Part shown: positions 1 to 64,000 of the stretch, piece by piece | How positions within the stretch are numbered: the stretch's first letter is position 1 | Layout of the letters: the number at the start of each line of letters is the position of its first letter | Assembly (NCBI GenBank): GCA_030407315.1 | Contig: JALQPE010002386.1 | Location: 1-64,000 of the forward strand | Direction: 5' to 3' | Source: Asparagopsis taxiformis | Lineage: Eukaryota; Rhodophyta; Florideophyceae; Bonnemaisoniales; Bonnemaisoniaceae | DNA: 64,000 nucleotides | Notes under the pieces: generated by a model | The model's input: the letters and a program-made list of their open reading frames with translations, nothing else | Database searches by the model: none | What the model was told of the DNA's origin: nothing | Made by a program: the position numbers and the translations under genes

Positions 1-295
1 GCGTGCGACAGTAGTTCCAGGTCATTCAGCGGTAGAATGTCGATTGCGCAGAGCGTGGCGAAATTCGTCGGACGTCGCGGCTTACCGTTTCTGTGCGGTG
101 CCACGTTGTCGGCCGAACCGGTTCGAGAAGACTGGGCGACTCGGGCGGGCGAAGTTGTCGGTAATGGTGACGTGCTGGCACGTTTTGCCACTTACACGTT
201 GGAGAACGCCGCGTGGGCCTAGTCGTCTCCTCCAAAAACCATGCAAGTGTCATCCTTGGCTCGCGTGCCGTTCTTGGCTCGGCGGTGTTTGCGCG

Positions 296-1085
296 TCAAG
301 TTGCGTGGCGGGAGGTGGCGCATCCTCTTGTCCGCCAATCGCGAACTCGCAACTCGAGCGGCTGGGTGCGTCGGAACGCGGTTTTGTGACGCTTGTCGCT
401 TTCGGAGTGAGATTCTTCAGCGGGGGGCCCCGGCGGTTGCGCGATGTAACGCGGCCGGTCTCGGTGTCGCGTTCGGCGGCGTTCGGAGCGGTTCGCTTTC
501 GGTCCTTGCGAAAGCGCGACAAAAGGCGCGGGTAGTGAACCGACGGGTTCCCAGGTATCATCGCGCAGCGAATATCCTTTCCAATGCACTCGGAAAACGG
601 ACCCCCCGGCGTCGTCAATGCCTTCAGCTATGAGTCTGTCAATCATAAATTCGCGCGTTCCGTATCCCGACTCTGGGTTAACTTTGCGCGTGTCGTCGAA
701 GTCGCGTTCGTTGCGTCGCGTCGTGCCGTTGGCGTCTTCCGCTTCGGTAGTATCTTCCTCGTTGCCTAGCGAGGTCGGCGCGGGCGCTGCGGTACGCGGT
801 GCGAGACGGATGCGGTCGGAACTAACGAGTTCGGGCACGCCGTCTATAACGATTTCGTAGGTATTGCCGCGACAGCTTATCACGGGAAAGGGGCCGGAGA
901 CAGGGTAGTCCAGCTTCGACGCGCGCGCTTCCTCGTCTCGCTGTGCCTGAATCGTCGCTCCTGCGCGGGTGTCTAAGTATACTTGGTCACCAGCCTTAAC
1001 GTTCTTGTTCACCGCGCGTACGCCGCGATCGAAGTCGCGTTTGTAACGCGCTTGCGCTTTCTTCAACGCGTTTGCTGCGCGCGCG
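296..1085 (-). pseudogene. Gypsy pol C-terminus with chromodomain
   Basis: The open frame encodes the tail of the polyprotein. After a basic linker (AQARYKRDFDRGVRAVN, the usual region after the integrase core) comes a small barrel-like stretch. A chromodomain follows at about residues 130-180, with the aromatic and acidic pattern VHWKGYSLRDDTWEP. Chromodomains of this type bind methylated histone tails and steer integration into heterochromatin in chromoviruses; that role is family knowledge, not shown here. The frame starts inside pol because a MITE at 1086-1325 separates it from the integrase core. Removing that insertion makes the two frames continuous. A long hydrophilic tail follows the chromodomain. 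Confidence 0.85.
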
Positions 1086-1325
1086 TACCCAGTAAGCCTT
1101 AAAGATGTACCAAAGATGGCCGAATGATGAACCTATGACATGCATGGTGTTCCTCTGATGTACGGATAAGGAACATTTGCTCTTCAGCTGATGGCCGCAT
1201 AGCGATACACCAATGATGGACGGGAGATGTCCATACGCTCATCTCCCGGACATCAGCGAAGTATCCCTTGCGTACAGTAGAGATATCACGTACATCATTG
1301 GTTCATCTAAAGCATATCAGGGGTA
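1086..1325. mobile_element. 236-bp MITE with TA target duplication inserted in pol
   Basis: The insert 1088-1323 is flanked by TA on both sides (1086-1087 and 1324-1325). It begins CCC and ends GGGG. Its ends form an imperfect inverted repeat of about 32 bp, with a shared core resembling AGATGWACCAAWGATG. It has no coding capacity. Removing the insert and one TA leaves integrase and chromodomain in one reading frame, which fixes the insertion point exactly. TA duplication and short inverted ends fit a Tc1/mariner-type MITE; the family was not identified. Confidence 0.82.
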
Positions 1326-2585
1326 CATATTCCTTTTCTTATAGGGGTAGGCGTCCGATAACCGCGCTAGGAATTCCATACGAAGGAACGGCGTGCTGCG
1401 AATCGTGTCCACTTGTTCCGTTCCTAGTGATATGGGGTAGCGCGTGAGCGTAAGTTCGAACGGCGACGTATTCGTCGAGCGGTGTATCGCGCGGTTATAC
1501 GCGTACGCAAGCGCGTCTAAATGCTCGTCCCAATCCCTGCGCTCTTCATCTACATAATGGCGCAGCGTCGCGACGATGGTGCGGTTCATGCGCTCGACTT
1601 GTCCGTTCGATTGCGGGTGGTACGTCGTTGTGAATATGTTCCGCGTACCCATCAGCGCCCAAGTCTCCTGAAACAGCTTCGAGCGGAATTGCGGCCCGGT
1701 GTCCGAGAGTAGCGTGCGCGGCGGTCCGTAAACGAAAACCCAGTCTCGACAAAACGCTTTCGCAACGGCGAGCGCCGATACGCGTCCGAGCGCGATGAGT
1801 CGGCAAAGCTTGCTGTAGCAGTCGGCGATTACGAGTACGAAGCGGCTTTGGCGCGGAGTCTCGGGCAGCGGTCCCAAAATATCGATAGAGATGTCTTCCA
1901 GCGGGCGCGTTGCGGGAAATAGCTTCAGGGCGTTCGTGTGGCGATATTGCGTAACGCGGTTACGTGCGCACGCATCGCACTGTCTCACCGTAGTGTAGAC
2001 GTCTACGCTCATCATCGGCCAATAGTACGCGCGTCGGATTGCGTCATACATGCGTCGCGCGCCCGGGTGTCCTGCAGTTACCGCGTAATGGTTAGCTCGC
2101 AAAATGCGCCCCTTAATCGCTTCGGGAACGACTATCTGCGTGGCGTCGTCGAGCGGCGCGGTCCTCATAAGTATCCCATCGGGGGACAGGTGAAAGCGCG
2201 ACTGCGGCGCGGTTTCGACATCGCGTTTCGCGTTTTGGCAGAATTCGTCCGTCGCTTGCTCGCGAATCCACTCGTCAGTGGACACGGGCGGTTCGATGCA
2301 CGACCGAGTTGCCAGTAGGCAGTCCAAACTCGGGTAGTATTCTGCGTAGTCACATATTAGCGCGGCATCGGTTCGAGCGTAAGCGTCCGCGTGCGGTTCG
2401 ACGATGTTCGCGGCGTCGAAGCAGGGTGTAGTATACGTGGCAATTCCGAAATTGCAAATATTTACGTTTTCCGCGGAATTCGAATTTCGGCGGACACGAC
2501 CGGCGACAGCAATGCACGAACATTGCTGGCGCATGCGCGCGCGCAACCGGCACACGTGTGCAACGAACGTACTGGCAACGGCCAA
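1326..2585 (-). pseudogene. Gypsy integrase
   Basis: This open frame holds an HHCC zinc-binding domain (H and H in the RANHYAVTAGHPGARRMY region, then CDAC), followed by the DDE catalytic core. The core shows ISIDILGPLPE for the first D, LLSDTGPQFRS for the second D and a glutamate in YHPQSNGQVERMNRTI. It would insert the cDNA copy of the element into the host chromosome. The N-terminal 60 or so residues of the open frame do not look like integrase and are probably read-in from the disrupted linker after RNase H. The frame ends at the MITE at 1325. Integrase follows RNase H as in all Ty3/gypsy elements. Confidence 0.88.
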
Positions 2586-3076
2586 CGGACCAACGGGTCC
2601 CTACGTGTGACCCACAAGGTCCTTTCCCATTCGGGGACGTTACGAGTAGTGTTTACACTGTAAAGCGATGCCATCGTGGCTACATAGGTATTGGCATCGT
2701 GCCGGGAGGGAAAGGGGACAATTCATCGAACGAGCAACGGCTCTAGTCTACGACTGATTTCTACGTTTACGTTTACGTTTTGCCTAACGAGGCTTCGTCT
2801 CCGTCGAGCTGCGTACTCCCTACCCATCGCCGCACGTAAGGCTGATTTCGTGTAGTGCCTCCGGGCTTGGTTGAGAGCGCCTCCGGTGACGTGCCACCTC
2901 GTTTATTGAACGTAATTTTCGCGTGGATTGTTGCGTCGTGACGATCGTGTCTACTCGCTAACATATCTCTACCTTTCTACCTACCAATACAGTCAAACAC
3001 CAGCGGGTGGACTGCTCGTTTCGTTTCGTAAGGACAGCGTGTCCACTGGCTCGTACCAGCTACTACGTCTAACGAA
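2586..3076. other. Disrupted RNase H-integrase linker, no gene seen
   Basis: About 490 bp between the RNase H stop and the integrase frame. No continuous open frame on the element strand joins the two. A short run of CGTTTA repeats lies at 2763-2780. It may contain a decayed insertion, but no duplicated target or inverted ends were found. Confidence 0.5.
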
Positions 3077-4489
3077 CTATCGTTCCACACAGGGTATCTC
3101 GTCCGGTATTTCCGTCTCGTCGCTGCTTCGCGTGGCCATTCGCGAGAGCGCGTCGGCGATAAAATGGCGTTTACCCTTTTTATATTCGACGTCGAACTCG
3201 AACTCGGCGAGTTGCAGCCGCCAGCGCGTGAGTCGTCCTTCCGCAGAGGTCATGTTTAGAATCCAGCGCAGCGAATTGTGGTCCGTGCGAACCGTGAACT
3301 TCCGTCCTTCTAGGTACGCGCGTAGTAGCAACACTGCCCATACCACCGCGAGGCATTCGCGTTCCGTCGTCGAATAATTTCGCTCCGCGTCGTTAAGCGT
3401 GCGCGACCAGTATCCGACTGGATGTAATATGTCGTCGTCTGAGTCTAGCTGTAGTAACGCGCATCCGACTTGGCCTTGCGACGCGTCGGTGTCGAGCACA
3501 TACGGGTGCCCTTCGCGCGGTAGACGAAGGATAGGTGGGGATAGCATCGCTTGTCGCAATGATTCGAACGCGCGCGTTTGCTCCGGCGTCGGCGCGGGTA
3601 GGCTATCTCCTTGGTCCTTCTTCAGCAGCTGCGTAAGCGGCGCTGCTACGAACGCGAATTTTTCAACGAATCGGCGGTATACGTTGCAAGTTCCCAGAAA
3701 GCTGCGTAGTTGCGTTTTCGTTGCCGGGTACGTCGCATCGCGCAGCGCGTCGCACTTCGTCGTCGGCACGGATAGCTTCCCAGGCGAAATAGTATGTCCC
3801 AGATAGTCCACCGAGCGCTTGAAGAACTCGGTCTTCGCGAATTTAAGAGAAACGCCAGCGCGTCCGAGGATTCCCAGTATCTCGTCGACGTGATGCACGT
3901 GCGCATTTACGTCGGCGGAGAATATAATTACGTCATCCAGGTAGACCAGGCAATGCTGCCATTTCACGTTTGCGAGCAAAATATCGAGCGCGCGCTGAAA
4001 CGTGGCGGGCGCGTTCGATAGTCCAAAGGGCATACGGCGGAAGCGGTACGTACCAACATGCGACGTAAACGTAGTCTTATCGCGGTCGGCGTGCGCTTCT
4101 GGGATCTGCCAGTACCCCGAATTGCAGTCCAGCGTAGTGAAAACCGTTGCGTCGCCGAGCGAGTCGACGCAATCGTCCATGCGCGGAATCGGATACGCGT
4201 CCTTAACGGTGGCGGCGTTTAAGCGGCGGTAGTCGATGCAGAAGCGGGAAGTCCCGTCCTTCTTGGGTACGACTACGACCGGGCTCGCCCATTCCGACGT
4301 AGCGGGTTCGATCACTCCAGCGCGGAGCATTTTCTCCACTTGCGTACGGATAATTTCGCGCGACGCGTGTCCGGCGCGATACGGCGGTTGGTTCACGGGG
4401 GTCGCCCCCGGAACCAGTTCGATGCGGTGTTCCGTGGCGTGGATGGCTCCAAGCGTGCCATTCCACATTCGTTCGTGCTTTCGTAACAT
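3077..4489 (-). CDS. Gypsy reverse transcriptase and RNase H
   Basis: The frame contains a reverse transcriptase with the expected blocks in order: WASPVVVVPKKDG, SRFCIDYRRLN, TTLDCNSGYWQIP, FRRMPFGLSNAPATFQR and the catalytic YLDD in LVYLDDVIIFS. RNase H follows, with VLDTDASQGQVG, an ERECLAVVWAV block and RTDHNSLRW. It would copy element RNA into DNA and remove the RNA strand inside the cytoplasmic particle. The frame ends with a stop soon after RNase H (FIADALSRM and a short tail), whereas an intact pol would run on into integrase, so a disruption follows it. It overlaps the end of the protease frame upstream, in a different register. Confidence 0.92.
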   Translation of the reverse strand: MLRKHERMWNGTLGAIHATEHRIELVPGATPVNQPPYRAGHASREIIRTQVEKMLRAGVIEPATSEWASPVVVVPKKDGTSRFCIDYRRLNAATVKDAYPIPRMDDCVDSLGDATVFTTLDCNSGYWQIPEAHADRDKTTFTSHVGTYRFRRMPFGLSNAPATFQRALDILLANVKWQHCLVYLDDVIIFSADVNAHVHHVDEILGILGRAGVSLKFAKTEFFKRSVDYLGHTISPGKLSVPTTKCDALRDATYPATKTQLRSFLGTCNVYRRFVEKFAFVAAPLTQLLKKDQGDSLPAPTPEQTRAFESLRQAMLSPPILRLPREGHPYVLDTDASQGQVGCALLQLDSDDDILHPVGYWSRTLNDAERNYSTTERECLAVVWAVLLLRAYLEGRKFTVRTDHNSLRWILNMTSAEGRLTRWRLQLAEFEFDVEYKKGKRHFIADALSRMATRSSDETEIPDEIPCVER

Positions 4490-4599
4490 CTCGATAATTT
4501 CCGCGTGTAGGTCGTCGTCTACTCGCTCGTCGCGCAGCGTCGTGCGTAAGAGATCTTCCCAATGCGGCGGCGCGTTCGCAATCCCGTCGGTTTCGCGCA

Positions 4600-4680
4600 G
4601 GTCCGGCGGCGTTCGTCGCGTGGCGTCGCGTCGCGCGTGGCGTCGCGTGCGTCGTCGTCGCGTCGTCGCGGAGTCGGCGC
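4600..4680. repeat. CGTCGCG/GCGTG simple repeat in pol
   Basis: About 80 bp of near-repeats of GTGGCGTCGCGTCGC and GCGTCGTCGTCGC. It lies where the protease and RT frames fall out of register, so expansion or slippage here probably caused the frameshift. Confidence 0.6.
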
Positions 4681-5426
4681 CTCTTGCGCCCTTGTAGGCA
4701 ACCTACGGGGTTGGGCACTGCGGCGTCCACCTTCATGCCTTTGGGCAAGAACTGTAGGCGGGTGCCGGCGTTGTGCACACGCACGCTGAAGGGCACGTTC
4801 CTTTTAACCTGCGTTTCACCGTTGGCTAGACGCAGCAACTTCTGTCCGTAGAGGTTGGTCGCGGGTACCGTAATGTAGCGTCCGTCAACGCCCGTGGTGA
4901 CTTTGATAGCTCGCGTCGCGTGCGGCGGAATCGACGTGCGGCGCGCAACGCGGATAGGCGCGAAAGTTGTTGGTCGGGTAGTCTTGGGGGTCGGTGCGCG
5001 GCGCGGTTTCGTCGGCGTGCGCGGGAGCATCGGAACGTGGTCTCCATAGCGGGTTCGCAACGCGCGCTTCGGCCCAGTATAGATCATCCGAACCACACGG
5101 TCGATGAAGTCTGCTCCCAAAATGCAAGGGACGGATAAGCGCGGCATCACCAGGAAAGTTTGAAGGTGCGCGCGGGCACCTAGAAGAACGCTAAGTCGCA
5201 GCGACGCGTTAGGCGCGAGACGTCGTCCGTTCGCGTCGATAATCGCGCAGCGCAGCGTCGGCGGCGTAGCGTGGCGTTTCCAGTCGGCGCCTAGTACGTT
5301 CTCGCGAATGAGGCTCGGGCCCGCGCCGGTATCAAGCACAGCGGTCACCGCGGTGGCCGTACGTAGATTATATCCGACGCGTACCTCGAGTTTGTAGTTC
5401 GCGGTAGGGGCCTGGAACAGGACCAC
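4646..5426 (-). CDS. Gypsy aspartic protease region of pol
   Basis: A retropepsin-like aspartic protease with the active-site motif VLDTGAGPSLIREN (D-T-G) near residue 32 and the flap-side motif CILGADFI further on. It would cleave the Gag-Pol precursor. The downstream part (VPFSVRVHNAGTRLQFLPKGM) aligns with the same region of gypsy copy 2 (24259-24327), which shows that this linker is a genuine part of pol. After about 4646 the frame continues open by chance through the GC-rich simple repeat and is no longer pol-like. RT continues in another register. Confidence 0.85.
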
Positions 5427-5518
5427 TGTTTCGGGTGGTAACGGAGGTGGTCTTTCGCGCGGCGGTTACGTCATCGCGCGTCGCGTGTCCGTTGAGTGGA
5501 GAGGAGTCGGCCCACCCG

Positions 5519-7263
5519 CTACGACTCCTCGTAGGCGTTTCCCGGGTCTTCTGCGAAGCGAACCGAGTCGGGCGTGAGCTGCTCGCCGTCATGCGCGTCG
5601 TCTTCGCGCGTGCGTTCGCTTTCGCGCTCGCGTGCGTCATCGTCCGCGGAAACTTCGAAAACCTGAACGTTGCGCTGCAAGTTCAGTTCTTCGGGCGTTA
5701 GGCGCGCGTGGCTATGCATCTCGCGAATCGCGGCCTGTTATTCGGACGAGAGCAGCGGGCAATTCACCATGGGGTGCCCGAACTTTCGGCATATCAGACA
5801 GCGGAACGCTGCCGTGCGAGACGTGTCGGCCGGTGCCGTCTGTCTCACGATAGGCGGTGGGTAAGTTGCGCGCGGTATGTGCGCCGTGTACGGTCCCGCG
5901 CGTTCGCGTTCTCGGTCGTCGTTATGCGCAAAGCGGCGCGAGCGGTCCGCGGGCGAGGCTTCGCGAGAGCGTGGCGTGCGATAATTCGACGAAGGGGTGC
6001 CAAGCGAGATTGGACTTCGCATGGGGCTCGGGGTCGAGAACTTCCGTTCGCGCGGAGCGTGCGGCGTCGCGACGGAGGTTGAGACGTTTGGCGATGAGAA
6101 GCCTGATGGCGGGGTGTGCCCCACGGTCAGTGCTTGCAGCGTCGGTGTCTCGTCCTCTTCCACGGAGAGCGCAGGAGTTCGCCGTAATAGCGGTCGCGCG
6201 CTCGTCGTCGGCGTCATCGCTCGGTGCGTGTCCCCGTGGCTTTGCGCCATAGAGACCAGCTCTCGAAAGGTGTATCGGCGCGGGTCGCGAGACAGCGCGT
6301 CCCGCACGAGGTGTTGCGCATAGGGTCGTAGACCATCGACGAAAATAGAAACAAGCGTTCGCTAGCTAAACGCATCGCCGCAGCGCAGCGCGCGGCGTCG
6401 TAGTCTCGTAGCGAATTGCGTTTCGGTTTCCTTCGGGTCTTGCGTTTGTTGCGCCACGTCACGATACGCTTGCGCGACGTCGCCTTCGCGCGCATAGGTT
6501 AGCAGGAGCCACTGAACGGCTTCCGCGTAGCACGTAATCGAGTCGACGCCCGCGCGAGCTCCTCGGAACGTTCGTCCCACGTACGTTTGGAACGTGTCCC
6601 CGCCTCGTCGGCCAAGAAATACTTGAGAATCGGCGACGCTGCGCCTTCGGATACGCCGGTGTCGTCGCATGCGCTCTTGAAATACTTCAGGAACGATAGC
6701 ACTGCGATTCCGTCAGCGCCCGTGAAATTCTCTCCTTGCATCGAATGGCGCACCATTTTCGCGGTGTTAGCCAATTCGCTCGCAATTGTTCGGTTAAACG
6801 CGCGGTCCGTATTACGCAAGCGATACGTGCGATACGAAAGCGCGCGTGTGAACAGCTCGTTCAACGGCTGGATCTCTACCAGCCCGGGATGCGCGGGTCC
6901 ATTGTCGCTATCTGAATGCGGGTGGTCGTCGAATGACAGGTCCTGGCGCGCCAGTTCCAGCCATCCTTCGGGGTCCGCGTCGCGCGCGTAGTTCGTAGGG
7001 GTCGCGCGCGCTGCGGTTCGCGTTCGGTTTTCGCGCGCAGCGACATTCGCGCGGTCAATATTGTGCTCCTCGCGGGAGTCCATCGTAGTGACGATTAGGT
7101 TGTGGACTTGCGCCCTCATCTGAGCCGTCAATCCACGCGACTGGCCCTTGATAGCGCGGTCCACCGCAGCTCGTACTTCAGCTTGGAGCATGCATTGGAA
7201 CGTAGGGTCGTCCACTACTTGTCGAACCAAGCTCGGAAGCGTTGCGGACGGCGTAGCGTGCAC
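5519..7263 (-). pseudogene. Gypsy gag with CCHC zinc knuckle, broken
   Basis: The N-terminal part (from ATG at 7263) and the central part share clear motifs with gag of copy 2, such as PGLVEIQPLNE and ALSYRTYRLRN, and a capsid-like helical region. The C-terminal part has a zinc knuckle CLICRKFGHPMVNC (CX2CX4HX4C), which binds element RNA. The gene is split among three registers (6499-7263, 6362-6670, 5738-6307). A TAA directly after LLSSE (about 5738-5740) interrupts an otherwise in-frame tail that continues to 5519. Gag would form the particle shell. The stop and shifts make this copy a pseudogene unless they are sequence errors. Confidence 0.85.
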
Positions 7264-8044
7264 GTCGGAAACGCGGAACTCGGCCTCGCGCTTCGTTGCG
7301 GCGCCATCGTCGGACGTTTGCGCGTCGTCGTCGATGCTCGCGAGCGCTTGCGTCGGTAACGGCGGCCACGGGGAAGCGGTAGGGTCAGGGATATGTGAAG
7401 CGAACAGCGCGTCGACTGCGTGCGTTTGCGACGCGACTGGCGCGGTTCGGTCGGCGCGTTCGATCGCTCGGGCGTGGATGGATCCATCGGCGCGGTTGCG
7501 TTCGATCGTCGCCTAGGGAAAAGGGAAAAAGGGATGATGGGGAAGGAGAAAGGGGAATTCGGCGCGCGTCAAAATCTCGCGTCGGCGCGTCGAAAAATTG
7601 GCAAGTAAAAAGGGAAGCGCTTCCCGAAAATTGTCTGCGTATCGGGCGCGCGTAGTAAGGGTGAGGGGGACGAGTTCGCTCGCAGGAGGGCTTCTTCCTC
7701 GCTCGGAACGCGCGAAGACGGGTCTCGATCGTCCGCGAACCCAATATTTTCGGCACCGCCGAACCCGCGTTAGGGTTGCGAACTAGCGCGCGCACGTGCT
7801 GCGTCTTCGATCGCGTCGTTCCGCGCTGCGAACCGTCGTAGTAGAGATAGGGTAGTTATACAAACCAGAGAGGCTATAGCACCGCTTCCGGGATAGCGAT
7901 ACGCGCGCACGCGTCAATCTCCCTCGCTGTCGCGCACGACGAACGGATAAAGGGGAAATTAGAGTAAGCAATACGTTTTGGCGTCCCGTTTTTCCCCAAG
8001 CGGAGTTTCTGTGCTTCGCTGAGTTCGCACGTCGGTTCGCGCAA
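7264..8044 (-). other. Untranslated leader of gypsy copy 1
   Basis: The stretch between the primer-binding site and the gag start. It is GC- and CpG-rich and contains several short open frames on both strands, none of which resembles a protein. No gene is called here. Confidence 0.6.
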
Positions 8045-8062
8045 TTCTAGGTCGAGAGACCA
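8045..8062 (-). promoter_or_regulatory. Primer-binding site of gypsy copy 1
   Basis: On the minus strand this reads TGGTCTCTCGACCTAGAA, two bases after the LTR end. It starts with TGG, complementary to a tRNA 3' CCA. The complement has the expected C61 and acceptor-stem spacing of a tRNA 3' end. The same 18 bases occur at 20848-20865 in copy 2. Confidence 0.75.
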
Positions 8063-8064
8063 GT

Positions 8065-8167
8065 TGTAGGACCAGCCGGGGTGGCGATCGCTAAGGGAGT
8101 TCTAGAATTGTAACCGTGTCAGGGCGAGGTGAACCGTAACGCCCTGGTTGAACTTGCGTTTCGCGCG
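8065..8167 (-). repeat. LTR remnant of gypsy copy 1
   Basis: In the plus reading it begins TGTAGGACC, which on the element strand gives an LTR ending GGTCCTACA, two bases from the primer-binding site. Only about 103 bp remain before the CACTA-type terminus at 8168. Beyond the terminal bases it does not resemble the LTR of copy 2, so the two belong to different families. Confidence 0.65.
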
Positions 8168-8660
8168 CACTACGGTGTTGAGAATGAAAAAAGACAGTAA
8201 ATTTACTGTCTGAGACAGTAAAAATTACTGTCTGGCCAAGACAGTGCGCGGAGACAGTAAAATTTACTGTCTGGAAATTTCAGAATACTGCTGCAGCAGT
8301 AAACTGGCACGAAATCTGGACAGTACCAAAAACAGTAAAATTTACTGTCCAGAACAGTAAATTTTACTGTCCGGAAGTGTTGCCGCCAGACAGTATGTGC
8401 AGACAGTACATTTTACTGTCTGAGACAATACATTGTACTGTATTACTGCACTGTCTGGGGAAATCTGTAGACAGTAGTGTAGATAGCAAATTGTATTGTC
8501 TGCGGGTAGTACCGTGCATTGTTTGACAACACTGTCTGGTGGAGTGGACTTAGAGGAAATATGGAGCATAGTGTTGGTGTGAAGGTAAATATTGGAATGG
8601 TGTGTGGTATACGACTATAGTAATTGTGATGGTGCTTTACAGATAGTTGGGTGCGGGGAA
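8168..8660 (-). repeat. Right-type terminus of CACTA-like element (inverted): palindromic ACAGTAAA/TTTACTGT array
   Basis: After the 13-bp terminus the sequence is a string of short palindromes built on AGACAGTAAATTTACTGTCT and variants. It includes a CTGCTGCAGCAG core near 8291. The block matches the reverse complement of 44560-45037 nearly base for base up to about 8660. CACTA elements usually carry subterminal repeats bound by their transposase, so that role is likely here. Confidence 0.85.
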
Positions 8661-9074
8661 GCTAGATGCTGAATAGGAAGTTGTAGAAAGGAAGATTGGG
8701 AGAACAGAACATATCTGGTTTGTCTCACCGTAAGGAGAGAATGTTACAGAGTAGCTATAATATGATGAGTTTAGCATTTCAAATTATACCTATCTATCTT
8801 TGCATTGAAAGTGTCTAGTAGGAGACGTCAGTCTGGTAGCGAGGTGTGGTATGCACAGGACGTGGGTGGTGGCAAAGGAAAGAATACGCACCATCCACCA
8901 CTAAATTATGAAAAATAACCGTTACGGAGCACTGAGAAGCATTATTATTATGTAGAGTAGACCAGGATGGATGCATCCACTGAAATGATATTTGCTACAA
9001 CACTGCTGTACTAAGCGTGACATCCTTCCTTCAAAGCAATTATCCTTTTAGCAAACTCCAATTGCAAGGTCAAG
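8661..9074. other. Noncoding interval, no gene seen
   Basis: AT-richer sequence between the terminal repeat array and the first gene of the element. No open frame or repeat of note was found. It presumably holds the promoter of the gene at 9075. Confidence 0.4.
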
Positions 9075-10600
9075 ATGAATCCCGAAACCTCCGTAAGCAT
9101 CGCCGCATTTTCCGAAATAACGCGTGAGGGCTTTTCGAACATCACTGCAGAGTTGAAAGCCCTGAGTGATAAAATGGATGCCGTCGAGAAGAGCACCATT
9201 CAATTACGCGAGACTCTCGGAAATGTCGCCAAGACTGTCTCCATGCTAAACACCGATATGCAGGAGGTCAAGAGCATCGTCGATGGGCTTCTGAGCCAGG
9301 GACAAGGACACCGAAGAAGATCGCCTCCGAGAAGGACAGGGAACGTCTCCGCATTGCGCAGGATGCGGAGAAATCGTTCACGTTCGAAATGGTGTGTGCT
9401 GTGCTGTGTGCTGTTGTTCCAACGTACACGAAGGCAATGGTGGATAAGAGGGATAGGCATTTCAACGGATGCCAGCTAATCAATACGCTGATGTTCGCCA
9501 GGCAGAGCAATGAGCGAAAGGATGTGTTCAATAGGACGCTTGCCGGCCGGAACCACATTGAATTGCGCTGCCAAGTTGTGACCTCTTTAATCAAGAATAC
9601 GTGTCAAAACAATTCTTTCAGAGAGGGAGGAGACCGTTCCAGCTCCAATGGAACGTCGGAAGGTATCGAACGGTGGAGGGCGCGGGGGTATGTGACTACC
9701 GGGACCATTGAGGAGACAATTCGCGGAACGGACTCTGCTCGCATGGATGGAATGCATGGGACGTCCGAGGGAAGTGATGGGGCCGGTCGAAAGCAGAAGC
9801 GAAGAAAGGTTGGTGACAATGGGCCGTTGCACAGAAAGGAGGTAGGCATCACTGTGACGAAATCGGCACTGACGGCAGTGACCGGGTTTATGAACAAGTC
9901 CAGAGATCATGTGCGAAACCGGTTCATCCGAGATCTTGGATTCGTTCTATACAGTGGGTTTCAAGGTTCAGTCCGAATGGAGCATCATTTGCACGACGGT
10001 GGGCTGGACATTGAGTCAGTTCCAAGTCTGTACTCGGCGCAGAGGAAAATGAATGCAGCGGAGCGTGCAGCAATGGATGACAAGAATATGAAGATTCTTC
10101 GCGACTTCATTGCGTTGCGAAAAGAAATGCTATTCAAAGTCGAGTACGAAGTTCAAATAATTGGAGAACCGGACAAGAGGTTTTTGACTAGGAGGATCAA
10201 TTTAGTAGAGGTTGCACTGAACTTTGCAGTCGCCTACACGCAATGTTCTGATAAGAACATGTTCCTGCGACGTTCAGAATACTCCTTGCAATTCATCTAC
10301 ATACTTGCATACGGGTTCCGAACGATTTTGAAATTTCAAAGTGGAACAGAGGTGGAAGGAGCGCAAATCCGGGAAATCAATGAAGCAGTGAAACTGCTTC
10401 TTCCCGGGGAGCGGGTGAGTAGTCGGTTCATGAATGAGGAGGTTTTGACTATATCGCGTGATAGATATGAAGAACTGAATGTAGACGATGGAGGGGAATC
10501 AGTGCTGGAGGAGAGCTTCAGGTCTATGGAAGAGGACGGAGGAGATGCAGAATATGTGAAGGTATTCGTCGATGATGAAATCGAGAATGAAGGGGAGTAG
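9075..10600 (+). CDS. Transposon gene of unknown function, N-terminal coiled coil, one frameshift
   Basis: I do not recognise the family. From ATG 9075 the first about 75 residues are strongly helical with heptad spacing (ITAELKALSDKMDAVEKS and following), which suggests a coiled coil. Near 9290-9310 the sensible frame moves by one base to the frame that stops at 10600. The new frame continues helical (ASEKDRERLRIAQDAEKSF). A basic patch KQKRRK near the middle could be a nuclear signal, and the last 40 residues are very acidic. Spliced or corrected, the product would be about 508 residues. AATAAA occurs about 45 bp past the stop. It lies next to the right terminus and is divergent from its neighbours, so a DNA-binding or accessory transposition role is possible but unproven. 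Confidence 0.6.
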
Positions 10601-10875
10601 TATCGGATGAAACCAGTTTCGGTGTAGTAGACGAAGAATGAAGAAATAAAATTTCTGTTGAGTTGAATTTTGTAATAGATGGAAGTAGATAGATGCGAGA
10701 CATCAGGAAACCAGTCAGACGATAGTGTCAAGTCGAAGGAAAAGCGCAGAGACAGGTAGTGGAATAGTCGAAGTAAGAAGGGGCGAGGGTATCCGTCTTT
10801 ACTAGAAATTGATGGCCACAGGAGCTCTAGAATGGAATACCCAGGAACAGGATAACTACGGATAGGTGTGCTTTA

Positions 10876-12237
10876 TCATTTTTGCTCCGGACTGCAGGTG
10901 GCAGGTGGAGGAGAGGGTGGGTGGGTAGTGTCTGAATCCGCATTGAAGCCAAGACGAGAGATAGCCTCATAGCCAATGTCTTCAAGCTCCTGGCATATAG
11001 TAGTACCACTGAAAATACAGCAAGGTAAGCGTAGATGTAGTGTACCAAACGTCTCTGCGGTTGATAGAGGCTGGAAAGTGCTGTAACAAGCTCGGCGCTG
11101 AATACGTCTCCACAGTAACGAAAACGTTGCTCCATAAGTAACAGTAGCCTTATCACGTAGGTGGAAAGAGTCCACGATGCTAGACTGTGATAGTTGGCTA
11201 AGACATAGGGGATGTAAAAATGTATTGTTGACATGGTCAAACTCGTAGGAGTCTCTGCAAAGAACTGTCATACGTTGGTCTGGGCTGGACAGGACGTAAG
11301 CAGATGAGCCGACGAGAAATGCGGAAGAAGGAGCATCATGAGAGCAATCAACGTCGACTAGATTTCCTAAAATTCGGACAATCGATGAGCTGCCTCCATC
11401 GCGTTCCGCCCTGCTCTTCACCAATATTTTCTGGAACCCGTGTTGCGAGGTACCTATGGAGTCACATAGTGCCTGAAAGGTGGGGAAAATGATGGAAAGA
11501 TCCGACTCATTTCCAGAGGGAAAGGTGATGTCCTCAAAGGACGGCTGGAAGAGAACTTCACGATTCTCTTTCGCCTTGCATTGAATGGCAATAGTGCGGA
11601 ATTGAGCAAGAGAGCAGTCGGCCTGTACTCTGATTTCTTCTTGCGATGTTTGTCGCATTCCCCTGGAGTGCTCGGATTTTGTCATCCGGAGGGAGAGGGG
11701 CTTGTCCGTGTACACACCAAGCTTCTGAAACAGAATGCTACATACAGTCAGAGCAGAGGAGGTCATAGAGCTGTTGGAATCGAATGGAGGGGGAAGAGGA
11801 TGTTTGGCAGCTGACTCCAGCTTTTCCAATCTTGCCAGCATTTCTGCTATGGTCTTCTTCATTTGATCCGCAGTGCAATCCTGAAGGATGCCGCGGTGGC
11901 GGTGGCGAGTGTGGTCAATGCCGTAGTCCGGGTCTCTCTCTGCTGGGGATGCAGGTGAGTCCATACTGCGAAGCTCACCACTTCGCCACGGGAGAACCCT
12001 TCCGGAATCCTTGTCGACGAGCTCGTTACGATCTGAAATCTTGACTTGAGAAAGGGTAGAGTCGAAACCATATTCAGCTTTGTATTCGAGCAATGCATGG
12101 AGGAATGGGTCTGTTTCAGTCTTGACCTGAGTAATTTCCTTGACGATTGCAGACCACCACACAATTTTTCGTTTCCTCCCAAACGGCCGAAGTTCCCATT
12201 GAACTTCTATAACGTCGTTTGGAGCGAGAGGAAGCAT
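10876..12237 (-). CDS. Tudor/Agenet-like N-terminus protein of the transposon
   Basis: A 453-residue intact frame from an ATG at 12237. Residues 1-80 show the pattern V-W ... WWSAIVKEI ... LEYKAEYGF ... LPWR. I read this as a Tudor/Agenet-like chromatin-reader barrel. The same pattern (VEVLW ... WWKACVLEI ... IEYHESFG ... LKWR) opens the Sel1 gene at 40998. A predicted helix with leucines follows at about residues 128-142 (MKKTIAEMLARLEKLES). The rest is unrecognised and ends in a proline-rich tail. It is divergent from the ParB-methyltransferase-SET gene with a 513-bp spacer. A role in reading or binding chromatin would fit the neighbouring modification enzymes. The domain call rests on pattern only. 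Confidence 0.6.
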   Translation of the reverse strand: MLPLAPNDVIEVQWELRPFGRKRKIVWWSAIVKEITQVKTETDPFLHALLEYKAEYGFDSTLSQVKISDRNELVDKDSGRVLPWRSGELRSMDSPASPAERDPDYGIDHTRHRHRGILQDCTADQMKKTIAEMLARLEKLESAAKHPLPPPFDSNSSMTSSALTVCSILFQKLGVYTDKPLSLRMTKSEHSRGMRQTSQEEIRVQADCSLAQFRTIAIQCKAKENREVLFQPSFEDITFPSGNESDLSIIFPTFQALCDSIGTSQHGFQKILVKSRAERDGGSSSIVRILGNLVDVDCSHDAPSSAFLVGSSAYVLSSPDQRMTVLCRDSYEFDHVNNTFLHPLCLSQLSQSSIVDSFHLRDKATVTYGATFSLLWRRIQRRACYSTFQPLSTAETFGTLHLRLPCCIFSGTTICQELEDIGYEAISRLGFNADSDTTHPPSPPPATCSPEQK

Positions 12238-12750
12238 GTTGGGATAGCTATGGGATAGAATTGTTGTATTAGTGAAAGCCTAACCGTTACCTTCTGCTAA
12301 AGAGTAGTATATACTAGGAGGATTGGAAAGGTCGAGAAGAGATGTTTAGGTGGTGTAGAAATAGAATGGACAATTGACAAAATTGACACGTCAGTGTGGA
12401 TGATGTCTGCCATGAACTGATTGCAGCATAAAATTTGATGTGAATAATCGTTCTAGAAGTGAATGTCGGATGCATACGATTGGACTACAAAGATACGCTT
12501 AGAGATGTTACGCGGCCCAATAAATTGCATGGAAAAATATTTTGAGTATTACTTTAGTATTACATTGATTATTGAGCTAACAGTCGATGTAGTTATCTTG
12601 TAAAGGTTCGGACAGGGGTGGAAAGGAAACAGCCACCGAAGTGCTACCACTCGCTGGCACTTTGTTTTAAACAACCAACTTCTGCTTTGCGCCACCCTGG
12701 TCAAGCAGCAACCAACTACCCCTTTCTTAAAAACTCTACCTTTGTTCGCC
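12238..12750. promoter_or_regulatory. Divergent intergenic region between Tudor-like and ParB-MTase-SET genes
   Basis: A 513-bp AT-rich spacer between divergently read genes, presumably holding both promoters. The 60 bp before the ATG at 12751 are pyrimidine-rich. No specific operator or TATA box could be assigned. Confidence 0.4.
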
Positions 12751-15700
12751 ATGGAAGGAACGTTCCACAATCACGGTGAAAAGCACGACGGATGGGTGTT
12801 CATAGACCCCAATCAAGTCAGCAAATTCGTATCGATTCGCGATGTTGATGCAAGTCATGTGGAAGCGCTCATGGAGAGCATTCGCAACAGCGGTTATGAC
12901 ACAGCTCATCCCGTGACTGGCAGGTTTCGAGAAGGCGTTCTGGAGATATTGGATGGAGCGCACCGGTGCATGGCAATTGTACGTGGAATGGAGAAGGGCG
13001 TCTTTCCTCCTGGCGTTACGATTCCTATGCGAGAAGAGTCTATTGTGGCGGACACCAACAGCAGTACTGCTGTTGTGCTGGACCGTGTGAGAGCGACGAC
13101 ATCCAACGACATTGCAGGCCTGCAAAGGCGCATGATGTTTGTTGAGTATCTGATGATCGCCGTTGATCTCAGAGACGAGTACTGGGTCCAAAACGGAAAG
13201 GACAAGTACGCTCATATTTCGTCTGTGAGGATGGCCGATGTGTTGGGCTGGATCAAATCCTGCGATCCAAGCGGCCAAATTGCTTCAAGCCTGAGTGGTA
13301 AACCGCAGTACAGCTCATGCATGTCTATCCTGGCTGTGCTTCGGGCGTATCACCGAGCAGAAGATTCGAGTTCGATTGATTTGCGTCTGTGGCAAATGTT
13401 TTGTCATGCATGGGGACTCAATGCAGAGATGGGTGATTCTCCGAGGATGGTTGAGTTTCCGAAACAGGTGGGGGTGACTAGTTCTCGTTCCGTCGAAATG
13501 TTTGGCAAGACAACCCGCGGAGAATTTTCCTCTCCACTGAACCGCGAACTGCTTTCGAGCAGGTACTTTCTGGACGGCGCTACATCCGACATGCAAGATT
13601 CTTTTCAGGCTAGCCAGAAGCGGTTCAGGAGGCTGATGGTTATGATGTGCCAGTGTATCTTGGCTATTCGCAGTAAGGAGATGGGCAGTGTGCCATCTAG
13701 GCGGGCCAGAGCCACATCCGGGGCCATTGGTGGTGGTGGAATGGTTGGAATTGCAACATCCAGTGCGCAAGCCAACCAGCTTGGATTTGTTGTCGACCGT
13801 GTGTTAGCTGCGTGGGATACCGGGACAAGAGTGTTGGGGTATGAGGATGTTGAATCGATGTGCTGGCGGTTCATGGTATTCGATCCTGCGAGCCTTTGCT
13901 TCAGGTCACTCCCGAATCGGTCTGATGGCTGCGCGGTCGAGGAGCATCGGAAAAACCTGACCATTGTCCCGAAAACTGTAGACAGTGAAAACGGGTTCTG
14001 TGCCGACCTTCCAGTGGCTGTGGATGCAAGGCTGCGATCATTGACAAGCGCCTTCCTGCTGTCGATACGCCAATGTGTCACTGAGGTGAATGTGTTCGCC
14101 GAGCGTGGTCAGCTGATGCAGAGACTTCGAGCCTTGCTTTTCGACACTCCTGACAAGTTCGGCTTGAACTCGTTCATGCGAGCCAAGTTGAACACGTCTC
14201 ATGCCCTGGATGGTCAGAGGAGGCTGAAGGCTTGGTTATTGCGAACCCGAGAGCAACGAAAGCTTCCTCTGACCATGGATGAGTTGCACGGTCTTGAGGA
14301 TACGCCCGAGCCTGGCATCCTTGAAGGTGCACCTGCGCAGATGGAAATATCCGCAGCAGTGCCAAACAATGGCAGCGAGGATATAGAAGAGGATAGTCTG
14401 GAGCCACAGAGGAAGAAGGCTAGGCTGGAGCGCGGTGGTGGAGAGGACGATAATGCGGCGGTTGCTAGCGAAACAGCAACAAGAGAAGGTGCGGCCGAGG
14501 ATGACGCTATAGAGGTTGACACTGTATCGCCTACAGAAGCACCGCTCGTTGACGTCGGAAAGGAAACCAAGCCAGAATATGTCACCAAGCTGGAAGCTGT
14601 GATGGGGCGTTACATTCACACTGTGAATTGTGACGCCACTGATGTAGCCAAAGAGGTGGAGGAAAAAATTAGTTTCCTGGAAGATGGCGTGTTGGAGGAC
14701 AGTGTTCAGCTTATGCTCACTGATCCTCCATTCAACACGAGGCGGGAAGGCGGCAGAGAAAACTCGGAGTACGATATTCTGGAGCCGGAAGAGTTGGCGA
14801 GTGTTGCGTGTGAAATAGTTCGAGTTCTTCGGCCTGGCGGTCATGCTCTAATCTATTCCAGCGTGCGCCAACTCGTGGCATGGATGGATGCAATCAGAAA
14901 TGCCGAGCCTGGCAAGATGATTGTGGACAGTGTTCCAGTCGTGCTATCTCGCCGACCACACAGCTTTACGTCCAATCCATCGACGAAAACGTGCACACTG
15001 CATAATATGCACGATTTCGTTATCCATGCGTATAAGCGGGGGAAGGGTATGGCTGCATACGATATGGTGGATTACAGGTTGCACAATCCGGACATATCGA
15101 GGCACCCTGGGTTCACTAACGCGATTGACAACGTTCCGAGGTTGTCGGCTGGTGAAGCTCAATACGATGGGCAGAACAACCGACTGCGCCATGAGCAGAA
15201 GGCGTTGACCACTCTTCGTGAGCTTCTGGAACGATTTTCGAAGCAGAAAGATATCGTGATGGATTTCTTCTCGGGAACATACAGCACAGCCATAGCGTGT
15301 ATGACGTTGAGGGATGGTATGTATCGTCGGTTCATTGGGCGTGAGAAGGAAAAAAGGTGCCACGATGCATCGCAGGAGTGGATACTGCATGCTTTCGTCA
15401 GTGAGGTGAAAGCCGGGCGATATGGGGGGATCTTGCAGCGTGAGGTGGAGAGTATTCTTGGGGACGAGTCGGAACCGGTCACAGGAAAAGCTCCAAGGCT
15501 TCGGCAGAAGCACATCTCAGATGCACCAGAAGGTTTACCTGCTGTGACAGCATTGCCGAACCATCTGCTTGTGTTCGTTGCGTCAATGAAGAAGGACGGG
15601 TCTATGCTTCACAGATTGAGGGGGGTGCCTATGGACCAGTGGCCGGCCGAGGACATGCACTCGTTTTGGAGTATAGACCCGGACGCAATTCTGGCTGCTG

Positions 15701-16218
15701 ATGCCGCATTCTACGGTATCTATGTTTCGCAATCGGAGGTAAGAGGTGGTGGGTTTGGCGTATTCGCGGCGAAGAAACTGAAGAAGGGGACGGTCATTGG
15801 CTGGTACAACGGGACGATTTTCTATGTGAAGATTCGAGACTCAGAACCGCAGAGATCAGTGATGTACGGCCCGGAAGGATTTGGGTGCACAGGAGAGAGG
15901 TTCCAGGACTACAACATGGAATTGGAAACCACGTACATAGGGAGGGGTGCACCTGTTCGGAAGGTCTGGCTCGTTCCAGCGGTCTATAATTGTACCAGCT
16001 ACCTCAATGATTGTCGGGTCATTGACGGAACGGAGAAAGCGACCGAGGTGAGTCGAACACAGTCAGCCGAGTTTCGACAAGGCGATGCCATAGACAAACC
16101 GGACTTTGCTTCAAATATCAAGAATCCCCATGCTGTCAAGGCCGTTCTGACCAGAGACGTTGAAGCTGATGAGGAGATATTTGCTGACTATGGTAGAAAA
16201 TATTGGCCAGCTAACTGA
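12751..16218 (+). CDS. ParB-like domain / N6-N4 DNA methyltransferase / SET domain fusion protein
   Basis: An intact 1155-residue frame; ATG at 12751 sits in a good context (GCCATGG). Residues about 25-75 form a ParB/sulfiredoxin-like module ending in ILDGAHR (D68-R72). A helical segment and a charged linker with the basic patch PQRKKARL (about 550-555) follow. Residues about 620-870 are a beta-class amino-methyltransferase: catalytic TDPPFN at 657-662 precedes the AdoMet motif DFFSGT at 838-843, the order of N6-adenine/N4-cytosine enzymes. A SET domain follows (RGGGFGVFAAKKLKKG near 1000, YLNDCR near 1088, terminal DYGRKYW). It should methylate DNA and possibly a protein in the nucleus. It is convergent with the dioxygenase gene across a palindrome cluster. 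The copy at 62212-64000 is about 98 percent identical. Target base and substrate are not readable from sequence. Confidence 0.85.
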   Translation: MEGTFHNHGEKHDGWVFIDPNQVSKFVSIRDVDASHVEALMESIRNSGYDTAHPVTGRFREGVLEILDGAHRCMAIVRGMEKGVFPPGVTIPMREESIVADTNSSTAVVLDRVRATTSNDIAGLQRRMMFVEYLMIAVDLRDEYWVQNGKDKYAHISSVRMADVLGWIKSCDPSGQIASSLSGKPQYSSCMSILAVLRAYHRAEDSSSIDLRLWQMFCHAWGLNAEMGDSPRMVEFPKQVGVTSSRSVEMFGKTTRGEFSSPLNRELLSSRYFLDGATSDMQDSFQASQKRFRRLMVMMCQCILAIRSKEMGSVPSRRARATSGAIGGGGMVGIATSSAQANQLGFVVDRVLAAWDTGTRVLGYEDVESMCWRFMVFDPASLCFRSLPNRSDGCAVEEHRKNLTIVPKTVDSENGFCADLPVAVDARLRSLTSAFLLSIRQCVTEVNVFAERGQLMQRLRALLFDTPDKFGLNSFMRAKLNTSHALDGQRRLKAWLLRTREQRKLPLTMDELHGLEDTPEPGILEGAPAQMEISAAVPNNGSEDIEEDSLEPQRKKARLERGGGEDDNAAVASETATREGAAEDDAIEVDTVSPTEAPLVDVGKETKPEYVTKLEAVMGRYIHTVNCDATDVAKEVEEKISFLEDGVLEDSVQLMLTDPPFNTRREGGRENSEYDILEPEELASVACEIVRVLRPGGHALIYSSVRQLVAWMDAIRNAEPGKMIVDSVPVVLSRRPHSFTSNPSTKTCTLHNMHDFVIHAYKRGKGMAAYDMVDYRLHNPDISRHPGFTNAIDNVPRLSAGEAQYDGQNNRLRHEQKALTTLRELLERFSKQKDIVMDFFSGTYSTAIACMTLRDGMYRRFIGREKEKRCHDASQEWILHAFVSEVKAGRYGGILQREVESILGDESEPVTGKAPRLRQKHISDAPEGLPAVTALPNHLLVFVASMKKDGSMLHRLRGVPMDQWPAEDMHSFWSIDPDAILAADAAFYGIYVSQSEVRGGGFGVFAAKKLKKGTVIGWYNGTIFYVKIRDSEPQRSVMYGPEGFGCTGERFQDYNMELETTYIGRGAPVRKVWLVPAVYNCTSYLNDCRVIDGTEKATEVSRTQSAEFRQGDAIDKPDFASNIKNPHAVKAVLTRDVEADEEIFADYGRKYWPAN

Positions 16219-16492
16219 GCTACTTTGATAGATTTGAGTAAACACGCATTGACAGAGACAATAGACTGTGCATCATCTTCCAAGAGCGCTAGATATTATA
16301 GACTACACTACAACAATCGTGACATGACTGCAGGAAGGCATCTGCGGCCTGGAGTGCAAACTATCCACTTTTCTACTGCTATACCTATGGATACGAAAAG
16401 GAGAGAAACTAGAAAGATGTGAGTGCGAAATTGTGTAGCAACGCAGCATGTAGAACACCAGTAACAGAGCGATGTAGGAGAAGCAGTCACCC

Positions 16493-16919
16493 CATTACAG
16501 TGCGGGCCGTTTACCGGGGATGCTGACAGCAAAGTCATCGTTACGATGACTTTGCTGTAAGAAAACAAATCATTACAGCAGCCATGATTTCTTTACCGGG
16601 TAAAAAAGTTGTGGCCGCTGTAATGAAACGTTTTCTTACAGCAAATCATTACAGCGGCCACAATTTTTTACCCGGTAAAATTTCTTGCTGATTTTTTACC
16701 CGGTAAAAAATTCTTTGGCCACTGCAAGGAAACGGTTCCTTACAGCAAAGTCATCGTTACGATGACTTTGCTGTAAGAAAGCAAATCATTACAGCGGCCA
16801 CAATTTTTTTACCCGGTAAAGAAATCGTGGCTGCTGTAATGTCTTCTTTTCTTACAGCAAAGTCATCGTAAAGATGACTTTGCTGTAAGGAACCCTGGTA
16901 AACGGTTTCGGCTGTAAGC
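16493..16919. repeat. Palindrome cluster 1 (nested hairpins) between convergent genes
   Basis: It contains three copies of a near-perfect 37-bp palindrome, arm TTACAGCAAAGTCATCGT around one central base. Between them lie about 54-bp imperfect palindromes centred on TTTACCCGGTAAA and flanked by CATTACAG/CTGTAATG. The whole cluster is bounded by inverted outer motifs (TTACAG ... GTTTACCGGGG and its reverse). The inverted sister is at 61591-61938. Confidence 0.93.
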
Positions 16920-17393
16920 AGCAGGGAGTTTCGTCCTTCTCTCATCTTGGTAAAGGTAAGAAGCGAAGTTTGAAGTCGGGTAAATTGCTCAGCAAAGGTC
17001 TGTACGGCTGTGAGCAGCTCTCAGGAGTATTTTACCTCACGTGGTCTCTGTTCAGGTTATACCCTGTATATATATAGGTAGCCTAGTGTAGGTGGGAAGA
17101 TAGACGAAAATTCTACAAATAATTTATCACCGTGACGGCTCTCGTAGTCGAAATCTGCGCGTTGTCAAGGGTTGGAACTAGTCTCCCCCTACGGCCTAGC
17201 TAGTAAAATCATATAACGTTGTAGACTAATATTAAAAAGTAGCAAGCAATCTGCTGAGTAGCACTAAACTATGAGATGAAGGACAGATGTATAGATGAGA
17301 ACTGAAAAATGGGCTAAGGTAACAATGTTGAGATGAGAAAGACAGAACTTTATAGCAGGGAACAGTAGTATAGGTTTTAATACTTCTGATATG
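16920..17393. other. 3' intergenic region, no gene seen
   Basis: Space between the palindrome cluster and the stop of the minus-strand dioxygenase. It matches in reverse 61116-61590. It includes a short TATATATA run near 17070. No gene was found. Confidence 0.5.
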
Positions 17394-19571
17394 CTATCTA
17401 TTGCTCCTATCGTACTTGTAATATTCGACGGTGTGGATGTGGTCCGTGAGGACGTCCTTCTCCGTCTTCAAGTAGATGTGGCCGCGCGTGGGCAGGCCAT
17501 AGACTAACTTCTCGCCTGCAGGAAGATCTCCTCGGCTGAAGCCGACCCCGTAATGGTAAAGGTCACCGCGACCAACCAATACGGAATAGGGTGGCACCCA
17601 AAAGGTGAGAGGGGGAACCTTCCACATATCGGCGTCCGGATTGGCCAGGCATACATGACTATAAGGGGCAACTACTATAGAGAACCCATCGGCTCCGCTC
17701 GACATCATGAAATATGATGGAGACTTGGTAGGACTTCCAACACTATTCGTCGCTACCTTGAAGTCCGTGTGCCCATCCTGGTCCGCAGCCCCATCTGCTG
17801 TAAGAAGCAGCCGCAATCCTGTCTTCGGGAAGAAGACAGGATCCTCACCCTCCATTCCCAGCTTGAGAAACTCCGCACAAACACCAAGAGCAAGCTCTGC
17901 CACCAACTTGTTCTTATACATATCCAAATTTTCCTCCTCCAACTTGTCGCACAACTCACGCCGCGGCAGAGTGAGGCGCCCACGACCACCATCTATGCGG
18001 TCCTTCGCATCACCCACGTTGTGGATGAACTGCCACGGCGAAGGATCGAAGCCGGGCTTTGCGAAAGCTGGCGGCTCGTCCTGTGGCTCCCTGTCGTCAT
18101 CGTTAGAATCAGACTGCTGGGAGGGGTTTTCAACCTCCTCAACCAGCGGGAACTGCCTAGCGAAGTGACCGAACAACTCATGCGTCGCATTACCAGCCGT
18201 GGACGATGCCAACAAGCCTTCCATAACAATAACCCCCAAGTTTTCCAACAATGCCTTCTTCACCGCAAAGTACCTGTCCACCACCGTATCCTCAGCACCC
18301 GGCGATGCAGCTGCCTGGAATGCTGCCGCCCTCATTTCCGCCCGAACCGTCTCCACCGTCGTACTTTCCATATAGTACTTCATCCGGCTGCCAGACGCAA
18401 TTGCGCTGGGGAGAACAGCGGCCACATTCTCATCGACGATGCTGTCGGGAATGGGATTCTCCTGGGCGTCGTCGAACTGGAGAACCGGCTCCCGAGCGAC
18501 CTCGGGAAGCCGACTTGGATTTCTTTGACGACGACTTCGAAGAAGTCTCACCGAGCCTTCTCTTTTTGGTAGAAGGCTCGGGCGTCGCAGAAGCTGCTTC
18601 CAAGTTACGCTTCCCGAGGATGGAGCTTTCACCCGCATCCTCGGGGGCGCTCTCCAGTTCGACTACCTCCACAGCACCACCCGCCGTTCCACCACGACCG
18701 GAACGACTCGCTTGCAGGCGGGTACTCCTGGGCATCACTTTCCTCCCAGAAGTTTCCACTCCGGGCGGTGCAGAATCACTGACTTCAATGACATCTACGT
18801 CAGGATCTGCACCGCCCTTCGCACTGCTGCCCTCGACCACATTCTCGGGAGTAGGGCCCTCCGTTGAAATCCTCGCAACCGTCTTCTGTCCAACCCCACC
18901 GGATGGTGAAGGGACGAAACTGTCATCGCTGGAGCTTCCCGAACTGCTAGCAGATGCAGAACGGGAAGCTTCGACAGCGGGGGCCGGAGCAGCAGGGTGC
19001 TGCTCGGCAGCCGGAGTCGCAGGCTCAGGCTGCGAAGCCGGTGAGACCTGCTCCTGCGCGGCTTGGACAGGACGGTTGGGGGTACCAGTCCCGGCGTGGG
19101 AAACTGGACCAGACTGTTCACTGCCAGCCTGGGGACCACGCGCAGTCGGCTTGACCGGGGTCACCGCAGGGGAGGATGCAGACACGGCAGGGGTAGTGAG
19201 AGGAACAGGGGCAACCTCGGAATTGCTGGAAGATTCCAGTTGAGGTGGTGGGGGCAAAGGGATGGAGGATGAAGGGATGGGCAAGGAATTGGAAGAGGAA
19301 GGGATGGGGGCATCATCACCACATGTGGCTGGGAGCGCAGCATGTGGGATGTCTGGGTACATCGCGTGAAAGCGTTTCCGCATTTGCATGTCGCGGTACC
19401 CAGTGACGCGCAGGAGCATTTTCCTGGCGTCCTTCCCGAAGACAGACTTCTTACGGGGAAAAATATTTTCGTAACTGTAACCATCGGGGGGCCTTCCTTG
19501 GGACGGAAGTCTGCCCAGCACCCCTTCTTGGGGACCATCTGAGCAAGAACTTCGACAACGCGCGAGCGAAT
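17394..19571 (-). pseudogene. 2-oxoglutarate/Fe(II) dioxygenase 2, copy A, N-terminus cut off
   Basis: The C-terminal domain carries GHTD (the HxD iron ligands), GDLYHYGVGF (distal histidine) and GLPTRGHIYL (arginine for 2-oxoglutarate) in order, with a helical lead-in MKYYMESTTVETVR. Upstream is a long serine- and proline-rich linker with basic patches (KKRRL, KKSKSASRGR) that look nuclear. Compared with the copy at 57472-61115 the ParB-like half is missing, because gypsy copy 2 inserted at 19571/19572. A two-base loss near 18490-18500 (in the GGTCGCTCGGGAG stretch, minus strand) shifts the frame between linker and catalytic domain. The gene converges on the ParB-methyltransferase-SET gene. 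The catalytic domain itself looks complete. Confidence 0.82.
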
Positions 19572-20845
19572 TGTGGGACTCGTCCCGTATCGCGCTGCGA
19601 GCGGTCACGGGAGGGACAATTCCAGGCGTCTGGAATGGGCGTCAGGAAGGGTCGCTTAAGCGGTACGCTCGAGAGCGTGAGTGGGTGCTCGATAGGGAAT
19701 CAGCCGCGAAGAGCCGCGTGGGGAATCAATAGCCACAGTGACGTGGCAAGGCAATTGTCGCCCAAGGGCGAATGGGCGCGTGCCGCCTTGCATTGGCACC
19801 GGGCCACATTGCTTGCGCGGGACCCTTCGGCGAGCGTGCAACGTGTAGCGATATAGGCGCGATTAGTCACACACGTGTGCGAGCGGGAGGATTCTCCCGT
19901 TACAGCTACACACGTGTATGTTACGGCTAGCCGTTTCTATTAGTTTACACGTAGCAACGTAGCAGCTTACTCTGTAAGGCCCCTGGGCCGCATAAACACC
20001 CCACAAGGTCCATTGGACGCCGGACCGGGACCATTGGTCCTGGTCCGGTCCCGGCAGTCTCGTTGACCATTTAAGGTCAACGGATTGACCACTAAGCTAC
20101 AATAAAGGTAGATCGTCTCGGTTCCAAATCTTTCGACCGTGGTCGTTTAACTTACAACTAAACGGCGGCGGCAGTTCCCTTACCGGATACCCGCTGCTCC
20201 GTTTCGATCTCCAATTGGGGATCGCTCGCACATTTCCCCAATTGCCCGCCGCGAGCCTCCTCCGGCGGGAGTGCACGTGGATTGCCCTAGGGCATTTCGT
20301 CTCCACGGTAGTGGAGAACCTTCCCGCTTCTTTTAACGCCGCTAGGCGACCGGGAGGGGCCTTCCGCCCACCGGGACAAGGCTGCCGACTGGGAGTGCTG
20401 TCGGTTGGCACCCCCAGCCGGTCAACCGAAGCCAACGCCCGCAGGCTTTTCAAACGGTCCCGACCGCTGCCGTCAGTGGTATCACAGTTGCGGAATACGT
20501 CGTGTGAAAACCACGCGTGGAGGCGACCACAATCCCCGCGGGGATCCATCGCGCTAAGTGCCTAGTTAACCCTTGAGTGGGTTGAGGACGGCCACGGCCG
20601 ATAGATCCCTCCGGCAGGTTAGATCCAGCCGTCCCGGACCCCGCTCTACCACCCGCTACCGGGTTGGGAGACAGGTGTCCGGGCTCCGAGGGATCGATCC
20701 ACCCGACACAGCCCTCGGGCTACTAGGATCGCACGAGGCGTCAACCTCGTGGAATCGGCGCTCTCACTCGTGAGTTCGAAGCCTTATCCCTATCCTCTAA
20801 TCCTCCTCGGAGGTATAATCCATCTACAAGGGCTAAGGTCCTACA
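19572..20845 (+). repeat. 5' LTR of gypsy copy 2 (1274 bp)
   Basis: Starts TGTGGGAC and ends GTCCTACA, an 8-bp inverted terminal match with one mismatch and TG...CA ends. The left edge is fixed by loss of similarity to the dioxygenase gene, the right edge by the primer-binding site two bases on. It contains an AATAAA at about 20101 and an inverted repeat CGTTGACC...GGTCAACG at about 20063-20084. Confidence 0.88.
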
Positions 20846-20847
20846 TT

Positions 20848-20865
20848 TGGTCTCTCGACCTAGAA
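20848..20865 (+). promoter_or_regulatory. Primer-binding site of gypsy copy 2
   Basis: TGGTCTCTCGACCTAGAA, two bases after the LTR, identical to that of copy 1. It begins with TGG, as expected for pairing with a tRNA CCA end. Confidence 0.78.
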
Positions 20866-21147
20866 GCGTTCGGGACGCTGTTGATCAACCTAGGTTGCTA
20901 AAACATCTCCGCTGGTGAGCATTGTACACCGCTTTGTCAGCGTCAAAAACTAGGAAAGTAACAAAGGAAAGGAAAGTATACCGTACGCGAGGTACGAAGA
21001 AAGTCAGAACGGGTACGCCCGGAGCTGCAGGCCCTGTAAATCGACGAAGATTCGTGTGAGGTAACCGTCGACAGACGTTAAACACCGTAGCTCGAAGGAG
21101 CATAATCTCAACCAAATTATTTATATTCATTTCGGTGAGCGAACAGA

Positions 21148-23460
21148 ATGGCCCCCGGCATCGATGAGCCGACGGCCAGCTCACTAGCCAAGGAACGGAA
21201 ATCCTCGGCCACTGCGACTACCAGTCGTAGAAAAGGGAGGGCAGCCAGCGTGCCGCGAAGCTCCCCTCCCCGAACTCGCGCAAACGCGCGAAAGAAGACT
21301 GCCTCGGCAGCTTCAGCGGCGACACCTCCAAAGTCGCCGCCCCCGGCGGAAAATGTCCACTCGCTGTCAAGCGTGGACTCAGGGATGGGCGCTAGGCCAC
21401 TTACACTTCCTGTAGTGGCGCCTACCCCTAGAGGTGATGAATTATCGGTGGCTCAAGAGCCGACGCCTGCTGCAGCGAACAGCAGAAGCGAGGGGAAGAG
21501 AGTGCTTCGCGAGCCCTCTATCCATATTGACCCGCTTCCCAGCCTCGGCTTGACCACATTGCCATCCACGGGATTGTTTTCGGACAGGCCCCCACGGATG
21601 CCAAGCACGGCCACTGCCCCTGCCAGTGCGGCTTTGAAGCAGCCGCCTGCCACGGCAGTTGCCCCGCAGGAGATCCGGGCTATCGCACGGGAGGTAGCCC
21701 GTGAAATCGCTCGCGAGGAGGTGCGTATCGACCGCGCCATTCACCCGCAGGCAGCTTATGACGATATGCGCGCCTCGCTGATCTCCGAAATCGTTCCCAT
21801 CGTGACCAGACAATTGGAGTCGGTCGTGACCGAACGCGTTTACACGCGACTCAAGACGGCCCTAAGGCTCGAAATTCCGCATCTCGTCCGGGACGCCGTG
21901 ACAGAAATGCAGGACGCCGAGGCGCCGTTAAGTCCGCTCTCTCCTCGCAGCAGAGCGGGCCGGAACGATGACTCCACTCGACCGGTTCGAATGGAACCGA
22001 TCGGTGGAGACCCACCGAACCATGACCCCCGCAGGGAAAATAGGGAACATGAAGAAGCCCGTCGCTGGGTGGACCTCATGCGTGAATCGTGCGCTCTAGC
22101 CCCACACCAAGAACGCCCCCGGGCGGAAGAGTCACCAGACTCGTCTTACCCCGGCCTTGTCGAAATCAGGCCGCTTAACGAGCGCTTCACGAAAGCCCTA
22201 TCTTACCGCACATATAGGTTGCGGAACCAAGACAACCGCTACGACGATGAAGTCGCCCAGCGGCTGTCCCGGACGGCAAGACAGCTCAGGCATGTCATGA
22301 CCGTACCGCTCTTCACTGGTGAAGACCCAATCGCCGTTCTGGCGTTCTTGAAGAACTTCAAGTTTGCGTGTGATGAAACCGGCGTGGCCGAAGGAGCAGC
22401 CCTCCCGCTCATGAAATATTTCATGGCTGGGGAGGCTCGTGAAACGATGCTCTCTTACGTCGGCCGAGGCACGGGTTTTGCCGACGCACGTCCGGGAATT
22501 GATATCATCAATTCCTATCCGGAAGCCGTCAACTGGCTGTTACTCGCGTACGCGAAGGAGTCGGTACTCCAACACGCGTACCGTCAAGTCACGCAAATGC
22601 GCCAAGGCGTAGCAGAGACTGAAGACCAGTTCGCCTTCCGTCTCCGAAGGGAAGCCCTGAGGTGCGGTGACGCATTCCTCGAGCGCTCCCTCATGGCGAT
22701 TTACATCGATGGATTATTATCATATTCACAACACGTTGTGCGGGATGATGTGTCCAAAAACCCCCGTATGACGTTTCAGGACGTTCGTATGCGCGCGCAG
22801 AGCCTTGGCGATACTGCTCGTGAAACGCAGCGCCAACACTCCCGCCTGCGCACTAATCCCCCGATACCTACGCAGAAACGGGTCACCACGCGTAGGGTGA
22901 ATACGATATCCGTAGACGAAGGAACGCTCGCGAGCGAACAAGGCAATAACGCCGTGTTGGCCGTGGCCTTCGGCGGGGAAAATACCCCGCCTCTGGATTC
23001 GGTCGATACGACTCCCATAGGAGTTTCTGAAGGAGGGGTAGAGGCTGGTGCAACCGCCCGCACGCCCACTCAACGCCAGTTGGACTTCAATGGCTCCGAT
23101 GGTGGTCGACGAGAAAGGGACCGTGGAAGACCCTTGGGTCAGCGACGGGAATACCCTAAGACCCCGCACTCGCGAGTGTACCCCAGCGCACGCACGCCGC
23201 CACGTTGCCTCGTATGCCGCAAGGTGGGTCATGTCATGACCCAATGCCGCTTACTCCCCCAGGAGGTCCGCGATAGCATCAAGGCCGCGCAGGCGCGCGA
23301 ACCATACGACCAGAACGAAAGGGATCTGCTACGAACCCTATTGGTTGACACCGAAGAAGCTGAACTCCCACGGGAGTTGGACGAGCTATCGGTAGGAGGG
23401 AGCTCTTCCTCCAGCGATATTGGCCCCCACCCGGAAAACGGGATGGAGGAGGCGATGTAG
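21148..23460 (+). CDS. Gypsy copy 2 Gag polyprotein with CCHC knuckle
   Basis: An intact 770-residue frame from ATG 21148. The N-terminal 150 residues are basic and proline/alanine-rich, and a helical segment follows (AREVAREIAREEVRID). The capsid-like region shares PGLVEIRPLNERFTKAL and SYRTYRLRNQD with copy 1. Near residue 690 there is a zinc knuckle CLVCRKVGHVMTQC (CX2CX4HX4C). The acidic tail ends at TAG 23458-23460. It forms the particle core and packages RNA. Pol follows in another register, so Gag-Pol would need a frameshift or reinitiation. Confidence 0.9.
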   Translation: MAPGIDEPTASSLAKERKSSATATTSRRKGRAASVPRSSPPRTRANARKKTASAASAATPPKSPPPAENVHSLSSVDSGMGARPLTLPVVAPTPRGDELSVAQEPTPAAANSRSEGKRVLREPSIHIDPLPSLGLTTLPSTGLFSDRPPRMPSTATAPASAALKQPPATAVAPQEIRAIAREVAREIAREEVRIDRAIHPQAAYDDMRASLISEIVPIVTRQLESVVTERVYTRLKTALRLEIPHLVRDAVTEMQDAEAPLSPLSPRSRAGRNDDSTRPVRMEPIGGDPPNHDPRRENREHEEARRWVDLMRESCALAPHQERPRAEESPDSSYPGLVEIRPLNERFTKALSYRTYRLRNQDNRYDDEVAQRLSRTARQLRHVMTVPLFTGEDPIAVLAFLKNFKFACDETGVAEGAALPLMKYFMAGEARETMLSYVGRGTGFADARPGIDIINSYPEAVNWLLLAYAKESVLQHAYRQVTQMRQGVAETEDQFAFRLRREALRCGDAFLERSLMAIYIDGLLSYSQHVVRDDVSKNPRMTFQDVRMRAQSLGDTARETQRQHSRLRTNPPIPTQKRVTTRRVNTISVDEGTLASEQGNNAVLAVAFGGENTPPLDSVDTTPIGVSEGGVEAGATARTPTQRQLDFNGSDGGRRERDRGRPLGQRREYPKTPHSRVYPSARTPPRCLVCRKVGHVMTQCRLLPQEVRDSIKAAQAREPYDQNERDLLRTLLVDTEEAELPRELDELSVGGSSSSSDIGPHPENGMEEAM

Positions 23461-23492
23461 GGGAACCGCCTCCGAGCGCCTCGACACCCGGT

Positions 23493-25008
23493 GTGAAATT
23501 CGCTCATTCACCGCTTCCGGGTGTTGAACAAGTTGGTCAAGTCCAAGCCGCTACAAGCCAACTTGCCCCTGTAGTGCAGAACATTGTCCAAGGACAACCA
23601 GCCGGCTCAAGGGATGAGCCCGGTGACGTCTCTGTACTAACCGTCGGAACGCGCAATTACCAAGTTGACGCGTTGCTAGGATTGACCAAGGTCAGTTTTA
23701 GTTACTTGGCCGCAGTGTTAGACACTGGGGCCAGCCTCAGTGTTATTCGAGAGAACGCGCTCCCCACTGATTGGCGGCAGCGATATCCTCTCGAAAAACT
23801 TCCCGCAGGAACTCGAGTTCTTGATGCAAACGGCCGCCGAATGCCACCAATTGCTGTGGCAATCCTACACCTCCAGGTTGGGAAATCGACAATTCGGCAA
23901 CGCTTCATAGTTGTCGAACAACTTGCTGTCGCTTGCATCCTTGGATGTGATTTCATCAACGCTCATGTTGATGCCGTACTTCCGCCAAAACGGCTGTTTA
24001 TCATGCGCCATACCCAGGAACGTATACCCATTGGGTGGCGGAAGTCTCTCACGAGAGTACCAGTGCCTCAGTCGCCATTGCTACCGAGGCCGCGCAACCG
24101 CAACGTCCGCGTGGCTGCGAGTATAACCCTCCCGCCGCGACGGACCACTCGAGTCTCCGTAATTACTTCGGAGCCAGGTCTCCAAGTCTTGGTTCCGAAG
24201 AAGGCCCTTCTTGAAGGGAAAAACATCCAGATGGCGAACGGTGTCATCAGCGCTCGTGCGTTGGTACCATTCGCCGTGGAGGTTGCCAATTTCGGCAACC
24301 GAGATGTTAAGTTGCCCAAAGGCATGGTTCTCGGACACACTGAGGGTCCGCCAGCCTCGATACTCACGGTCGGGTCCATAGAGAATGGCCCGCGCGAGGC
24401 TAACGACCCTGGGAGAACCAAAGACCCACGGGTCATCGATAATGCCTTACCGGTTGGTGGCGAGCCACCGACGGGCGAGGCATGCCTCCGGGCAGAACCG
24501 GCGCCAGATTGGCGCCAAACCGTGTTGGACACTATTGAAGTCTCCAACCCTTCCCTTGGGAAGAAGATCATAGCGATGCTGGAAAAGCACGCGTCGATGT
24601 GGAGTGGTCACCTTGGTGAGATTTCAGCGACGCAGCACCGCATCGACTTGAAGCCAGACACCGTGCCAATTCGGCAAGCACCGTACCGAGCGGGGCATAA
24701 AAATCGCGAGATTATAGCCACCCAGGTGCGCGAAATGCTCCAGGCCGGCGTCATCGAACCGGCACAGTCAGAATGGGCGAGCCCAGTTGTGGTTGTGCCG
24801 AAAAAGGATGGTTCGTCGCGTTTCTGCGTCGATTACCGACGGCTTAACGCCGTGACAGTTAAGGATGCATACCCCATCCCGAGGATGGATGACTGCATCG
24901 ACTCCCTCGGTGAAGCAGCCATTTTTACCACGCTCGATTGCAACAGCGGGTATTGGCAGATTCCAATCGCCGAGGCGGACAAGGAGAAGACGGCTTTTAC
25001 AGCACACG
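23493..25008 (+). CDS. Gypsy copy 2 protease and truncated reverse transcriptase
   Basis: There is no ATG at the frame start, consistent with production as a Gag-Pol fusion. The aspartic protease motif is VLDTGASLSVIREN, followed by CILGCDFINAH. A linker carries the conserved LPKGM motif. RT begins with WASPVVVVPKKDGSS, RFCVDYRRLN and TTLDCNSGYWQIP, then stops matching after TAFTAHV at about 25008. The YLDD palm motif, RNase H and integrase are absent. The open frame runs on to 25361 through unrelated sequence. Confidence 0.9.
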
Positions 25009-25340
25009 TTCGTCTGTGTTCTCGGAAATGGACGCGGACGTCCACAACCTCTAGTACACCTAGTATTACTAGGCGGACGTCCATGTTCTCCAGTATTTTT
25101 GGATGTCCGCCTAGAACCGGACGTCCATGCGGTCTAGTACGTCTAGTATTACTAGGGCGACATTCATTGTTTCTAGTACACGGATGTCCCCCTCGGGATG
25201 GACTTCCGCCATGTCTATGTCCACCTAGGACGGGCGCCGGTTCAGAAATTCAAAAATTTCGACCCCAGAAATTTCTGCCGCCGTGCTCGACATGGATGTC
25301 CGCATCCATCACGGCGACCACTCTATTTTTCCTTGTCGGT
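25009..25340. repeat. Degenerate GGACGTCC-type repeats
   Basis: Several variants of GGACGTCCATG / GGATGTCCGC and the 15-bp palindrome CCTAGTATTACTAGG (around 25058-25075, variant near 25140) recur. The GGACATCCACCGGACGTCC motif returns in the tandem repeats at 26.6-28.6 kb, so the two regions may share an origin. No coding potential was recognised. Confidence 0.6.
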
Positions 25341-26340
25341 CGACTCCAATTTCGTCTTTAATTTTTTCATCCTCTCGCTCACACCCCCTTCCTGTTGGTG
25401 CTCACCTCCCCCGTACTGTACCTCAAACACCCCCAATACCACTCTAGCACGCATTTTCAGATACCTATCCCCGCTTCCACGGTGCACACCTCCATTCCAT
25501 ACCTACTTTTCTGCTCTACCGTACAGATTTCGTATAACCAGTCCTCATACTACCTCAGAATAGGGCAAAACACCCCCTATCTCCTCGACCATGCTCTCCC
25601 CCATCACCTTTGAAACGTATTGTTCTTCAGTACCCTCTCTCCTCTACCCTCAACCCCTCTCCTTCGCCCTCTACACAAACTTCCCCTGCAGCTTACTCTT
25701 CCAAAACCTCTCACTCCCCATCCCGTACCCGACCTGCTCCACCCCTCCCTCCCTCAGCTGCTCCATGCCCCCACGCCATCCGCATCTTCGATACCGTATA
25801 CACCACCACCACCGGCCCACGCTCCCGCACTGCGGGGTGGCTCCCCCGCCGTATCCCCAGAAACCTCCCCGCTCTGAAACACATATCAACCCCCCACTTC
25901 GCACCCTTCCTCCCACTCCCCTCCCTCCCCAAATACAATAACCCCCTTCTTCTCCATCACATCCCCACTCACCACAGCCAGAACAGACGCCACCCCCTCC
26001 CCTTCTTTCTCCTCACTTTCCTAAAAACCCCTCCTCTCGGCGCCTTCAACCGCACCCTCCTACGGTCCCACCTAAACACCTCCTCCGCCCTCACTACCCC
26101 AACACCCCGCAGCGTCTCCCCAATCCCCATAATATGCTTGTCGGCACTCCTCTCCGAATCACAATCCATTCTAAACCCGCACTCCGTACATTTCCACCTC
26201 CCCCTGTACCATCCCAAGATTCCATCCCCCCACAGAACACATCCTCATACCACAGAAGAATTTTCTTCCTCTCATACCTCATCCATAAAACCTCCATCAG
26301 CTCCATGTAAATTTCGATGAAAATATTTTCTCTACTATGC
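25340..26340. other. CT-rich (strand-asymmetric) kilobase, no convincing gene
   Basis: The plus strand is mostly C and T for about 1 kb, with many CCCC and CTCC runs, so long stop-poor frames appear on both strands. A minus-strand frame at 25969-26217 contains CTECGF and a later histidine, but nothing resembles a known domain. I do not call a gene. Confidence 0.6.
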
Positions 26341-26599
26341 AATCTCAAACATGTATGAGCCTATGCCTTTCCGCTTTGTCAACCCTGAATATTGGTACTC
26401 ATGTATTCATAAAATAGGGCCACCCACATCCCTATCCCGTTCTGCAAGCTTTACAAACCACTAGACGCATACTCCACAACTATACAACAAACACTACTCG
26501 CTATTTCAGACGACGCGGTACACAAGTAGCGTAGTGTCAACCTTCCGTGACGCCTTCCCTGATGCGTACAAGTGGGAAACACGTCTAGACGTATATCAC

Positions 26600-28600
26600 A
26601 AGTGAGCGCGGGAATTTTCGGCACAGGAGATGCTGGGCCACAAAATTGATTTTTCGGAAATTTTAGAATTTCTGGGCTGGCCAGCAATGCAATCGAGCTG
26701 GACATCCACCGGACGTCCATTTCAGGTTGGTCGCGAGAGGGTGGGGCGGGACCATGATGAAACAAGGACCAAGACCTTTCCCTGACGTGTTGAGCCTGAA
26801 ATCGACCCTTCGTGAGACGCGATTTTGGCTTACAGTTGGTGCTAATAGAAGCCAGTGATAGCCCCGATCGGGGCGGCAGCCGGCTCCGGCTTACAGTTGG
26901 TGCTTACAGACGCCAGTGATAGCCCCCGATCGGGGCCGGCGGTCGGTTCCTGGGGCCGTTGTGGCCAAATTAGACACCCTGATTTGAATTAAAATTTGGG
27001 CTATTCTCAAAAACATGCACATGTGAACATGTTTTTGAGATGGGGGTGTGCCGTACGGCACAATCGACCGCCCAAATCGTTGATTTTTGCAAGATTTTTT
27101 GTGCCCGAAATTTTAGAATTTCTGGGCTGGCCAGCAGTGCATCTGAGCTGGACATCCACCGGACGTCCATTCAGGTTGGTCGTGTGCTGCCTACATCCAC
27201 GCATTGCAGAAACTAAGCCAGCGGGTTCACTACTAATACAAAGTACACGGAATATGAGTAACGTGATAGGTGAGTAGTGTTTGTGTTGAGGGAGTAAGGC
27301 GGGACCATTATGAAACACGGAAGAAGATGCGTACCTAGCATAACTTAGGCTTGAAGCCTGGAATCGACCCATCTTTCGGCGCCATTTAGCCTCACAGTTA
27401 GTGCTTACAGAAGCCAGTGATGACCCCGCTCGGGGCGGCGGTCGGTTCCTGGGGCCGTTGTGGCCAAATTAGACACCCTGATTTGAATTAAAATTTGGGC
27501 TATTCTCAAAAACATGCACATGTGAACATGTTTTTGAGATGGGGGTGTGCCGTACGGCACAATCGACCTGCCCAAATCGTTGATTTTTTACAATTTTTTG
27601 TGCCCGAAATTTTAGAATTTCTGGGCTGGCCAGCAGTGCAATCGAGCTGGACATCCACCGGACGTGCATTTCAGGTTGGTCGTGAGAGAGTGAGGCGGGA
27701 CCATGGTGGAACAAGGACCAAGACCTGTCCCTGGCGTATTGAGCCTGAAATTGACCCTTCGTGAGACGCGATTTTGGCTTACAGTTAGTGCTTACAGAAG
27801 CCAGTGATGGCCCCACTCGGGGCGGCGGCTGGTTCCTGGGGCCGTTGTGGCCAAATTAGACACCTTGATTTGAATTAAAATTTGGGCTATTCTCAAAAAC
27901 ATGCACATGTGAACATGTTTTTGAGATGGGGGTGTGCCGTACGGCACAATCCACCCGCTGAAATCGATGTTTTTTGCAATATTTTTTTGTGCCCGAAATT
28001 GTAGAATCTCTGGGCTGGCCAGCAATGCATCTGAGCTGGACATCCACCGGACGTCCATTTCAGGTTGGTCGTGTGCTGCCTACATCCACGCATTGCAGAA
28101 ACTAAGCCAGCGGGTTCACTACTAATACAAAGTACACGGAATATGAGTAACGTGATAGGTGAGTAGTGTTTGTGTTGAGGGAGTAAGGCGGGACCATGAT
28201 GAAACAGGGAAAAAGATGTCACCCAAGCATAACTTAGGCTTCAAGCCTGGAATCGAACCTTCGTAAGACGCGATTTTGGCTTACAGTTAGTGCTTACAGA
28301 AGCCAGTGATGGCCCCGCTCGGGGCGGCGGCCGGTTCCTGGGGCCGTTGTGGCCAAATTAGACACCCTGATTTGAATTAAAATTTGGGCTATTCTCAAAA
28401 ACATGCACATGTGAACATGTTTTTGAGATGGGGTGTGCCGTACGGCACAATCGACCGCCCAAATCGATGTTTTTTGCAATATTTTTTTCTGCCCTGAATT
28501 GTAGAGTTTCTGGGCTGGCCAGCAATGCATCTGAGCTGGACATCCACCGGACGTCCATTTCAGGTTGATCGTGTATCGTGCACGTCCACCCATTACCGGA
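26600..28600. repeat. Tandem repeats, alternating about 500-bp and 387-bp units
   Basis: The marker GTGGCCAAATTAGACAC recurs at 26961, 27460, 27847 and 28349, giving periods of 499, 387 and 502 bp. A partial unit precedes these (26.6-26.96 kb). Each unit holds an inverted repeat CTCAAAAACATG...CATGTTTTTGAG, the 14-bp palindrome GTGCCGTACGGCAC and the motif GGACATCCACCGGACGTCC. The long unit has an extra block with ACTACTAATACAAAGTACAC. Open frames inside repeat with the unit and are not genes. Confidence 0.88.
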
Positions 28601-28841
28601 AGCAAGTAGGCGATGAAGCACGTACAAACCCAATTGTTCTGCTATTTCTACCATAGACCATCGAGTCTAGAGATGTGAGGGAATCGTCCTGGAAATCATG
28701 CTCCAACCCACGAGGGAATGGACAATCTAGTTTGAAAGCATGGAACGGAAGTACATTATACTAGGTTCATAGATTGGAAGTGATAAAGGAGATGATTATA
28801 TTCTCGATAATTGTTTACCAAAGTAGTAGTTGTTAAGCTAT

Positions 28842-29027
28842 CTAGCCGTCGGAAAATTCTTCTTCCTCTTCGTCCTCACTATATTCAGGATCTCCCGGCA
28901 GAATAGGCGTTATCGGCAACTGTGGAGTTGAATAGCTCAAGATGAATTTTTGACCCGGTGTGAGGGTTCTCTTCTTGGGAGCTTCTGTCGTCTTCATCCG
29001 CATGATTCCGAGTTGCCCTGTCTGCGG
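28842..29027 (-). pseudogene. Acidic C-terminal fragment of an unknown gene, cut by transposon end
   Basis: A minus-strand frame ends in a strongly acidic tail (EYSEDEEEEEFSDG then stop). It has a plausible sequence before it (LTPGQKFILSYSTPQLPITP), and its 5' side is cut exactly where the CACTA-type terminus begins. It reads as the 3' end of a gene interrupted by insertion of the element at 29028. The family was not recognised. Confidence 0.5.
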
Positions 29028-29390
29028 CACTACGGTGTTGAAAAGGGGGCCTCAGACAGTACTGCGAGACAGTGATTTTTACTGTCTGAGACAGTAAAAA
29101 TCACTATGCGGCAAATGAAAATTAATGCCACACTTGGAGACAGTGATTTGCACTGTCTGGCAGACAGTACGGAACACTGTCTGCAGACAGTAAAAAACAC
29201 TGTCTCACAGTACTGTCTGAGGCAGTGAATGGAGACAGTAAAAATTAATGATTTATTCAATAGTTGGATATGATGTAATTTACTGTACTGGGCAGTGTTG
29301 GCGGATAGTGTTTTGTATTGGCCAAGGCAACATGGCCGGATAGTGAAATACGCTGCCTGGGACAATAGATGGAACCAACACGGTGCACTG
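29028..29390 (+). repeat. Left-type terminus and subterminal palindromes
   Basis: The 13-bp terminus is followed by AAAAGGGGGCCTCAGACAGTA and short palindromes on GACAGTGATTTTTACTGTC and GACAGTAAAAATCAC. From 29121 the sequence matches 45038 onward. The same terminal bases are at 35456. Confidence 0.85.
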
Positions 29391-29704
29391 TCCTGGGCAG
29401 TACCTGGAGACAGTGATTTTCACTGTCCTGGGCAGTACCTGGAGACAGTGATTTTCACTGTCCTGGGCAGTACCTGTAGACAGTACTTTGTGCTGCCCTG
29501 GGCAGTACCTGTAGACAGTACTTTGTGCTGCCCTGGGCAGTACCTGTAGACAGTACTTTGTGCTGCCCTGGGCAGCACCTGTAGACAGTATTTCGTGCTG
29601 CCCTGGGCAGCACCTGGAGACAGTACTTTGTGCTGCCCTGGGCAGCACCTGGAGACAGTATTTCGTGCTGCCCTGGGCAGCACCTGGAGACAGTAAAAGT
29701 AGTG
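29391..29704. repeat. 35-bp subterminal tandem repeat, 9 units
   Basis: Nine units of 35 bp (the last 34). Unit boundaries form the palindrome GTGCTGCCCTGGGCAGCAC, and each unit contains one GACAGT box. The homologous array at 45310-45903 has 17 units. The position just inside the left end fits transposase-binding subterminal repeats. The minus-strand open frames across it are periodic artefacts. Confidence 0.92.
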
Positions 29705-31425
29705 TCCTGATATAGTAAAATTCGGTGTCTGGGAGTGGTGGATGAGATGGAGCGTCACGCTGTCGTGGGCATCTTTCCGGGGTAGAGGAAGGCAGTTCTA
29801 GCGCTATGAGGATGGGGCATGGACGGTATTCATATGGGAATGGACAGAATAGTACGGCTAGGAATTTTTATTTCGTAGTGACTATGAGCTAGCGAGAGGT
29901 ATACGCGGTAGGATAGGTAGCAATCTAAGAGGGTGCGATATGGGAAGCTTCACTCTGGATTTGTTTATTTGCGCAGGCTACATTGAGAATAAACAATCCC
30001 TATGTTAAAAATGCTACTACAACTAACACTATTCCGACGAGTAAAACTAAAACTACTAGAAAAGTCTAGAAATCTATCAACTGATTGAGCTGCATGAATA
30101 AGCTAGGAAATGAAGAGAAGAAGAAAAAATGATGTAGAGAAAGGAAACAAGTTAGTGACGTTGAATTGGAGAGGGAAATTGATGGTGATTAGGAGACTAA
30201 CGTACCTTAACAAATACCATTGCATCCCAAATTGAGATATGTACTCACAGGCAGAAAAGAAAAGTAGTGGAGAAGTGGTAAGAGAGAAAGATAAATGAAA
30301 GTAGAAGTGGAACACTCACCGACTGGAAACCTGAGAAAGAGAAAACGAATAGAAAACTGGGTTAGTGGCGTGAGTTGTGGAAACGTACCATCATGGTTCA
30401 TATCCGTCGGAGACAAAGCAACAACTTTGGCCTTGGAAGCCGTATTGATGATCTAAAACTTACGCTTTGGAAGCAGTTTAGATGATCTATACGGCTTCCA
30501 CGGCCAGGGTTGTTGCTTTGTTTCCGACGGATATGAAGATGGAAACAGGGATTTTCAGAATCTGTTGTTTAAGTAGCACTCTGCGGGCGGAAATGACGTG
30601 TAGGAGAACAATAGAGGGATGAATTTGAAACAGAGCGGTGCGATGGGAGGCCCAGAAAAACGATACCTAGGCTGCGAATTACGCTTGGAAGCACATGATC
30701 TGGCAGAGGAGGCGCACATTATCGTATCTTCTACCGCCTTTTATTGTCTAGAATGACGTCATCACTACAGAAATATAGGAAAAACACTAGCATATGGGGC
30801 CTACAGGACAGGCGGAGGTGAAGAGTAAGAAAAATGGCGCACTTTCCTGGACGAGGAGTCCGCCCTTCCAGTGATGATGTGGATGGTATATATCGATAAC
30901 GTCATTGTATGCTCCGAGTACACTTGGCAGGCAGTCAAAGCGGGCCACGTGGATGGTGGCGGTTAGGAAACAGCAGTGTCGAAGAATTTTTATAATTTTC
31001 ATGTTTCAAGCGAGCAGTGAGTCTGCATTGCAATATATAAATGTATCCTAATTTAAGATATCACACCGAGTACGATTCAACGAGACATCGTGTTTTCACC
31101 TTGTGAATAGGGCCGAGAATATGGTAGAGTATACGAGTAGGAACTACGTGCATGAGAAAATCAGATTCAGTATTAGTGCTTAGAGCATCACTGCGTAACA
31201 AACGGAAGTGGATACGTCTTGGCCAGGCTGGTGTTTAGGGAATGCGATACAAGATAGCAAAACGATATTGAGTAGGTCGAGCCCGGATGAAATAGCAATC
31301 ATTGTGCATAAAGTAATGAGCATAGGAAAAATCATTGTGGTGAAACAGTTCATTGGATCGAATGAAAGCCAGGAAAGGTTTCTTAATGGTTGAATTTAGT
31401 GGCGGAGAAATATAATTCTGCACTA
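29705..31425. other. Noncoding left-arm region of the transposon
   Basis: No gene was found. It matches 45904-47600 with scattered substitutions and small indels. It presumably corresponds to the 5' untranslated and promoter region of the transposase, which itself has been deleted in this copy. Confidence 0.6.
30397..30537. other. Long hairpin with 58-bp arms (copy 1)
   Basis: Arms 30397-30454 and 30480-30537 pair with about six mismatches around a 25-base loop. The copy at 46596-46736 differs at three positions that changed on both arms, so pairing is kept. Confidence 0.85.
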
Positions 31426-33765
31426 TAGCGGAGAAGTAGCGGAAAAGAGTAAATCTCCTTCAGCAAGCGAGACATGCATCAATATTGCCCAGTATAGTTC
31501 GTCTGAAGTGCAAGTTGAACCTCGCAAAGTGAATATCAGAGGTCGTTGGCTAGTGGTTGAAGAAGTCTGCAACGATGGAGCAATTCTTGAAAACGGATTT
31601 GGCTGCAGAAAACTATTCCGAACAGGCCAGAGTTCGTGCAGTTCTCTTCGACGGAGAATCTGGCTGGGTGTACGGTGAAATTGTTGTTCAACGGATCGTT
31701 TAGGGGTGCTCCGGACGTCCAAAATTGTGTCAACCTCGAGATGACGGCGTACTACACTTGTAGCCGTTGGTGGGCCGGGCTGAAACCGAACTCGGTTGGT
31801 ACCATTGGGCAGGAATGGATTGCTGGTTTGTTGGAAATCTTCGGGTACGTGAAGGAGGTGGCCGAGTATTGGAACGTTTCGGATGTGTTGAGGATGCTGG
31901 ATGGCTCCATTCCCAGCGTGGGTGACCCGAGCAAGAGCTTCGACATTCACTCACGCGTTGTCGAAGTTTTTGCGCTGATGGTGCCCAAGAAGGGGTTCTG
32001 AGCGGACTTACATCCCAAGGAAGGCCCTCCCAATGGCTCCAAGTTTGAGAAGATCTTTCCCAATCGGAAGTCTGTGTTTTGAAAGGACGCCAGGAAAATG
32101 CTCCTGCGCGTAACTGGCTACCGCGACATGTAAATGCGGAAACAATTTTACGTGGTGGACCCACACATCCCACATGCTGCGCTCCCAGTCACATGTGGTC
32201 ATGATTCCGCCAACCCTTCCCCTTCCATTTCCATTTCCCTGACCATCCCTTCATCCTCCATTCCTTTGCCTTTGAAGAATCCAATTGAGGTAGTACCACC
32301 TCAATTAGATTCTTCCAGCTATTCCGAGGCTGCCTCTGTTTCTGCCACTGCCCCTGTCGTGTCTGCATCGTCCGGAGTGGAAACTTCTGGGAAAGTGATG
32401 CCCAAAAGGAGTACCTGCCTGAAAGAGAGTCGTTCCGGTCGTGGTGGAACAGCGACGGCGGGTGGTGCGAGCCCTATTCAGGTCGTCGAGCTGGAGAGCG
32501 CACCCAAGGATGCGGGTAAAAGCTCCATCCTCGGGAAGCGCAACTGGGAAACCGCTTCTGCGACGCCCGAGCCCTCTACCAAAAAGAGGAAGCTCAGTGA
32601 GACTTCATCAAAGTCGTCGTCAAAGAAATCCAAGTCGGCTTCCAGAGGACGTTCTCGGGAGCCGATTCTCCAGTTCGACGACGCCCATGAAAATCCTATT
32701 CCCGACAGTATCGTCGATGAGAATGTGGCCGCCGTTCTCCCTAACGCAATTGCGTCTGGTAGCCCGATGAAGTACTACATGGAAATTACGACGGTAGAGA
32801 CGGTGCGGGCGGAAATAAAGGCGGCAGCATTCCTGGCAGCTGCATCGCCAGGTGCTGAGGACTCGGTGGTGGAATAGTACTTTGCGGTGAAGCGGCGTTG
32901 CTGGACAACATGGGGGTGGTTGTTGTGGAAGGCCTCTTGCAGTCGTCCACGGCTGGTAGTGCGACGCATGACCTCTTCAGTCACTTTTCTCGGCAGTTCC
33001 AGCTGGTTGAGGAGGTTGAAAAGCCACAGAAACCCTCCCAGCAGTCTGATTCTGATTATGAAGACAGGAAACCACAGGACGAGCCCCCAGATTTCGCCAA
33101 GCCCGGTTTTGATCCTTCGCCGTGGCATTTCATCCACAACGTGGGTGCTGCGAAGGACCGCATAGATGGTGGTCGTGGGCGACTCCCCCTGCCGCGGTGT
33201 GAATTGTGCGACAAGCTGGAGGAGGGGAATTTGGATATGTACAGGAACAAGTTGGTGGCAGAGCTTGCTCTTGGTGTTTGTGCGGATTTCTTGAAGTTGG
33301 GAATGGAGGGTGAGGATCCTGTCTTTTTCCCGAAGACAGGATTACGGCTGCTTCTTAAAACAGATGGGGCTGCGGACCAGGATGGGCACACGGACTTCTG
33401 AGAATCCCAATTTTGAGGAGTCGGACCTACCCAATCCCCATCCTATTTCATGATGTCGAGCGGATCCGATGGGTTCTTTATAGTAGCTGCACCTTATAGT
33501 CATGTATGCCTGGTCCATACGGACGCCGACATGTGGAAGGTTCCCGTTAACCACTTTTATGTGCCACCCTATTCCGTCTTAGTTGATCGCGGTGACCTTT
33601 ACCATTACGGGGTCGGCTTCAGGTGAGGAGATCTTCCTGTGGGAGCAGAATTTAGTCTATGGTCTGCCCACGCGCGGCCACATCTACTTGAAGACGGAGA
33701 AGGACGTCCTCACGGACCACATCCACACCGTCGAATATTAAAAGTATGACAGGAGCAATAGATAG
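31426..33765 (+). pseudogene. Chimeric ParB-dioxygenase remnant
   Basis: The first about 120 bp match the start of dioxygenase 1 (52850-52960). The next about 65 bp match dioxygenase 1 near 53820. From about 31612 onward the match is to dioxygenase 2 (58609-61115). Thus deletions fused the two tandem genes of a fuller element. Stops interrupt it (for example a TGA at about 31999 and a TAG near 32876), and the GHTD motif survives just before a stop at 33400. The linker (KKRKLSETSSKSSSKKSK) and lead-in MKYYMEITTVETV are still clear. It is not functional. It is useful because it preserves an independent version of the linker for comparing indels. Confidence 0.85.
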
Positions 33766-34161
33766 CATACGAGAAGTATTAAAACCTATGCTATTGTTCC
33801 CTGCTATGAAGTTCTGTCTTTCTCATCTCAACATTATTCGCTTAGCCCACCTTTCTATTTTCATCTATACATCTGACCTTCATGTCATAGTTTAGTGCTA
33901 CTAAGCCTATTGATTGCTACATTTTTGTATTAGTCTACAACTTTACATGATTTCACTAGCTAGACCGTAGGGGGGAACTAGTTTTAGACCTTGACAACCC
34001 GTGAGGTTCGACTATAAGAGACGTTGCTGAGATAACACATGACACAGAATGCTCCTGGAAGCCACTCACAGCCGTACAAACGTTCTGCTGAGCCATGTTC
34101 CTGACTTCCCAATTCCTTGCTCACCCTTCCCTAGGTGGGAGGGGGACGGAACTCTCAGCCC
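33766..34161. other. 3' flank of dioxygenase 2 remnant, no gene seen
   Basis: Matches 61116-61590 (same pyrimidine-rich 3' flank, GTTTAGTGCTACT and CTAGCTAG motifs) with divergence. No gene was found. Confidence 0.5.
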
Positions 34162-34624
34162 CTTACAGCGGAAGCCGTTTACCGGGGATTCTTACAGCAA
34201 AGTCATCGTTACGATGACTTTGCTGTAAGAAAGCGTTTCCATTACAGTGGCCAAGAATTTTTTCACCGGGTAAAAAAATCATGGCAGCTGTAATGATTTA
34301 TTTTCTTACAGCAAAGTCATCGTAACGATGACTTTGCTGTAAGGAAACGTTTCCATTGCAGTGGCCAAAGAAATTTTACCGGGTAAAAAATCAGCAAGAA
34401 TTTTTACCGGGTGAAAAATCGTGGCTGCTGTAATGATTTATTTTCTTACAGCAAAGTCATCGTTACGATGACTTTGCTGTAAGAAAGCGTTTCAATTACA
34501 GTGGCCAAGAATTTTTTACCGGGTAAAAAATCATGGCTGCTGTAATGATTTATTTTCTTACAGCAAAGTCATCGTAACGATGACTTTGCTGTAAGCATCC
34601 CTGGTAAATTGCTTCCGCTGTAAG
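34162..34624. repeat. Palindrome cluster 2
   Basis: Four copies of the 37-bp palindrome alternate with palindromes centred on TTTACCGGGTAAA. Outer motifs CTTACAGCGGAAGC and GCTTCCGCTGTAAG are inverted at the two edges. Confidence 0.93.
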
Positions 34625-35455
34625 CGGCAGGTACTTCCGTCCTTTTCCGACCTAGGGAAGGGTGAGGAGGGAATTATGAAGTCAGGAAACAGGGTATAGG
34701 AATGGTATGGACGGCTGTAGGCGGCAATAGGTAACACATTGTGTTGTTTACACCCGGTTTGAGCTGGGTGTTGTGTCTAGTATGGTTGGAGGAGTGTACG
34801 AAATTTCTACCACGTGGTCGGAAATGGTTCAATTTTCTCACGACAGAGATTCTGACTTTCGAAATTCAAACTCGTTAAAGTGGGCTGGAGTTGGTGTGAA
34901 CACCTCCAGGACCTCTGGGAAGGATCTGGTAACACATGTCCTGTGACTGCACGCGGTTATCCTCTCTGAAATCAACCATAGATTATCGGAGGGCAAAATC
35001 TACTCTTGGTGCCGTGTGGCACATTGACTATACAAAACCGTCTGTTTCCAGTTTTTATATACTTTACTCTCGAGTAGATAGGATTTCAGCTGTCCGAGTA
35101 AAGAATGGGCCATATAAATGTTTCATTTCAACACAAGCATTGTGCAATTCAACCTCTTCCAGGTCCAAAAACTTGTCCAGAGTACACTTCCAGGCCATCG
35201 CCTGGGAGCGTACTCTGGACAATTTTTTGGACTAAGTGCACTTTCAAGTGCATGCACTTGGAGGCATCCAGTCCAAATCTACGTCGTTCCGACAAAGTTG
35301 AATTTTGGCCATGGCCGAAATTCATCATATCTGCAGTTGTGAGAATCTGATGACCAAAAATCGATGCATTCTGCCAGCCCTAATGCGCAAGCCAGAAGCT
35401 TTACGGACAGATAAAACACCTTTCTGTAATCCCCAGAGCCACTCCAGCCCTTATA
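34625..35455. other. Dispersed intergenic repeat, no gene seen
   Basis: Related to 36.0-36.4 kb, 37.05-37.5 kb and 56.4-56.6 kb (shared ACGGCTGTAGGCGG, GTGAACACCTCCAGGACCTCTGG). Near 35280 it has one copy of the CGACAAAGTTGAATTTTGGCC motif of the 173-bp repeats at 37.9-38.6 kb. An inverted repeat GTCCAGAGTAC ... GTACTCTGGAC lies near 35175-35221. Confidence 0.6.
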
Positions 35456-35513
35456 CACTACGGTGTTGAAAAGGGGGCCTCAGACAGTACGGTGAGACAG
35501 TGATTTTTACTGC
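35456..35513 (+). repeat. Left-type CACTA terminus, short
   Basis: The first 58 bp match the left end at 29028 with few changes, then similarity stops. Confidence 0.85.
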
Positions 35514-35759
35514 CTCACTGTACAATGATCTTCAGGAAGTAGGATATTCTCTAAGCCTAGCACGGGAGAGAAAGATGGAAGCGTAGGCATGCAGAAGTAT
35601 AGAGGCAATAGTATGTGTAGACTATGGCAGTGGTAGAAAAGTATTTCATGCACGAAAAGGACTGGTAGAGTGACACTAGAGAAGTGATGCTTAGCAGGAA
35701 GGGATGTGGAGATGATGAAGGAGGACAACAGACATGAGATCGAGGGTTGAGACCAACGG

Positions 35760-35969
35760 CTTACAGACGGAGCAGTTTACCAGGGATGTTTACAGCAAAG
35801 TCATCGTTACGATGACTTTGCTGTAAGAAAACAATTCATTACAGTAGCCATGATTTTTTTACCGGGTAAAAAATTCCTGGCCACTGTAATGAAAACGTTT
35901 TCTTACAGCAAAGTCATCGTAACGATGACTTTGCTGTAAGCATCCCTGGTAAACTGCCTCAGCTGTAAG
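35760..35969. repeat. Palindrome cluster 3
   Basis: Two copies of the 37-bp palindrome flank one TTTACCGGGTAAA-centred palindrome, with outer GGAGCAGTTTACC and GGTAAACTGCCTC motifs. Confidence 0.92.
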
Positions 35970-36658
35970 CGGCTGGGAGCTTGGTCCCTCCCTCACCTTG
36001 GGAAGGGTGAGCAAGGAATTGTGAAGCCGTAAAACATGGCAGAGGGATGGTTTGGACGGCTGTTAGCGGTGTTGGGGAGCACTCTGCGTCGTGCTAACCC
36101 AGTCTGGGCTGGGTGCCCTGCCTGGTACGGCGGGAGGAGTGCACAAAATTTCAAACACAATTTCCTCAAGAGTGAAATTCTGATTGTCGAAACTCAGCCT
36201 CCCTAAAATGAACTAGAGCTGGCATGAGCACCTCCAGGACGTCTGGAAAGGTACTGACAGCACGTTTTCGGAGCATTGGCGCAGCTGTTCTCTCTGAGAT
36301 CAAGCATAGAGTATCCGTGGCCAGATTCTATTCCTGGTGCCGTGTGGCACAGTGACCACACCAAATCGCCCTTTTCAGCAGACTATAGATCTGAGTTACT
36401 AGGAATCTAGCTGCCTTCAATACCAACATAGTTGGTAAGTAGGCTAGCCTAGGATTGTAGGAAAATCAGGAAGGATGGGAGGGTAGGTATGCAGCAACAT
36501 GAAGGGGATAGTATGAGTAGATTATGGCGGTGGTAGAGAAGGATTGCACTCACTGAAGGGTCGGCTGGAGTGACACCGGAGTCGACATAGAAGGGAGGTT
36601 GGGATAGGCTGGGATGAAGGAAGACAAGAGACATGAGAGAGAGGGTGAAGCCAGACCG

Positions 36659-37037
36659 CTTACAGCTGAGGCAGTTTACCGCGGGTGCTGACAGCAAAGT
36701 CATCGTTACGATGACTTTGCTGTAAGGAAAGAAAACATTACAGCAGGCACGTTTTTTTACCCGGTAAAAAAATTCTTGGTGATTTTTTACCCGGTAAAAA
36801 TTCTTCGCCTACTGTAATGTTTCCTTTTCTTACAGCAAAGTCATCGTTACGATGACTTTGCTGTAAGAAAACGTTTCATTACAGTAGCCACGATTTTTTA
36901 CCCGGTAAAAAAATTCTTGGTGATTTTTTCACCCGGTAAAATCCTTCGCCCACTGTAATGTTTTCTTTTCTTACAGCAAAGTCATCGTAACGATGACTTT
37001 GCTGTAAGCATCCCTGGTAAACTGCCTCAGCTGTAAG
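36659..37037. repeat. Palindrome cluster 4
   Basis: Three copies of the 37-bp palindrome with TTTACCCGGTAAA-centred units between them and inverted outer motifs. Confidence 0.92.
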
Positions 37038-37916
37038 CGTCTGGTACCTTGGTCCCTCTCTCACTTTGGGAAGGGTGAGATAGGAATTTTGAAGTCGGGA
37101 ACATTGTGGAAGGATGGTTTCGACGGCTTCGGGCGGCTTTGAAGAGCAATCTGTGTCTTGTTCACCCGGGCTGAACTACCTAAAAAGTTCAGTATTGGGA
37201 GAGCAGCACGGTAAATTCCGACCACCATTTTCTCACGACAGAGATTCTGGCGGTCGAAATTCAAACTCGTTAAAATGGACTAGAGTTGGTGTGAACACCT
37301 CCAGGACCTCTGGAAAGGTACTACCTGCACATTTTCCGAGGCTACAAGAAGCCGGTCTCTCCAATATCAAGCATAGATTATCGGTGCGCAAAATCTACTC
37401 CTGGTGCTGTGTAGCACATTGACTATACAAAACCGTCCGTTTCCCGTTATAATAAACTATACTCTCAAGTAGGTAGGAATCTAGATATTCACCTTACATC
37501 GATGGTTATGAAGTAGGTTAGCCTAGGACTGAAGGACAGAAGGTAAAGGATAGGATGGTAGGCATGGGGTAAAATGAAGGTGGTGGTATGAGTAGAATAC
37601 GGAAGTAGTAGACAGGTATTTAATGCACAGGAGGGGCGTGTGAAGTGACACCAGAGGCGCGGTGCGTCACAGGAAGGGAGACTGGAATAATGAAGGAGAA
37701 CTAGAGGCATGAGAGATAGGTTGTTGAGGCATGCTTCTAGCTCTATTATATAACTACATTGCTCCTCTATAGGCTACGCAATCCATTCCAGAAGTTCTAG
37801 TTAAAAATGGACTATATGAATGTTTCATTTCAATATCAGCATTGTGCAGTTGAGCCTCTTCAAGGTCCGAAAACTTGTCCAGAGTACGCTTCCAGGCCAC
37901 TTGAAGGCATCCAGAA

Positions 37917-38615
37917 CACTTGCACTTCGTTCTTGCAAAGTTCAATTTTGGCTATCACATCTCCAGTTGTGGGAGTCTGGTGACCAAAAGTCGATGCATT
38001 CTGGAATCCCTACCACGCAATTCAACAGCTTTACGGACACATAAAACACTTTTCCGTACTCCCTAGAGCCACTCCAGCCCTTACGGATCACTTACACTTC
38101 GTTCCGACAAAGTTCAATTTTGGCCATCACATCTCCAGTTGTGAGAATCTGGTGACCAAAAATTAGTGAACTCCGGAAGCTCTACCTCGCAAGCTACCAG
38201 CTTTCAGGGCAAATAAAACCCGTTACAGTACTCCCCAGACCCACCCCAACCTTCCCAGACCACTTGCACTTCGTTCCGACAAAGTTCAATTTTGGCCATC
38301 ACATGTCCAGTTGTGGGAATCTGGTGACCAAAACTCGATGCATTCTGTCAGCCCTAATGCGCAAGCCAGCAGCTTTACGAACTCATAGAACACTTTTCCG
38401 TACTCCCTAGACCCACTCCAACCCTTACAGACCACTTGCACATAATTCGGACAAAGTTCCATTTTGACCATCACATCTCCAGTTGTGAGAATCTGGTGAC
38501 CGAAAATCGATGAATTCTACCAGCCCTACCACGCAAGCCAGAAGCTTTGAGTGCAATTAGAACACGTTTTAGTGCTTCCTAGAACCACCCCAACCCTTCC
38601 AGACCACTTTACAGC
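37917..38615. repeat. 173-bp tandem repeat, four copies
   Basis: The block CAAAGTTCAATTTTGGCCAT followed by CACATCTCCAGTTGTG and ATCTGGTGACC recurs near 37935, 38107, 38282 and 38457, with periods of about 172-175 bp. A lone copy is near 35295. Confidence 0.85.
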
Positions 38616-38712
38616 CTTTTTCGCGGGGTCCGAAATCGTCTCCTTCTTCTTCCCGAGTGAGAAACATCAGTCCCTCTCGAATGCTTACAGAGAGGTTGGT
38701 TTACTATGGTTT

Positions 38713-39170
38713 CTTACAGCAAAGTCATCGTTAAGATGACTTTGCTGTAATGTTTTGTTTTCTTACAGCAAAGTCATCGTAACGATGACTTTGCTGTAAT
38801 GTTTTGTTTTCTTACAGCAAAGTCATCGTAACGATGACTTTGCTGTAATGTTTTGTTTTCTTACAGCAAAGTCATCGTAACGATGACTTTGCTGTAATGT
38901 TTTGTTTACTTACAGCAAAGTCATCGTAACGATGACTTTTCTGTAAGCAACCTGGGTAAACTGCCTTTGCTGTAAGAAAACTGAATAGCAGTTCCGACAG
39001 CTTGTCCTGAGGAGGCAAATCCGCCTTAACGATGACTTTGCTGTAAGAAAACAGAGAACTTACAGTTTTGACAGCTTGTCCTGAAGAAAAAAATCCGCCT
39101 TAACGATGACTTTGCTGTAAGAAAACAGAGTAATTACAGGTCTGACAGCTTGTCCTGAAAACCCGTCCTC
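38713..39170. repeat. Palindrome cluster 5: five head-to-tail palindromes plus half-palindrome repeats
   Basis: Five copies of the 37-bp palindrome are separated only by ATGTTTTGTTTTC. Then come three repeats of about 63 bp with a half palindrome (CCTTAACGATGACTTTGCTG) and GACAGCTTGTCCTGA. Confidence 0.9.
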
Positions 39171-39430
39171 CCGCCCAAGTTTATTCTTCCTACCCTAGAG
39201 CTCTACTGACGTTCCCAGTCGCAAGTATCGTACCACTTGAACACTATCACACAGCTAGAATTGTCACCTGTCCCTCATGGCGACCAGCGCCGAGCGAAGA
39301 GCGAAACAAGGGCCACAAGCACAGTCGCAAAAGTTCCATTCTCTCCATTGATCTCCCATATGACGATTCTACATAGGCGACGGTTTCACTCGATGCCGTC
39401 TTCGCAAGCTGCGTCTCTATCGTCTGAGAA
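39171..39430. other. Upstream region of captured LPMO-like gene
   Basis: Transition from repeats to non-repetitive sequence of different composition. It probably includes 5' flanking DNA captured with the gene. No other gene was seen. Confidence 0.4.
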
Positions 39431-40250
39431 ATGTCGCATCTACGCATCGCATCTGTAGCCATCCTACTTGCGACAGCATTCTCACACGGTCTGCTGTCCG
39501 ATCCGCCACAACGCGGGCTCCTCTCCGGCAGCGAACTATCGCCCTCAATATACTTTCATTCGGCGCCGCGTGATCGCTATGCGCATTTTCCTACTGGACT
39601 GAAAAGCACCGTTCGAGGTGCCGGATCGCGCTCTCAGGAAGTTGCGGGCGCACATAATTGGACGCTATTCGATCCCATGGCGCAGAGCGATACATGGCGC
39701 TCCGGTGTGTGTGGTGACGAGAAGGGGGCCCGCAGCAGCATCTTCGTGGTGGTAGGTTTTATTATCGTGGCAGGATTTCGCGCAAGTACACCAAGGGCCA
39801 AGTTATTGAAGTCTCGACTGTTGTCATCGCCAATCATGGTGGATTCATGCAGTTACACTTATGTGATGTGTCCAAGTGCAACGGCGAGATCTCAAAACAG
39901 TGTTTCAAACGTGGTACATGTCATGAACTGAAGCGTGCTAAATCTGCCTGCGATTAATCGCATAATTATGGTGCGGAGCGGTGTGGTCCGATTGATGAAA
40001 AGCATCCTGGGAGATGTATTTACCGTGTAAGATTGGGAACGGGCTGGAGAGATTTGGGGAAGCCACGATGAGATTTCGTCTACAGAAAGGTGTTACAAGC
40101 CGACATTGCGTGTTACACTGGTACTGGGCTAGTGCTCATCAGTGTAGTGCACCGGGGCTGTCGGAGTATTTTGAGAGGATGGAAGGTGCTTGGGGCAAAT
40201 GTAGGGGCCCCTACAGATACTGGTATCTCAAGAAAACCATGTGGTGGAGA
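39431..40250 (+). pseudogene. Secreted LPMO-like (AA15/chitin-binding type 4-like) pseudogene
   Basis: From ATG 39431 there is a signal peptide (MSHLRIASVAILLATAFS) followed by HG..DPPQRG. The first residue after the likely cleavage site is the histidine that forms half of the LPMO copper brace. Further on are GVCGDEK, then after a +1/-1 shift near the G run at 39724-39728 GGRFYYRGRI, VIANHGGFMQLHLCD (second brace histidine in ANHGG) and, after another shift near 40010, YLPCKIG and RHCVLHWYWASAHQC. This order matches LPMO/chitin-binding type 4 proteins that oxidise polysaccharides outside the cell. A TAA at 39955-39957 and the two shifts disable it. It lies inside a transposon and looks captured. 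Confidence 0.72.
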
Positions 40251-40997
40251 GGTGTTTCCGCAGGAGTTTCATCAGTGCTCTGATGTGAGAATTGTTGAAA
40301 GGAAGCGTCTGCAGAGAGATTGATTACGAATTAGAATTGGGACAAGTTGATTCAAACACTGCCTTGAGGCAGTTTGAGAAATTCGATAGTGCACTTCTCT
40401 AGCGATAGATACAGTGGCTGAAACTGTAATAGTTTGTCGATCAGGGATGCGATGGCAGCACTCTGAACGGCGACAGTGCCAGAGACCCAGATCAACATCC
40501 TTGTAAAAGTTTTCTGACTGCTTCCACCAGCCAAGTTTGGTAGTTGGCCTAAACAGCAAGCACCAATTCAGCGCATTTCTGTTGCTCGGCATCTAATGAA
40601 AAGGTTGAAAACGCTCTATATCTCAAACGGCATCGTGCACTGCCCAACGGCCAGAATCTCCTGACTAATCCTTCCACCGCATAAACTAAACAACAACGCA
40701 ATGGTCGGCATCAACCCCGCTTGTCGCAAATCAACACGATCGGCATTCCAGCACATTGGGTCGAACCATAACACAACAGTGTTAGCCGAGACACTGCGCA
40801 TGGCCGTGATCGATAAACCACCGATACCAAGTTCATAATGCCCGAATCCTCCACTCGGCAGCATCACTGGTGATTTCCCGTTGTTTCCGCCATGCCTGTC
40901 GACCTTCACCCTCCATGCCACGCATTCGACCGGTGAAATAACCGCACCAGCCGGCCATCACGTGCACCATTCCACGACGACCCATCTGCGCAGCAGC
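40251..40997. other. Interval between captured genes, nothing confidently coding
   Basis: A minus-strand frame at 40616-40921 (HGGNNGKSPVMLPSGGFG, then LGIGGLSITAM) has protein-like composition, but I do not recognise it and its ends are not defined. It could be a fourth captured fragment. Confidence 0.35.
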
Positions 40998-42657
40998 ATG
41001 GCAGGGCTAAGTCTGCCGGAGATGGTCGAAGTGGGCATGACCGTGGAGGTACTGTGGCCGGTCGTGATCTGGGGCACGCGCAAGAAGGAAAACCCAACAA
41101 ATTCTTGGTGGAAAGCGTGCGTGCTCGAGATTTGGTGCAATGGCATTGAAAATTGCGGGCGCATCGAGTACCATGAGAGCTTTGGTCATCCACGCACGAT
41201 TTGCGTAGTTCGCTTTCTGGAAGGAAAACTCGTGGATTATGGCTCTCCGTCACGCGACGACTCGGTACAAATGCCGTCTATGAACCTGAAATGGCGCATT
41301 GCAAACGCATCAAATCCGACGGAAGATGTTCAACTATCTTCTGCGTCAGGCAAAACGACACGCGGTGCACGTCACACTGCAGCCGCTGAAAGCTCGCTGC
41401 TCGCACAAAAAATTGCAGCTATGAGTCGCCAGCTCGACGACGTCCAGAGCTTGCTGCGCGAACACACGGATCAATGGGCAGTGATTGTCGATTGTGAATC
41501 ATCTCGCGTTTCGACAGACGTCGCGCAGGTACCGCTCATGCGGAATTTGGCACAACTTTATGAAAAGGGCTGCCAGCCGAACAGCGAAGAGGCAAGCGTA
41601 AGGTACAAACGCTGCGCATTGGCGGAAGATATCACGTCCGGACTTCAGCTGGGAAAAAAGTATCGCGATGCGGATGGCAGCGAAAGAGACTATGAACAAG
41701 CAGTGGCGCTGTTTCGTCGCGCAGCAGCCTCGGGATCGCTGGAGGCCAAGGTTCATCTTGTAAACATGTATGAGAATGGACATGAAGTGCAACAGGACTT
41801 GAAAAGGGCGTACGCCCTTTTCAAGTCCTGCTGCAACGTTGCAATTGTATCGGGAGGCAGCGGATGGAGGACTAGCAGTCGGCAGAACGAATATTGCAAT
41901 CATGTACGAGACGGGACACGGCGTGGAGATGGACGAGGCGCGTGCAGCACAGTTGTACGAAGAGGGAATTATGGGCGGCGATATCTCGGCAAAGAATGAT
42001 CTTGGCGTCATGTTTGAGGAGGGATGCGGCGTGCAGAAGGACATTGCAGAAGATTTTCGACTGTACAAGTCGGGATCTGATTACGGAGACGCAGATTGTA
42101 TGAACAATCTCGCGACGCTGTACGACAATGGAAATGGTGAAGGGACTGATAAGAAGCGCGCTTTTGAGCTGTATGAGCGGTCAGCGCAGAGTGGGAATGC
42201 GTTTGCAATGTACAATTTAGCATGCATGCTGGAGAACGGCGAGGGCATTCGACGGGATTTGCGACGTGCGGTAACGCTGTATGAATCGGCGGCACGCAAG
42301 GGGAATGTCGCAAGTAAGACGAGTTTAGCAGAGATGTATACATCGATATATCGAGGCGGAAAGGGTATTGATGTGGATTTCGTATAAGCGAGAGCGCTTT
42401 ATGAGGAGGCGGTCCAGAAGTTTGACGTGGACGCGATGTGTAGTCTGGAAAAGATTTAAGAAACTGGGCTGGGTGTCGCGGTGGACTTGAAGAGGGCTTG
42501 GCGATTGTACGTTGATGCGCACTTGCATGGTGCTATTGAGGGAACGTGTGGGATGGAGCGGTTGGATCAGATCAAGGATGGCGTTGAGGTGAAAGAGGAG
42601 CGCAAGATGGACGCCGCTGTAGTAGTAAGTAAGCGGAAACGCAGTGGACGTAGTTAG
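40998..42657 (+). pseudogene. Tudor-like / Sel1-repeat protein pseudogene
   Basis: ATG at 40998 is followed by a Tudor/Agenet-like domain (VEVLW, WWKACVLEIW, IEYHESFG, LKWR, residues about 10-100). A helix and then Sel1-type TPR repeats follow from about residue 180, with repeated A..LY..AA..G and Y..G.GV patterns. Sel1 repeats form scaffolds for protein partners. A 28-bp insertion at 41811-41838, an inverted copy of the bases just before it, shifts the frame. Omitting it restores a regular Sel1 repeat. Further down TAA at 42385-42387 and TAA at 42457-42459 interrupt the repeats, but the frame continues to TAG 42655-42657 and ends in a basic KRKRSGRS. It shares its N-terminal domain type with the transposon gene at 10876-12237. 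Confidence 0.75.
41793..41838. repeat. Fold-back insertion in Sel1 gene (38-bp perfect palindrome)
   Basis: 41793-41830 is a perfect palindrome around CGTACG. The second half plus eight bases (41811-41838) is extra sequence copied in reverse from the first half. Confidence 0.88.
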
Positions 42658-43290
42658 CAACGTACCATCCATGATCAACACTGAAAATTGAGTTCAATTC
42701 TCCGAATTATTTCGTGTAGTCGCCAAAGTTTTGCTTTCATCCGAAATGTGGAAATACACGAATTCATGTGTGCCTTTGACGAGTATTCCACGTCGCAGTA
42801 CGACATCGGTTGGGCATGGCGCTGAAGAGCACAAATGTCCCGATGAACGCCATAGATTTCAGCTCTTTACGACGCGCTGCTTGTGTCATGGGTTACTCAC
42901 TGCTGTTAACAGTACCACGTGCTGTTAACAGCACCTACGCCCAATTGGGCGTAGGTACTGCTATTGACCATCTGTGCTTGGAATGTATGGTAGGAAACAC
43001 CAATTCAACGATGGGAACTGAGTTTGGACCTTTACCAAGACGGCATCCAAGCGGAGACATGTCTCGTCCGATTCCGGCATTTTTTGAACAAAATAACATT
43101 GAGATCTAAGAAAACTAGAAACCAACCTCGCCCACCACATCATCCTGATCAACCCGTCGGAAGTCGATCTCGCCCTCATCACAATGCCGCTCAATACAGC
43201 ATTTCTGCCAGCTACAGCTTGCATCTTTTGATCGAATAGAAACAGCGCATTTGTGAAGAGGTTCAAACCAGCCCAGTCAACGCAGATCGT
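42658..43290. other. Interval with palindromes, no gene seen
   Basis: Short open frames only. It contains GTGCTGTTAACAGCAC (42919-42934) and a 24-bp palindrome (42933-42956). Confidence 0.4.
42919..42956. repeat. Two abutting perfect palindromes (16 and 24 bp)
   Basis: 42919-42934 is centred on GTTAAC. 42933-42956 is centred on AATT (arms ACCTACGCCC / GGGCGTAGGT). Confidence 0.85.
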
Positions 43291-43837
43291 GTGCAATTTA
43301 GAAGTCGCGTCTGCACGCGACTATGCGCTCAGCCGACAGCATGCGCAACATCAGACGCTGGTGACAACAAGCAGGAAGAACGTGATCCGTACGTTCTGAA
43401 CGAGGAGCTTGCAATTGCTGGTGAATTTCCCCCCGAGATCCCCTGGCTGAACAAAGTGGTTTTGACGGGTCGGCTGGAACGCGACCCGGAATTGAAGCAA
43501 ATGAGGCCAGATTTCAATGTATGCAAGTTCTCGATGGCGGTGGAGAATACGTGGGATCCTGATTGGGGGCCTGATCAGGAGAGGAATAGTTGGTATGATG
43601 TGAAGCTCTGGGCCCAGAGCTCCACGTCATACCAACTATTCCTCTGGGTCTCCGGGTGACAGAGCTGCGTCGACAGCGAAGAAGGGGCTCCGAGTTGGTA
43701 TTTCAGGCGGAATTGGTATCAATTCATGGACTAGTGCCGATGGTGAAACAAGGACCAATATTGTAGTTACAGCTGAGTCGTTTGAAATTCTGCAGTCGCG
43801 GTCGGAGCCGTCCCCTGGCCTCTCCAATGGTTCTTAG
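43291..43837 (+). pseudogene. Single-stranded DNA-binding protein (SSB, OB fold), interrupted
   Basis: The first part reads LNKVVLTGRLERDPEL, FNVCKFSMAVENTWD and WYDVKLW, the standard order of bacterial/organellar SSB. After an interruption the expected second half follows in another register (DRAASTAKKGLRVGISGG, INSWTSADGETRTN, VVTAESFEIL) to TAG 43835-43837. AATAAA is at 43951. A leading extension of about 45 residues suggests plastid or mitochondrial targeting, but the true start is unclear because there is no ATG at 43291. SSB coats single-stranded DNA in organelle replication. The break is a fold-back insertion at about 43612-43654. It lies within the transposon, so it is probably a captured copy. 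Confidence 0.8.
43581..43644. repeat. Fold-back insertion in SSB gene (32-bp arms)
   Basis: Arms 43581-43612 and 43613-43644 pair with two mismatches around a central GGGCCC and no loop. The right arm is the extra, reversed copy that disrupts the SSB frame. Confidence 0.88.
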
Positions 43838-44559
43838 CGCAGTAGAAGGGACGCGTACCATCGCAATTACAACGAAAGCCGGGTAGAGCCTGATAACAAG
43901 CTAAATGACCTGCAATTCTAACTATTTTGTTCCAAGCCAAACCAAAATATAATAAAGCCTATGGAAACTGTCAACCAAGTTAGCTATAGCTAACTTGTTA
44001 TAACAAAAGTGAATTGATAGAGACTGTTTAAACTTTAGTGTTGGACTCGCTCGTAATACAGCAGGTAAGCCTCGCTGTTCAGAACACCATTCCATAGTCT
44101 GTTACGCATTGTGATATTGAGTACAATTCCTTCACATTCTTTGGCAGCCGTGTATATGTATAACACGCAGCGCGGGGAGAGAAGTGTCCTCAAGACGAGC
44201 TGCTGACGTTCGAAAGTGGAATTGTGTCATTTGTAAACATATCAACGGTCAATGAACCGTTTCTCTGGGCATCTACGAAAGCAGCACAGTGTAGTACTTA
44301 TGCAAGGTATTTATTGTCTTTATTCTCATTGAAGTCTTTACAATCGATAGAACTAATACATAAACTCCCCTAAATTAATCTAAGCCTCAAACTGTGGCTG
44401 GAACTGACAACGTGCAGCGGCAGTGATTCATTCAAAATGTTGGAAAGTTGATCCTATCGTGTGAATGTGTGACACAAATCATCGTTCCCATCTGAGTGCG
44501 GTCTATCTGCTCTCCTCTAGAACTTATACTCCCTCGTACTAACTTCCCTGCATCCAACT
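43838..44559. other. 3' flank of SSB and right-arm spacer, no gene seen
   Basis: Includes a 22-bp perfect palindrome CAAGTTAGCTATAGCTAACTTG-like at 43976-43997 and AATAAA at 43951. Otherwise no gene or repeat was recognised. Confidence 0.45.
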
Positions 44560-45037
44560 ATCAGTAAAGCTCCCGCACAATTACTATAGTCGTATACTAC
44601 ACACCATTCCAATATTTATCTTCACATTAACACTATGCCCCTTATTTCCTCTCAAGTCCACTCCACCAGACAGTGTTGTGAACCAATGCACGGTACTACC
44701 CGCAGACAATACAATTTGCTATCTACACTTCTGTCTACAGATTTCCCCAGACAGTGCAGTAATACAATACAATGCACTGCCTCAGACAGTAAAATGTACT
44801 GTCTGCACATACTGTCTGGCGGCAACACTTCCGGACAGTAAAATTTACTGTTCTGGACAGTAAATTTTACTGTTTTTGGTACTGTCCAGATTTCGTGCCA
44901 GTTTATTGCTGCAGCAGTATTCTGAAATTTCCAGACAGTAAATTTTACTGTCTCCGCGCACTGTCTTGGCCAGACAGTAATTTTTACTGTCTCAGACAGT
45001 AAATTTACTGTCTTTTTCCATTCCCAACACCGTAGTG
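44560..45037 (+). repeat. Right-type CACTA terminus with palindromic ACAGTAAA/TTTACTGT array
   Basis: Ends in CAACACCGTAGTG, the reverse complement of the left terminus. The 478 bp match 8168-8660 in reverse. They are dense in palindromes of the AGACAGTAAATTTACTGTCT type. Confidence 0.9.
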
Positions 45038-45309
45038 AAATTAATGCCACACTTGGAGACAGTGATTTGCACTGTCTGGCAGACAGTACGGAACACTGTC
45101 TCCAGACAGTAAAAAACACTGTCTCACAGTACTGTCTGAGGCAGTGAATGGAGACAGTAAAAATTAATGATTTATTCAATAGTTGGATATGATGTAATTT
45201 ACTGTACTGGGCAGTGTTGGCGGATAGTGTTTTGTATTGGCCAAGGCAACATGGCCGGATAGTGAAATACGCTTCCTGGGACAATAGATGGAACCAACAC
45301 GGTGCACTG

Positions 45310-45903
45310 TCCTGGGCAGTACCTGGAGACAGTGATTTTCACTGTCCTGGGCAGTACCTGGAGACAGTGATTTTCACTGTCCTGGGCAGTACCTGGAGAC
45401 AGTGATTTTCACTGTCCTGGGCAGTACCTGGAGACAGTGATTTTCACTGTCCTGGGCAGTACCTGGAGACAGTGATTTTCACTGTCCTGGGCAGTACCTG
45501 TAGACAGTACTTTGTGCTGCCCTGGGCAGTACCTGTAGACAGTACTTTGTGCTGCCCTGGGCAGTACCTGTAGACAGTATTTCGTGCTGCCCTGGGCAGC
45601 ACCTGTAGACAGTATTTCGTGCTGCCCTGGGCAGCACCTGTAGACAGTATTTCGTGCTGCCCTGGGCAGCACCTGTAGACAGTATTTCGTGCTGCCCTGG
45701 GCAGTACCTGTAGACAGTACTTTGTGCTGCCCTGGGCAGCACCTGTAGACAGTACTTTGTGCTGCCCTGGGCAGCACCTGTAGACAGTACTTTGTGCTGC
45801 CCTGGGCAGCACCTGTAGACAGTACTTTGTGCTGCCCTGGGCAGCACCTGGAGACAGTATTTCGTGCTGCCCTGGGCAGCACCTGGAGACAGTAAAAGTA
45901 GTG
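45310..45903. repeat. 35-bp subterminal tandem repeat, 17 units
   Basis: The same unit as at 29391-29704 but with 17 copies. Sub-variants cluster in blocks (GATTTTCACTG units first, then CTTTGTGCTG and TTTCGTGCTG units), consistent with local duplication of groups of units. Confidence 0.93.
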
Positions 45904-47695
45904 TCCTGATATAGTAAAATTCGGTGTCTGGGAGTGGTGGATGAGATGGAGCGTCACGCTGTCGTGGGCATCTTTCTGGGGTAGAGGAAGGCAGTTCTAG
46001 CGCTATGAGGATGGGGCATGGACGGTATTCATATGGGAATGGACAGAATAGTACGGCTAGGAATTTTTATTTCGTAGTGACTATGAGATAGCGAGAGGTA
46101 TACGCGGTAGGATAGGTAGCAATCTAAGAGGGTGCGATATGGGAAGCTTCACTCTGGATTTGTTTATTTGCGCAGGCTACATTGCGAATAAACAATCCCT
46201 ATGTTAAAAATGCTACTACAACTAACTCTATTCCGACGAGTAAAACTAAAACTACTAGAAAAGTCTACAAATCTATCAACTGATTGAGCTGCATGAATAA
46301 GCTAGGAAATGAAGAGAAGAAGAAAAAATGATGTAGAGAAAGGAAACAAGTTAGTGACGTTGAATTGGAGAGGGAAATTGATGGTGATTAGGAGACTAAC
46401 GTACCTTAACAAATACCATTGCATCCCAAATTGAGATATGTACTCACAGGCAGAAAAGAAAATTAGTGGAGAAGTGGTAAGAGAGAAAGATAAATGAAAG
46501 TAGAAGTGGAACACTCACCGACTGGAAACCTGAGAAAGAGAAAACGAATAGAAAACTGGGTTAGTGGCGTGAGTTGTGGAAACGTACCATCATGGTTCAT
46601 ATCTGTCGGAGACAAAGCAACAACTTCGGCTCTGGAAGCAGTATTGATGATCTACAACTTACGCTTTGGAAGCAGTATAGATGATCTGTACTGCTTCCAC
46701 AGCCGGAGTTGTTGCTTTGTTTCCGACGGATATGAAGATGGAAACAGGGATCTCCAGAATCTGTTGTTTAAGTAGCACTCTGCGGGCGGAAATGACGTGT
46801 AGGAGAACAATAGAGTGATGAATTTGAAACGGAGCGGTGCGATGGGAGGCCCAGAAAAACGATACCTAGGGTGCGAATTACGCTTGGAAGCACATGACCT
46901 GGCAGAACAGGCGCAAAATTATTGTATCTTCTACCGCCTTCTCTAGTCTATAATGACGTCATCACTACAGAAATATAGGAAAAACACTAGCATATGGGGC
47001 CTACTGGAAAGGGGGAGGCGAGGAGTAGGAAAAATGGCGCACTTTCCTGGACGAGGAGTCCGCGCTTCCAGTGATGATTTGGACGGTATATATCGATGAC
47101 GTCATTGCATGCTCTGAGCACACTTGGCAGGCAGTCAAAGCGGGCCACGTGGATGTGGGCGGCTAGGAAACAGCAGTGTGGGAGAAATTTTATAATTTTC
47201 ATGTTGCAAGCGAGCAGTGAATCTGCATTGCAATATATAAATTTATGCTAATTTAAGATATCACACCGAGTACGATTCAACGAGAGATTGTGCTTTCAAC
47301 TTGTAAATAGGGCCGAAAATGGTAGAGTATACGAGTAGGAAGTACGTGTATGAGAAAATCAGATTCAGTATTAGTGCCTAGAGCATCACTGCGAAATAAA
47401 CGGCCGTTTTCCGGAAATGGATACATCTTGGCTGGGTTTGTGGTTAGGGGATGCGATACAAGATAGCAAAACGATGTTGAGTCCGGATGAAATAGCAATC
47501 AATGTGCATAAAGCAATGAGCATAGGGCAAAGCATTGTGGTGAACCAGTTCATTGGATCGAATGAAAGCCTGGAAAGGTTTCGTAACGGTTAAAAGTAGT
47601 AGTACTGTATTGAGATAGTAGTCATGTCATAGAAGTTTAGAGTTGTATTCTATGCAACAAAACTGAGCGAAGAAGAAAAGAACAAAAACATCAAG
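45904..47695. promoter_or_regulatory. Left arm and upstream region of the transposase gene
   Basis: Noncoding, matches 29705-31425. It holds the covarying hairpin. The last 60 bp before the ATG are A-rich (GAAGAAGAAAAGAACAAAAACATCAAG). No promoter element can be named with confidence. Confidence 0.5.
46596..46736. other. Long hairpin with 58-bp arms (copy 2)
   Basis: Arms 46596-46653 and 46679-46736. Compared with 30397-30537, three substitutions occur at paired positions on both arms. Confidence 0.85.
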
Positions 47696-50600
47696 ATGGC
47701 TCCGAGACGGACTCCTATTCGAAAGAAAACCACAAGTCGTAGGACAAAGGCGAGATTCGATTCACTCAATGTGGCCAGTCCCAGTAAACAGCTTCCTGGG
47801 AAACTGCAGGGAGAAATCCGCAGCAGTGATGCAGCCTGCATGAACAAAGAAATCCCGAGAGGTAATGAGCTACGACGTGAGTGTACCACAGATGACCTAT
47901 TGGAGTCCCCAATCCCTATGGGTGACACAATAGAAGGTTGTATTGATGTGTACAGCAACAACGATGAAGCTGGAAGTGACATCTACGTAGCATCGAGCAC
48001 GCTAATGGAATCGGAAGAAGCAACCGGACGAGGTTCTGATTCCATTTCAACTGGAGGCCCGATAGACCGAAATGCTGGGGATGAAGCATGTGGTGATTTC
48101 AAGGCATTACTACAATGGCCTGCGATGTATGGGGCTCTTCAGCTGAGTGGAACTCAAAGAATGACAAGAGCCCACTATGAAGGTACCCTGTTCGGAATGA
48201 ATTTCCGCAGAGATCCAAGTGAGCACGTCCCGTCGGACTCTGTGATGCGACAGAAGATACTACCATTCTTGAGGAAACACTGCTATGCAAAGAGCTGTGA
48301 CATCGAGTTTCCGATAGACCTTCGAAAGAGCGGAGCAAGAGCTGCACAGCATCGAGGTGCAGTAGGAACCCGTGGAACAACAGATGACAGAGACAATTGT
48401 GGAGGAATGGCGAAAGTTCGTATTGTACTCCCAAGCACATGGGCTCTGAAAGATGTCCAGACTCGACCAATCTTTAAAGCATTCCGCAGTGATGCGAACA
48501 ATCGAAGCTCGGAAGGAGAAAAATCAACCGCAGAGTGCAGCATTGAAGATTCGTTCATTGCAAAGTGCAGGAGGGGTGTTTTGAGCGACCCATTCGTTCG
48601 CACAGCAGTTGTTCCCATTGACAGCGATGGGAAAAAGGGTTTGAAGCACATTTATGTACCTGATGGAACAGCAATTCGAATCCGATGTCATCCAGGAGCT
48701 CGTCAGGTTGCCGTCATCGAAAGAGCAAAAGGGTTCAGGAAGAATGACAGAGATGGTGGGAAACCGAAGAGGAGAAGAGTGGCGGTTACGTCGTTGTGGG
48801 AACTTCATGCTAGGACCATAGTTACCTATGAGGCTCGACACGACGGTGAGCATGATGTGCATGTCGAAAAATATCTGCAGCCGCGAATGTCACATCTATT
48901 GGAATGGGAGAGGCAGCATGCTCTGCGAGCGATATCGCAATGTGTAATCGGAGCAGGAGCCAAGGGAAAAGGAACACGAGCTGGGGACGTGATAACCGTT
49001 CTATTACCAATTGGAATGGAAGAGGGTGATATTGTTCCACACGTCGTATTGGTGAACAGGTATTTGAAAGAGCAGGTCGGAGAAGCATCCACCATGTTAC
49101 TTTGCTTTTCACCGGGCGCGAGCTTTGCTGAAGCCAGAAACCCGCCCGATAGACTAGGAAGCCCCAACTATGAAGAAATTCGTGTTTCAGGGGTGTTCTC
49201 GGATGGTTTCGGAGACCACAGGTCGCAATGGCACCCAGCGTCTCCGCGAGAAGATGCACCATGTTGGGGAAAGCTGGAGGATGGTCGAAACTACTTTGTT
49301 TACCGATTTCTCCTTTACACGGATGACTTTGAACCATTCACAAGCAGGAAGGGAAGTTTTGGTGGATGCTATATGTTACCTCTCAATCTACCGCCTCGGA
49401 AAAGGGGAAGCTACCAAGCGGTTCGAGTGATTGGTTTGCCACCTCCGGGAGTGTCCACAAATTGTGTATTGCGATATATCGTTCAAGATATAGTGCGAGG
49501 AAGCACAGAGGGTTTCCCAACGAAAAATGCAGAGGGAGAAGATATTGTGGTATTTCTAGACCCAGTGGGGAGCATTGGAGACTATCCTGCAGTTTCACAT
49601 ACCCTGGATGTTCTTGGACACACATCAAACTCTCCGTGCCACATCTGCAGTTTCCGCAAATATGACCTGAGCAGTACTGGTGGCACGAAGAATGCATACA
49701 CTTCGGTAGTGAACGGGCAAACATCGACGCATGCCAGGAGCAAGTATCGGAATGCATCGACACGTAAGGATGCCACAGAAACCCAGCTTCGCACTCTCGG
49801 ACTGGCTGCAGAAGAAGGGGAAGATTTACCATTTCATGTCCTGAGCACTTCCTTGGAAGCAGTGCAGGAAGAAGTACCGAAGACGGAAAACGGAGTTTCA
49901 GTTGTCCCAGCAATTTTTGACCCGTACCGTTCCGCAGTGATAGCACCTGACCATCTATTGTCTGGACTGGCACAAGATGTACTGAACGCTTGTATTTCAG
50001 CTGCCAGCCCACGAATTCGAGAGGTAGCTGAATTGCAAATTCTGGGCGCTCTGAAGAAGTTCAGGATGGGAAGGCAGAACCGTTTATTTGGAACCAACAA
50101 TCTGCTTTCCATGAACATGAGTGACATATTCAGTGTGCTGCTGATAGCACCTATGGCATTCGAAAACGCAGCTCGAATGATGGATGGGAAAGGGGAAGGT
50201 CATCGTGAAAAATTTGATGGGGCCGTCAAACTAGTAGTGATGTTTCAGAAGCTGGTTTCGTGTATTAGTTTCATGCCCGTATGGTGGAAAGACGGTCCCA
50301 TGAAGTAGAGACGGCTGACGGAGAAGGTGGCAGGAATGAATACATTCTGGGAAGAACTGTAGACTACGTGGAGACGTTGAATGAGTATTGTCGGAAAGTG
50401 AAGGGAGCAGGAGCACATTTGGACAAGCCTAATGTTCATCGTCTTGTCGAGTTTTGTGTTCATACGCTTCCTGCCTACGGCTCTGTGAAGCACGTGCAGG
50501 AGCTTATATTCGAACGGATGCATCAGCCGCTGAAGAAAGGTGTGAGAATGTCCAATCACCAAAGCGAACAGCTTTCAGCGCTGGAATTAGTTCTTGCGGA

Positions 50601-51498
50601 TGACTGGCAGACGAGAGTGGCCATTGTTTTGCGCGAAATCGGCATGGAGCCACAACATTGGTCCTCGTCCGAATGCTCTCAAATGGTCAACGTTCTTTCA
50701 CAGGAGCTAGGGAGAGAAATAGATGTGGAAGACGAGGTAGTGAAAAACTGCTTCCAGGAACCGGTTCTCCAGCTTCTCTCCCAGCGTCGAGGAAAGATAT
50801 TGTCGGCGGATGGTGAAATTGTGACGTGGAGAGGGCATGGAGGTATATCTATTGACGAGGTCAAGGAGTACATGAATGGAAAATGTGATATGGCAGAGGG
50901 TGCTGTAGGTGTTTTCAAACGGTTCTTTACCGAAAGGTACGGAAGCGGAACAAGCGGGTGTGGAAAGTATGCCGAATGGGTGAGAAGAGTTTCTAGAAGC
51001 ACTACGACAGAGTGGGGAAGGAAAACAGTGCAGAGGTCTGGCTCTCTAGAATCAGGAGCTATCATCCATGCTGTTTGCCCTGAACAGATGAAATGTGAGG
51101 ATGGTGCAACTTCACAAGCGATTCTGTACCCGGCGTCTCGTCTCACATCAGAGATAATGCGGGGAAGAATTAATTATGAACCGCGGTTTTTTATTGTTCT
51201 AGCGTTCTTTATCCTGAGGAACGAGAGTGCGAGAGATGAGCAAGGTACAGCTTATGGAGTTTGCCTGGGTTTGCAAAAAACTGATGAAGGAGTGTTCAAG
51301 GTCGAAGAGAGGCGACGAACAGTAATTGTGGAGATGAGTGAGGGAGTCACTGAGGTGTTTGGTATGCACTATTGCAATGGGAGTGTATGCGAATATGATG
51401 AGAACATGAGGGAGGTAAGGCACGGACCCGGACTGCTGGAGGGTGGAGAGATATATGCACTATGTAGGCGAGACGGATTTCCACCGAGGGCTGCATGA
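47696..51498 (+). CDS. CACTA/EnSpm-like transposase, one frameshift
   Basis: A frame from ATG 47696 to 50308 (870 residues) continues in another register from about 50281 to 51498 (about 405 residues). The N-terminus is basic (RRTPIRKKTTSRRTK). Near residues 619-652 VVFLDPVGSIGDYPAVSHTL is followed by SNSPCHICSF. An acidic-residue block, a DYPA-type turn and a CxxC pair resemble the catalytic region of TNP2-type (Transposase_21) CACTA enzymes. The second part has LIFERMHQPLKK, a candidate for the third catalytic acid. The enzyme would cut the CACTA-type ends and bind the subterminal repeats. AATAAA follows the stop at about 51511. The shift near 50280 may be a sequence error, decay or an unrecognised splice. 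Kinship with KDZ/Plavaka transposases is an alternative. Confidence 0.72.
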
Positions 51499-51618
51499 TT
51501 TTTAGGGAAGAATAAAATGAATAACCAGATGCATCACATATGAATTGTACACTCTAGGGCGGTGGTGGATTGGTGCAAAGTAGTGGGGAGAGGATCTGAG
51601 AGGATGGAGGGAGGTATG

Positions 51619-52012
51619 CTTACAGCAAAGTCATCGTTACGATGACTTTGCTGTAAGAAAACGTTTCCATTACAGTGGCCAAGAATGTTTTACCGGGTAA
51701 AAAAATCGTGGCAGCTGTAATGATTTGCTTTCTTACAGCAAAGTCATCGTAACGATGACTTTGCTGTAAGGAACCGTTTCCTTGCAGTGGCCGAAGAATT
51801 TTTTACCGGGTAAAAAATCAGCAAGAAATTTTACCGGGTAAAAAAATTGTGGCCGCTGTAATGATTTGCTGTAAGAAAACGTTTCATTACAGCGGCCACA
51901 ATTTTTTACCCGGTAAAGAAATCATGGCTGCTGTAATGTTTCTTTTCTTACAGCAAAGTCATCGTAACGATGACTTTGCTGTAAGAAAACGTTTCATTAC
52001 AGCAAATTCATC
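51619..52012. repeat. Palindrome cluster 6 downstream of transposase
   Basis: Three copies of the 37-bp palindrome and TTTACCSGGTAAA-centred units, with mixed CCGGG/CCCGG centres. Confidence 0.92.
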
Positions 52013-52684
52013 GATAGTTAAGGTTAAGTAACCAACTTTAGGATGTCCAGAGGACCTGCTCGTTGTAAGGAATAAGGAATATTGATCAACTGACGAAGAG
52101 GAAGCATTTTGAATCGACTAGGGTAGGAACGCAATGAGATTTGGTATGCAAGAAAACTGAATCGCAGTAGTGAATAGGTAGTTGAAATGAATTCATATTG
52201 ATGTTCTTTGGTGTATTGTCCATTGGAGCACATTGAAAACCATTTATATGATCACCGTTTAAATAGTCTATGAATCCTTTGCAGCCGAGTACGCCAATAG
52301 GAAGAAATTCAAGCAGTGGCCTGCACGGGAACCGTTTATTTGTGAGTAGCAAAAGTTAGTGTAGAAATGAATTTTTCAGACTTGTAGGAGAGGTGGATCG
52401 TAGTAAATGTATAAAACTCACGTAGAATCGATTGATAGGAATCAATGGTACGGAAGAAGAAGCGAGGTGGAGAGTGTGGATGAAATAGGTTGTTGGAATA
52501 TGAATGATAATTGACGTGGTGAGGTAAACGGGTTCGATTGCATTATATGCGCTAGAGGTACATACTATTAGGTGTAGATTGATGGAAAGGGCTAAACGCT
52601 TTGTGGAGGTATCAGGATCAGGTAGAGTCAGAGGTGCTGAGCGGGTGCAGCGTAAGGTTCATCAGGACTGAAGGTAGGTAGGGA
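52013..52684. other. Intergenic region upstream of dioxygenase 1, no gene seen
   Basis: An AT-rich 670-bp stretch without repeats of note. It probably contains the promoter of the gene at 52685. Confidence 0.45.
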
Positions 52685-55600
52685 ATGTCTTGTCCGGACA
52701 GTATAAGAGAGGAAGCTGAGAGACGGGAAGCGCACTCGGAGGTACCACAATTGTGGATTTCATCGTCTACACAACATTTGAACAGAGAACCGATTGAACG
52801 AACTGAGATTGCAGGGATTACAATGGGAGACAATAGTATCATGAATACTACAGCGGAGAAGAGCAATTCTCCTTCTGCTGAAGAGAAAAGCATCACTATT
52901 GCTCAGTACAGCTCTTCTAAAGTGCAAGTTGATCCTCGCAAAGTGAAATTTCCGACAGTGACCTCCCGTTTGGTGCGACCGGGTCGTGTAAACGAACTGG
53001 CCAGCATTTTCATGGATAGAGGTTTCTCTACCACTGGAACTATGATTACAGTCTGCAAAATGGAAGATAACGAAGGAGACGAGTTTTACTGCATCGATGG
53101 CTCTCATCGCATAGCTGCTCTGCAACTATGCCTGGAGAAGTACTCAGGAAAGAACAGGGATTCCTTGGAATTGGTTTGGGTACAACAGTTGATTGCGCCG
53201 AACGGGCGTCTAATTTTCGATGCGCTGGAGGTTCTGAAACTGTCTCTCGAAGCCAATATACAAACTCACGATGTCGCTTCTGTGAGCATTGCCGACAATG
53301 TCTGTGCGGTCATAGAGTTTCTCAGGTTTTCCAACCAGATGGATCTTCCTGTTGTCCGGCTTATTCCTATTCTGAAAGAAGTGAGCTATATTCTGCCGTC
53401 CGACAGGAACCGTTCGGAGAACTCGTATAGGCAGTACATCAACATTGCGAAGGGGTTCAATCGCACAGACAGCGTTGCTTTCGTGTACTGGAGCTCTATC
53501 CCTAGCGTTTACAATGCTTTGGATAGGAACAGAGAAATCGAGGATGCAAGAACCGAGGGAAGAGATCCGGACTTTTCTCGAATTGACTCTGCCGATATGT
53601 ACGGGTGCGTGCTCGATCTTGTCAATAACGCAATATTCCGCAATGGCACGGACGGACGCGGGACGCGCGATAAGGAGTGGTTCCAGTGGTTTGTGCTCGA
53701 GATGACAGCGTCGTGGACAAGGATGAGGAGGAAGAGAGGACTTGTCAGAAATATCGGAAGCGGAAGTCCGTTCACGATGCGCACTTGGCTACTGGCTCTG
53801 TTGGCCATCTATGATATGGCAGAGGTCGTCCGCAAGTGGTTGAACTCTGCAACGATGGAGGAATTCGTGCGAACGGATTTGGCAGCAGAAAACGCGAAGG
53901 AGGTCGGGGATAATGATCATCGCATTGGAGAGCGCATTGTATTCGTCCTTGTCGACTTTCATGACGACGTGGTAGACAGTAGCAGTCTGAGAACCAAGAA
54001 CGGGATGTTTACAAACAGTTTTTACGACAAACTGGAATATGCTACCGGGACAAAGGCAATGCAGGAGACGAAAGCGGAGGAGGAGAGGGAACGGAATCGC
54101 ATGACCCCCGGAGAAATAGAAAAAGCACTTGTTGATGGCGCCAAAGCAGAAGACGAAGAAGCACCTACTGCCGCAGAACAGGGAAATAATTCTACAGAGA
54201 AGGAAACTGTGGAAACTTCTGGTCCTGTTCAAGCAGAAGAAGGAGTATCTGCCGAAGCCCAAGTAGAGCAGGAAGTTTCTGCTGTTGTGGAGGAAGAACA
54301 GGAAATTACTCCAAATGTGGTGGCTGAAGAAGTGATTCCTGCTGTCGCGACGAAAGCAATAGAAGAGGCACCTCTGAGCACCCCGAAAGAAGCAGAAGAC
54401 CGTCCTGCCGCAGCAAAAGAGGGAGGACAGGAACGTCCTGCCACGCGTCTTGCAGCAGCTGAGAAGAGGGAAGCAGAACGTCTTGCTGTTCTCCAAAAAG
54501 AACAGGAACGTCTTTCAGCTTCAAGGGCAGAGCGGGAAAGTCGTGCCAGGGATAATTCGCCGGGAAGGATTGTCAGAGAAGATCTTCCTCAGGGAAGGAA
54601 ACAAAGCGGCGATACGCAAAGTCTGGATATCAACTTGGACAATAGTGGTCGCATGGACATAGACACGCCTGGACAACAAGCTGGAGATGCGCAGAACCGC
54701 TCTGTGATATTGAAACTTCGAATCAGGACACCAGAAACTTACAGCACTAGCCCGGCCGAAGTGGACAAGGAGAATTCGGGAAGAAGCAGGAGTTCTGGTG
54801 GAAGCGGCGATGAAAACGAGTCCAGGTTGGATAAGAAGCGAAGAAGGGAAGATACTAGCGCGAAGTTTTCTGAGCCCAATACGCCGGATGACAACATTGA
54901 GATTGGGCCTCCCCGGGAAAAGAAGAGTAGAGTCAATGCAAGAAAACGAACGACTGGAGAAGAAGCACCACTCTTCACTGACGAGCAAGAAAACTCCCTT
55001 CCAGACCGCACATTCGCAGAGGACATACCTGAGAAGCTGCCTTTATGCGTTCCTTCCAACTCGAGAATGAAGTATTATATCACAGAAGAAGACATTGATA
55101 CAATCCGGACGGAGATAATGGAAGCAGCTGCAGGCTACTCTACTTTGGTATGTCCCCTCGGTTCTTGTGAAAGCCAACAATACTTCAGCTACCAGAGAAG
55201 AATGATCGACGAGCTTGGTTACGTGGTGTTGCAAGACATTTTCTCTTCTACTACAGTGGGAGCAGCTACGCACGAGTTATTCACACAGATGGCCAGCACA
55301 TTCCAAGGTACTACAAGTGGCTCAAGTGCAAGTCAGAAGAACCCGTGGAAACCACTTCGACCGAAAGACAGCACTGGTGTATTCAAGACGGACCGGAAAA
55401 GCATCTGCGATGACCTTGAGCAAGAAAGCGCGCGGCAGTACAGGAACAAGCTGATTCTGGAGCTAGGTAAGGCGATTTGTGCGGAGAACCTGAAGCTCGG
55501 GTTTGGAAGAGAAGAAGCGGTGGTCTTTCCAGAAACGGGTCTTCGTCTGATTTTGACCGCAGAAGGTAGTCAGGAGCAACTTATGCATACCGATGTTCCC

Positions 55601-55945
55601 GTCCGTGAGGGAACTGGAACTGGTCCTCTCAACTCGCCATCATATTTCATGATGGCTGCTGGTGCGGATGGGTTCATCATTCGTATCGCCAAGTTCAGCC
55701 ATGTGTGCCTAAGTCATCCAGCGAAAGACAAGTACCGCGTGCCAGTGACGAACGTGCGCATCCCACCGTATTCCCTGCTTGTATGCCGAACGGACGTGTA
55801 TCACGGAGGAATGGGATTCGCGGAGGGTCGTTCTTCGGTGAGGTACCAGCATCCTATCCGGTCCCATCTATCACTGCGAACTTCCAGGGAGAAGTTGCTA
55901 CAGCCTCCCTTCAATGTCAACTACTGGGAGCGTTTAGATATCTGA
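52685..55945 (+). CDS. ParB-like domain / 2-oxoglutarate-Fe(II) dioxygenase fusion, paralogue 1 (intact)
   Basis: An intact 1086-residue frame. Residues about 95-150 form a ParB-like module (VRPGRVNELASIFMDRGF, then CIDGSHRIAAL with GSHR near 139-142). A helical region with ASVSIADNVCAVIEFLRF follows, a pattern shared with dioxygenase 2 and faintly with the methyltransferase protein. A long glutamate/alanine-rich linker with helical EKREAERLAVLQKEQERL and basic patches (DKKRRRED, REKKSRVNARKR) suggests nuclear location. The C-terminal 280 residues hold the catalytic barrel: H968-T-D970 (HxD), H1040 in DVYHGGMGF and arginines in VRYQHPIRSHL. Such enzymes hydroxylate or oxidatively demethylate substrates. 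With a DNA methyltransferase in the same element, DNA or histone marks are plausible substrates, but that is inference. An alternative start is ATG 52823. Confidence 0.85.
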   Translation: MSCPDSIREEAERREAHSEVPQLWISSSTQHLNREPIERTEIAGITMGDNSIMNTTAEKSNSPSAEEKSITIAQYSSSKVQVDPRKVKFPTVTSRLVRPGRVNELASIFMDRGFSTTGTMITVCKMEDNEGDEFYCIDGSHRIAALQLCLEKYSGKNRDSLELVWVQQLIAPNGRLIFDALEVLKLSLEANIQTHDVASVSIADNVCAVIEFLRFSNQMDLPVVRLIPILKEVSYILPSDRNRSENSYRQYINIAKGFNRTDSVAFVYWSSIPSVYNALDRNREIEDARTEGRDPDFSRIDSADMYGCVLDLVNNAIFRNGTDGRGTRDKEWFQWFVLEMTASWTRMRRKRGLVRNIGSGSPFTMRTWLLALLAIYDMAEVVRKWLNSATMEEFVRTDLAAENAKEVGDNDHRIGERIVFVLVDFHDDVVDSSSLRTKNGMFTNSFYDKLEYATGTKAMQETKAEEERERNRMTPGEIEKALVDGAKAEDEEAPTAAEQGNNSTEKETVETSGPVQAEEGVSAEAQVEQEVSAVVEEEQEITPNVVAEEVIPAVATKAIEEAPLSTPKEAEDRPAAAKEGGQERPATRLAAAEKREAERLAVLQKEQERLSASRAERESRARDNSPGRIVREDLPQGRKQSGDTQSLDINLDNSGRMDIDTPGQQAGDAQNRSVILKLRIRTPETYSTSPAEVDKENSGRSRSSGGSGDENESRLDKKRRREDTSAKFSEPNTPDDNIEIGPPREKKSRVNARKRTTGEEAPLFTDEQENSLPDRTFAEDIPEKLPLCVPSNSRMKYYITEEDIDTIRTEIMEAAAGYSTLVCPLGSCESQQYFSYQRRMIDELGYVVLQDIFSSTTVGAATHELFTQMASTFQGTTSGSSASQKNPWKPLRPKDSTGVFKTDRKSICDDLEQESARQYRNKLILELGKAICAENLKLGFGREEAVVFPETGLRLILTAEGSQEQLMHTDVPVREGTGTGPLNSPSYFMMAAGADGFIIRIAKFSHVCLSHPAKDKYRVPVTNVRIPPYSLLVCRTDVYHGGMGFAEGRSSVRYQHPIRSHLSLRTSREKLLQPPFNVNYWERLDI

Positions 55946-56165
55946 TGAAATTAGTTCTTAATAGCATTCTATGGCAGGCATCAAGGCCGCCTTCAAGTAA
56001 ACGATGAAAGTTAGGCTAGTACATGACGTTTGCGTATGTAGACGGGTCAGGAGATATACAATACTCAATTTAATATGAGAAGGGGAGGAAACTATGGTGG
56101 GCACTACTAGAATAGAACAAGGTAATATCGCAGTCGTCTTTGGTTGCAACATTGAGGTGAGGAAG
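55946..56165. other. Intergenic region, no gene seen
   Basis: Short 3' flank of dioxygenase 1 before palindrome cluster 7. No feature was recognised. Confidence 0.4.
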
Positions 56166-56402
56166 GCTTACAGATGATGCAGTTTCGCTGGGGTGCTGAC
56201 AGCAAAGTCATCGTTACGATGACTTTGCTGTAAGAAATCAAATCATTACAGCGGCCACAATTTTTTACCGGGTAAAAAATTCTTGCTGATTTTTTACCCG
56301 GTAAAATTTTCTCACCACTGTAATCAAACCTTTCCTTACAGCAAAGTCATCGTAACGATGACTTTGCTGTAAGCATCCCGGGTAAACGGCTTCGGCTGTA
56401 AG
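56166..56402. repeat. Palindrome cluster 7 downstream of dioxygenase 1
   Basis: Two copies of the 37-bp palindrome flank a pair of TTTACCSGGTAAA-centred units. It ends in GGTAAACGGCTTCGGCTGTAAG, the inverted outer motif. Confidence 0.92.
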
Positions 56403-56943
56403 CGGTTGGGAGTTTCGTCCGTCTCCCACCCTGGGAAGGGTGAGAAGGGAAGTGTGGAGCCGGGAACATCGTACAACGATGGTTTGGACGACTGTTGACG
56501 GCTCTGGGGAGCACTCTGCGTCGTGCAAGCCTGGTTTGCGCTGGCTGCACTACCTGGTATTGAACGGTTCTGTGCGCAAAGTTTACTCATGAAGGAGGTA
56601 GGGTGTTGTGTACCACACCAACCATAGTTACTAACATTTGCAGTGTACTCTAGTGATGTAATTATTATTCTAGTTTCTAACTATACAATGATATTAAGTA
56701 AGTCAGATGTGCACAGAGCATGGTCTAAGCCTAGCACGGTAGAGAAAGATGGAAGAAAGATTGAAGGGTAGGCATGCAGAGGTATGAAGGCAGCAGTATG
56801 TGTAGACTATGGCAGTGGTAAGAAAATATTTCATGCACCAAAGGGTGGGCAGAGTGACATTAGAGAGGTGGTGTGTAGGGGGAAGGTAGGTGGAGATGAT
56901 GAAGGAGGACAACAGAAACGAGAGCGAGGGTTGAGACCAACGG
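56403..56943. repeat. Intergenic dispersed repeat between dioxygenases 1 and 2
   Basis: Part of the same 0.9-1.0-kb composite unit as at 35.5-37.7 kb (shared GCACTCTGCGTCGTGC, CTAAGCCTAGCACGG, GGCATGCAG). No gene was found. Confidence 0.7.
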
Positions 56944-57268
56944 CTTACAGATGGAGCAGTTTACCAGGGATGCTTACAGCAAAGTCATCGTTACGATGAC
57001 TTTGCTGTAAGGAAAGGTTTCATTACAGTGGCCATGATTTCTTTACCCGGTAAAAAAATTCCTGGCCGCTGTAATGAAAACGTTTTCTTACAGCAAAGTC
57101 ATCGTAACGATGACTTTGCTGTCAGGAAACAAAACATTACAGTGGCCATGATTTCTTTACCCGGTAAAAAAATTCCTGGCCTCTGTAATGAAACGTTTCC
57201 TTACAGCAAAGTCATCGTAACGATGGCTTTGCTGTAAGGATCCTTGGTAAACTGCCTGAGCTGTAATT
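56944..57268. repeat. Palindrome cluster 8 upstream of dioxygenase 2
   Basis: Three copies of the 37-bp palindrome and two CATTACAG...CTGTAATG palindromes centred on TTTACCCGGTAAA. Confidence 0.92.
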
Positions 57269-57471
57269 GTCGTACAACGAAAAGTGATGTGGAAGGTTCG
57301 GATTGGTCAACCGCTGAATATCATTACCAGGGTGTATACTAATAGGAATATGTCAGTTCTCTAAGTTTCGCCTATCTTACTCAGCTTACGCAGCAAAACA
57401 GCTTGTCGTTCAGATCTTCTTCTCTCTTTCTCAATCTTTCACTCTTCGTTTGTCAATCACTCACCAAAGCA
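57269..57471 (+). promoter_or_regulatory. Promoter and pyrimidine-rich leader of dioxygenase 2
   Basis: The 80 bp before ATG 57472 are strongly CT-rich (TCTTCTTCTCTCTTTCTCAATC), and TATACTAATAGG lies about 135 bp upstream. This is consistent with a promoter and leader; the start site is not determined. Confidence 0.45.
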
Positions 57472-60400
57472 ATGGCTCAACAATCCCCCAACGCTTTCGA
57501 CCGCCAGGTGCGCTCTGCCAGCCGCCGTGACAACGATTCTCCCACTCCTTCTCCCTCTCCTTCTCCCTCTCCTTCTCCTTCTCTGGCCCCCCCTGTCCCC
57601 ATGGACGTTTGCGAAGCTGCTGCAGCGCTGACCCAGCTCAGCCCAGCACCTAAGCCCGTCCCCTCCCCCCCTTCCGCTTCCGATCCCGCGGTTGTCCCGA
57701 CAATCGACGCTGGCGTTCCCGCAACTCCGCTTCCGGCTCAATCTGCCGAAGCGGCGCCAGCCGTCGAGGGATCTGGTGCTCCTCTGCCTAGCTCGCCTGC
57801 TCCGGACATGATCATCGCGTCCGGCAGCGACTTGGCAGAGGATGCGGAGAAGGTCGATGATCACAACGCTCGTGACATCGTACCGAACAAGCCTCTCCGC
57901 AGCACCAGGCTGGCCTACCCTGGCACAGTGCCCATCCCGGTGGATGTGGACTACGACATAAGTCCGGAGAGCTGCCGAAACATTCCAGTCTTCATTTCCC
58001 CCTGGATGTTTCTCCTCCGGCAGTCGTGTCCAGGGTGGTCAGGCCGCATCGCGTTGATGAGTTGAAGAAAACGTTTCTCACTCAGGGATTTTCCGTGATT
58101 GCTTCACGCGTGTCCGTCTGCGAGGTGATTGATTCCAATGCAAAAGTACGACTGCAATATGTCGATGGATCTCACCGAGTGACCGCGTTGAAGGCCATTC
58201 TCGAGTCGGCTGGACCTGCTCCTGCGAAGGACAGTCCAGAGTGGGAGGAGTTTGTCAAGTCTGACATCTACCGTCGCTTTGGAACTATTCCAGTCGACTT
58301 TCTCCTCCCACCGACTCGGCTTGGCCGGGATGTCTTCTGCTCCGAAGAAGTACTCCCGCTTTCACGGCTGATGAACTTCCACACCCACAATGTCAGCGAG
58401 GTAACAGTTGCTGACAATGTGTGCTCTGTGATGGAGTTCATCAATATCCACCGCCTGGGAAAGAAGAAGATCGAGCCGACCGTTCAATACATTAAAGAAC
58501 GGAAAGCGCTGAGCTGGATTCGTCCGAGACAGCTCATGCGCTACGTCTCGATCGCGCGAGGGTTCAAGACCATTGAAAGCCCTGCTTTCAAATACTGGTC
58601 GAGCATCCCGAACAGGCCGGAGTTCGTGCAGTTTCTCTTCGACGAGGATCTGGCTGGGTGTACGGTGAACTTGTTGTTCAATGGGTCGTTCAGGAGTGCT
58701 CCGGATGTGCAGAAGTGTTTCATCCTGGAGATGACGGCGCGCTACACTTGTAGCCGTCGGTCGGCCGGGCTGAAACCGTACTCGGTTGGTACCATTGGGC
58801 AGGAATGGATTGCTGGTTTGTTGGAAATCTTCGGGTACGTGAAGGAGGTGGCCGAGTACTGGAACGTGTCGGATGTGTTGAGGATGCTGGATGGGTCAAT
58901 TCCCAGCGGGGTGACCCGAGCAAGAGCTTCGACATTCGCTCGCGCGTTGTCGAAGTTCTTGCTCAGATGGTCCCCAAGAAGGGGTGCTGGGCAGACTTCC
59001 GTCCCAAGGAAGGCCCCCCCGATGGTTACAGTTACGAAAAATATTTTCCCCGTAAGAAGTCTGTCTTCGGGAAGGACGCCAGGAAAATGCTCCTGCGCGT
59101 CACTGGGTACCGCGACATGATTATGCGGAAACGCTTTCACGCGATGTACCCAGACATCCCACATGCTGCGCTCCCAGCCACATGTGGTGATGATGCCCCC
59201 ATCCCTTCCTCTTCCAATTCCTTGCCCATCCCTTCATCCTCCATTCCTTTGCCCCCACCACCTCAACTGGAATCTTCCAGCAATTCCGAGGTTGCCCCTG
59301 TTCCTGTCTCTACCCCTGCCGTGTCGGCATCCTCCCCTGCGGTGACCCCGGTCAAGCCGACTGCGCGTGGTCCCCAGGATGGCAGCGAACGCTCTGGTCC
59401 AGTTTCCCACGCCGGGACTGGTACCCCCAACCGTCCTGTCCAAGCCGCGCAGGAGCAGGTCTCACCGGCTTCGCAGCCTGAGCCTGCGACTCCGGCTGCC
59501 GAGCAGCACCCTGCTGCTCCGGCCCCCGCTGTCGAAGCTTCCCGTTCTGCATCTGCTAGCAGTTCGGGAAGCTCCAGCGATGACAGTTTCGTCCCTTCAC
59601 CATCCGGTGGGGTTGGACAGAAGACGGTTGCGAGGATTTCGACGGAGGGCCCTACTCCCGAGAATGTGGTCGAGGGCAGCAGTGCGAAGGGCGGTGCAGA
59701 TCCTGACGAAGATGTCATTGAAGTCAGTGATTCTGCACCGCCCGGAGTGGAAACTTCTGGGAGGAAAGTGATGCCCAGAAGGAGTACCCGCCTGCAAGCG
59801 AGTCGTTCCGGTCGTGGTGGAACGGCGGGTGGTGCTGTGGAGGTCGTCGAGCTGGAGAGCGCCCCCGAGGATGCGGGTGAAAACTCCATCCTCGGGAAGC
59901 GTAACTTGGAAGCGCTTCTGCGACGCCCGAGCCTTCTACCAAAAAGAGAAGGCTCGGTGAGACTTCATCAAAGTCGTCGTCAAAGAAATCCAAGTCGGCT
60001 TCCCGAGGTCGCTCTCGGGAGCCGGTTCTCCAGTTCGACGACGCCCAGGAGAATCCCATTCCCGACAGTATCGTCGATGAGAATGTGGCCGCCGTTCTCC
60101 CCAGCGCAATTGCGTCTGGCAGCCGGATGAAGTACTATATGGAAAGTACGACGGTGGAGACGGTTCGGGCGGAAATGAGGGCGGCAGCATTCCAGGCAGC
60201 TGCATCGCCGGGTGCTGAGGATACGGTGGTGGACAGGTACTTTGCGGTGAAGAAGGCATTGTTGGAAAACTTGGGGGTTATTGTTATGGAAGGCCTGTTG
60301 GCATCGTCCACGGCTGGTAATGCGACGCATGAGTTGTTCGGTCACTTCGCTAGGCAGTTCCCGCTGGTTGAGGAGGTTGAAAAACCCTCCCAGCAGTCTG

Positions 60401-61115
60401 ATTCTAACGATGACGACAGGGAGCCACAGGACGAGCCGCCAGCTTTCGCAAAGCCCGGCTTCGATCCTTCGCCGTGGCAGTTCATCCACAACGTGGGTGA
60501 TGCGAAGGACCGCATCGATGGTGGTCGTGGGCGCCTCTCTCTGCCGCGGCGTGAGTTGTGCGACAAGTTGGAGGAGGGGAATTTGGAGATGTATAAGAAC
60601 AAGTTGGTGGCAGAGCTTGCTCTTGGTGTTTGTGCGGAGTTCTTGAAGTTGGGAATGGAGGGTGAGGATCCTGTCTTCTTCCCGAAGACAGGATTGCGGC
60701 TGCTTCTTACAGCAGATGGGGCTGCGGACCAGGATGGGCACACGGACTTCAAGGTATCGACGAATAGTGTTGGAAGTCCTACCAGTCTCCATCATATTTC
60801 ATGATGTCGAGCGGAGCCGATGGGTTCTCTATAGTAGCTGCCCCTTATAGTCATGTATGCCTGGCCAATCCGGACGCCGATATGTGGAAGGTTCCCCCTC
60901 TCATCTTTTGGGTGCCACCCTATTCCGTATTGGTTGGTCGCGGTGACCTTTACCATTACGGGGTCGGCTTCAGCCGAGGAGATCTTCCTGCAGGCGAGAA
61001 GTTAGTCTATGGCCTGCCCACGCGCGGCCACATCTACTTGAAGACGGAGAAGGACGTCCTCACGGACCACATCCACACCGTCGAATATTACAAGTACGAT
61101 AGGAGCAATAGATAG
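57472..61115 (+). pseudogene. ParB-like / 2-oxoglutarate-Fe(II) dioxygenase, paralogue 2, four small indels
   Basis: From ATG 57472 the protein opens with a low-complexity serine/proline region (an SPSPSPSPSPS run). The ParB-like module follows (VVRPHRVDELKKTFLTQGF, YVDGSHRVTALKAIL), then the ADNVCSVMEF helical segment, a serine/proline-rich linker with KK/RR patches and the dioxygenase barrel (GHTD; LYHYGVGF; GLPTRGHIYL). Four register changes, near 57990, 58910, 59905 and 60770, divide it. At the last three, copy A or the chimeric copy has one base more, so an intact ancestor is clear. Either this copy is decaying or the assembly has single-base errors. It converges on the methyltransferase-SET gene and is about 30 percent longer at the N-terminus than paralogue 1. 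Confidence 0.82.
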
Positions 61116-61590
61116 CATATCAGAAGTATTAAAACCTATACTACTGTTCCCTGCTATAAAGTTCTGTCTTTCTCATCTCAACATTGTTACCTTAGCCCAT
61201 TTTTCAGTTCTCATCTATACATCTGTCCTTCATCTCATAGTTTAGTGCTACTCAGCAGATTGCTTGCTACTTTTTAATATTAGTCTACAACGTTGTATGA
61301 TTTTACTAGCTAGGCCGTAGGGGGAGACTAGTTTCAACCCTTGACAACGCGCAGATTTCGACTACGAGAGCCGTCACTGTGATAAATTATTGGTAGAATT
61401 TTCGTCTATCTTCCCACCTACACTAGGCTACCTATATATATACAGGGTATAACCTGAACAGAGACCACGTGAGGTAAAATACTCCTGAGAGCTGCTCACA
61501 GCCGTACAGACCTTTGCTGAGCAATTTACCCGACTTCACACTTCGCTTCTCACCTTTACCAAGATGGGAGAAGGACGAAACTCCCTGCTG
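61116..61590. other. 3' flank of dioxygenase 2, no gene seen
   Basis: Inverted copy of 16920-17393, including TATATATA near 61438. Polypyrimidine after the stop. No gene was found. Confidence 0.5.
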
Positions 61591-61938
61591 CTTACAGCCG
61601 AAGCCGTTTACCAGGGTTCCTTACAGCAAAGTCATCGTAACGATGACTTTGCTGTAAGGAACCGTTTCCTTGCAGTGGCCAAGAATTTTTTACCGGGTAA
61701 AAAATCAGCAAGAAATTTACCGGGTAAAAAAATTGTGGCCGCTGTAATGATTTGCTTTCTTACAGCAAAGTCATCGTACGATGACTTTGCTGTAAGAAAA
61801 CGTTTCATTACAGCGGCCACAATTTTTTTACCCGGTAAAGAAATCATGGCTGCTGTAATGATTTGTTTTCTTACAGCAAAGTCATCGTAACGATGACTTT
61901 GCTGTCAGCATCCCCGGTAAACGGCCCGCACTGTAATG
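61591..61938. repeat. Palindrome cluster 9 between convergent genes
   Basis: Inverted sister of cluster 1. Three palindromes, one with a shortened centre (TCGTACGA), and CATTACAG...CTGTAATG units. Outer motifs GCCGAAGCCGTTTACC and GGTAAACGGC are inverted. Confidence 0.93.
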
Positions 61939-62211
61939 GGGTGACTGCTTCTCCTACATCGCTCTCTTACTGGTGTTCTACATGCTGCGTTGCTACACAA
62001 TTTCGCACTCACATCTTTCTAGTTTCTCTCCTTTCGTATCCATAGGTATAGCAGTAGAAAAGTGGATAGTTTGCACTCCAGGCCGCAGATGCCTTCCTGC
62101 AGTCATGTCACGATTGTTGTAGTGTAGTCTATAATATCTAGCGCTCTTGGAAGATGATGCACAGTCTATTGTCTCTGTCAATGCGTGTTTACTCAAATCT
62201 ATCAAAGTAGC
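61939..62211. other. 3' flank of methyltransferase-SET gene
   Basis: Matches in reverse 16219-16492 almost exactly. No gene. Confidence 0.5.
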
Positions 62212-64000
62212 TCAGTTAGCTGGCCAATATTTTCTACCATAGTCAGCAAATATCTCCTCATCAGCTTCAACGTCTCTGGTCAGAACGACCTTGACAGCAT
62301 GGGGATTCTTGATATTTGAAGCAAAGTCCGGTTTGTCTATGGCATCGCCTTGTCGAAACTCGGCTGACTGTGTTCGACTCACCTCGGTCGCTTTCTCCGT
62401 TCCGTCAATGACCCGACAATCATTGAGGTAGCTGGTACAATTATAGACCGCTGGAACGAGCCAGACCTTCCGAACAGGTGCACCCCTCCCTATGTACGTG
62501 GTTTCCAATTCCATGTTGTAGTCCTGGAACCTCTCTCCTGTGCACCCAAATCCTTCCGGGCCGTACATCACTGATCTCTGCGGTTCCGAGTCTCGAATCT
62601 TCGCATAGAAAATCGTCCCGTTGTACCAGCCAATGACCGTCCCCTTCTTCAGTTTCTTCGCCGCGAATACGCCAAACCCACCACCTCTTACCTCCGATTG
62701 CGAAACATAGACACCGTAGAATGCGGCATCAGCAGCCAGAATCGCGTCCGGGTCTATGCTCCAAAACGAGTGCATGTCCTCGGCCGGCCACTGGTCCATA
62801 GGCACCCCGCTCAATCTGTGAAGCATAGACCCGTCCTTCTTCATTGACGCAACGAACACAAGCAGATGGTTCGGCAATGCTGTCACAGCAGGTAAACCTT
62901 CTGGTGCATCTGAGATGTGCTTCTGACGAAGCCTTGGAGCTTTTCCTGTGACCGGTACCGACTCGTCCCCAAGAATACTCTCCACCTCACGCTGCAAGAT
63001 CCCCCCATATCGCCCGGCTTTCACCTCACTGACGAAAGCATGCAGTATCCACTCCTGCGATGCATCGTGGCACCTTTTTTCCTTCTCACACCCAATGAAC
63101 CGACGATACGTACCATCCCTCAACGTCATACACGCTATGGCTGTGCTGTATGTTCCCGAGAAGAAATCCATCACGATATCGTTCTGCTTCGAAAATCGTT
63201 CCAGAAGCTCACGAAGAGTGGTCAACGCCTTCTGCTCATGGCGCAGTCGGTTGTTCTGCCCATCGTATTGAGCTTCACCAGCCGACAACCTCGGAACGTT
63301 GTCAATCGCGTTGGTGAACCCAGGGTGCCTCGATATGTCCGGATTGTGCAACCTGTAATCCACCATATCGTATGCAGCCATACCCTTCCCCCGCTTATAC
63401 GCATGGATAACGAAATCGTGCATATTATGCAGTGTGCACGTTTTCGTCGATGGATTGGACGTAAAGCTGTGTGGTCGGCGAGATAGCACGACTGGAACAC
63501 TGTCCACAATCATCTTGCCAGGCTCGGCATTTCTGATTGCATCCATCCATGCCACGAGTTGGCGCACGCTGGAATAGATTAGAGCATGACCGCCAGGCCG
63601 AAGAACTCGAACTATTTCACACGCAACACTCGCCAACTCTTCCGGCTCCAGAATATCGTACTCCGAGTTTTCTCTGCCGCCTTCCCGCCTCGTGTTGAAT
63701 GGAGGATCAGTGAGCACAAGCTGAACACTGTCCTCCAACACGCCATCTTCCAGGAAACTAATTTTGTCCTCCACCTCTTTGGCTACATCAGTGGCGTCAC
63801 AATTCACAGTGTGAATGTAACGCCCCATCACAGCTTCCAGCTTGGTGACATATTCTGGCTTGGTTTCCTTTCCGACGTCAACGAGCGGTGCTTCTGTAGG
63901 CGATACAGTGTCAACCTCCATAGCGTCATCCTCGGCCGCACCTTCTCTTGTTGCTGTTTCGCTAGCAACCGCCGCATTATCGTCCTCTCCACCACCGCGC
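62212..64000 (-). CDS. ParB / DNA methyltransferase / SET protein, second copy (5' end outside window)
   Basis: The visible 596 residues cover the linker, the methyltransferase (LTDPPFN, DFFSGTYSTA) and the SET domain (GGGFGVFAAKKL, YLNDCR, DYGRKYW) and end at the same stop as the copy at 12751-16218. About eleven residues differ, for example M to V before TDPPF and R to C in the FIGREKEK block, giving about 98 percent identity. The frame stays open to the window edge (63922-64000 match 14440-14515), so the ParB half should lie just outside. The high identity indicates recent transposition or duplication. Confidence 0.88.
   Translation of the reverse strand, partial: RGGGEDDNAAVASETATREGAAEDDAMEVDTVSPTEAPLVDVGKETKPEYVTKLEAVMGRYIHTVNCDATDVAKEVEDKISFLEDGVLEDSVQLVLTDPPFNTRREGGRENSEYDILEPEELASVACEIVRVLRPGGHALIYSSVRQLVAWMDAIRNAEPGKMIVDSVPVVLSRRPHSFTSNPSTKTCTLHNMHDFVIHAYKRGKGMAAYDMVDYRLHNPDISRHPGFTNAIDNVPRLSAGEAQYDGQNNRLRHEQKALTTLRELLERFSKQNDIVMDFFSGTYSTAIACMTLRDGTYRRFIGCEKEKRCHDASQEWILHAFVSEVKAGRYGGILQREVESILGDESVPVTGKAPRLRQKHISDAPEGLPAVTALPNHLLVFVASMKKDGSMLHRLSGVPMDQWPAEDMHSFWSIDPDAILAADAAFYGVYVSQSEVRGGGFGVFAAKKLKKGTVIGWYNGTIFYAKIRDSEPQRSVMYGPEGFGCTGERFQDYNMELETTYIGRGAPVRKVWLVPAVYNCTSYLNDCRVIDGTEKATEVSRTQSAEFRQGDAIDKPDFASNIKNPHAVKVVLTRDVEADEEIFADYGRKYWPAN

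Follow-up and report, generated by a model that had tools for sequence, protein, structure and literature searches.

Within a 64,000-nucleotide stretch of Asparagopsis taxiformis DNA (assembly GCA_030407315.1, contig JALQPE010002386.1, positions 1–64,000 of the forward strand; hereafter the window), we identified parts of a giant CACTA-type transposon that amplified recently and whose copies are near-identical. Five copies bounded by terminal inverted repeats (TIRs) were read from the same assembly; they are 25–26.6 kb long, and in three of the five, six intronless ORFs are open, encoding a transposase, two oxygenase-like proteins (diox1 and diox2), a DNA methyltransferase–SET fusion, and two unknowns (genes X and Y). 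Judging from sequence, the element may carry an epigenetic kit of its own, in which ParB-like modules would target the methyltransferase/SET protein and the two oxygenases to the element's palindromes and thereby counter silencing; we hold this reading tentatively, giving it somewhat less than an even chance. The features of the window are listed below.

8168–19571, minus strand: copy A, inverted and cut at its inner side, with the right TIR at 8168
9173–10597, plus strand: unknown gene Y of copy A
10879–12279, minus strand: unknown gene X of copy A
12751–16215, plus strand: complete methyltransferase–SET gene of copy A
17394–19571, minus strand: diox2 remnant of copy A
29028–45037, plus strand: deletion derivative B/D, 16.0 kb, with left TIR at 29028, internal TIR at 35456, and right TIR at 45037; it contains the pre-transposase region (to 31400), a diox2 remnant (31615–34035), and palindrome arrays
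45038–64000, plus strand: copy C, damaged, with its right TIR outside the window, at contig position 76154; 99.4% identical to full copy C632 in the longest block
45307–45895, no strand: 35-bp tandem array of 16.8 units in copy C; copies C632, C1830b, and C74 carry GTGCTGCCCTGGGCAGCAC palindromes here, before the transposase
47696–51498, plus strand: transposase gene, in copy C two overlapping frames (47696–50308 and 50281–51498)
51612–52003, no strand: palindrome array in the transposase/diox1 spacer, with the exact core CAAAGTCATCGTWACGATGACTTTG at 51626, 51739, and 51954
52685–55945, plus strand: diox1, 1086 aa, intact, with a ParB-like module (residues ~75–290), a low-complexity middle, and a C-terminal oxygenase-like domain
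55586–55861, plus strand: putative Fe(II)/2OG residues of diox1 (HTD 55586–55594, distal His 55802–55804, Arg 55859–55861)
56166–57266, no strand: palindrome arrays in the diox1/diox2 spacer, with cores at 56203, 56342, 56980, 57094, and 57207 (1 mismatch)
57472–61115, plus strand: diox2, frame-broken in copy C; a 1215-aa ORF is open in three of the five TIR-bounded copies
61590–61926, no strand: palindrome array in the diox2/methyltransferase–SET spacer, with cores at 61627 and 61877
62212–64000, minus strand: C-terminal part of the copy C methyltransferase–SET gene (N6_N4_Mtase, then SET, at 62215–63999); the 1155-aa gene reaches contig position 65679

The original prediction placed one element at 45038–64000, holding a transposase, two dioxygenase proteins, and a methyltransferase–SET protein with a ParB start. 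This interval does belong to a CACTA-ended element, but an incomplete one that extends past the window: copy C starts at element position 92, abutting the right TIR (45037) of another unit, and its left TIR is therefore missing. The predicted set of genes is found together in intact copies; in copy C, the transposase is split over two frames and diox2 over several, and the fusion is present but its gene start and ParB-like module lie beyond the window; a full copy of the gene within the window is that of inverted copy A. Element part 23354–26310 occurs three times in tandem in copy C, through either duplication or assembly error. A tblastn search (E≤1e-3) found no coding sequence for any of the six proteins in the 35456–45037 part of B/D, but eight exact palindrome cores are still there, as is the right end (94.8% over 499 bp).

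The element's ends are of the CACTA type. The TIRs begin with CACTA, and short subterminal repeats, palindromes of the ACAGTAAA/TTTACTGT type, lie at both ends. The TIR start CACTACGGTGTTG was found in the window at 8168(+), 29028(+), 35456(+), and 45037(−), at both termini of all five full copies, whose flanking DNA varies (one copy terminates at a contig end), and 922+944 times in the whole assembly, where the pattern with its letters in backward order occurs 1+0 times. Right ends, counted by a control 25-mer, numbered 458 exact and 585 with up to two mismatches. After leaving out six pairs sharing one flank (0/6 match) and two copies with contig ends, three of the nine end pairs that could be used showed a 2-bp target-site match (1/16 expected by chance for each; p 0.015), and no consistent 3-bp match was seen among the nine. 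According to a passage of PMC12730594, the duplication is 3 bp in EnSpm and 2–5 bp across the wider clade. The transposase, a single 1267-aa frame in all five TIR-bounded copies, was compared with the CACTA/EnSpm hallmark of a catalytic D/E and C(2)C…H(3-4)H motifs: GDxP and then C(2)C were present (residues 628 and 648), a pattern search did not find H(3-4)H downstream of C(2)C, and a Pfam search gave no match. When the six genes were pooled, distinct codon changes were 50 synonymous to 45 nonsynonymous, where about 1:2.75 is expected without selection (p 7e-8). Taken alone, diox2 showed a synonymous excess (p 9e-5), diox1 showed none (1:3), and the 14:24 ratio of the methyltransferase–SET gene was not a significant excess (p 0.098).

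The fusion protein combines two methyltransferase domains. The first has the features of a beta-class amino-methyltransferase (N6A/N4C), namely a PF01555 match (E 6.6e-17), DPPF at residue 658, and FSGT at 840; going by DPPF and by how the motifs are ordered, the predicted mark is more likely to be N6-methyladenine than N4-methylcytosine. The second matches the SET model PF00856 (E 1.1e-6), with 29.4 bits in copy C and 24.5 in copy A above a cut-off of 22.4, and carries NC in place of NH, the usual SET catalytic motif. The gene was open at 40 of 40 scored genomic places (of 3826 candidates), with ~100% identity. Among 50,697 records searched, 78 matched; the nearest outside matches, among the 12 listed, were phage adenine-specific methyltransferases with 24–25% identity. 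None of the 78 covers 80% of the fusion, and SET and the remaining regions are absent from the phage methyltransferases listed.

All three cargo proteins were predicted to start with a ParB/sulfiredoxin-like module, and a profile search of this N-terminus, proposed at the same time, bore the relation to ParB out. The PHROG family 'ParB-like partition protein' (phrog_1033) matched three of four oxidase N-termini (best 2.1e-5; diox1 itself 0.0084) and the methyltransferase–SET protein (0.0032), and a profile of the oxidase N-termini scored 13.8 bits against the latter, where the best of 1000 shuffles reached 4.8. When whole diox1 and a diox2 piece were the queries, the same library returned no ParB family. 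ParB Pfam models stayed below curated cut-offs (ParBc_2, 0.12 in one of four members), and the top Pfam row of the diox1 module was the unrelated SNRNP27, over an 18-residue stretch below cut-off. That the module is "shared" is correct for the fold family but not at pairwise level, since the methyltransferase and diox1 modules are hardly alike (E 1.3) and an outside relative, P0004, is closer (3e-4); the common module thus reflects a fold family and no recent shared copy. Its motif is DGxHR, which we take to be unlike that of partition-type ParB.

The C-terminal parts of diox1 and diox2 are probably oxidizing enzymes, as judged from their motifs. An HxD…H triad and a 2OG-binding Arg were invariant in four of four diverged proteins spanning the region: diox1, diox2, and the outside proteins P0004 and P0005, which have the same ParB-plus-C-terminal layout and 23–29% identity to diox1. 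The spacing of these residues looks typical for Fe(II)/2OG oxygenases. diox1 was open at 42 of 42 scored places (the best 42 of 5047 candidates), with ~100% identity. The earlier "dioxygenase" label thus stands as two related proteins with a C-terminal HxD…H…R, but as a family name it comes from the motif and weak fold similarity and from no profile. The C-terminal domain matched no Pfam model in any of the four members and nothing in a PDB profile search. Both structure models were of low confidence (mean pLDDT 37.5 and 42.6); with the oxygenase model (42.6), none of 131 PDB matches reached E≤0.001, and ranks 1–4, although non-significant, were Fe(II)/2OG enzymes. That this domain belongs outside the Fe(II)/2OG oxygenases, as these empty profile searches and the poor model might suggest, appears quite unlikely to us given the invariant residues and the order of the fold-search ranks. 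The prediction had cited TET/JBP dioxygenases as associated with fungal KDZ transposons; a TET/JBP identity is not supported here, as no TET/JBP or other oxygenase Pfam model was matched by diox1, diox2, P0004, or P0005.

The candidate cis sites are palindrome arrays adjoining the cargo genes. A 39-bp near-perfect palindrome occurs 16–17 times per intact copy, with 11, 16, 16, 12, and 17 exact cores in the five full copies, none of these 72 inside an ORF of at least 350 aa although coding makes up 64% of C632, and 8457 exact cores were counted assembly-wide (control 0), or 14–18 per right end. Copy C632 contains 36 palindromes with arms of at least 9, and five letter shuffles contained none each. 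In the window, the core was exact at 23 of 27 sites in a search allowing up to three mismatches, whereas the ungapped flanks of B/D sites were 60–88% alike to C632 sites.

These palindromes could be landing sites of the ParB-like enzymes. By analogy with ParB on parS, the module would load onto them and may spread across the element; a helical segment behind it may be a DNA-binding HTH. The tethered methyltransferase would write an amino-methyl mark, the SET domain would methylate a chromatin protein, and the two oxygenases would remove or convert host-imposed marks or reset the element's own. Each copy, gene-less derivatives that retain palindromes included, would thereby take on an active or 'self' state of the element's own making, and anti-silencing would act in cis and in trans. 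The predicted pairing is retained in that a writer and putative removers, each with a ParB-like N-terminus, occur in one mobile element beside candidate cis sites in its spacers, but without the TET/JBP identity. A fuller form, in which phage- or bacterial-derived ParB-like modules, 16–17 palindromes per element, a DNA-and-histone methyltransferase, and two demethylating oxygenases would make up a self-addressed write-and-erase system that gives several hundred copies, gene-less ones included, one self-imposed chromatin identity, seems doubtful.

The palindromes may alternatively be unrelated to the modules, forming hairpins in RNA where transcripts of neighbouring genes are terminated or processed, feeding small-RNA silencing, or being small foldback elements that inserted in spacers, with the ParB-like proteins finding DNA otherwise or acting genome-wide. 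All 72 exact cores of the five full copies lie outside the long ORFs, which is where a terminator would sit; the palindrome alternates with a second one, ATTTTTTACCGGGTAAAAAAT; and genome-wide, 85% of sites within two mismatches are exact against 78% for a control stretch of the element, so they are not clearly better kept. However, several palindromes per spacer exceed the need for a terminator, they are retained in the derivative part lacking all six genes, and the C632 spacers adjoining genes X and Y lack them. We consider this explanation rather unlikely. The cargo might also control transposition instead of silencing, with the methyltransferase placing on the ends or on new copies a mark that the oxygenases clear to time excision, much as Dam methylation times Tn10/Tn5 movement. 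The subterminal palindromes and the near-identical copies of a recent burst are consistent with this, but the subterminal palindromes do not share the sequence of those beside the genes for the ParB-like proteins; we find this account unlikely.

If the ParB-like domain were instead enzymatic, acting as a kinase or nucleotide hydrolase of the ParB/sulfiredoxin fold, the cargo would act on proteins or metabolites and not on element DNA. SbnI (E 0.27) and sulfiredoxin-1 (E 2.1), which are among seven weak PDB profile matches of the module and align around DGxHR, point this way, but the ParB-like phage family matches more strongly, and fusion to a DNA methyltransferase points toward DNA; we judge it improbable. 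Since sulfiredoxin and kinases of the ParB fold also have DGxHR, the module may have an enzymatic role in place of that of a DNA clamp.

The targeting we propose resembles ParB–parS in combining a ParB-like module with palindromic site arrays, but the six ORFs show no ParA family match, the module carries DGxHR, and the palindromes are putative sites. Among the matches listed, the best outside ones were from phages for both domains: adenine-specific methyltransferases for the methyltransferase and ParB-like proteins for the N-terminal module. Giant EnSpm/Plavaka elements were reportedly described by Petroll in 2025 in the red alga Bostrychia moritziana. EnSpm elements of Chondrus crispus are 16–20 kb with 4–5 ORFs, according to a passage of PMC6431247. 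As far as these accounts go, giant red-algal elements are likewise oversized and CACTA-like with several accessory genes, and one may be of the same lineage as ours. Giant algal transposons with ParB–methyltransferase cargo have been published before: in the relevant passage of PMC12477816, Sola1-1_Ec32 of Ectocarpus, a giant DNA transposon, encodes one accessory protein in which a ParB-like domain and an N4C/N6A DNA methyltransferase are joined, a description that the fusion protein fits. Compared with that passage, the Asparagopsis element is CACTA-like, not Sola-1, and adds the SET fusion, two ParB-plus-oxygenase proteins, and candidate cis sites; ParB-oxidases, the SET fusion, and the palindromes were not found in our literature search. 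Passages of PMC12730594 describe fungal DNA transposons, EnSpm/Plavaka types included, that carry TET/JBP, read as escape from silencing, and Phytophthora HarbingerS and MuDR elements that carry SET. The former share with ours a DNA transposon bearing an HxD oxygenase, but the oxygenase in ours fits no TET/JBP profile, starts with a ParB-like module, and is accompanied by a methyltransferase; the latter share a transposon-encoded SET methyltransferase, but that passage mentions no DNA methyltransferase fusion.

If the proposed targeting is true, a eukaryotic selfish element would have gained bacterial-style addressing for chromatin enzymes, with setting, clearing, and addressing in one 26-kb unit; a DNA methyltransferase and SET in one chain would physically couple a mark on DNA with one on protein, and the way in which the accessory enzymes of a giant transposon reach its own DNA would become directly testable. 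As the family is young and numerous, its activity may still be observable.

Self-comparison of the window, which is eukaryotic and transposon-rich, revealed three related units: copy A (8168-19571), inverted and cut; the derivative B/D (29028-45037); and copy C (from 45038). The assembly (141,494,207 bases in 3156 contigs) was searched for the terminal inverted repeat (TIR) CACTACGGTGTTG. The results showed 922+944 occurrences, against 1+0 for the reversed control, and the repeat bounds five copies, confirming CACTA-type ends for the transposon of the original prediction. A KDZ transposase was rejected because the element ends are CACTA. Six of the 42 listed diox1 places, chosen on longer contigs, were read; one ran off its contig, and the TIR-bounded copies measure 25,292, 26,630, 26,406, 25,264 and 26,511 bp. 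Long blocks of the copies are 99.4-99.8% identical to the copy C74, and the first 800 bp, with a tandem array, are 95-97% identical to C74 in three copies. The GTGCTGCCCTGGGCAGCAC array is one repeat array of the element, distinct from its 39-bp palindrome. The element ORFs are long and intronless, and the intact copies carry the following genes.

Transposase, 1267 aa, + strand
diox1, dioxygenase-like protein, 1086 aa, + strand
diox2, dioxygenase-like protein, 1215 aa, + strand
Methyltransferase-SET, 1155 aa, - strand
X, 453 aa, + strand; in window copy A at 10879-12279, - strand
Y, 508 aa, - strand; in window copy A at 9173-10597, + strand

All six ORFs are open in three of the five TIR-bounded copies (C1830b, C337 and the reference copy C632). 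C1830a has a broken diox2, and C74 has broken or short frames for diox2, methyltransferase-SET and Y. Introns in diox2 were rejected because a single 1215-aa frame is open in three copies, and the frame breaks elsewhere may reflect decay or assembly indels.

The family numbers several hundred copies, judging from the TIR count, which would permit some 930 elements, and from a control 25-mer near the right end, which occurred exactly 216+242 = 458 times and with at most two mismatches 273+312 = 585 times. All 42 scored diox1 places (only the best of 5047 candidates were scored) were open at about 100% identity, as were all 40 scored methyltransferase-SET places (the best of 3826 candidates); both samples are biased toward intact copies. 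Distinct codon changes relative to C632 were counted in 6-14 sequences per gene; C632 was among them, as were a few repeats of a single place, and matches covering <90% of the gene were left out. Over the six genes, 50 synonymous and 45 nonsynonymous changes were found, against a neutral expectation of about 1:2.75 (p 7e-8). The ratios were 4:2 for the transposase, 1:3 for diox1, 19:12 for diox2 and 14:24 for methyltransferase-SET; diox1 alone showed no synonymous excess, and that of methyltransferase-SET alone was not significant. In genes X and Y, which have no clear family, synonymous changes outnumbered nonsynonymous ones (6:2 in each).

Copy C starts at element position 92, abutting the right TIR of B/D, and matches C632 up to element position 26310, reached at contig 70056. 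The element part 23354-26310 lies three times in tandem (contig 67100-76154), and its third repeat continues as far as contig 76154, where the right TIR is exact. Loss of the right end was therefore rejected, and the left TIR is the sole missing end. The triplication may be a real duplication or a long-read assembly error. In copy C, the transposase and diox2 are frame-broken, and open frames remain for diox1, methyltransferase-SET (62212-65679) and X. Of the three cargo proteins originally placed in the interval from 45038 to 64000, diox1 is thus open there, diox2 is frame-broken, and methyltransferase-SET starts outside the window, at 65679; a whole methyltransferase-SET gene lies in the window at 12751-16215.

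B/D is a deletion derivative of composite structure, with a TIR inside it at 35456. The flank CCAGCCCTTATA preceding this TIR was found again in all six other places read, suggesting that the composite is mobile as one unit; TIR pairs about 8 kb apart were accordingly rejected as independent elements, since all six share this flank on one side. The part 35456-45037 encodes none of the six proteins and keeps the right end and eight exact palindrome cores, and the larger unit retains a diox2 remnant. The sole ORF of at least 230 aa listed in the part without the six genes, at 40839-41996, carries Sel1 repeats (PF08238, E 2.4e-7), possibly a chromatin-reader-like domain; its start weakly resembles gene X (E 0.05).

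The predicted DNA methyltransferase-SET protein was verified by domain matches of its window part to PF01555 (E 6.6e-17) and PF00856 (E 1.1e-6); the whole copy A protein gave 6.8e-14 and 3.6e-5. In PDB, the closest sequences to it are adenine methyltransferases of the DpnA type (0.0019). Among 50,697 phage records, 78 matched at E<=0.01; the 12 listed among them show 24-25% identity across the methyltransferase part, and 10 of these 12 are annotated as adenine-specific methyltransferases. DPPF precedes FSGT, as in beta-class methyltransferases, and on this motif order our guess would be N6-methyladenine as the mark. The SET domain keeps its DYG end and has NC at the position where the motif is usually NH. 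When the N-terminus was used as a protein-search query, only the protein itself was recovered among 7999 candidates scored.

The original prediction also held that all three cargo proteins begin with a ParB/sulfiredoxin-like module, and profile searches upheld this in part. The ParB-like partition family phrog_1033 matched three of four oxidase N-termini (best 2.1e-5; diox1 itself 0.0084) and methyltransferase-SET (0.0032), which also matched phrog_4272 (1.7e-5). Scans of whole diox1 and the diox2 piece against PHROG returned no ParB family, and Pfam gave only sub-threshold rows for the oxidase N-termini (GmrSD_N, DndB and ParBc_2, and also SNRNP27 and DUF7636). A profile of the oxidase N-termini scored 13.8 bits on methyltransferase-SET, the best of 1000 shuffles scoring 4.8. 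Against PDB, it gave seven weak matches (E 0.19-2.1), including, at the DGxHR region, SbnI, 1vk1 and sulfiredoxin-1, which are of the ParB/sulfiredoxin fold, and also unrelated proteins such as HindIII. In pairwise comparison, methyltransferase-SET matched diox1 at E 1.3 and P0004, an outside protein, at 3e-4. A diox1 protein search with words from the first 500 residues recovered only itself among 8000 candidates scored.

With the diox1 C-terminus as query, the non-self matches at E<=0.1 among 3243 candidates were two proteins that share with diox1 the ParB-like start and the C-terminus: P0004 (1167 aa) and P0005 (851 aa). Across the aligned rows spanning them, HxD, a distal H (within [GT]D[LV]xH) and RxH do not vary. 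The domain had no oxygenase match in Pfam and no profile match in PDB, so the suggested TET/JBP identity was rejected. The full-length diox1 structure model was too poor for use, and AlphaFold, given five rows for the domain, also produced a poor model (pLDDT 42.6). Of the 131 matches that Foldseek returned for the domain model at E<=10, none reached E<=0.001. The first four in rank are nevertheless Fe(II)/2OG enzymes (HalB, Hydrox, a BesD homologue and Tpa1), and lower ranks include ALKBH3, PHD2 and JmjC proteins, with unrelated folds intermixed from rank 5. The domain is probably an Fe(II)/2OG oxygenase that belongs to no named family. Scans for relatives of P0004 and two further query proteins, P0002 and P0003, in viral contigs, and of P0005 in genome contigs, found none. 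P0004 has a Cys/His-rich, zinc-finger-like stretch at about residues 550-612, between the ParB-like and oxygenase-like parts.

C632 contains 36 palindromes with arms of at least 9, and five letter shuffles contained none. The main palindrome, CTTACAGCAAAGTCATCGTWACGATGACTTTGCTGTAAG, occupies the transposase-diox1, diox1-diox2 and diox2-methyltransferase spacers. The five full copies hold 11, 16, 16, 12 and 17 exact cores, none of these 72 inside an ORF of at least 350 aa. Across the assembly the core occurs 8457 times (control 0), or 9943 times with at most two mismatches; this gives about 14-18 cores per right end, matching the expectation for family membership. The exact fraction of sites is 85% for the core and 78% for the control 25-mer; as the control is nearly as intact, strong genome-wide conservation was rejected as proof of selection. 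The window holds 27 sites with at most three mismatches, 23 of them exact. In ungapped comparison with C632 sites, B/D flanks are 60-88% alike, and three copy C sites are also low (66-84%). At element 11430-11504 of C632, between diox1 and diox2, lies a perfect palindrome of 75 bp, with arms of 37 around a single central base; it encloses the 39-bp one and is also present in C74 and C1830b.

The common module type on writer and oxidases, together with one palindrome beside their genes, suggests an address-reader arrangement, in which the ParB-like modules would be the reader and the repeated palindrome the address. Resistance to host silencing would be the likeliest benefit, as has been argued for TET-carrying fungal transposons (PMC12730594). 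Chondrus crispus is known to have giant CACTA elements of 4-5 ORFs (PMC6431247), and these, with the long intronless ORFs seen here, point to a red alga as the likely source. The writer half of the predicted system is already published as a proposal in an algal ParB-methyltransferase report, which cites Iyer 2011 and Petroll 2025 on Bostrychia for it (PMC12477816). In the literature searched, which covers few subscription papers and is partly available as excerpts, only this report bears on the element, and ParB-oxygenase partners, a SET fusion and palindrome arrays were not met; the Bostrychia work may hold some of this content.

Outside the three units, two regions coding for LTR retrotransposons, with ORFs resembling reverse transcriptase/integrase, were assigned by eye from translations: 299-7512 and 21139-25358, of which the second lies past the inner, cut side of copy A. 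A separate direct-repeat group of about 230-800 bp, at 86-94% identity, lies between the units at 26657-28574.
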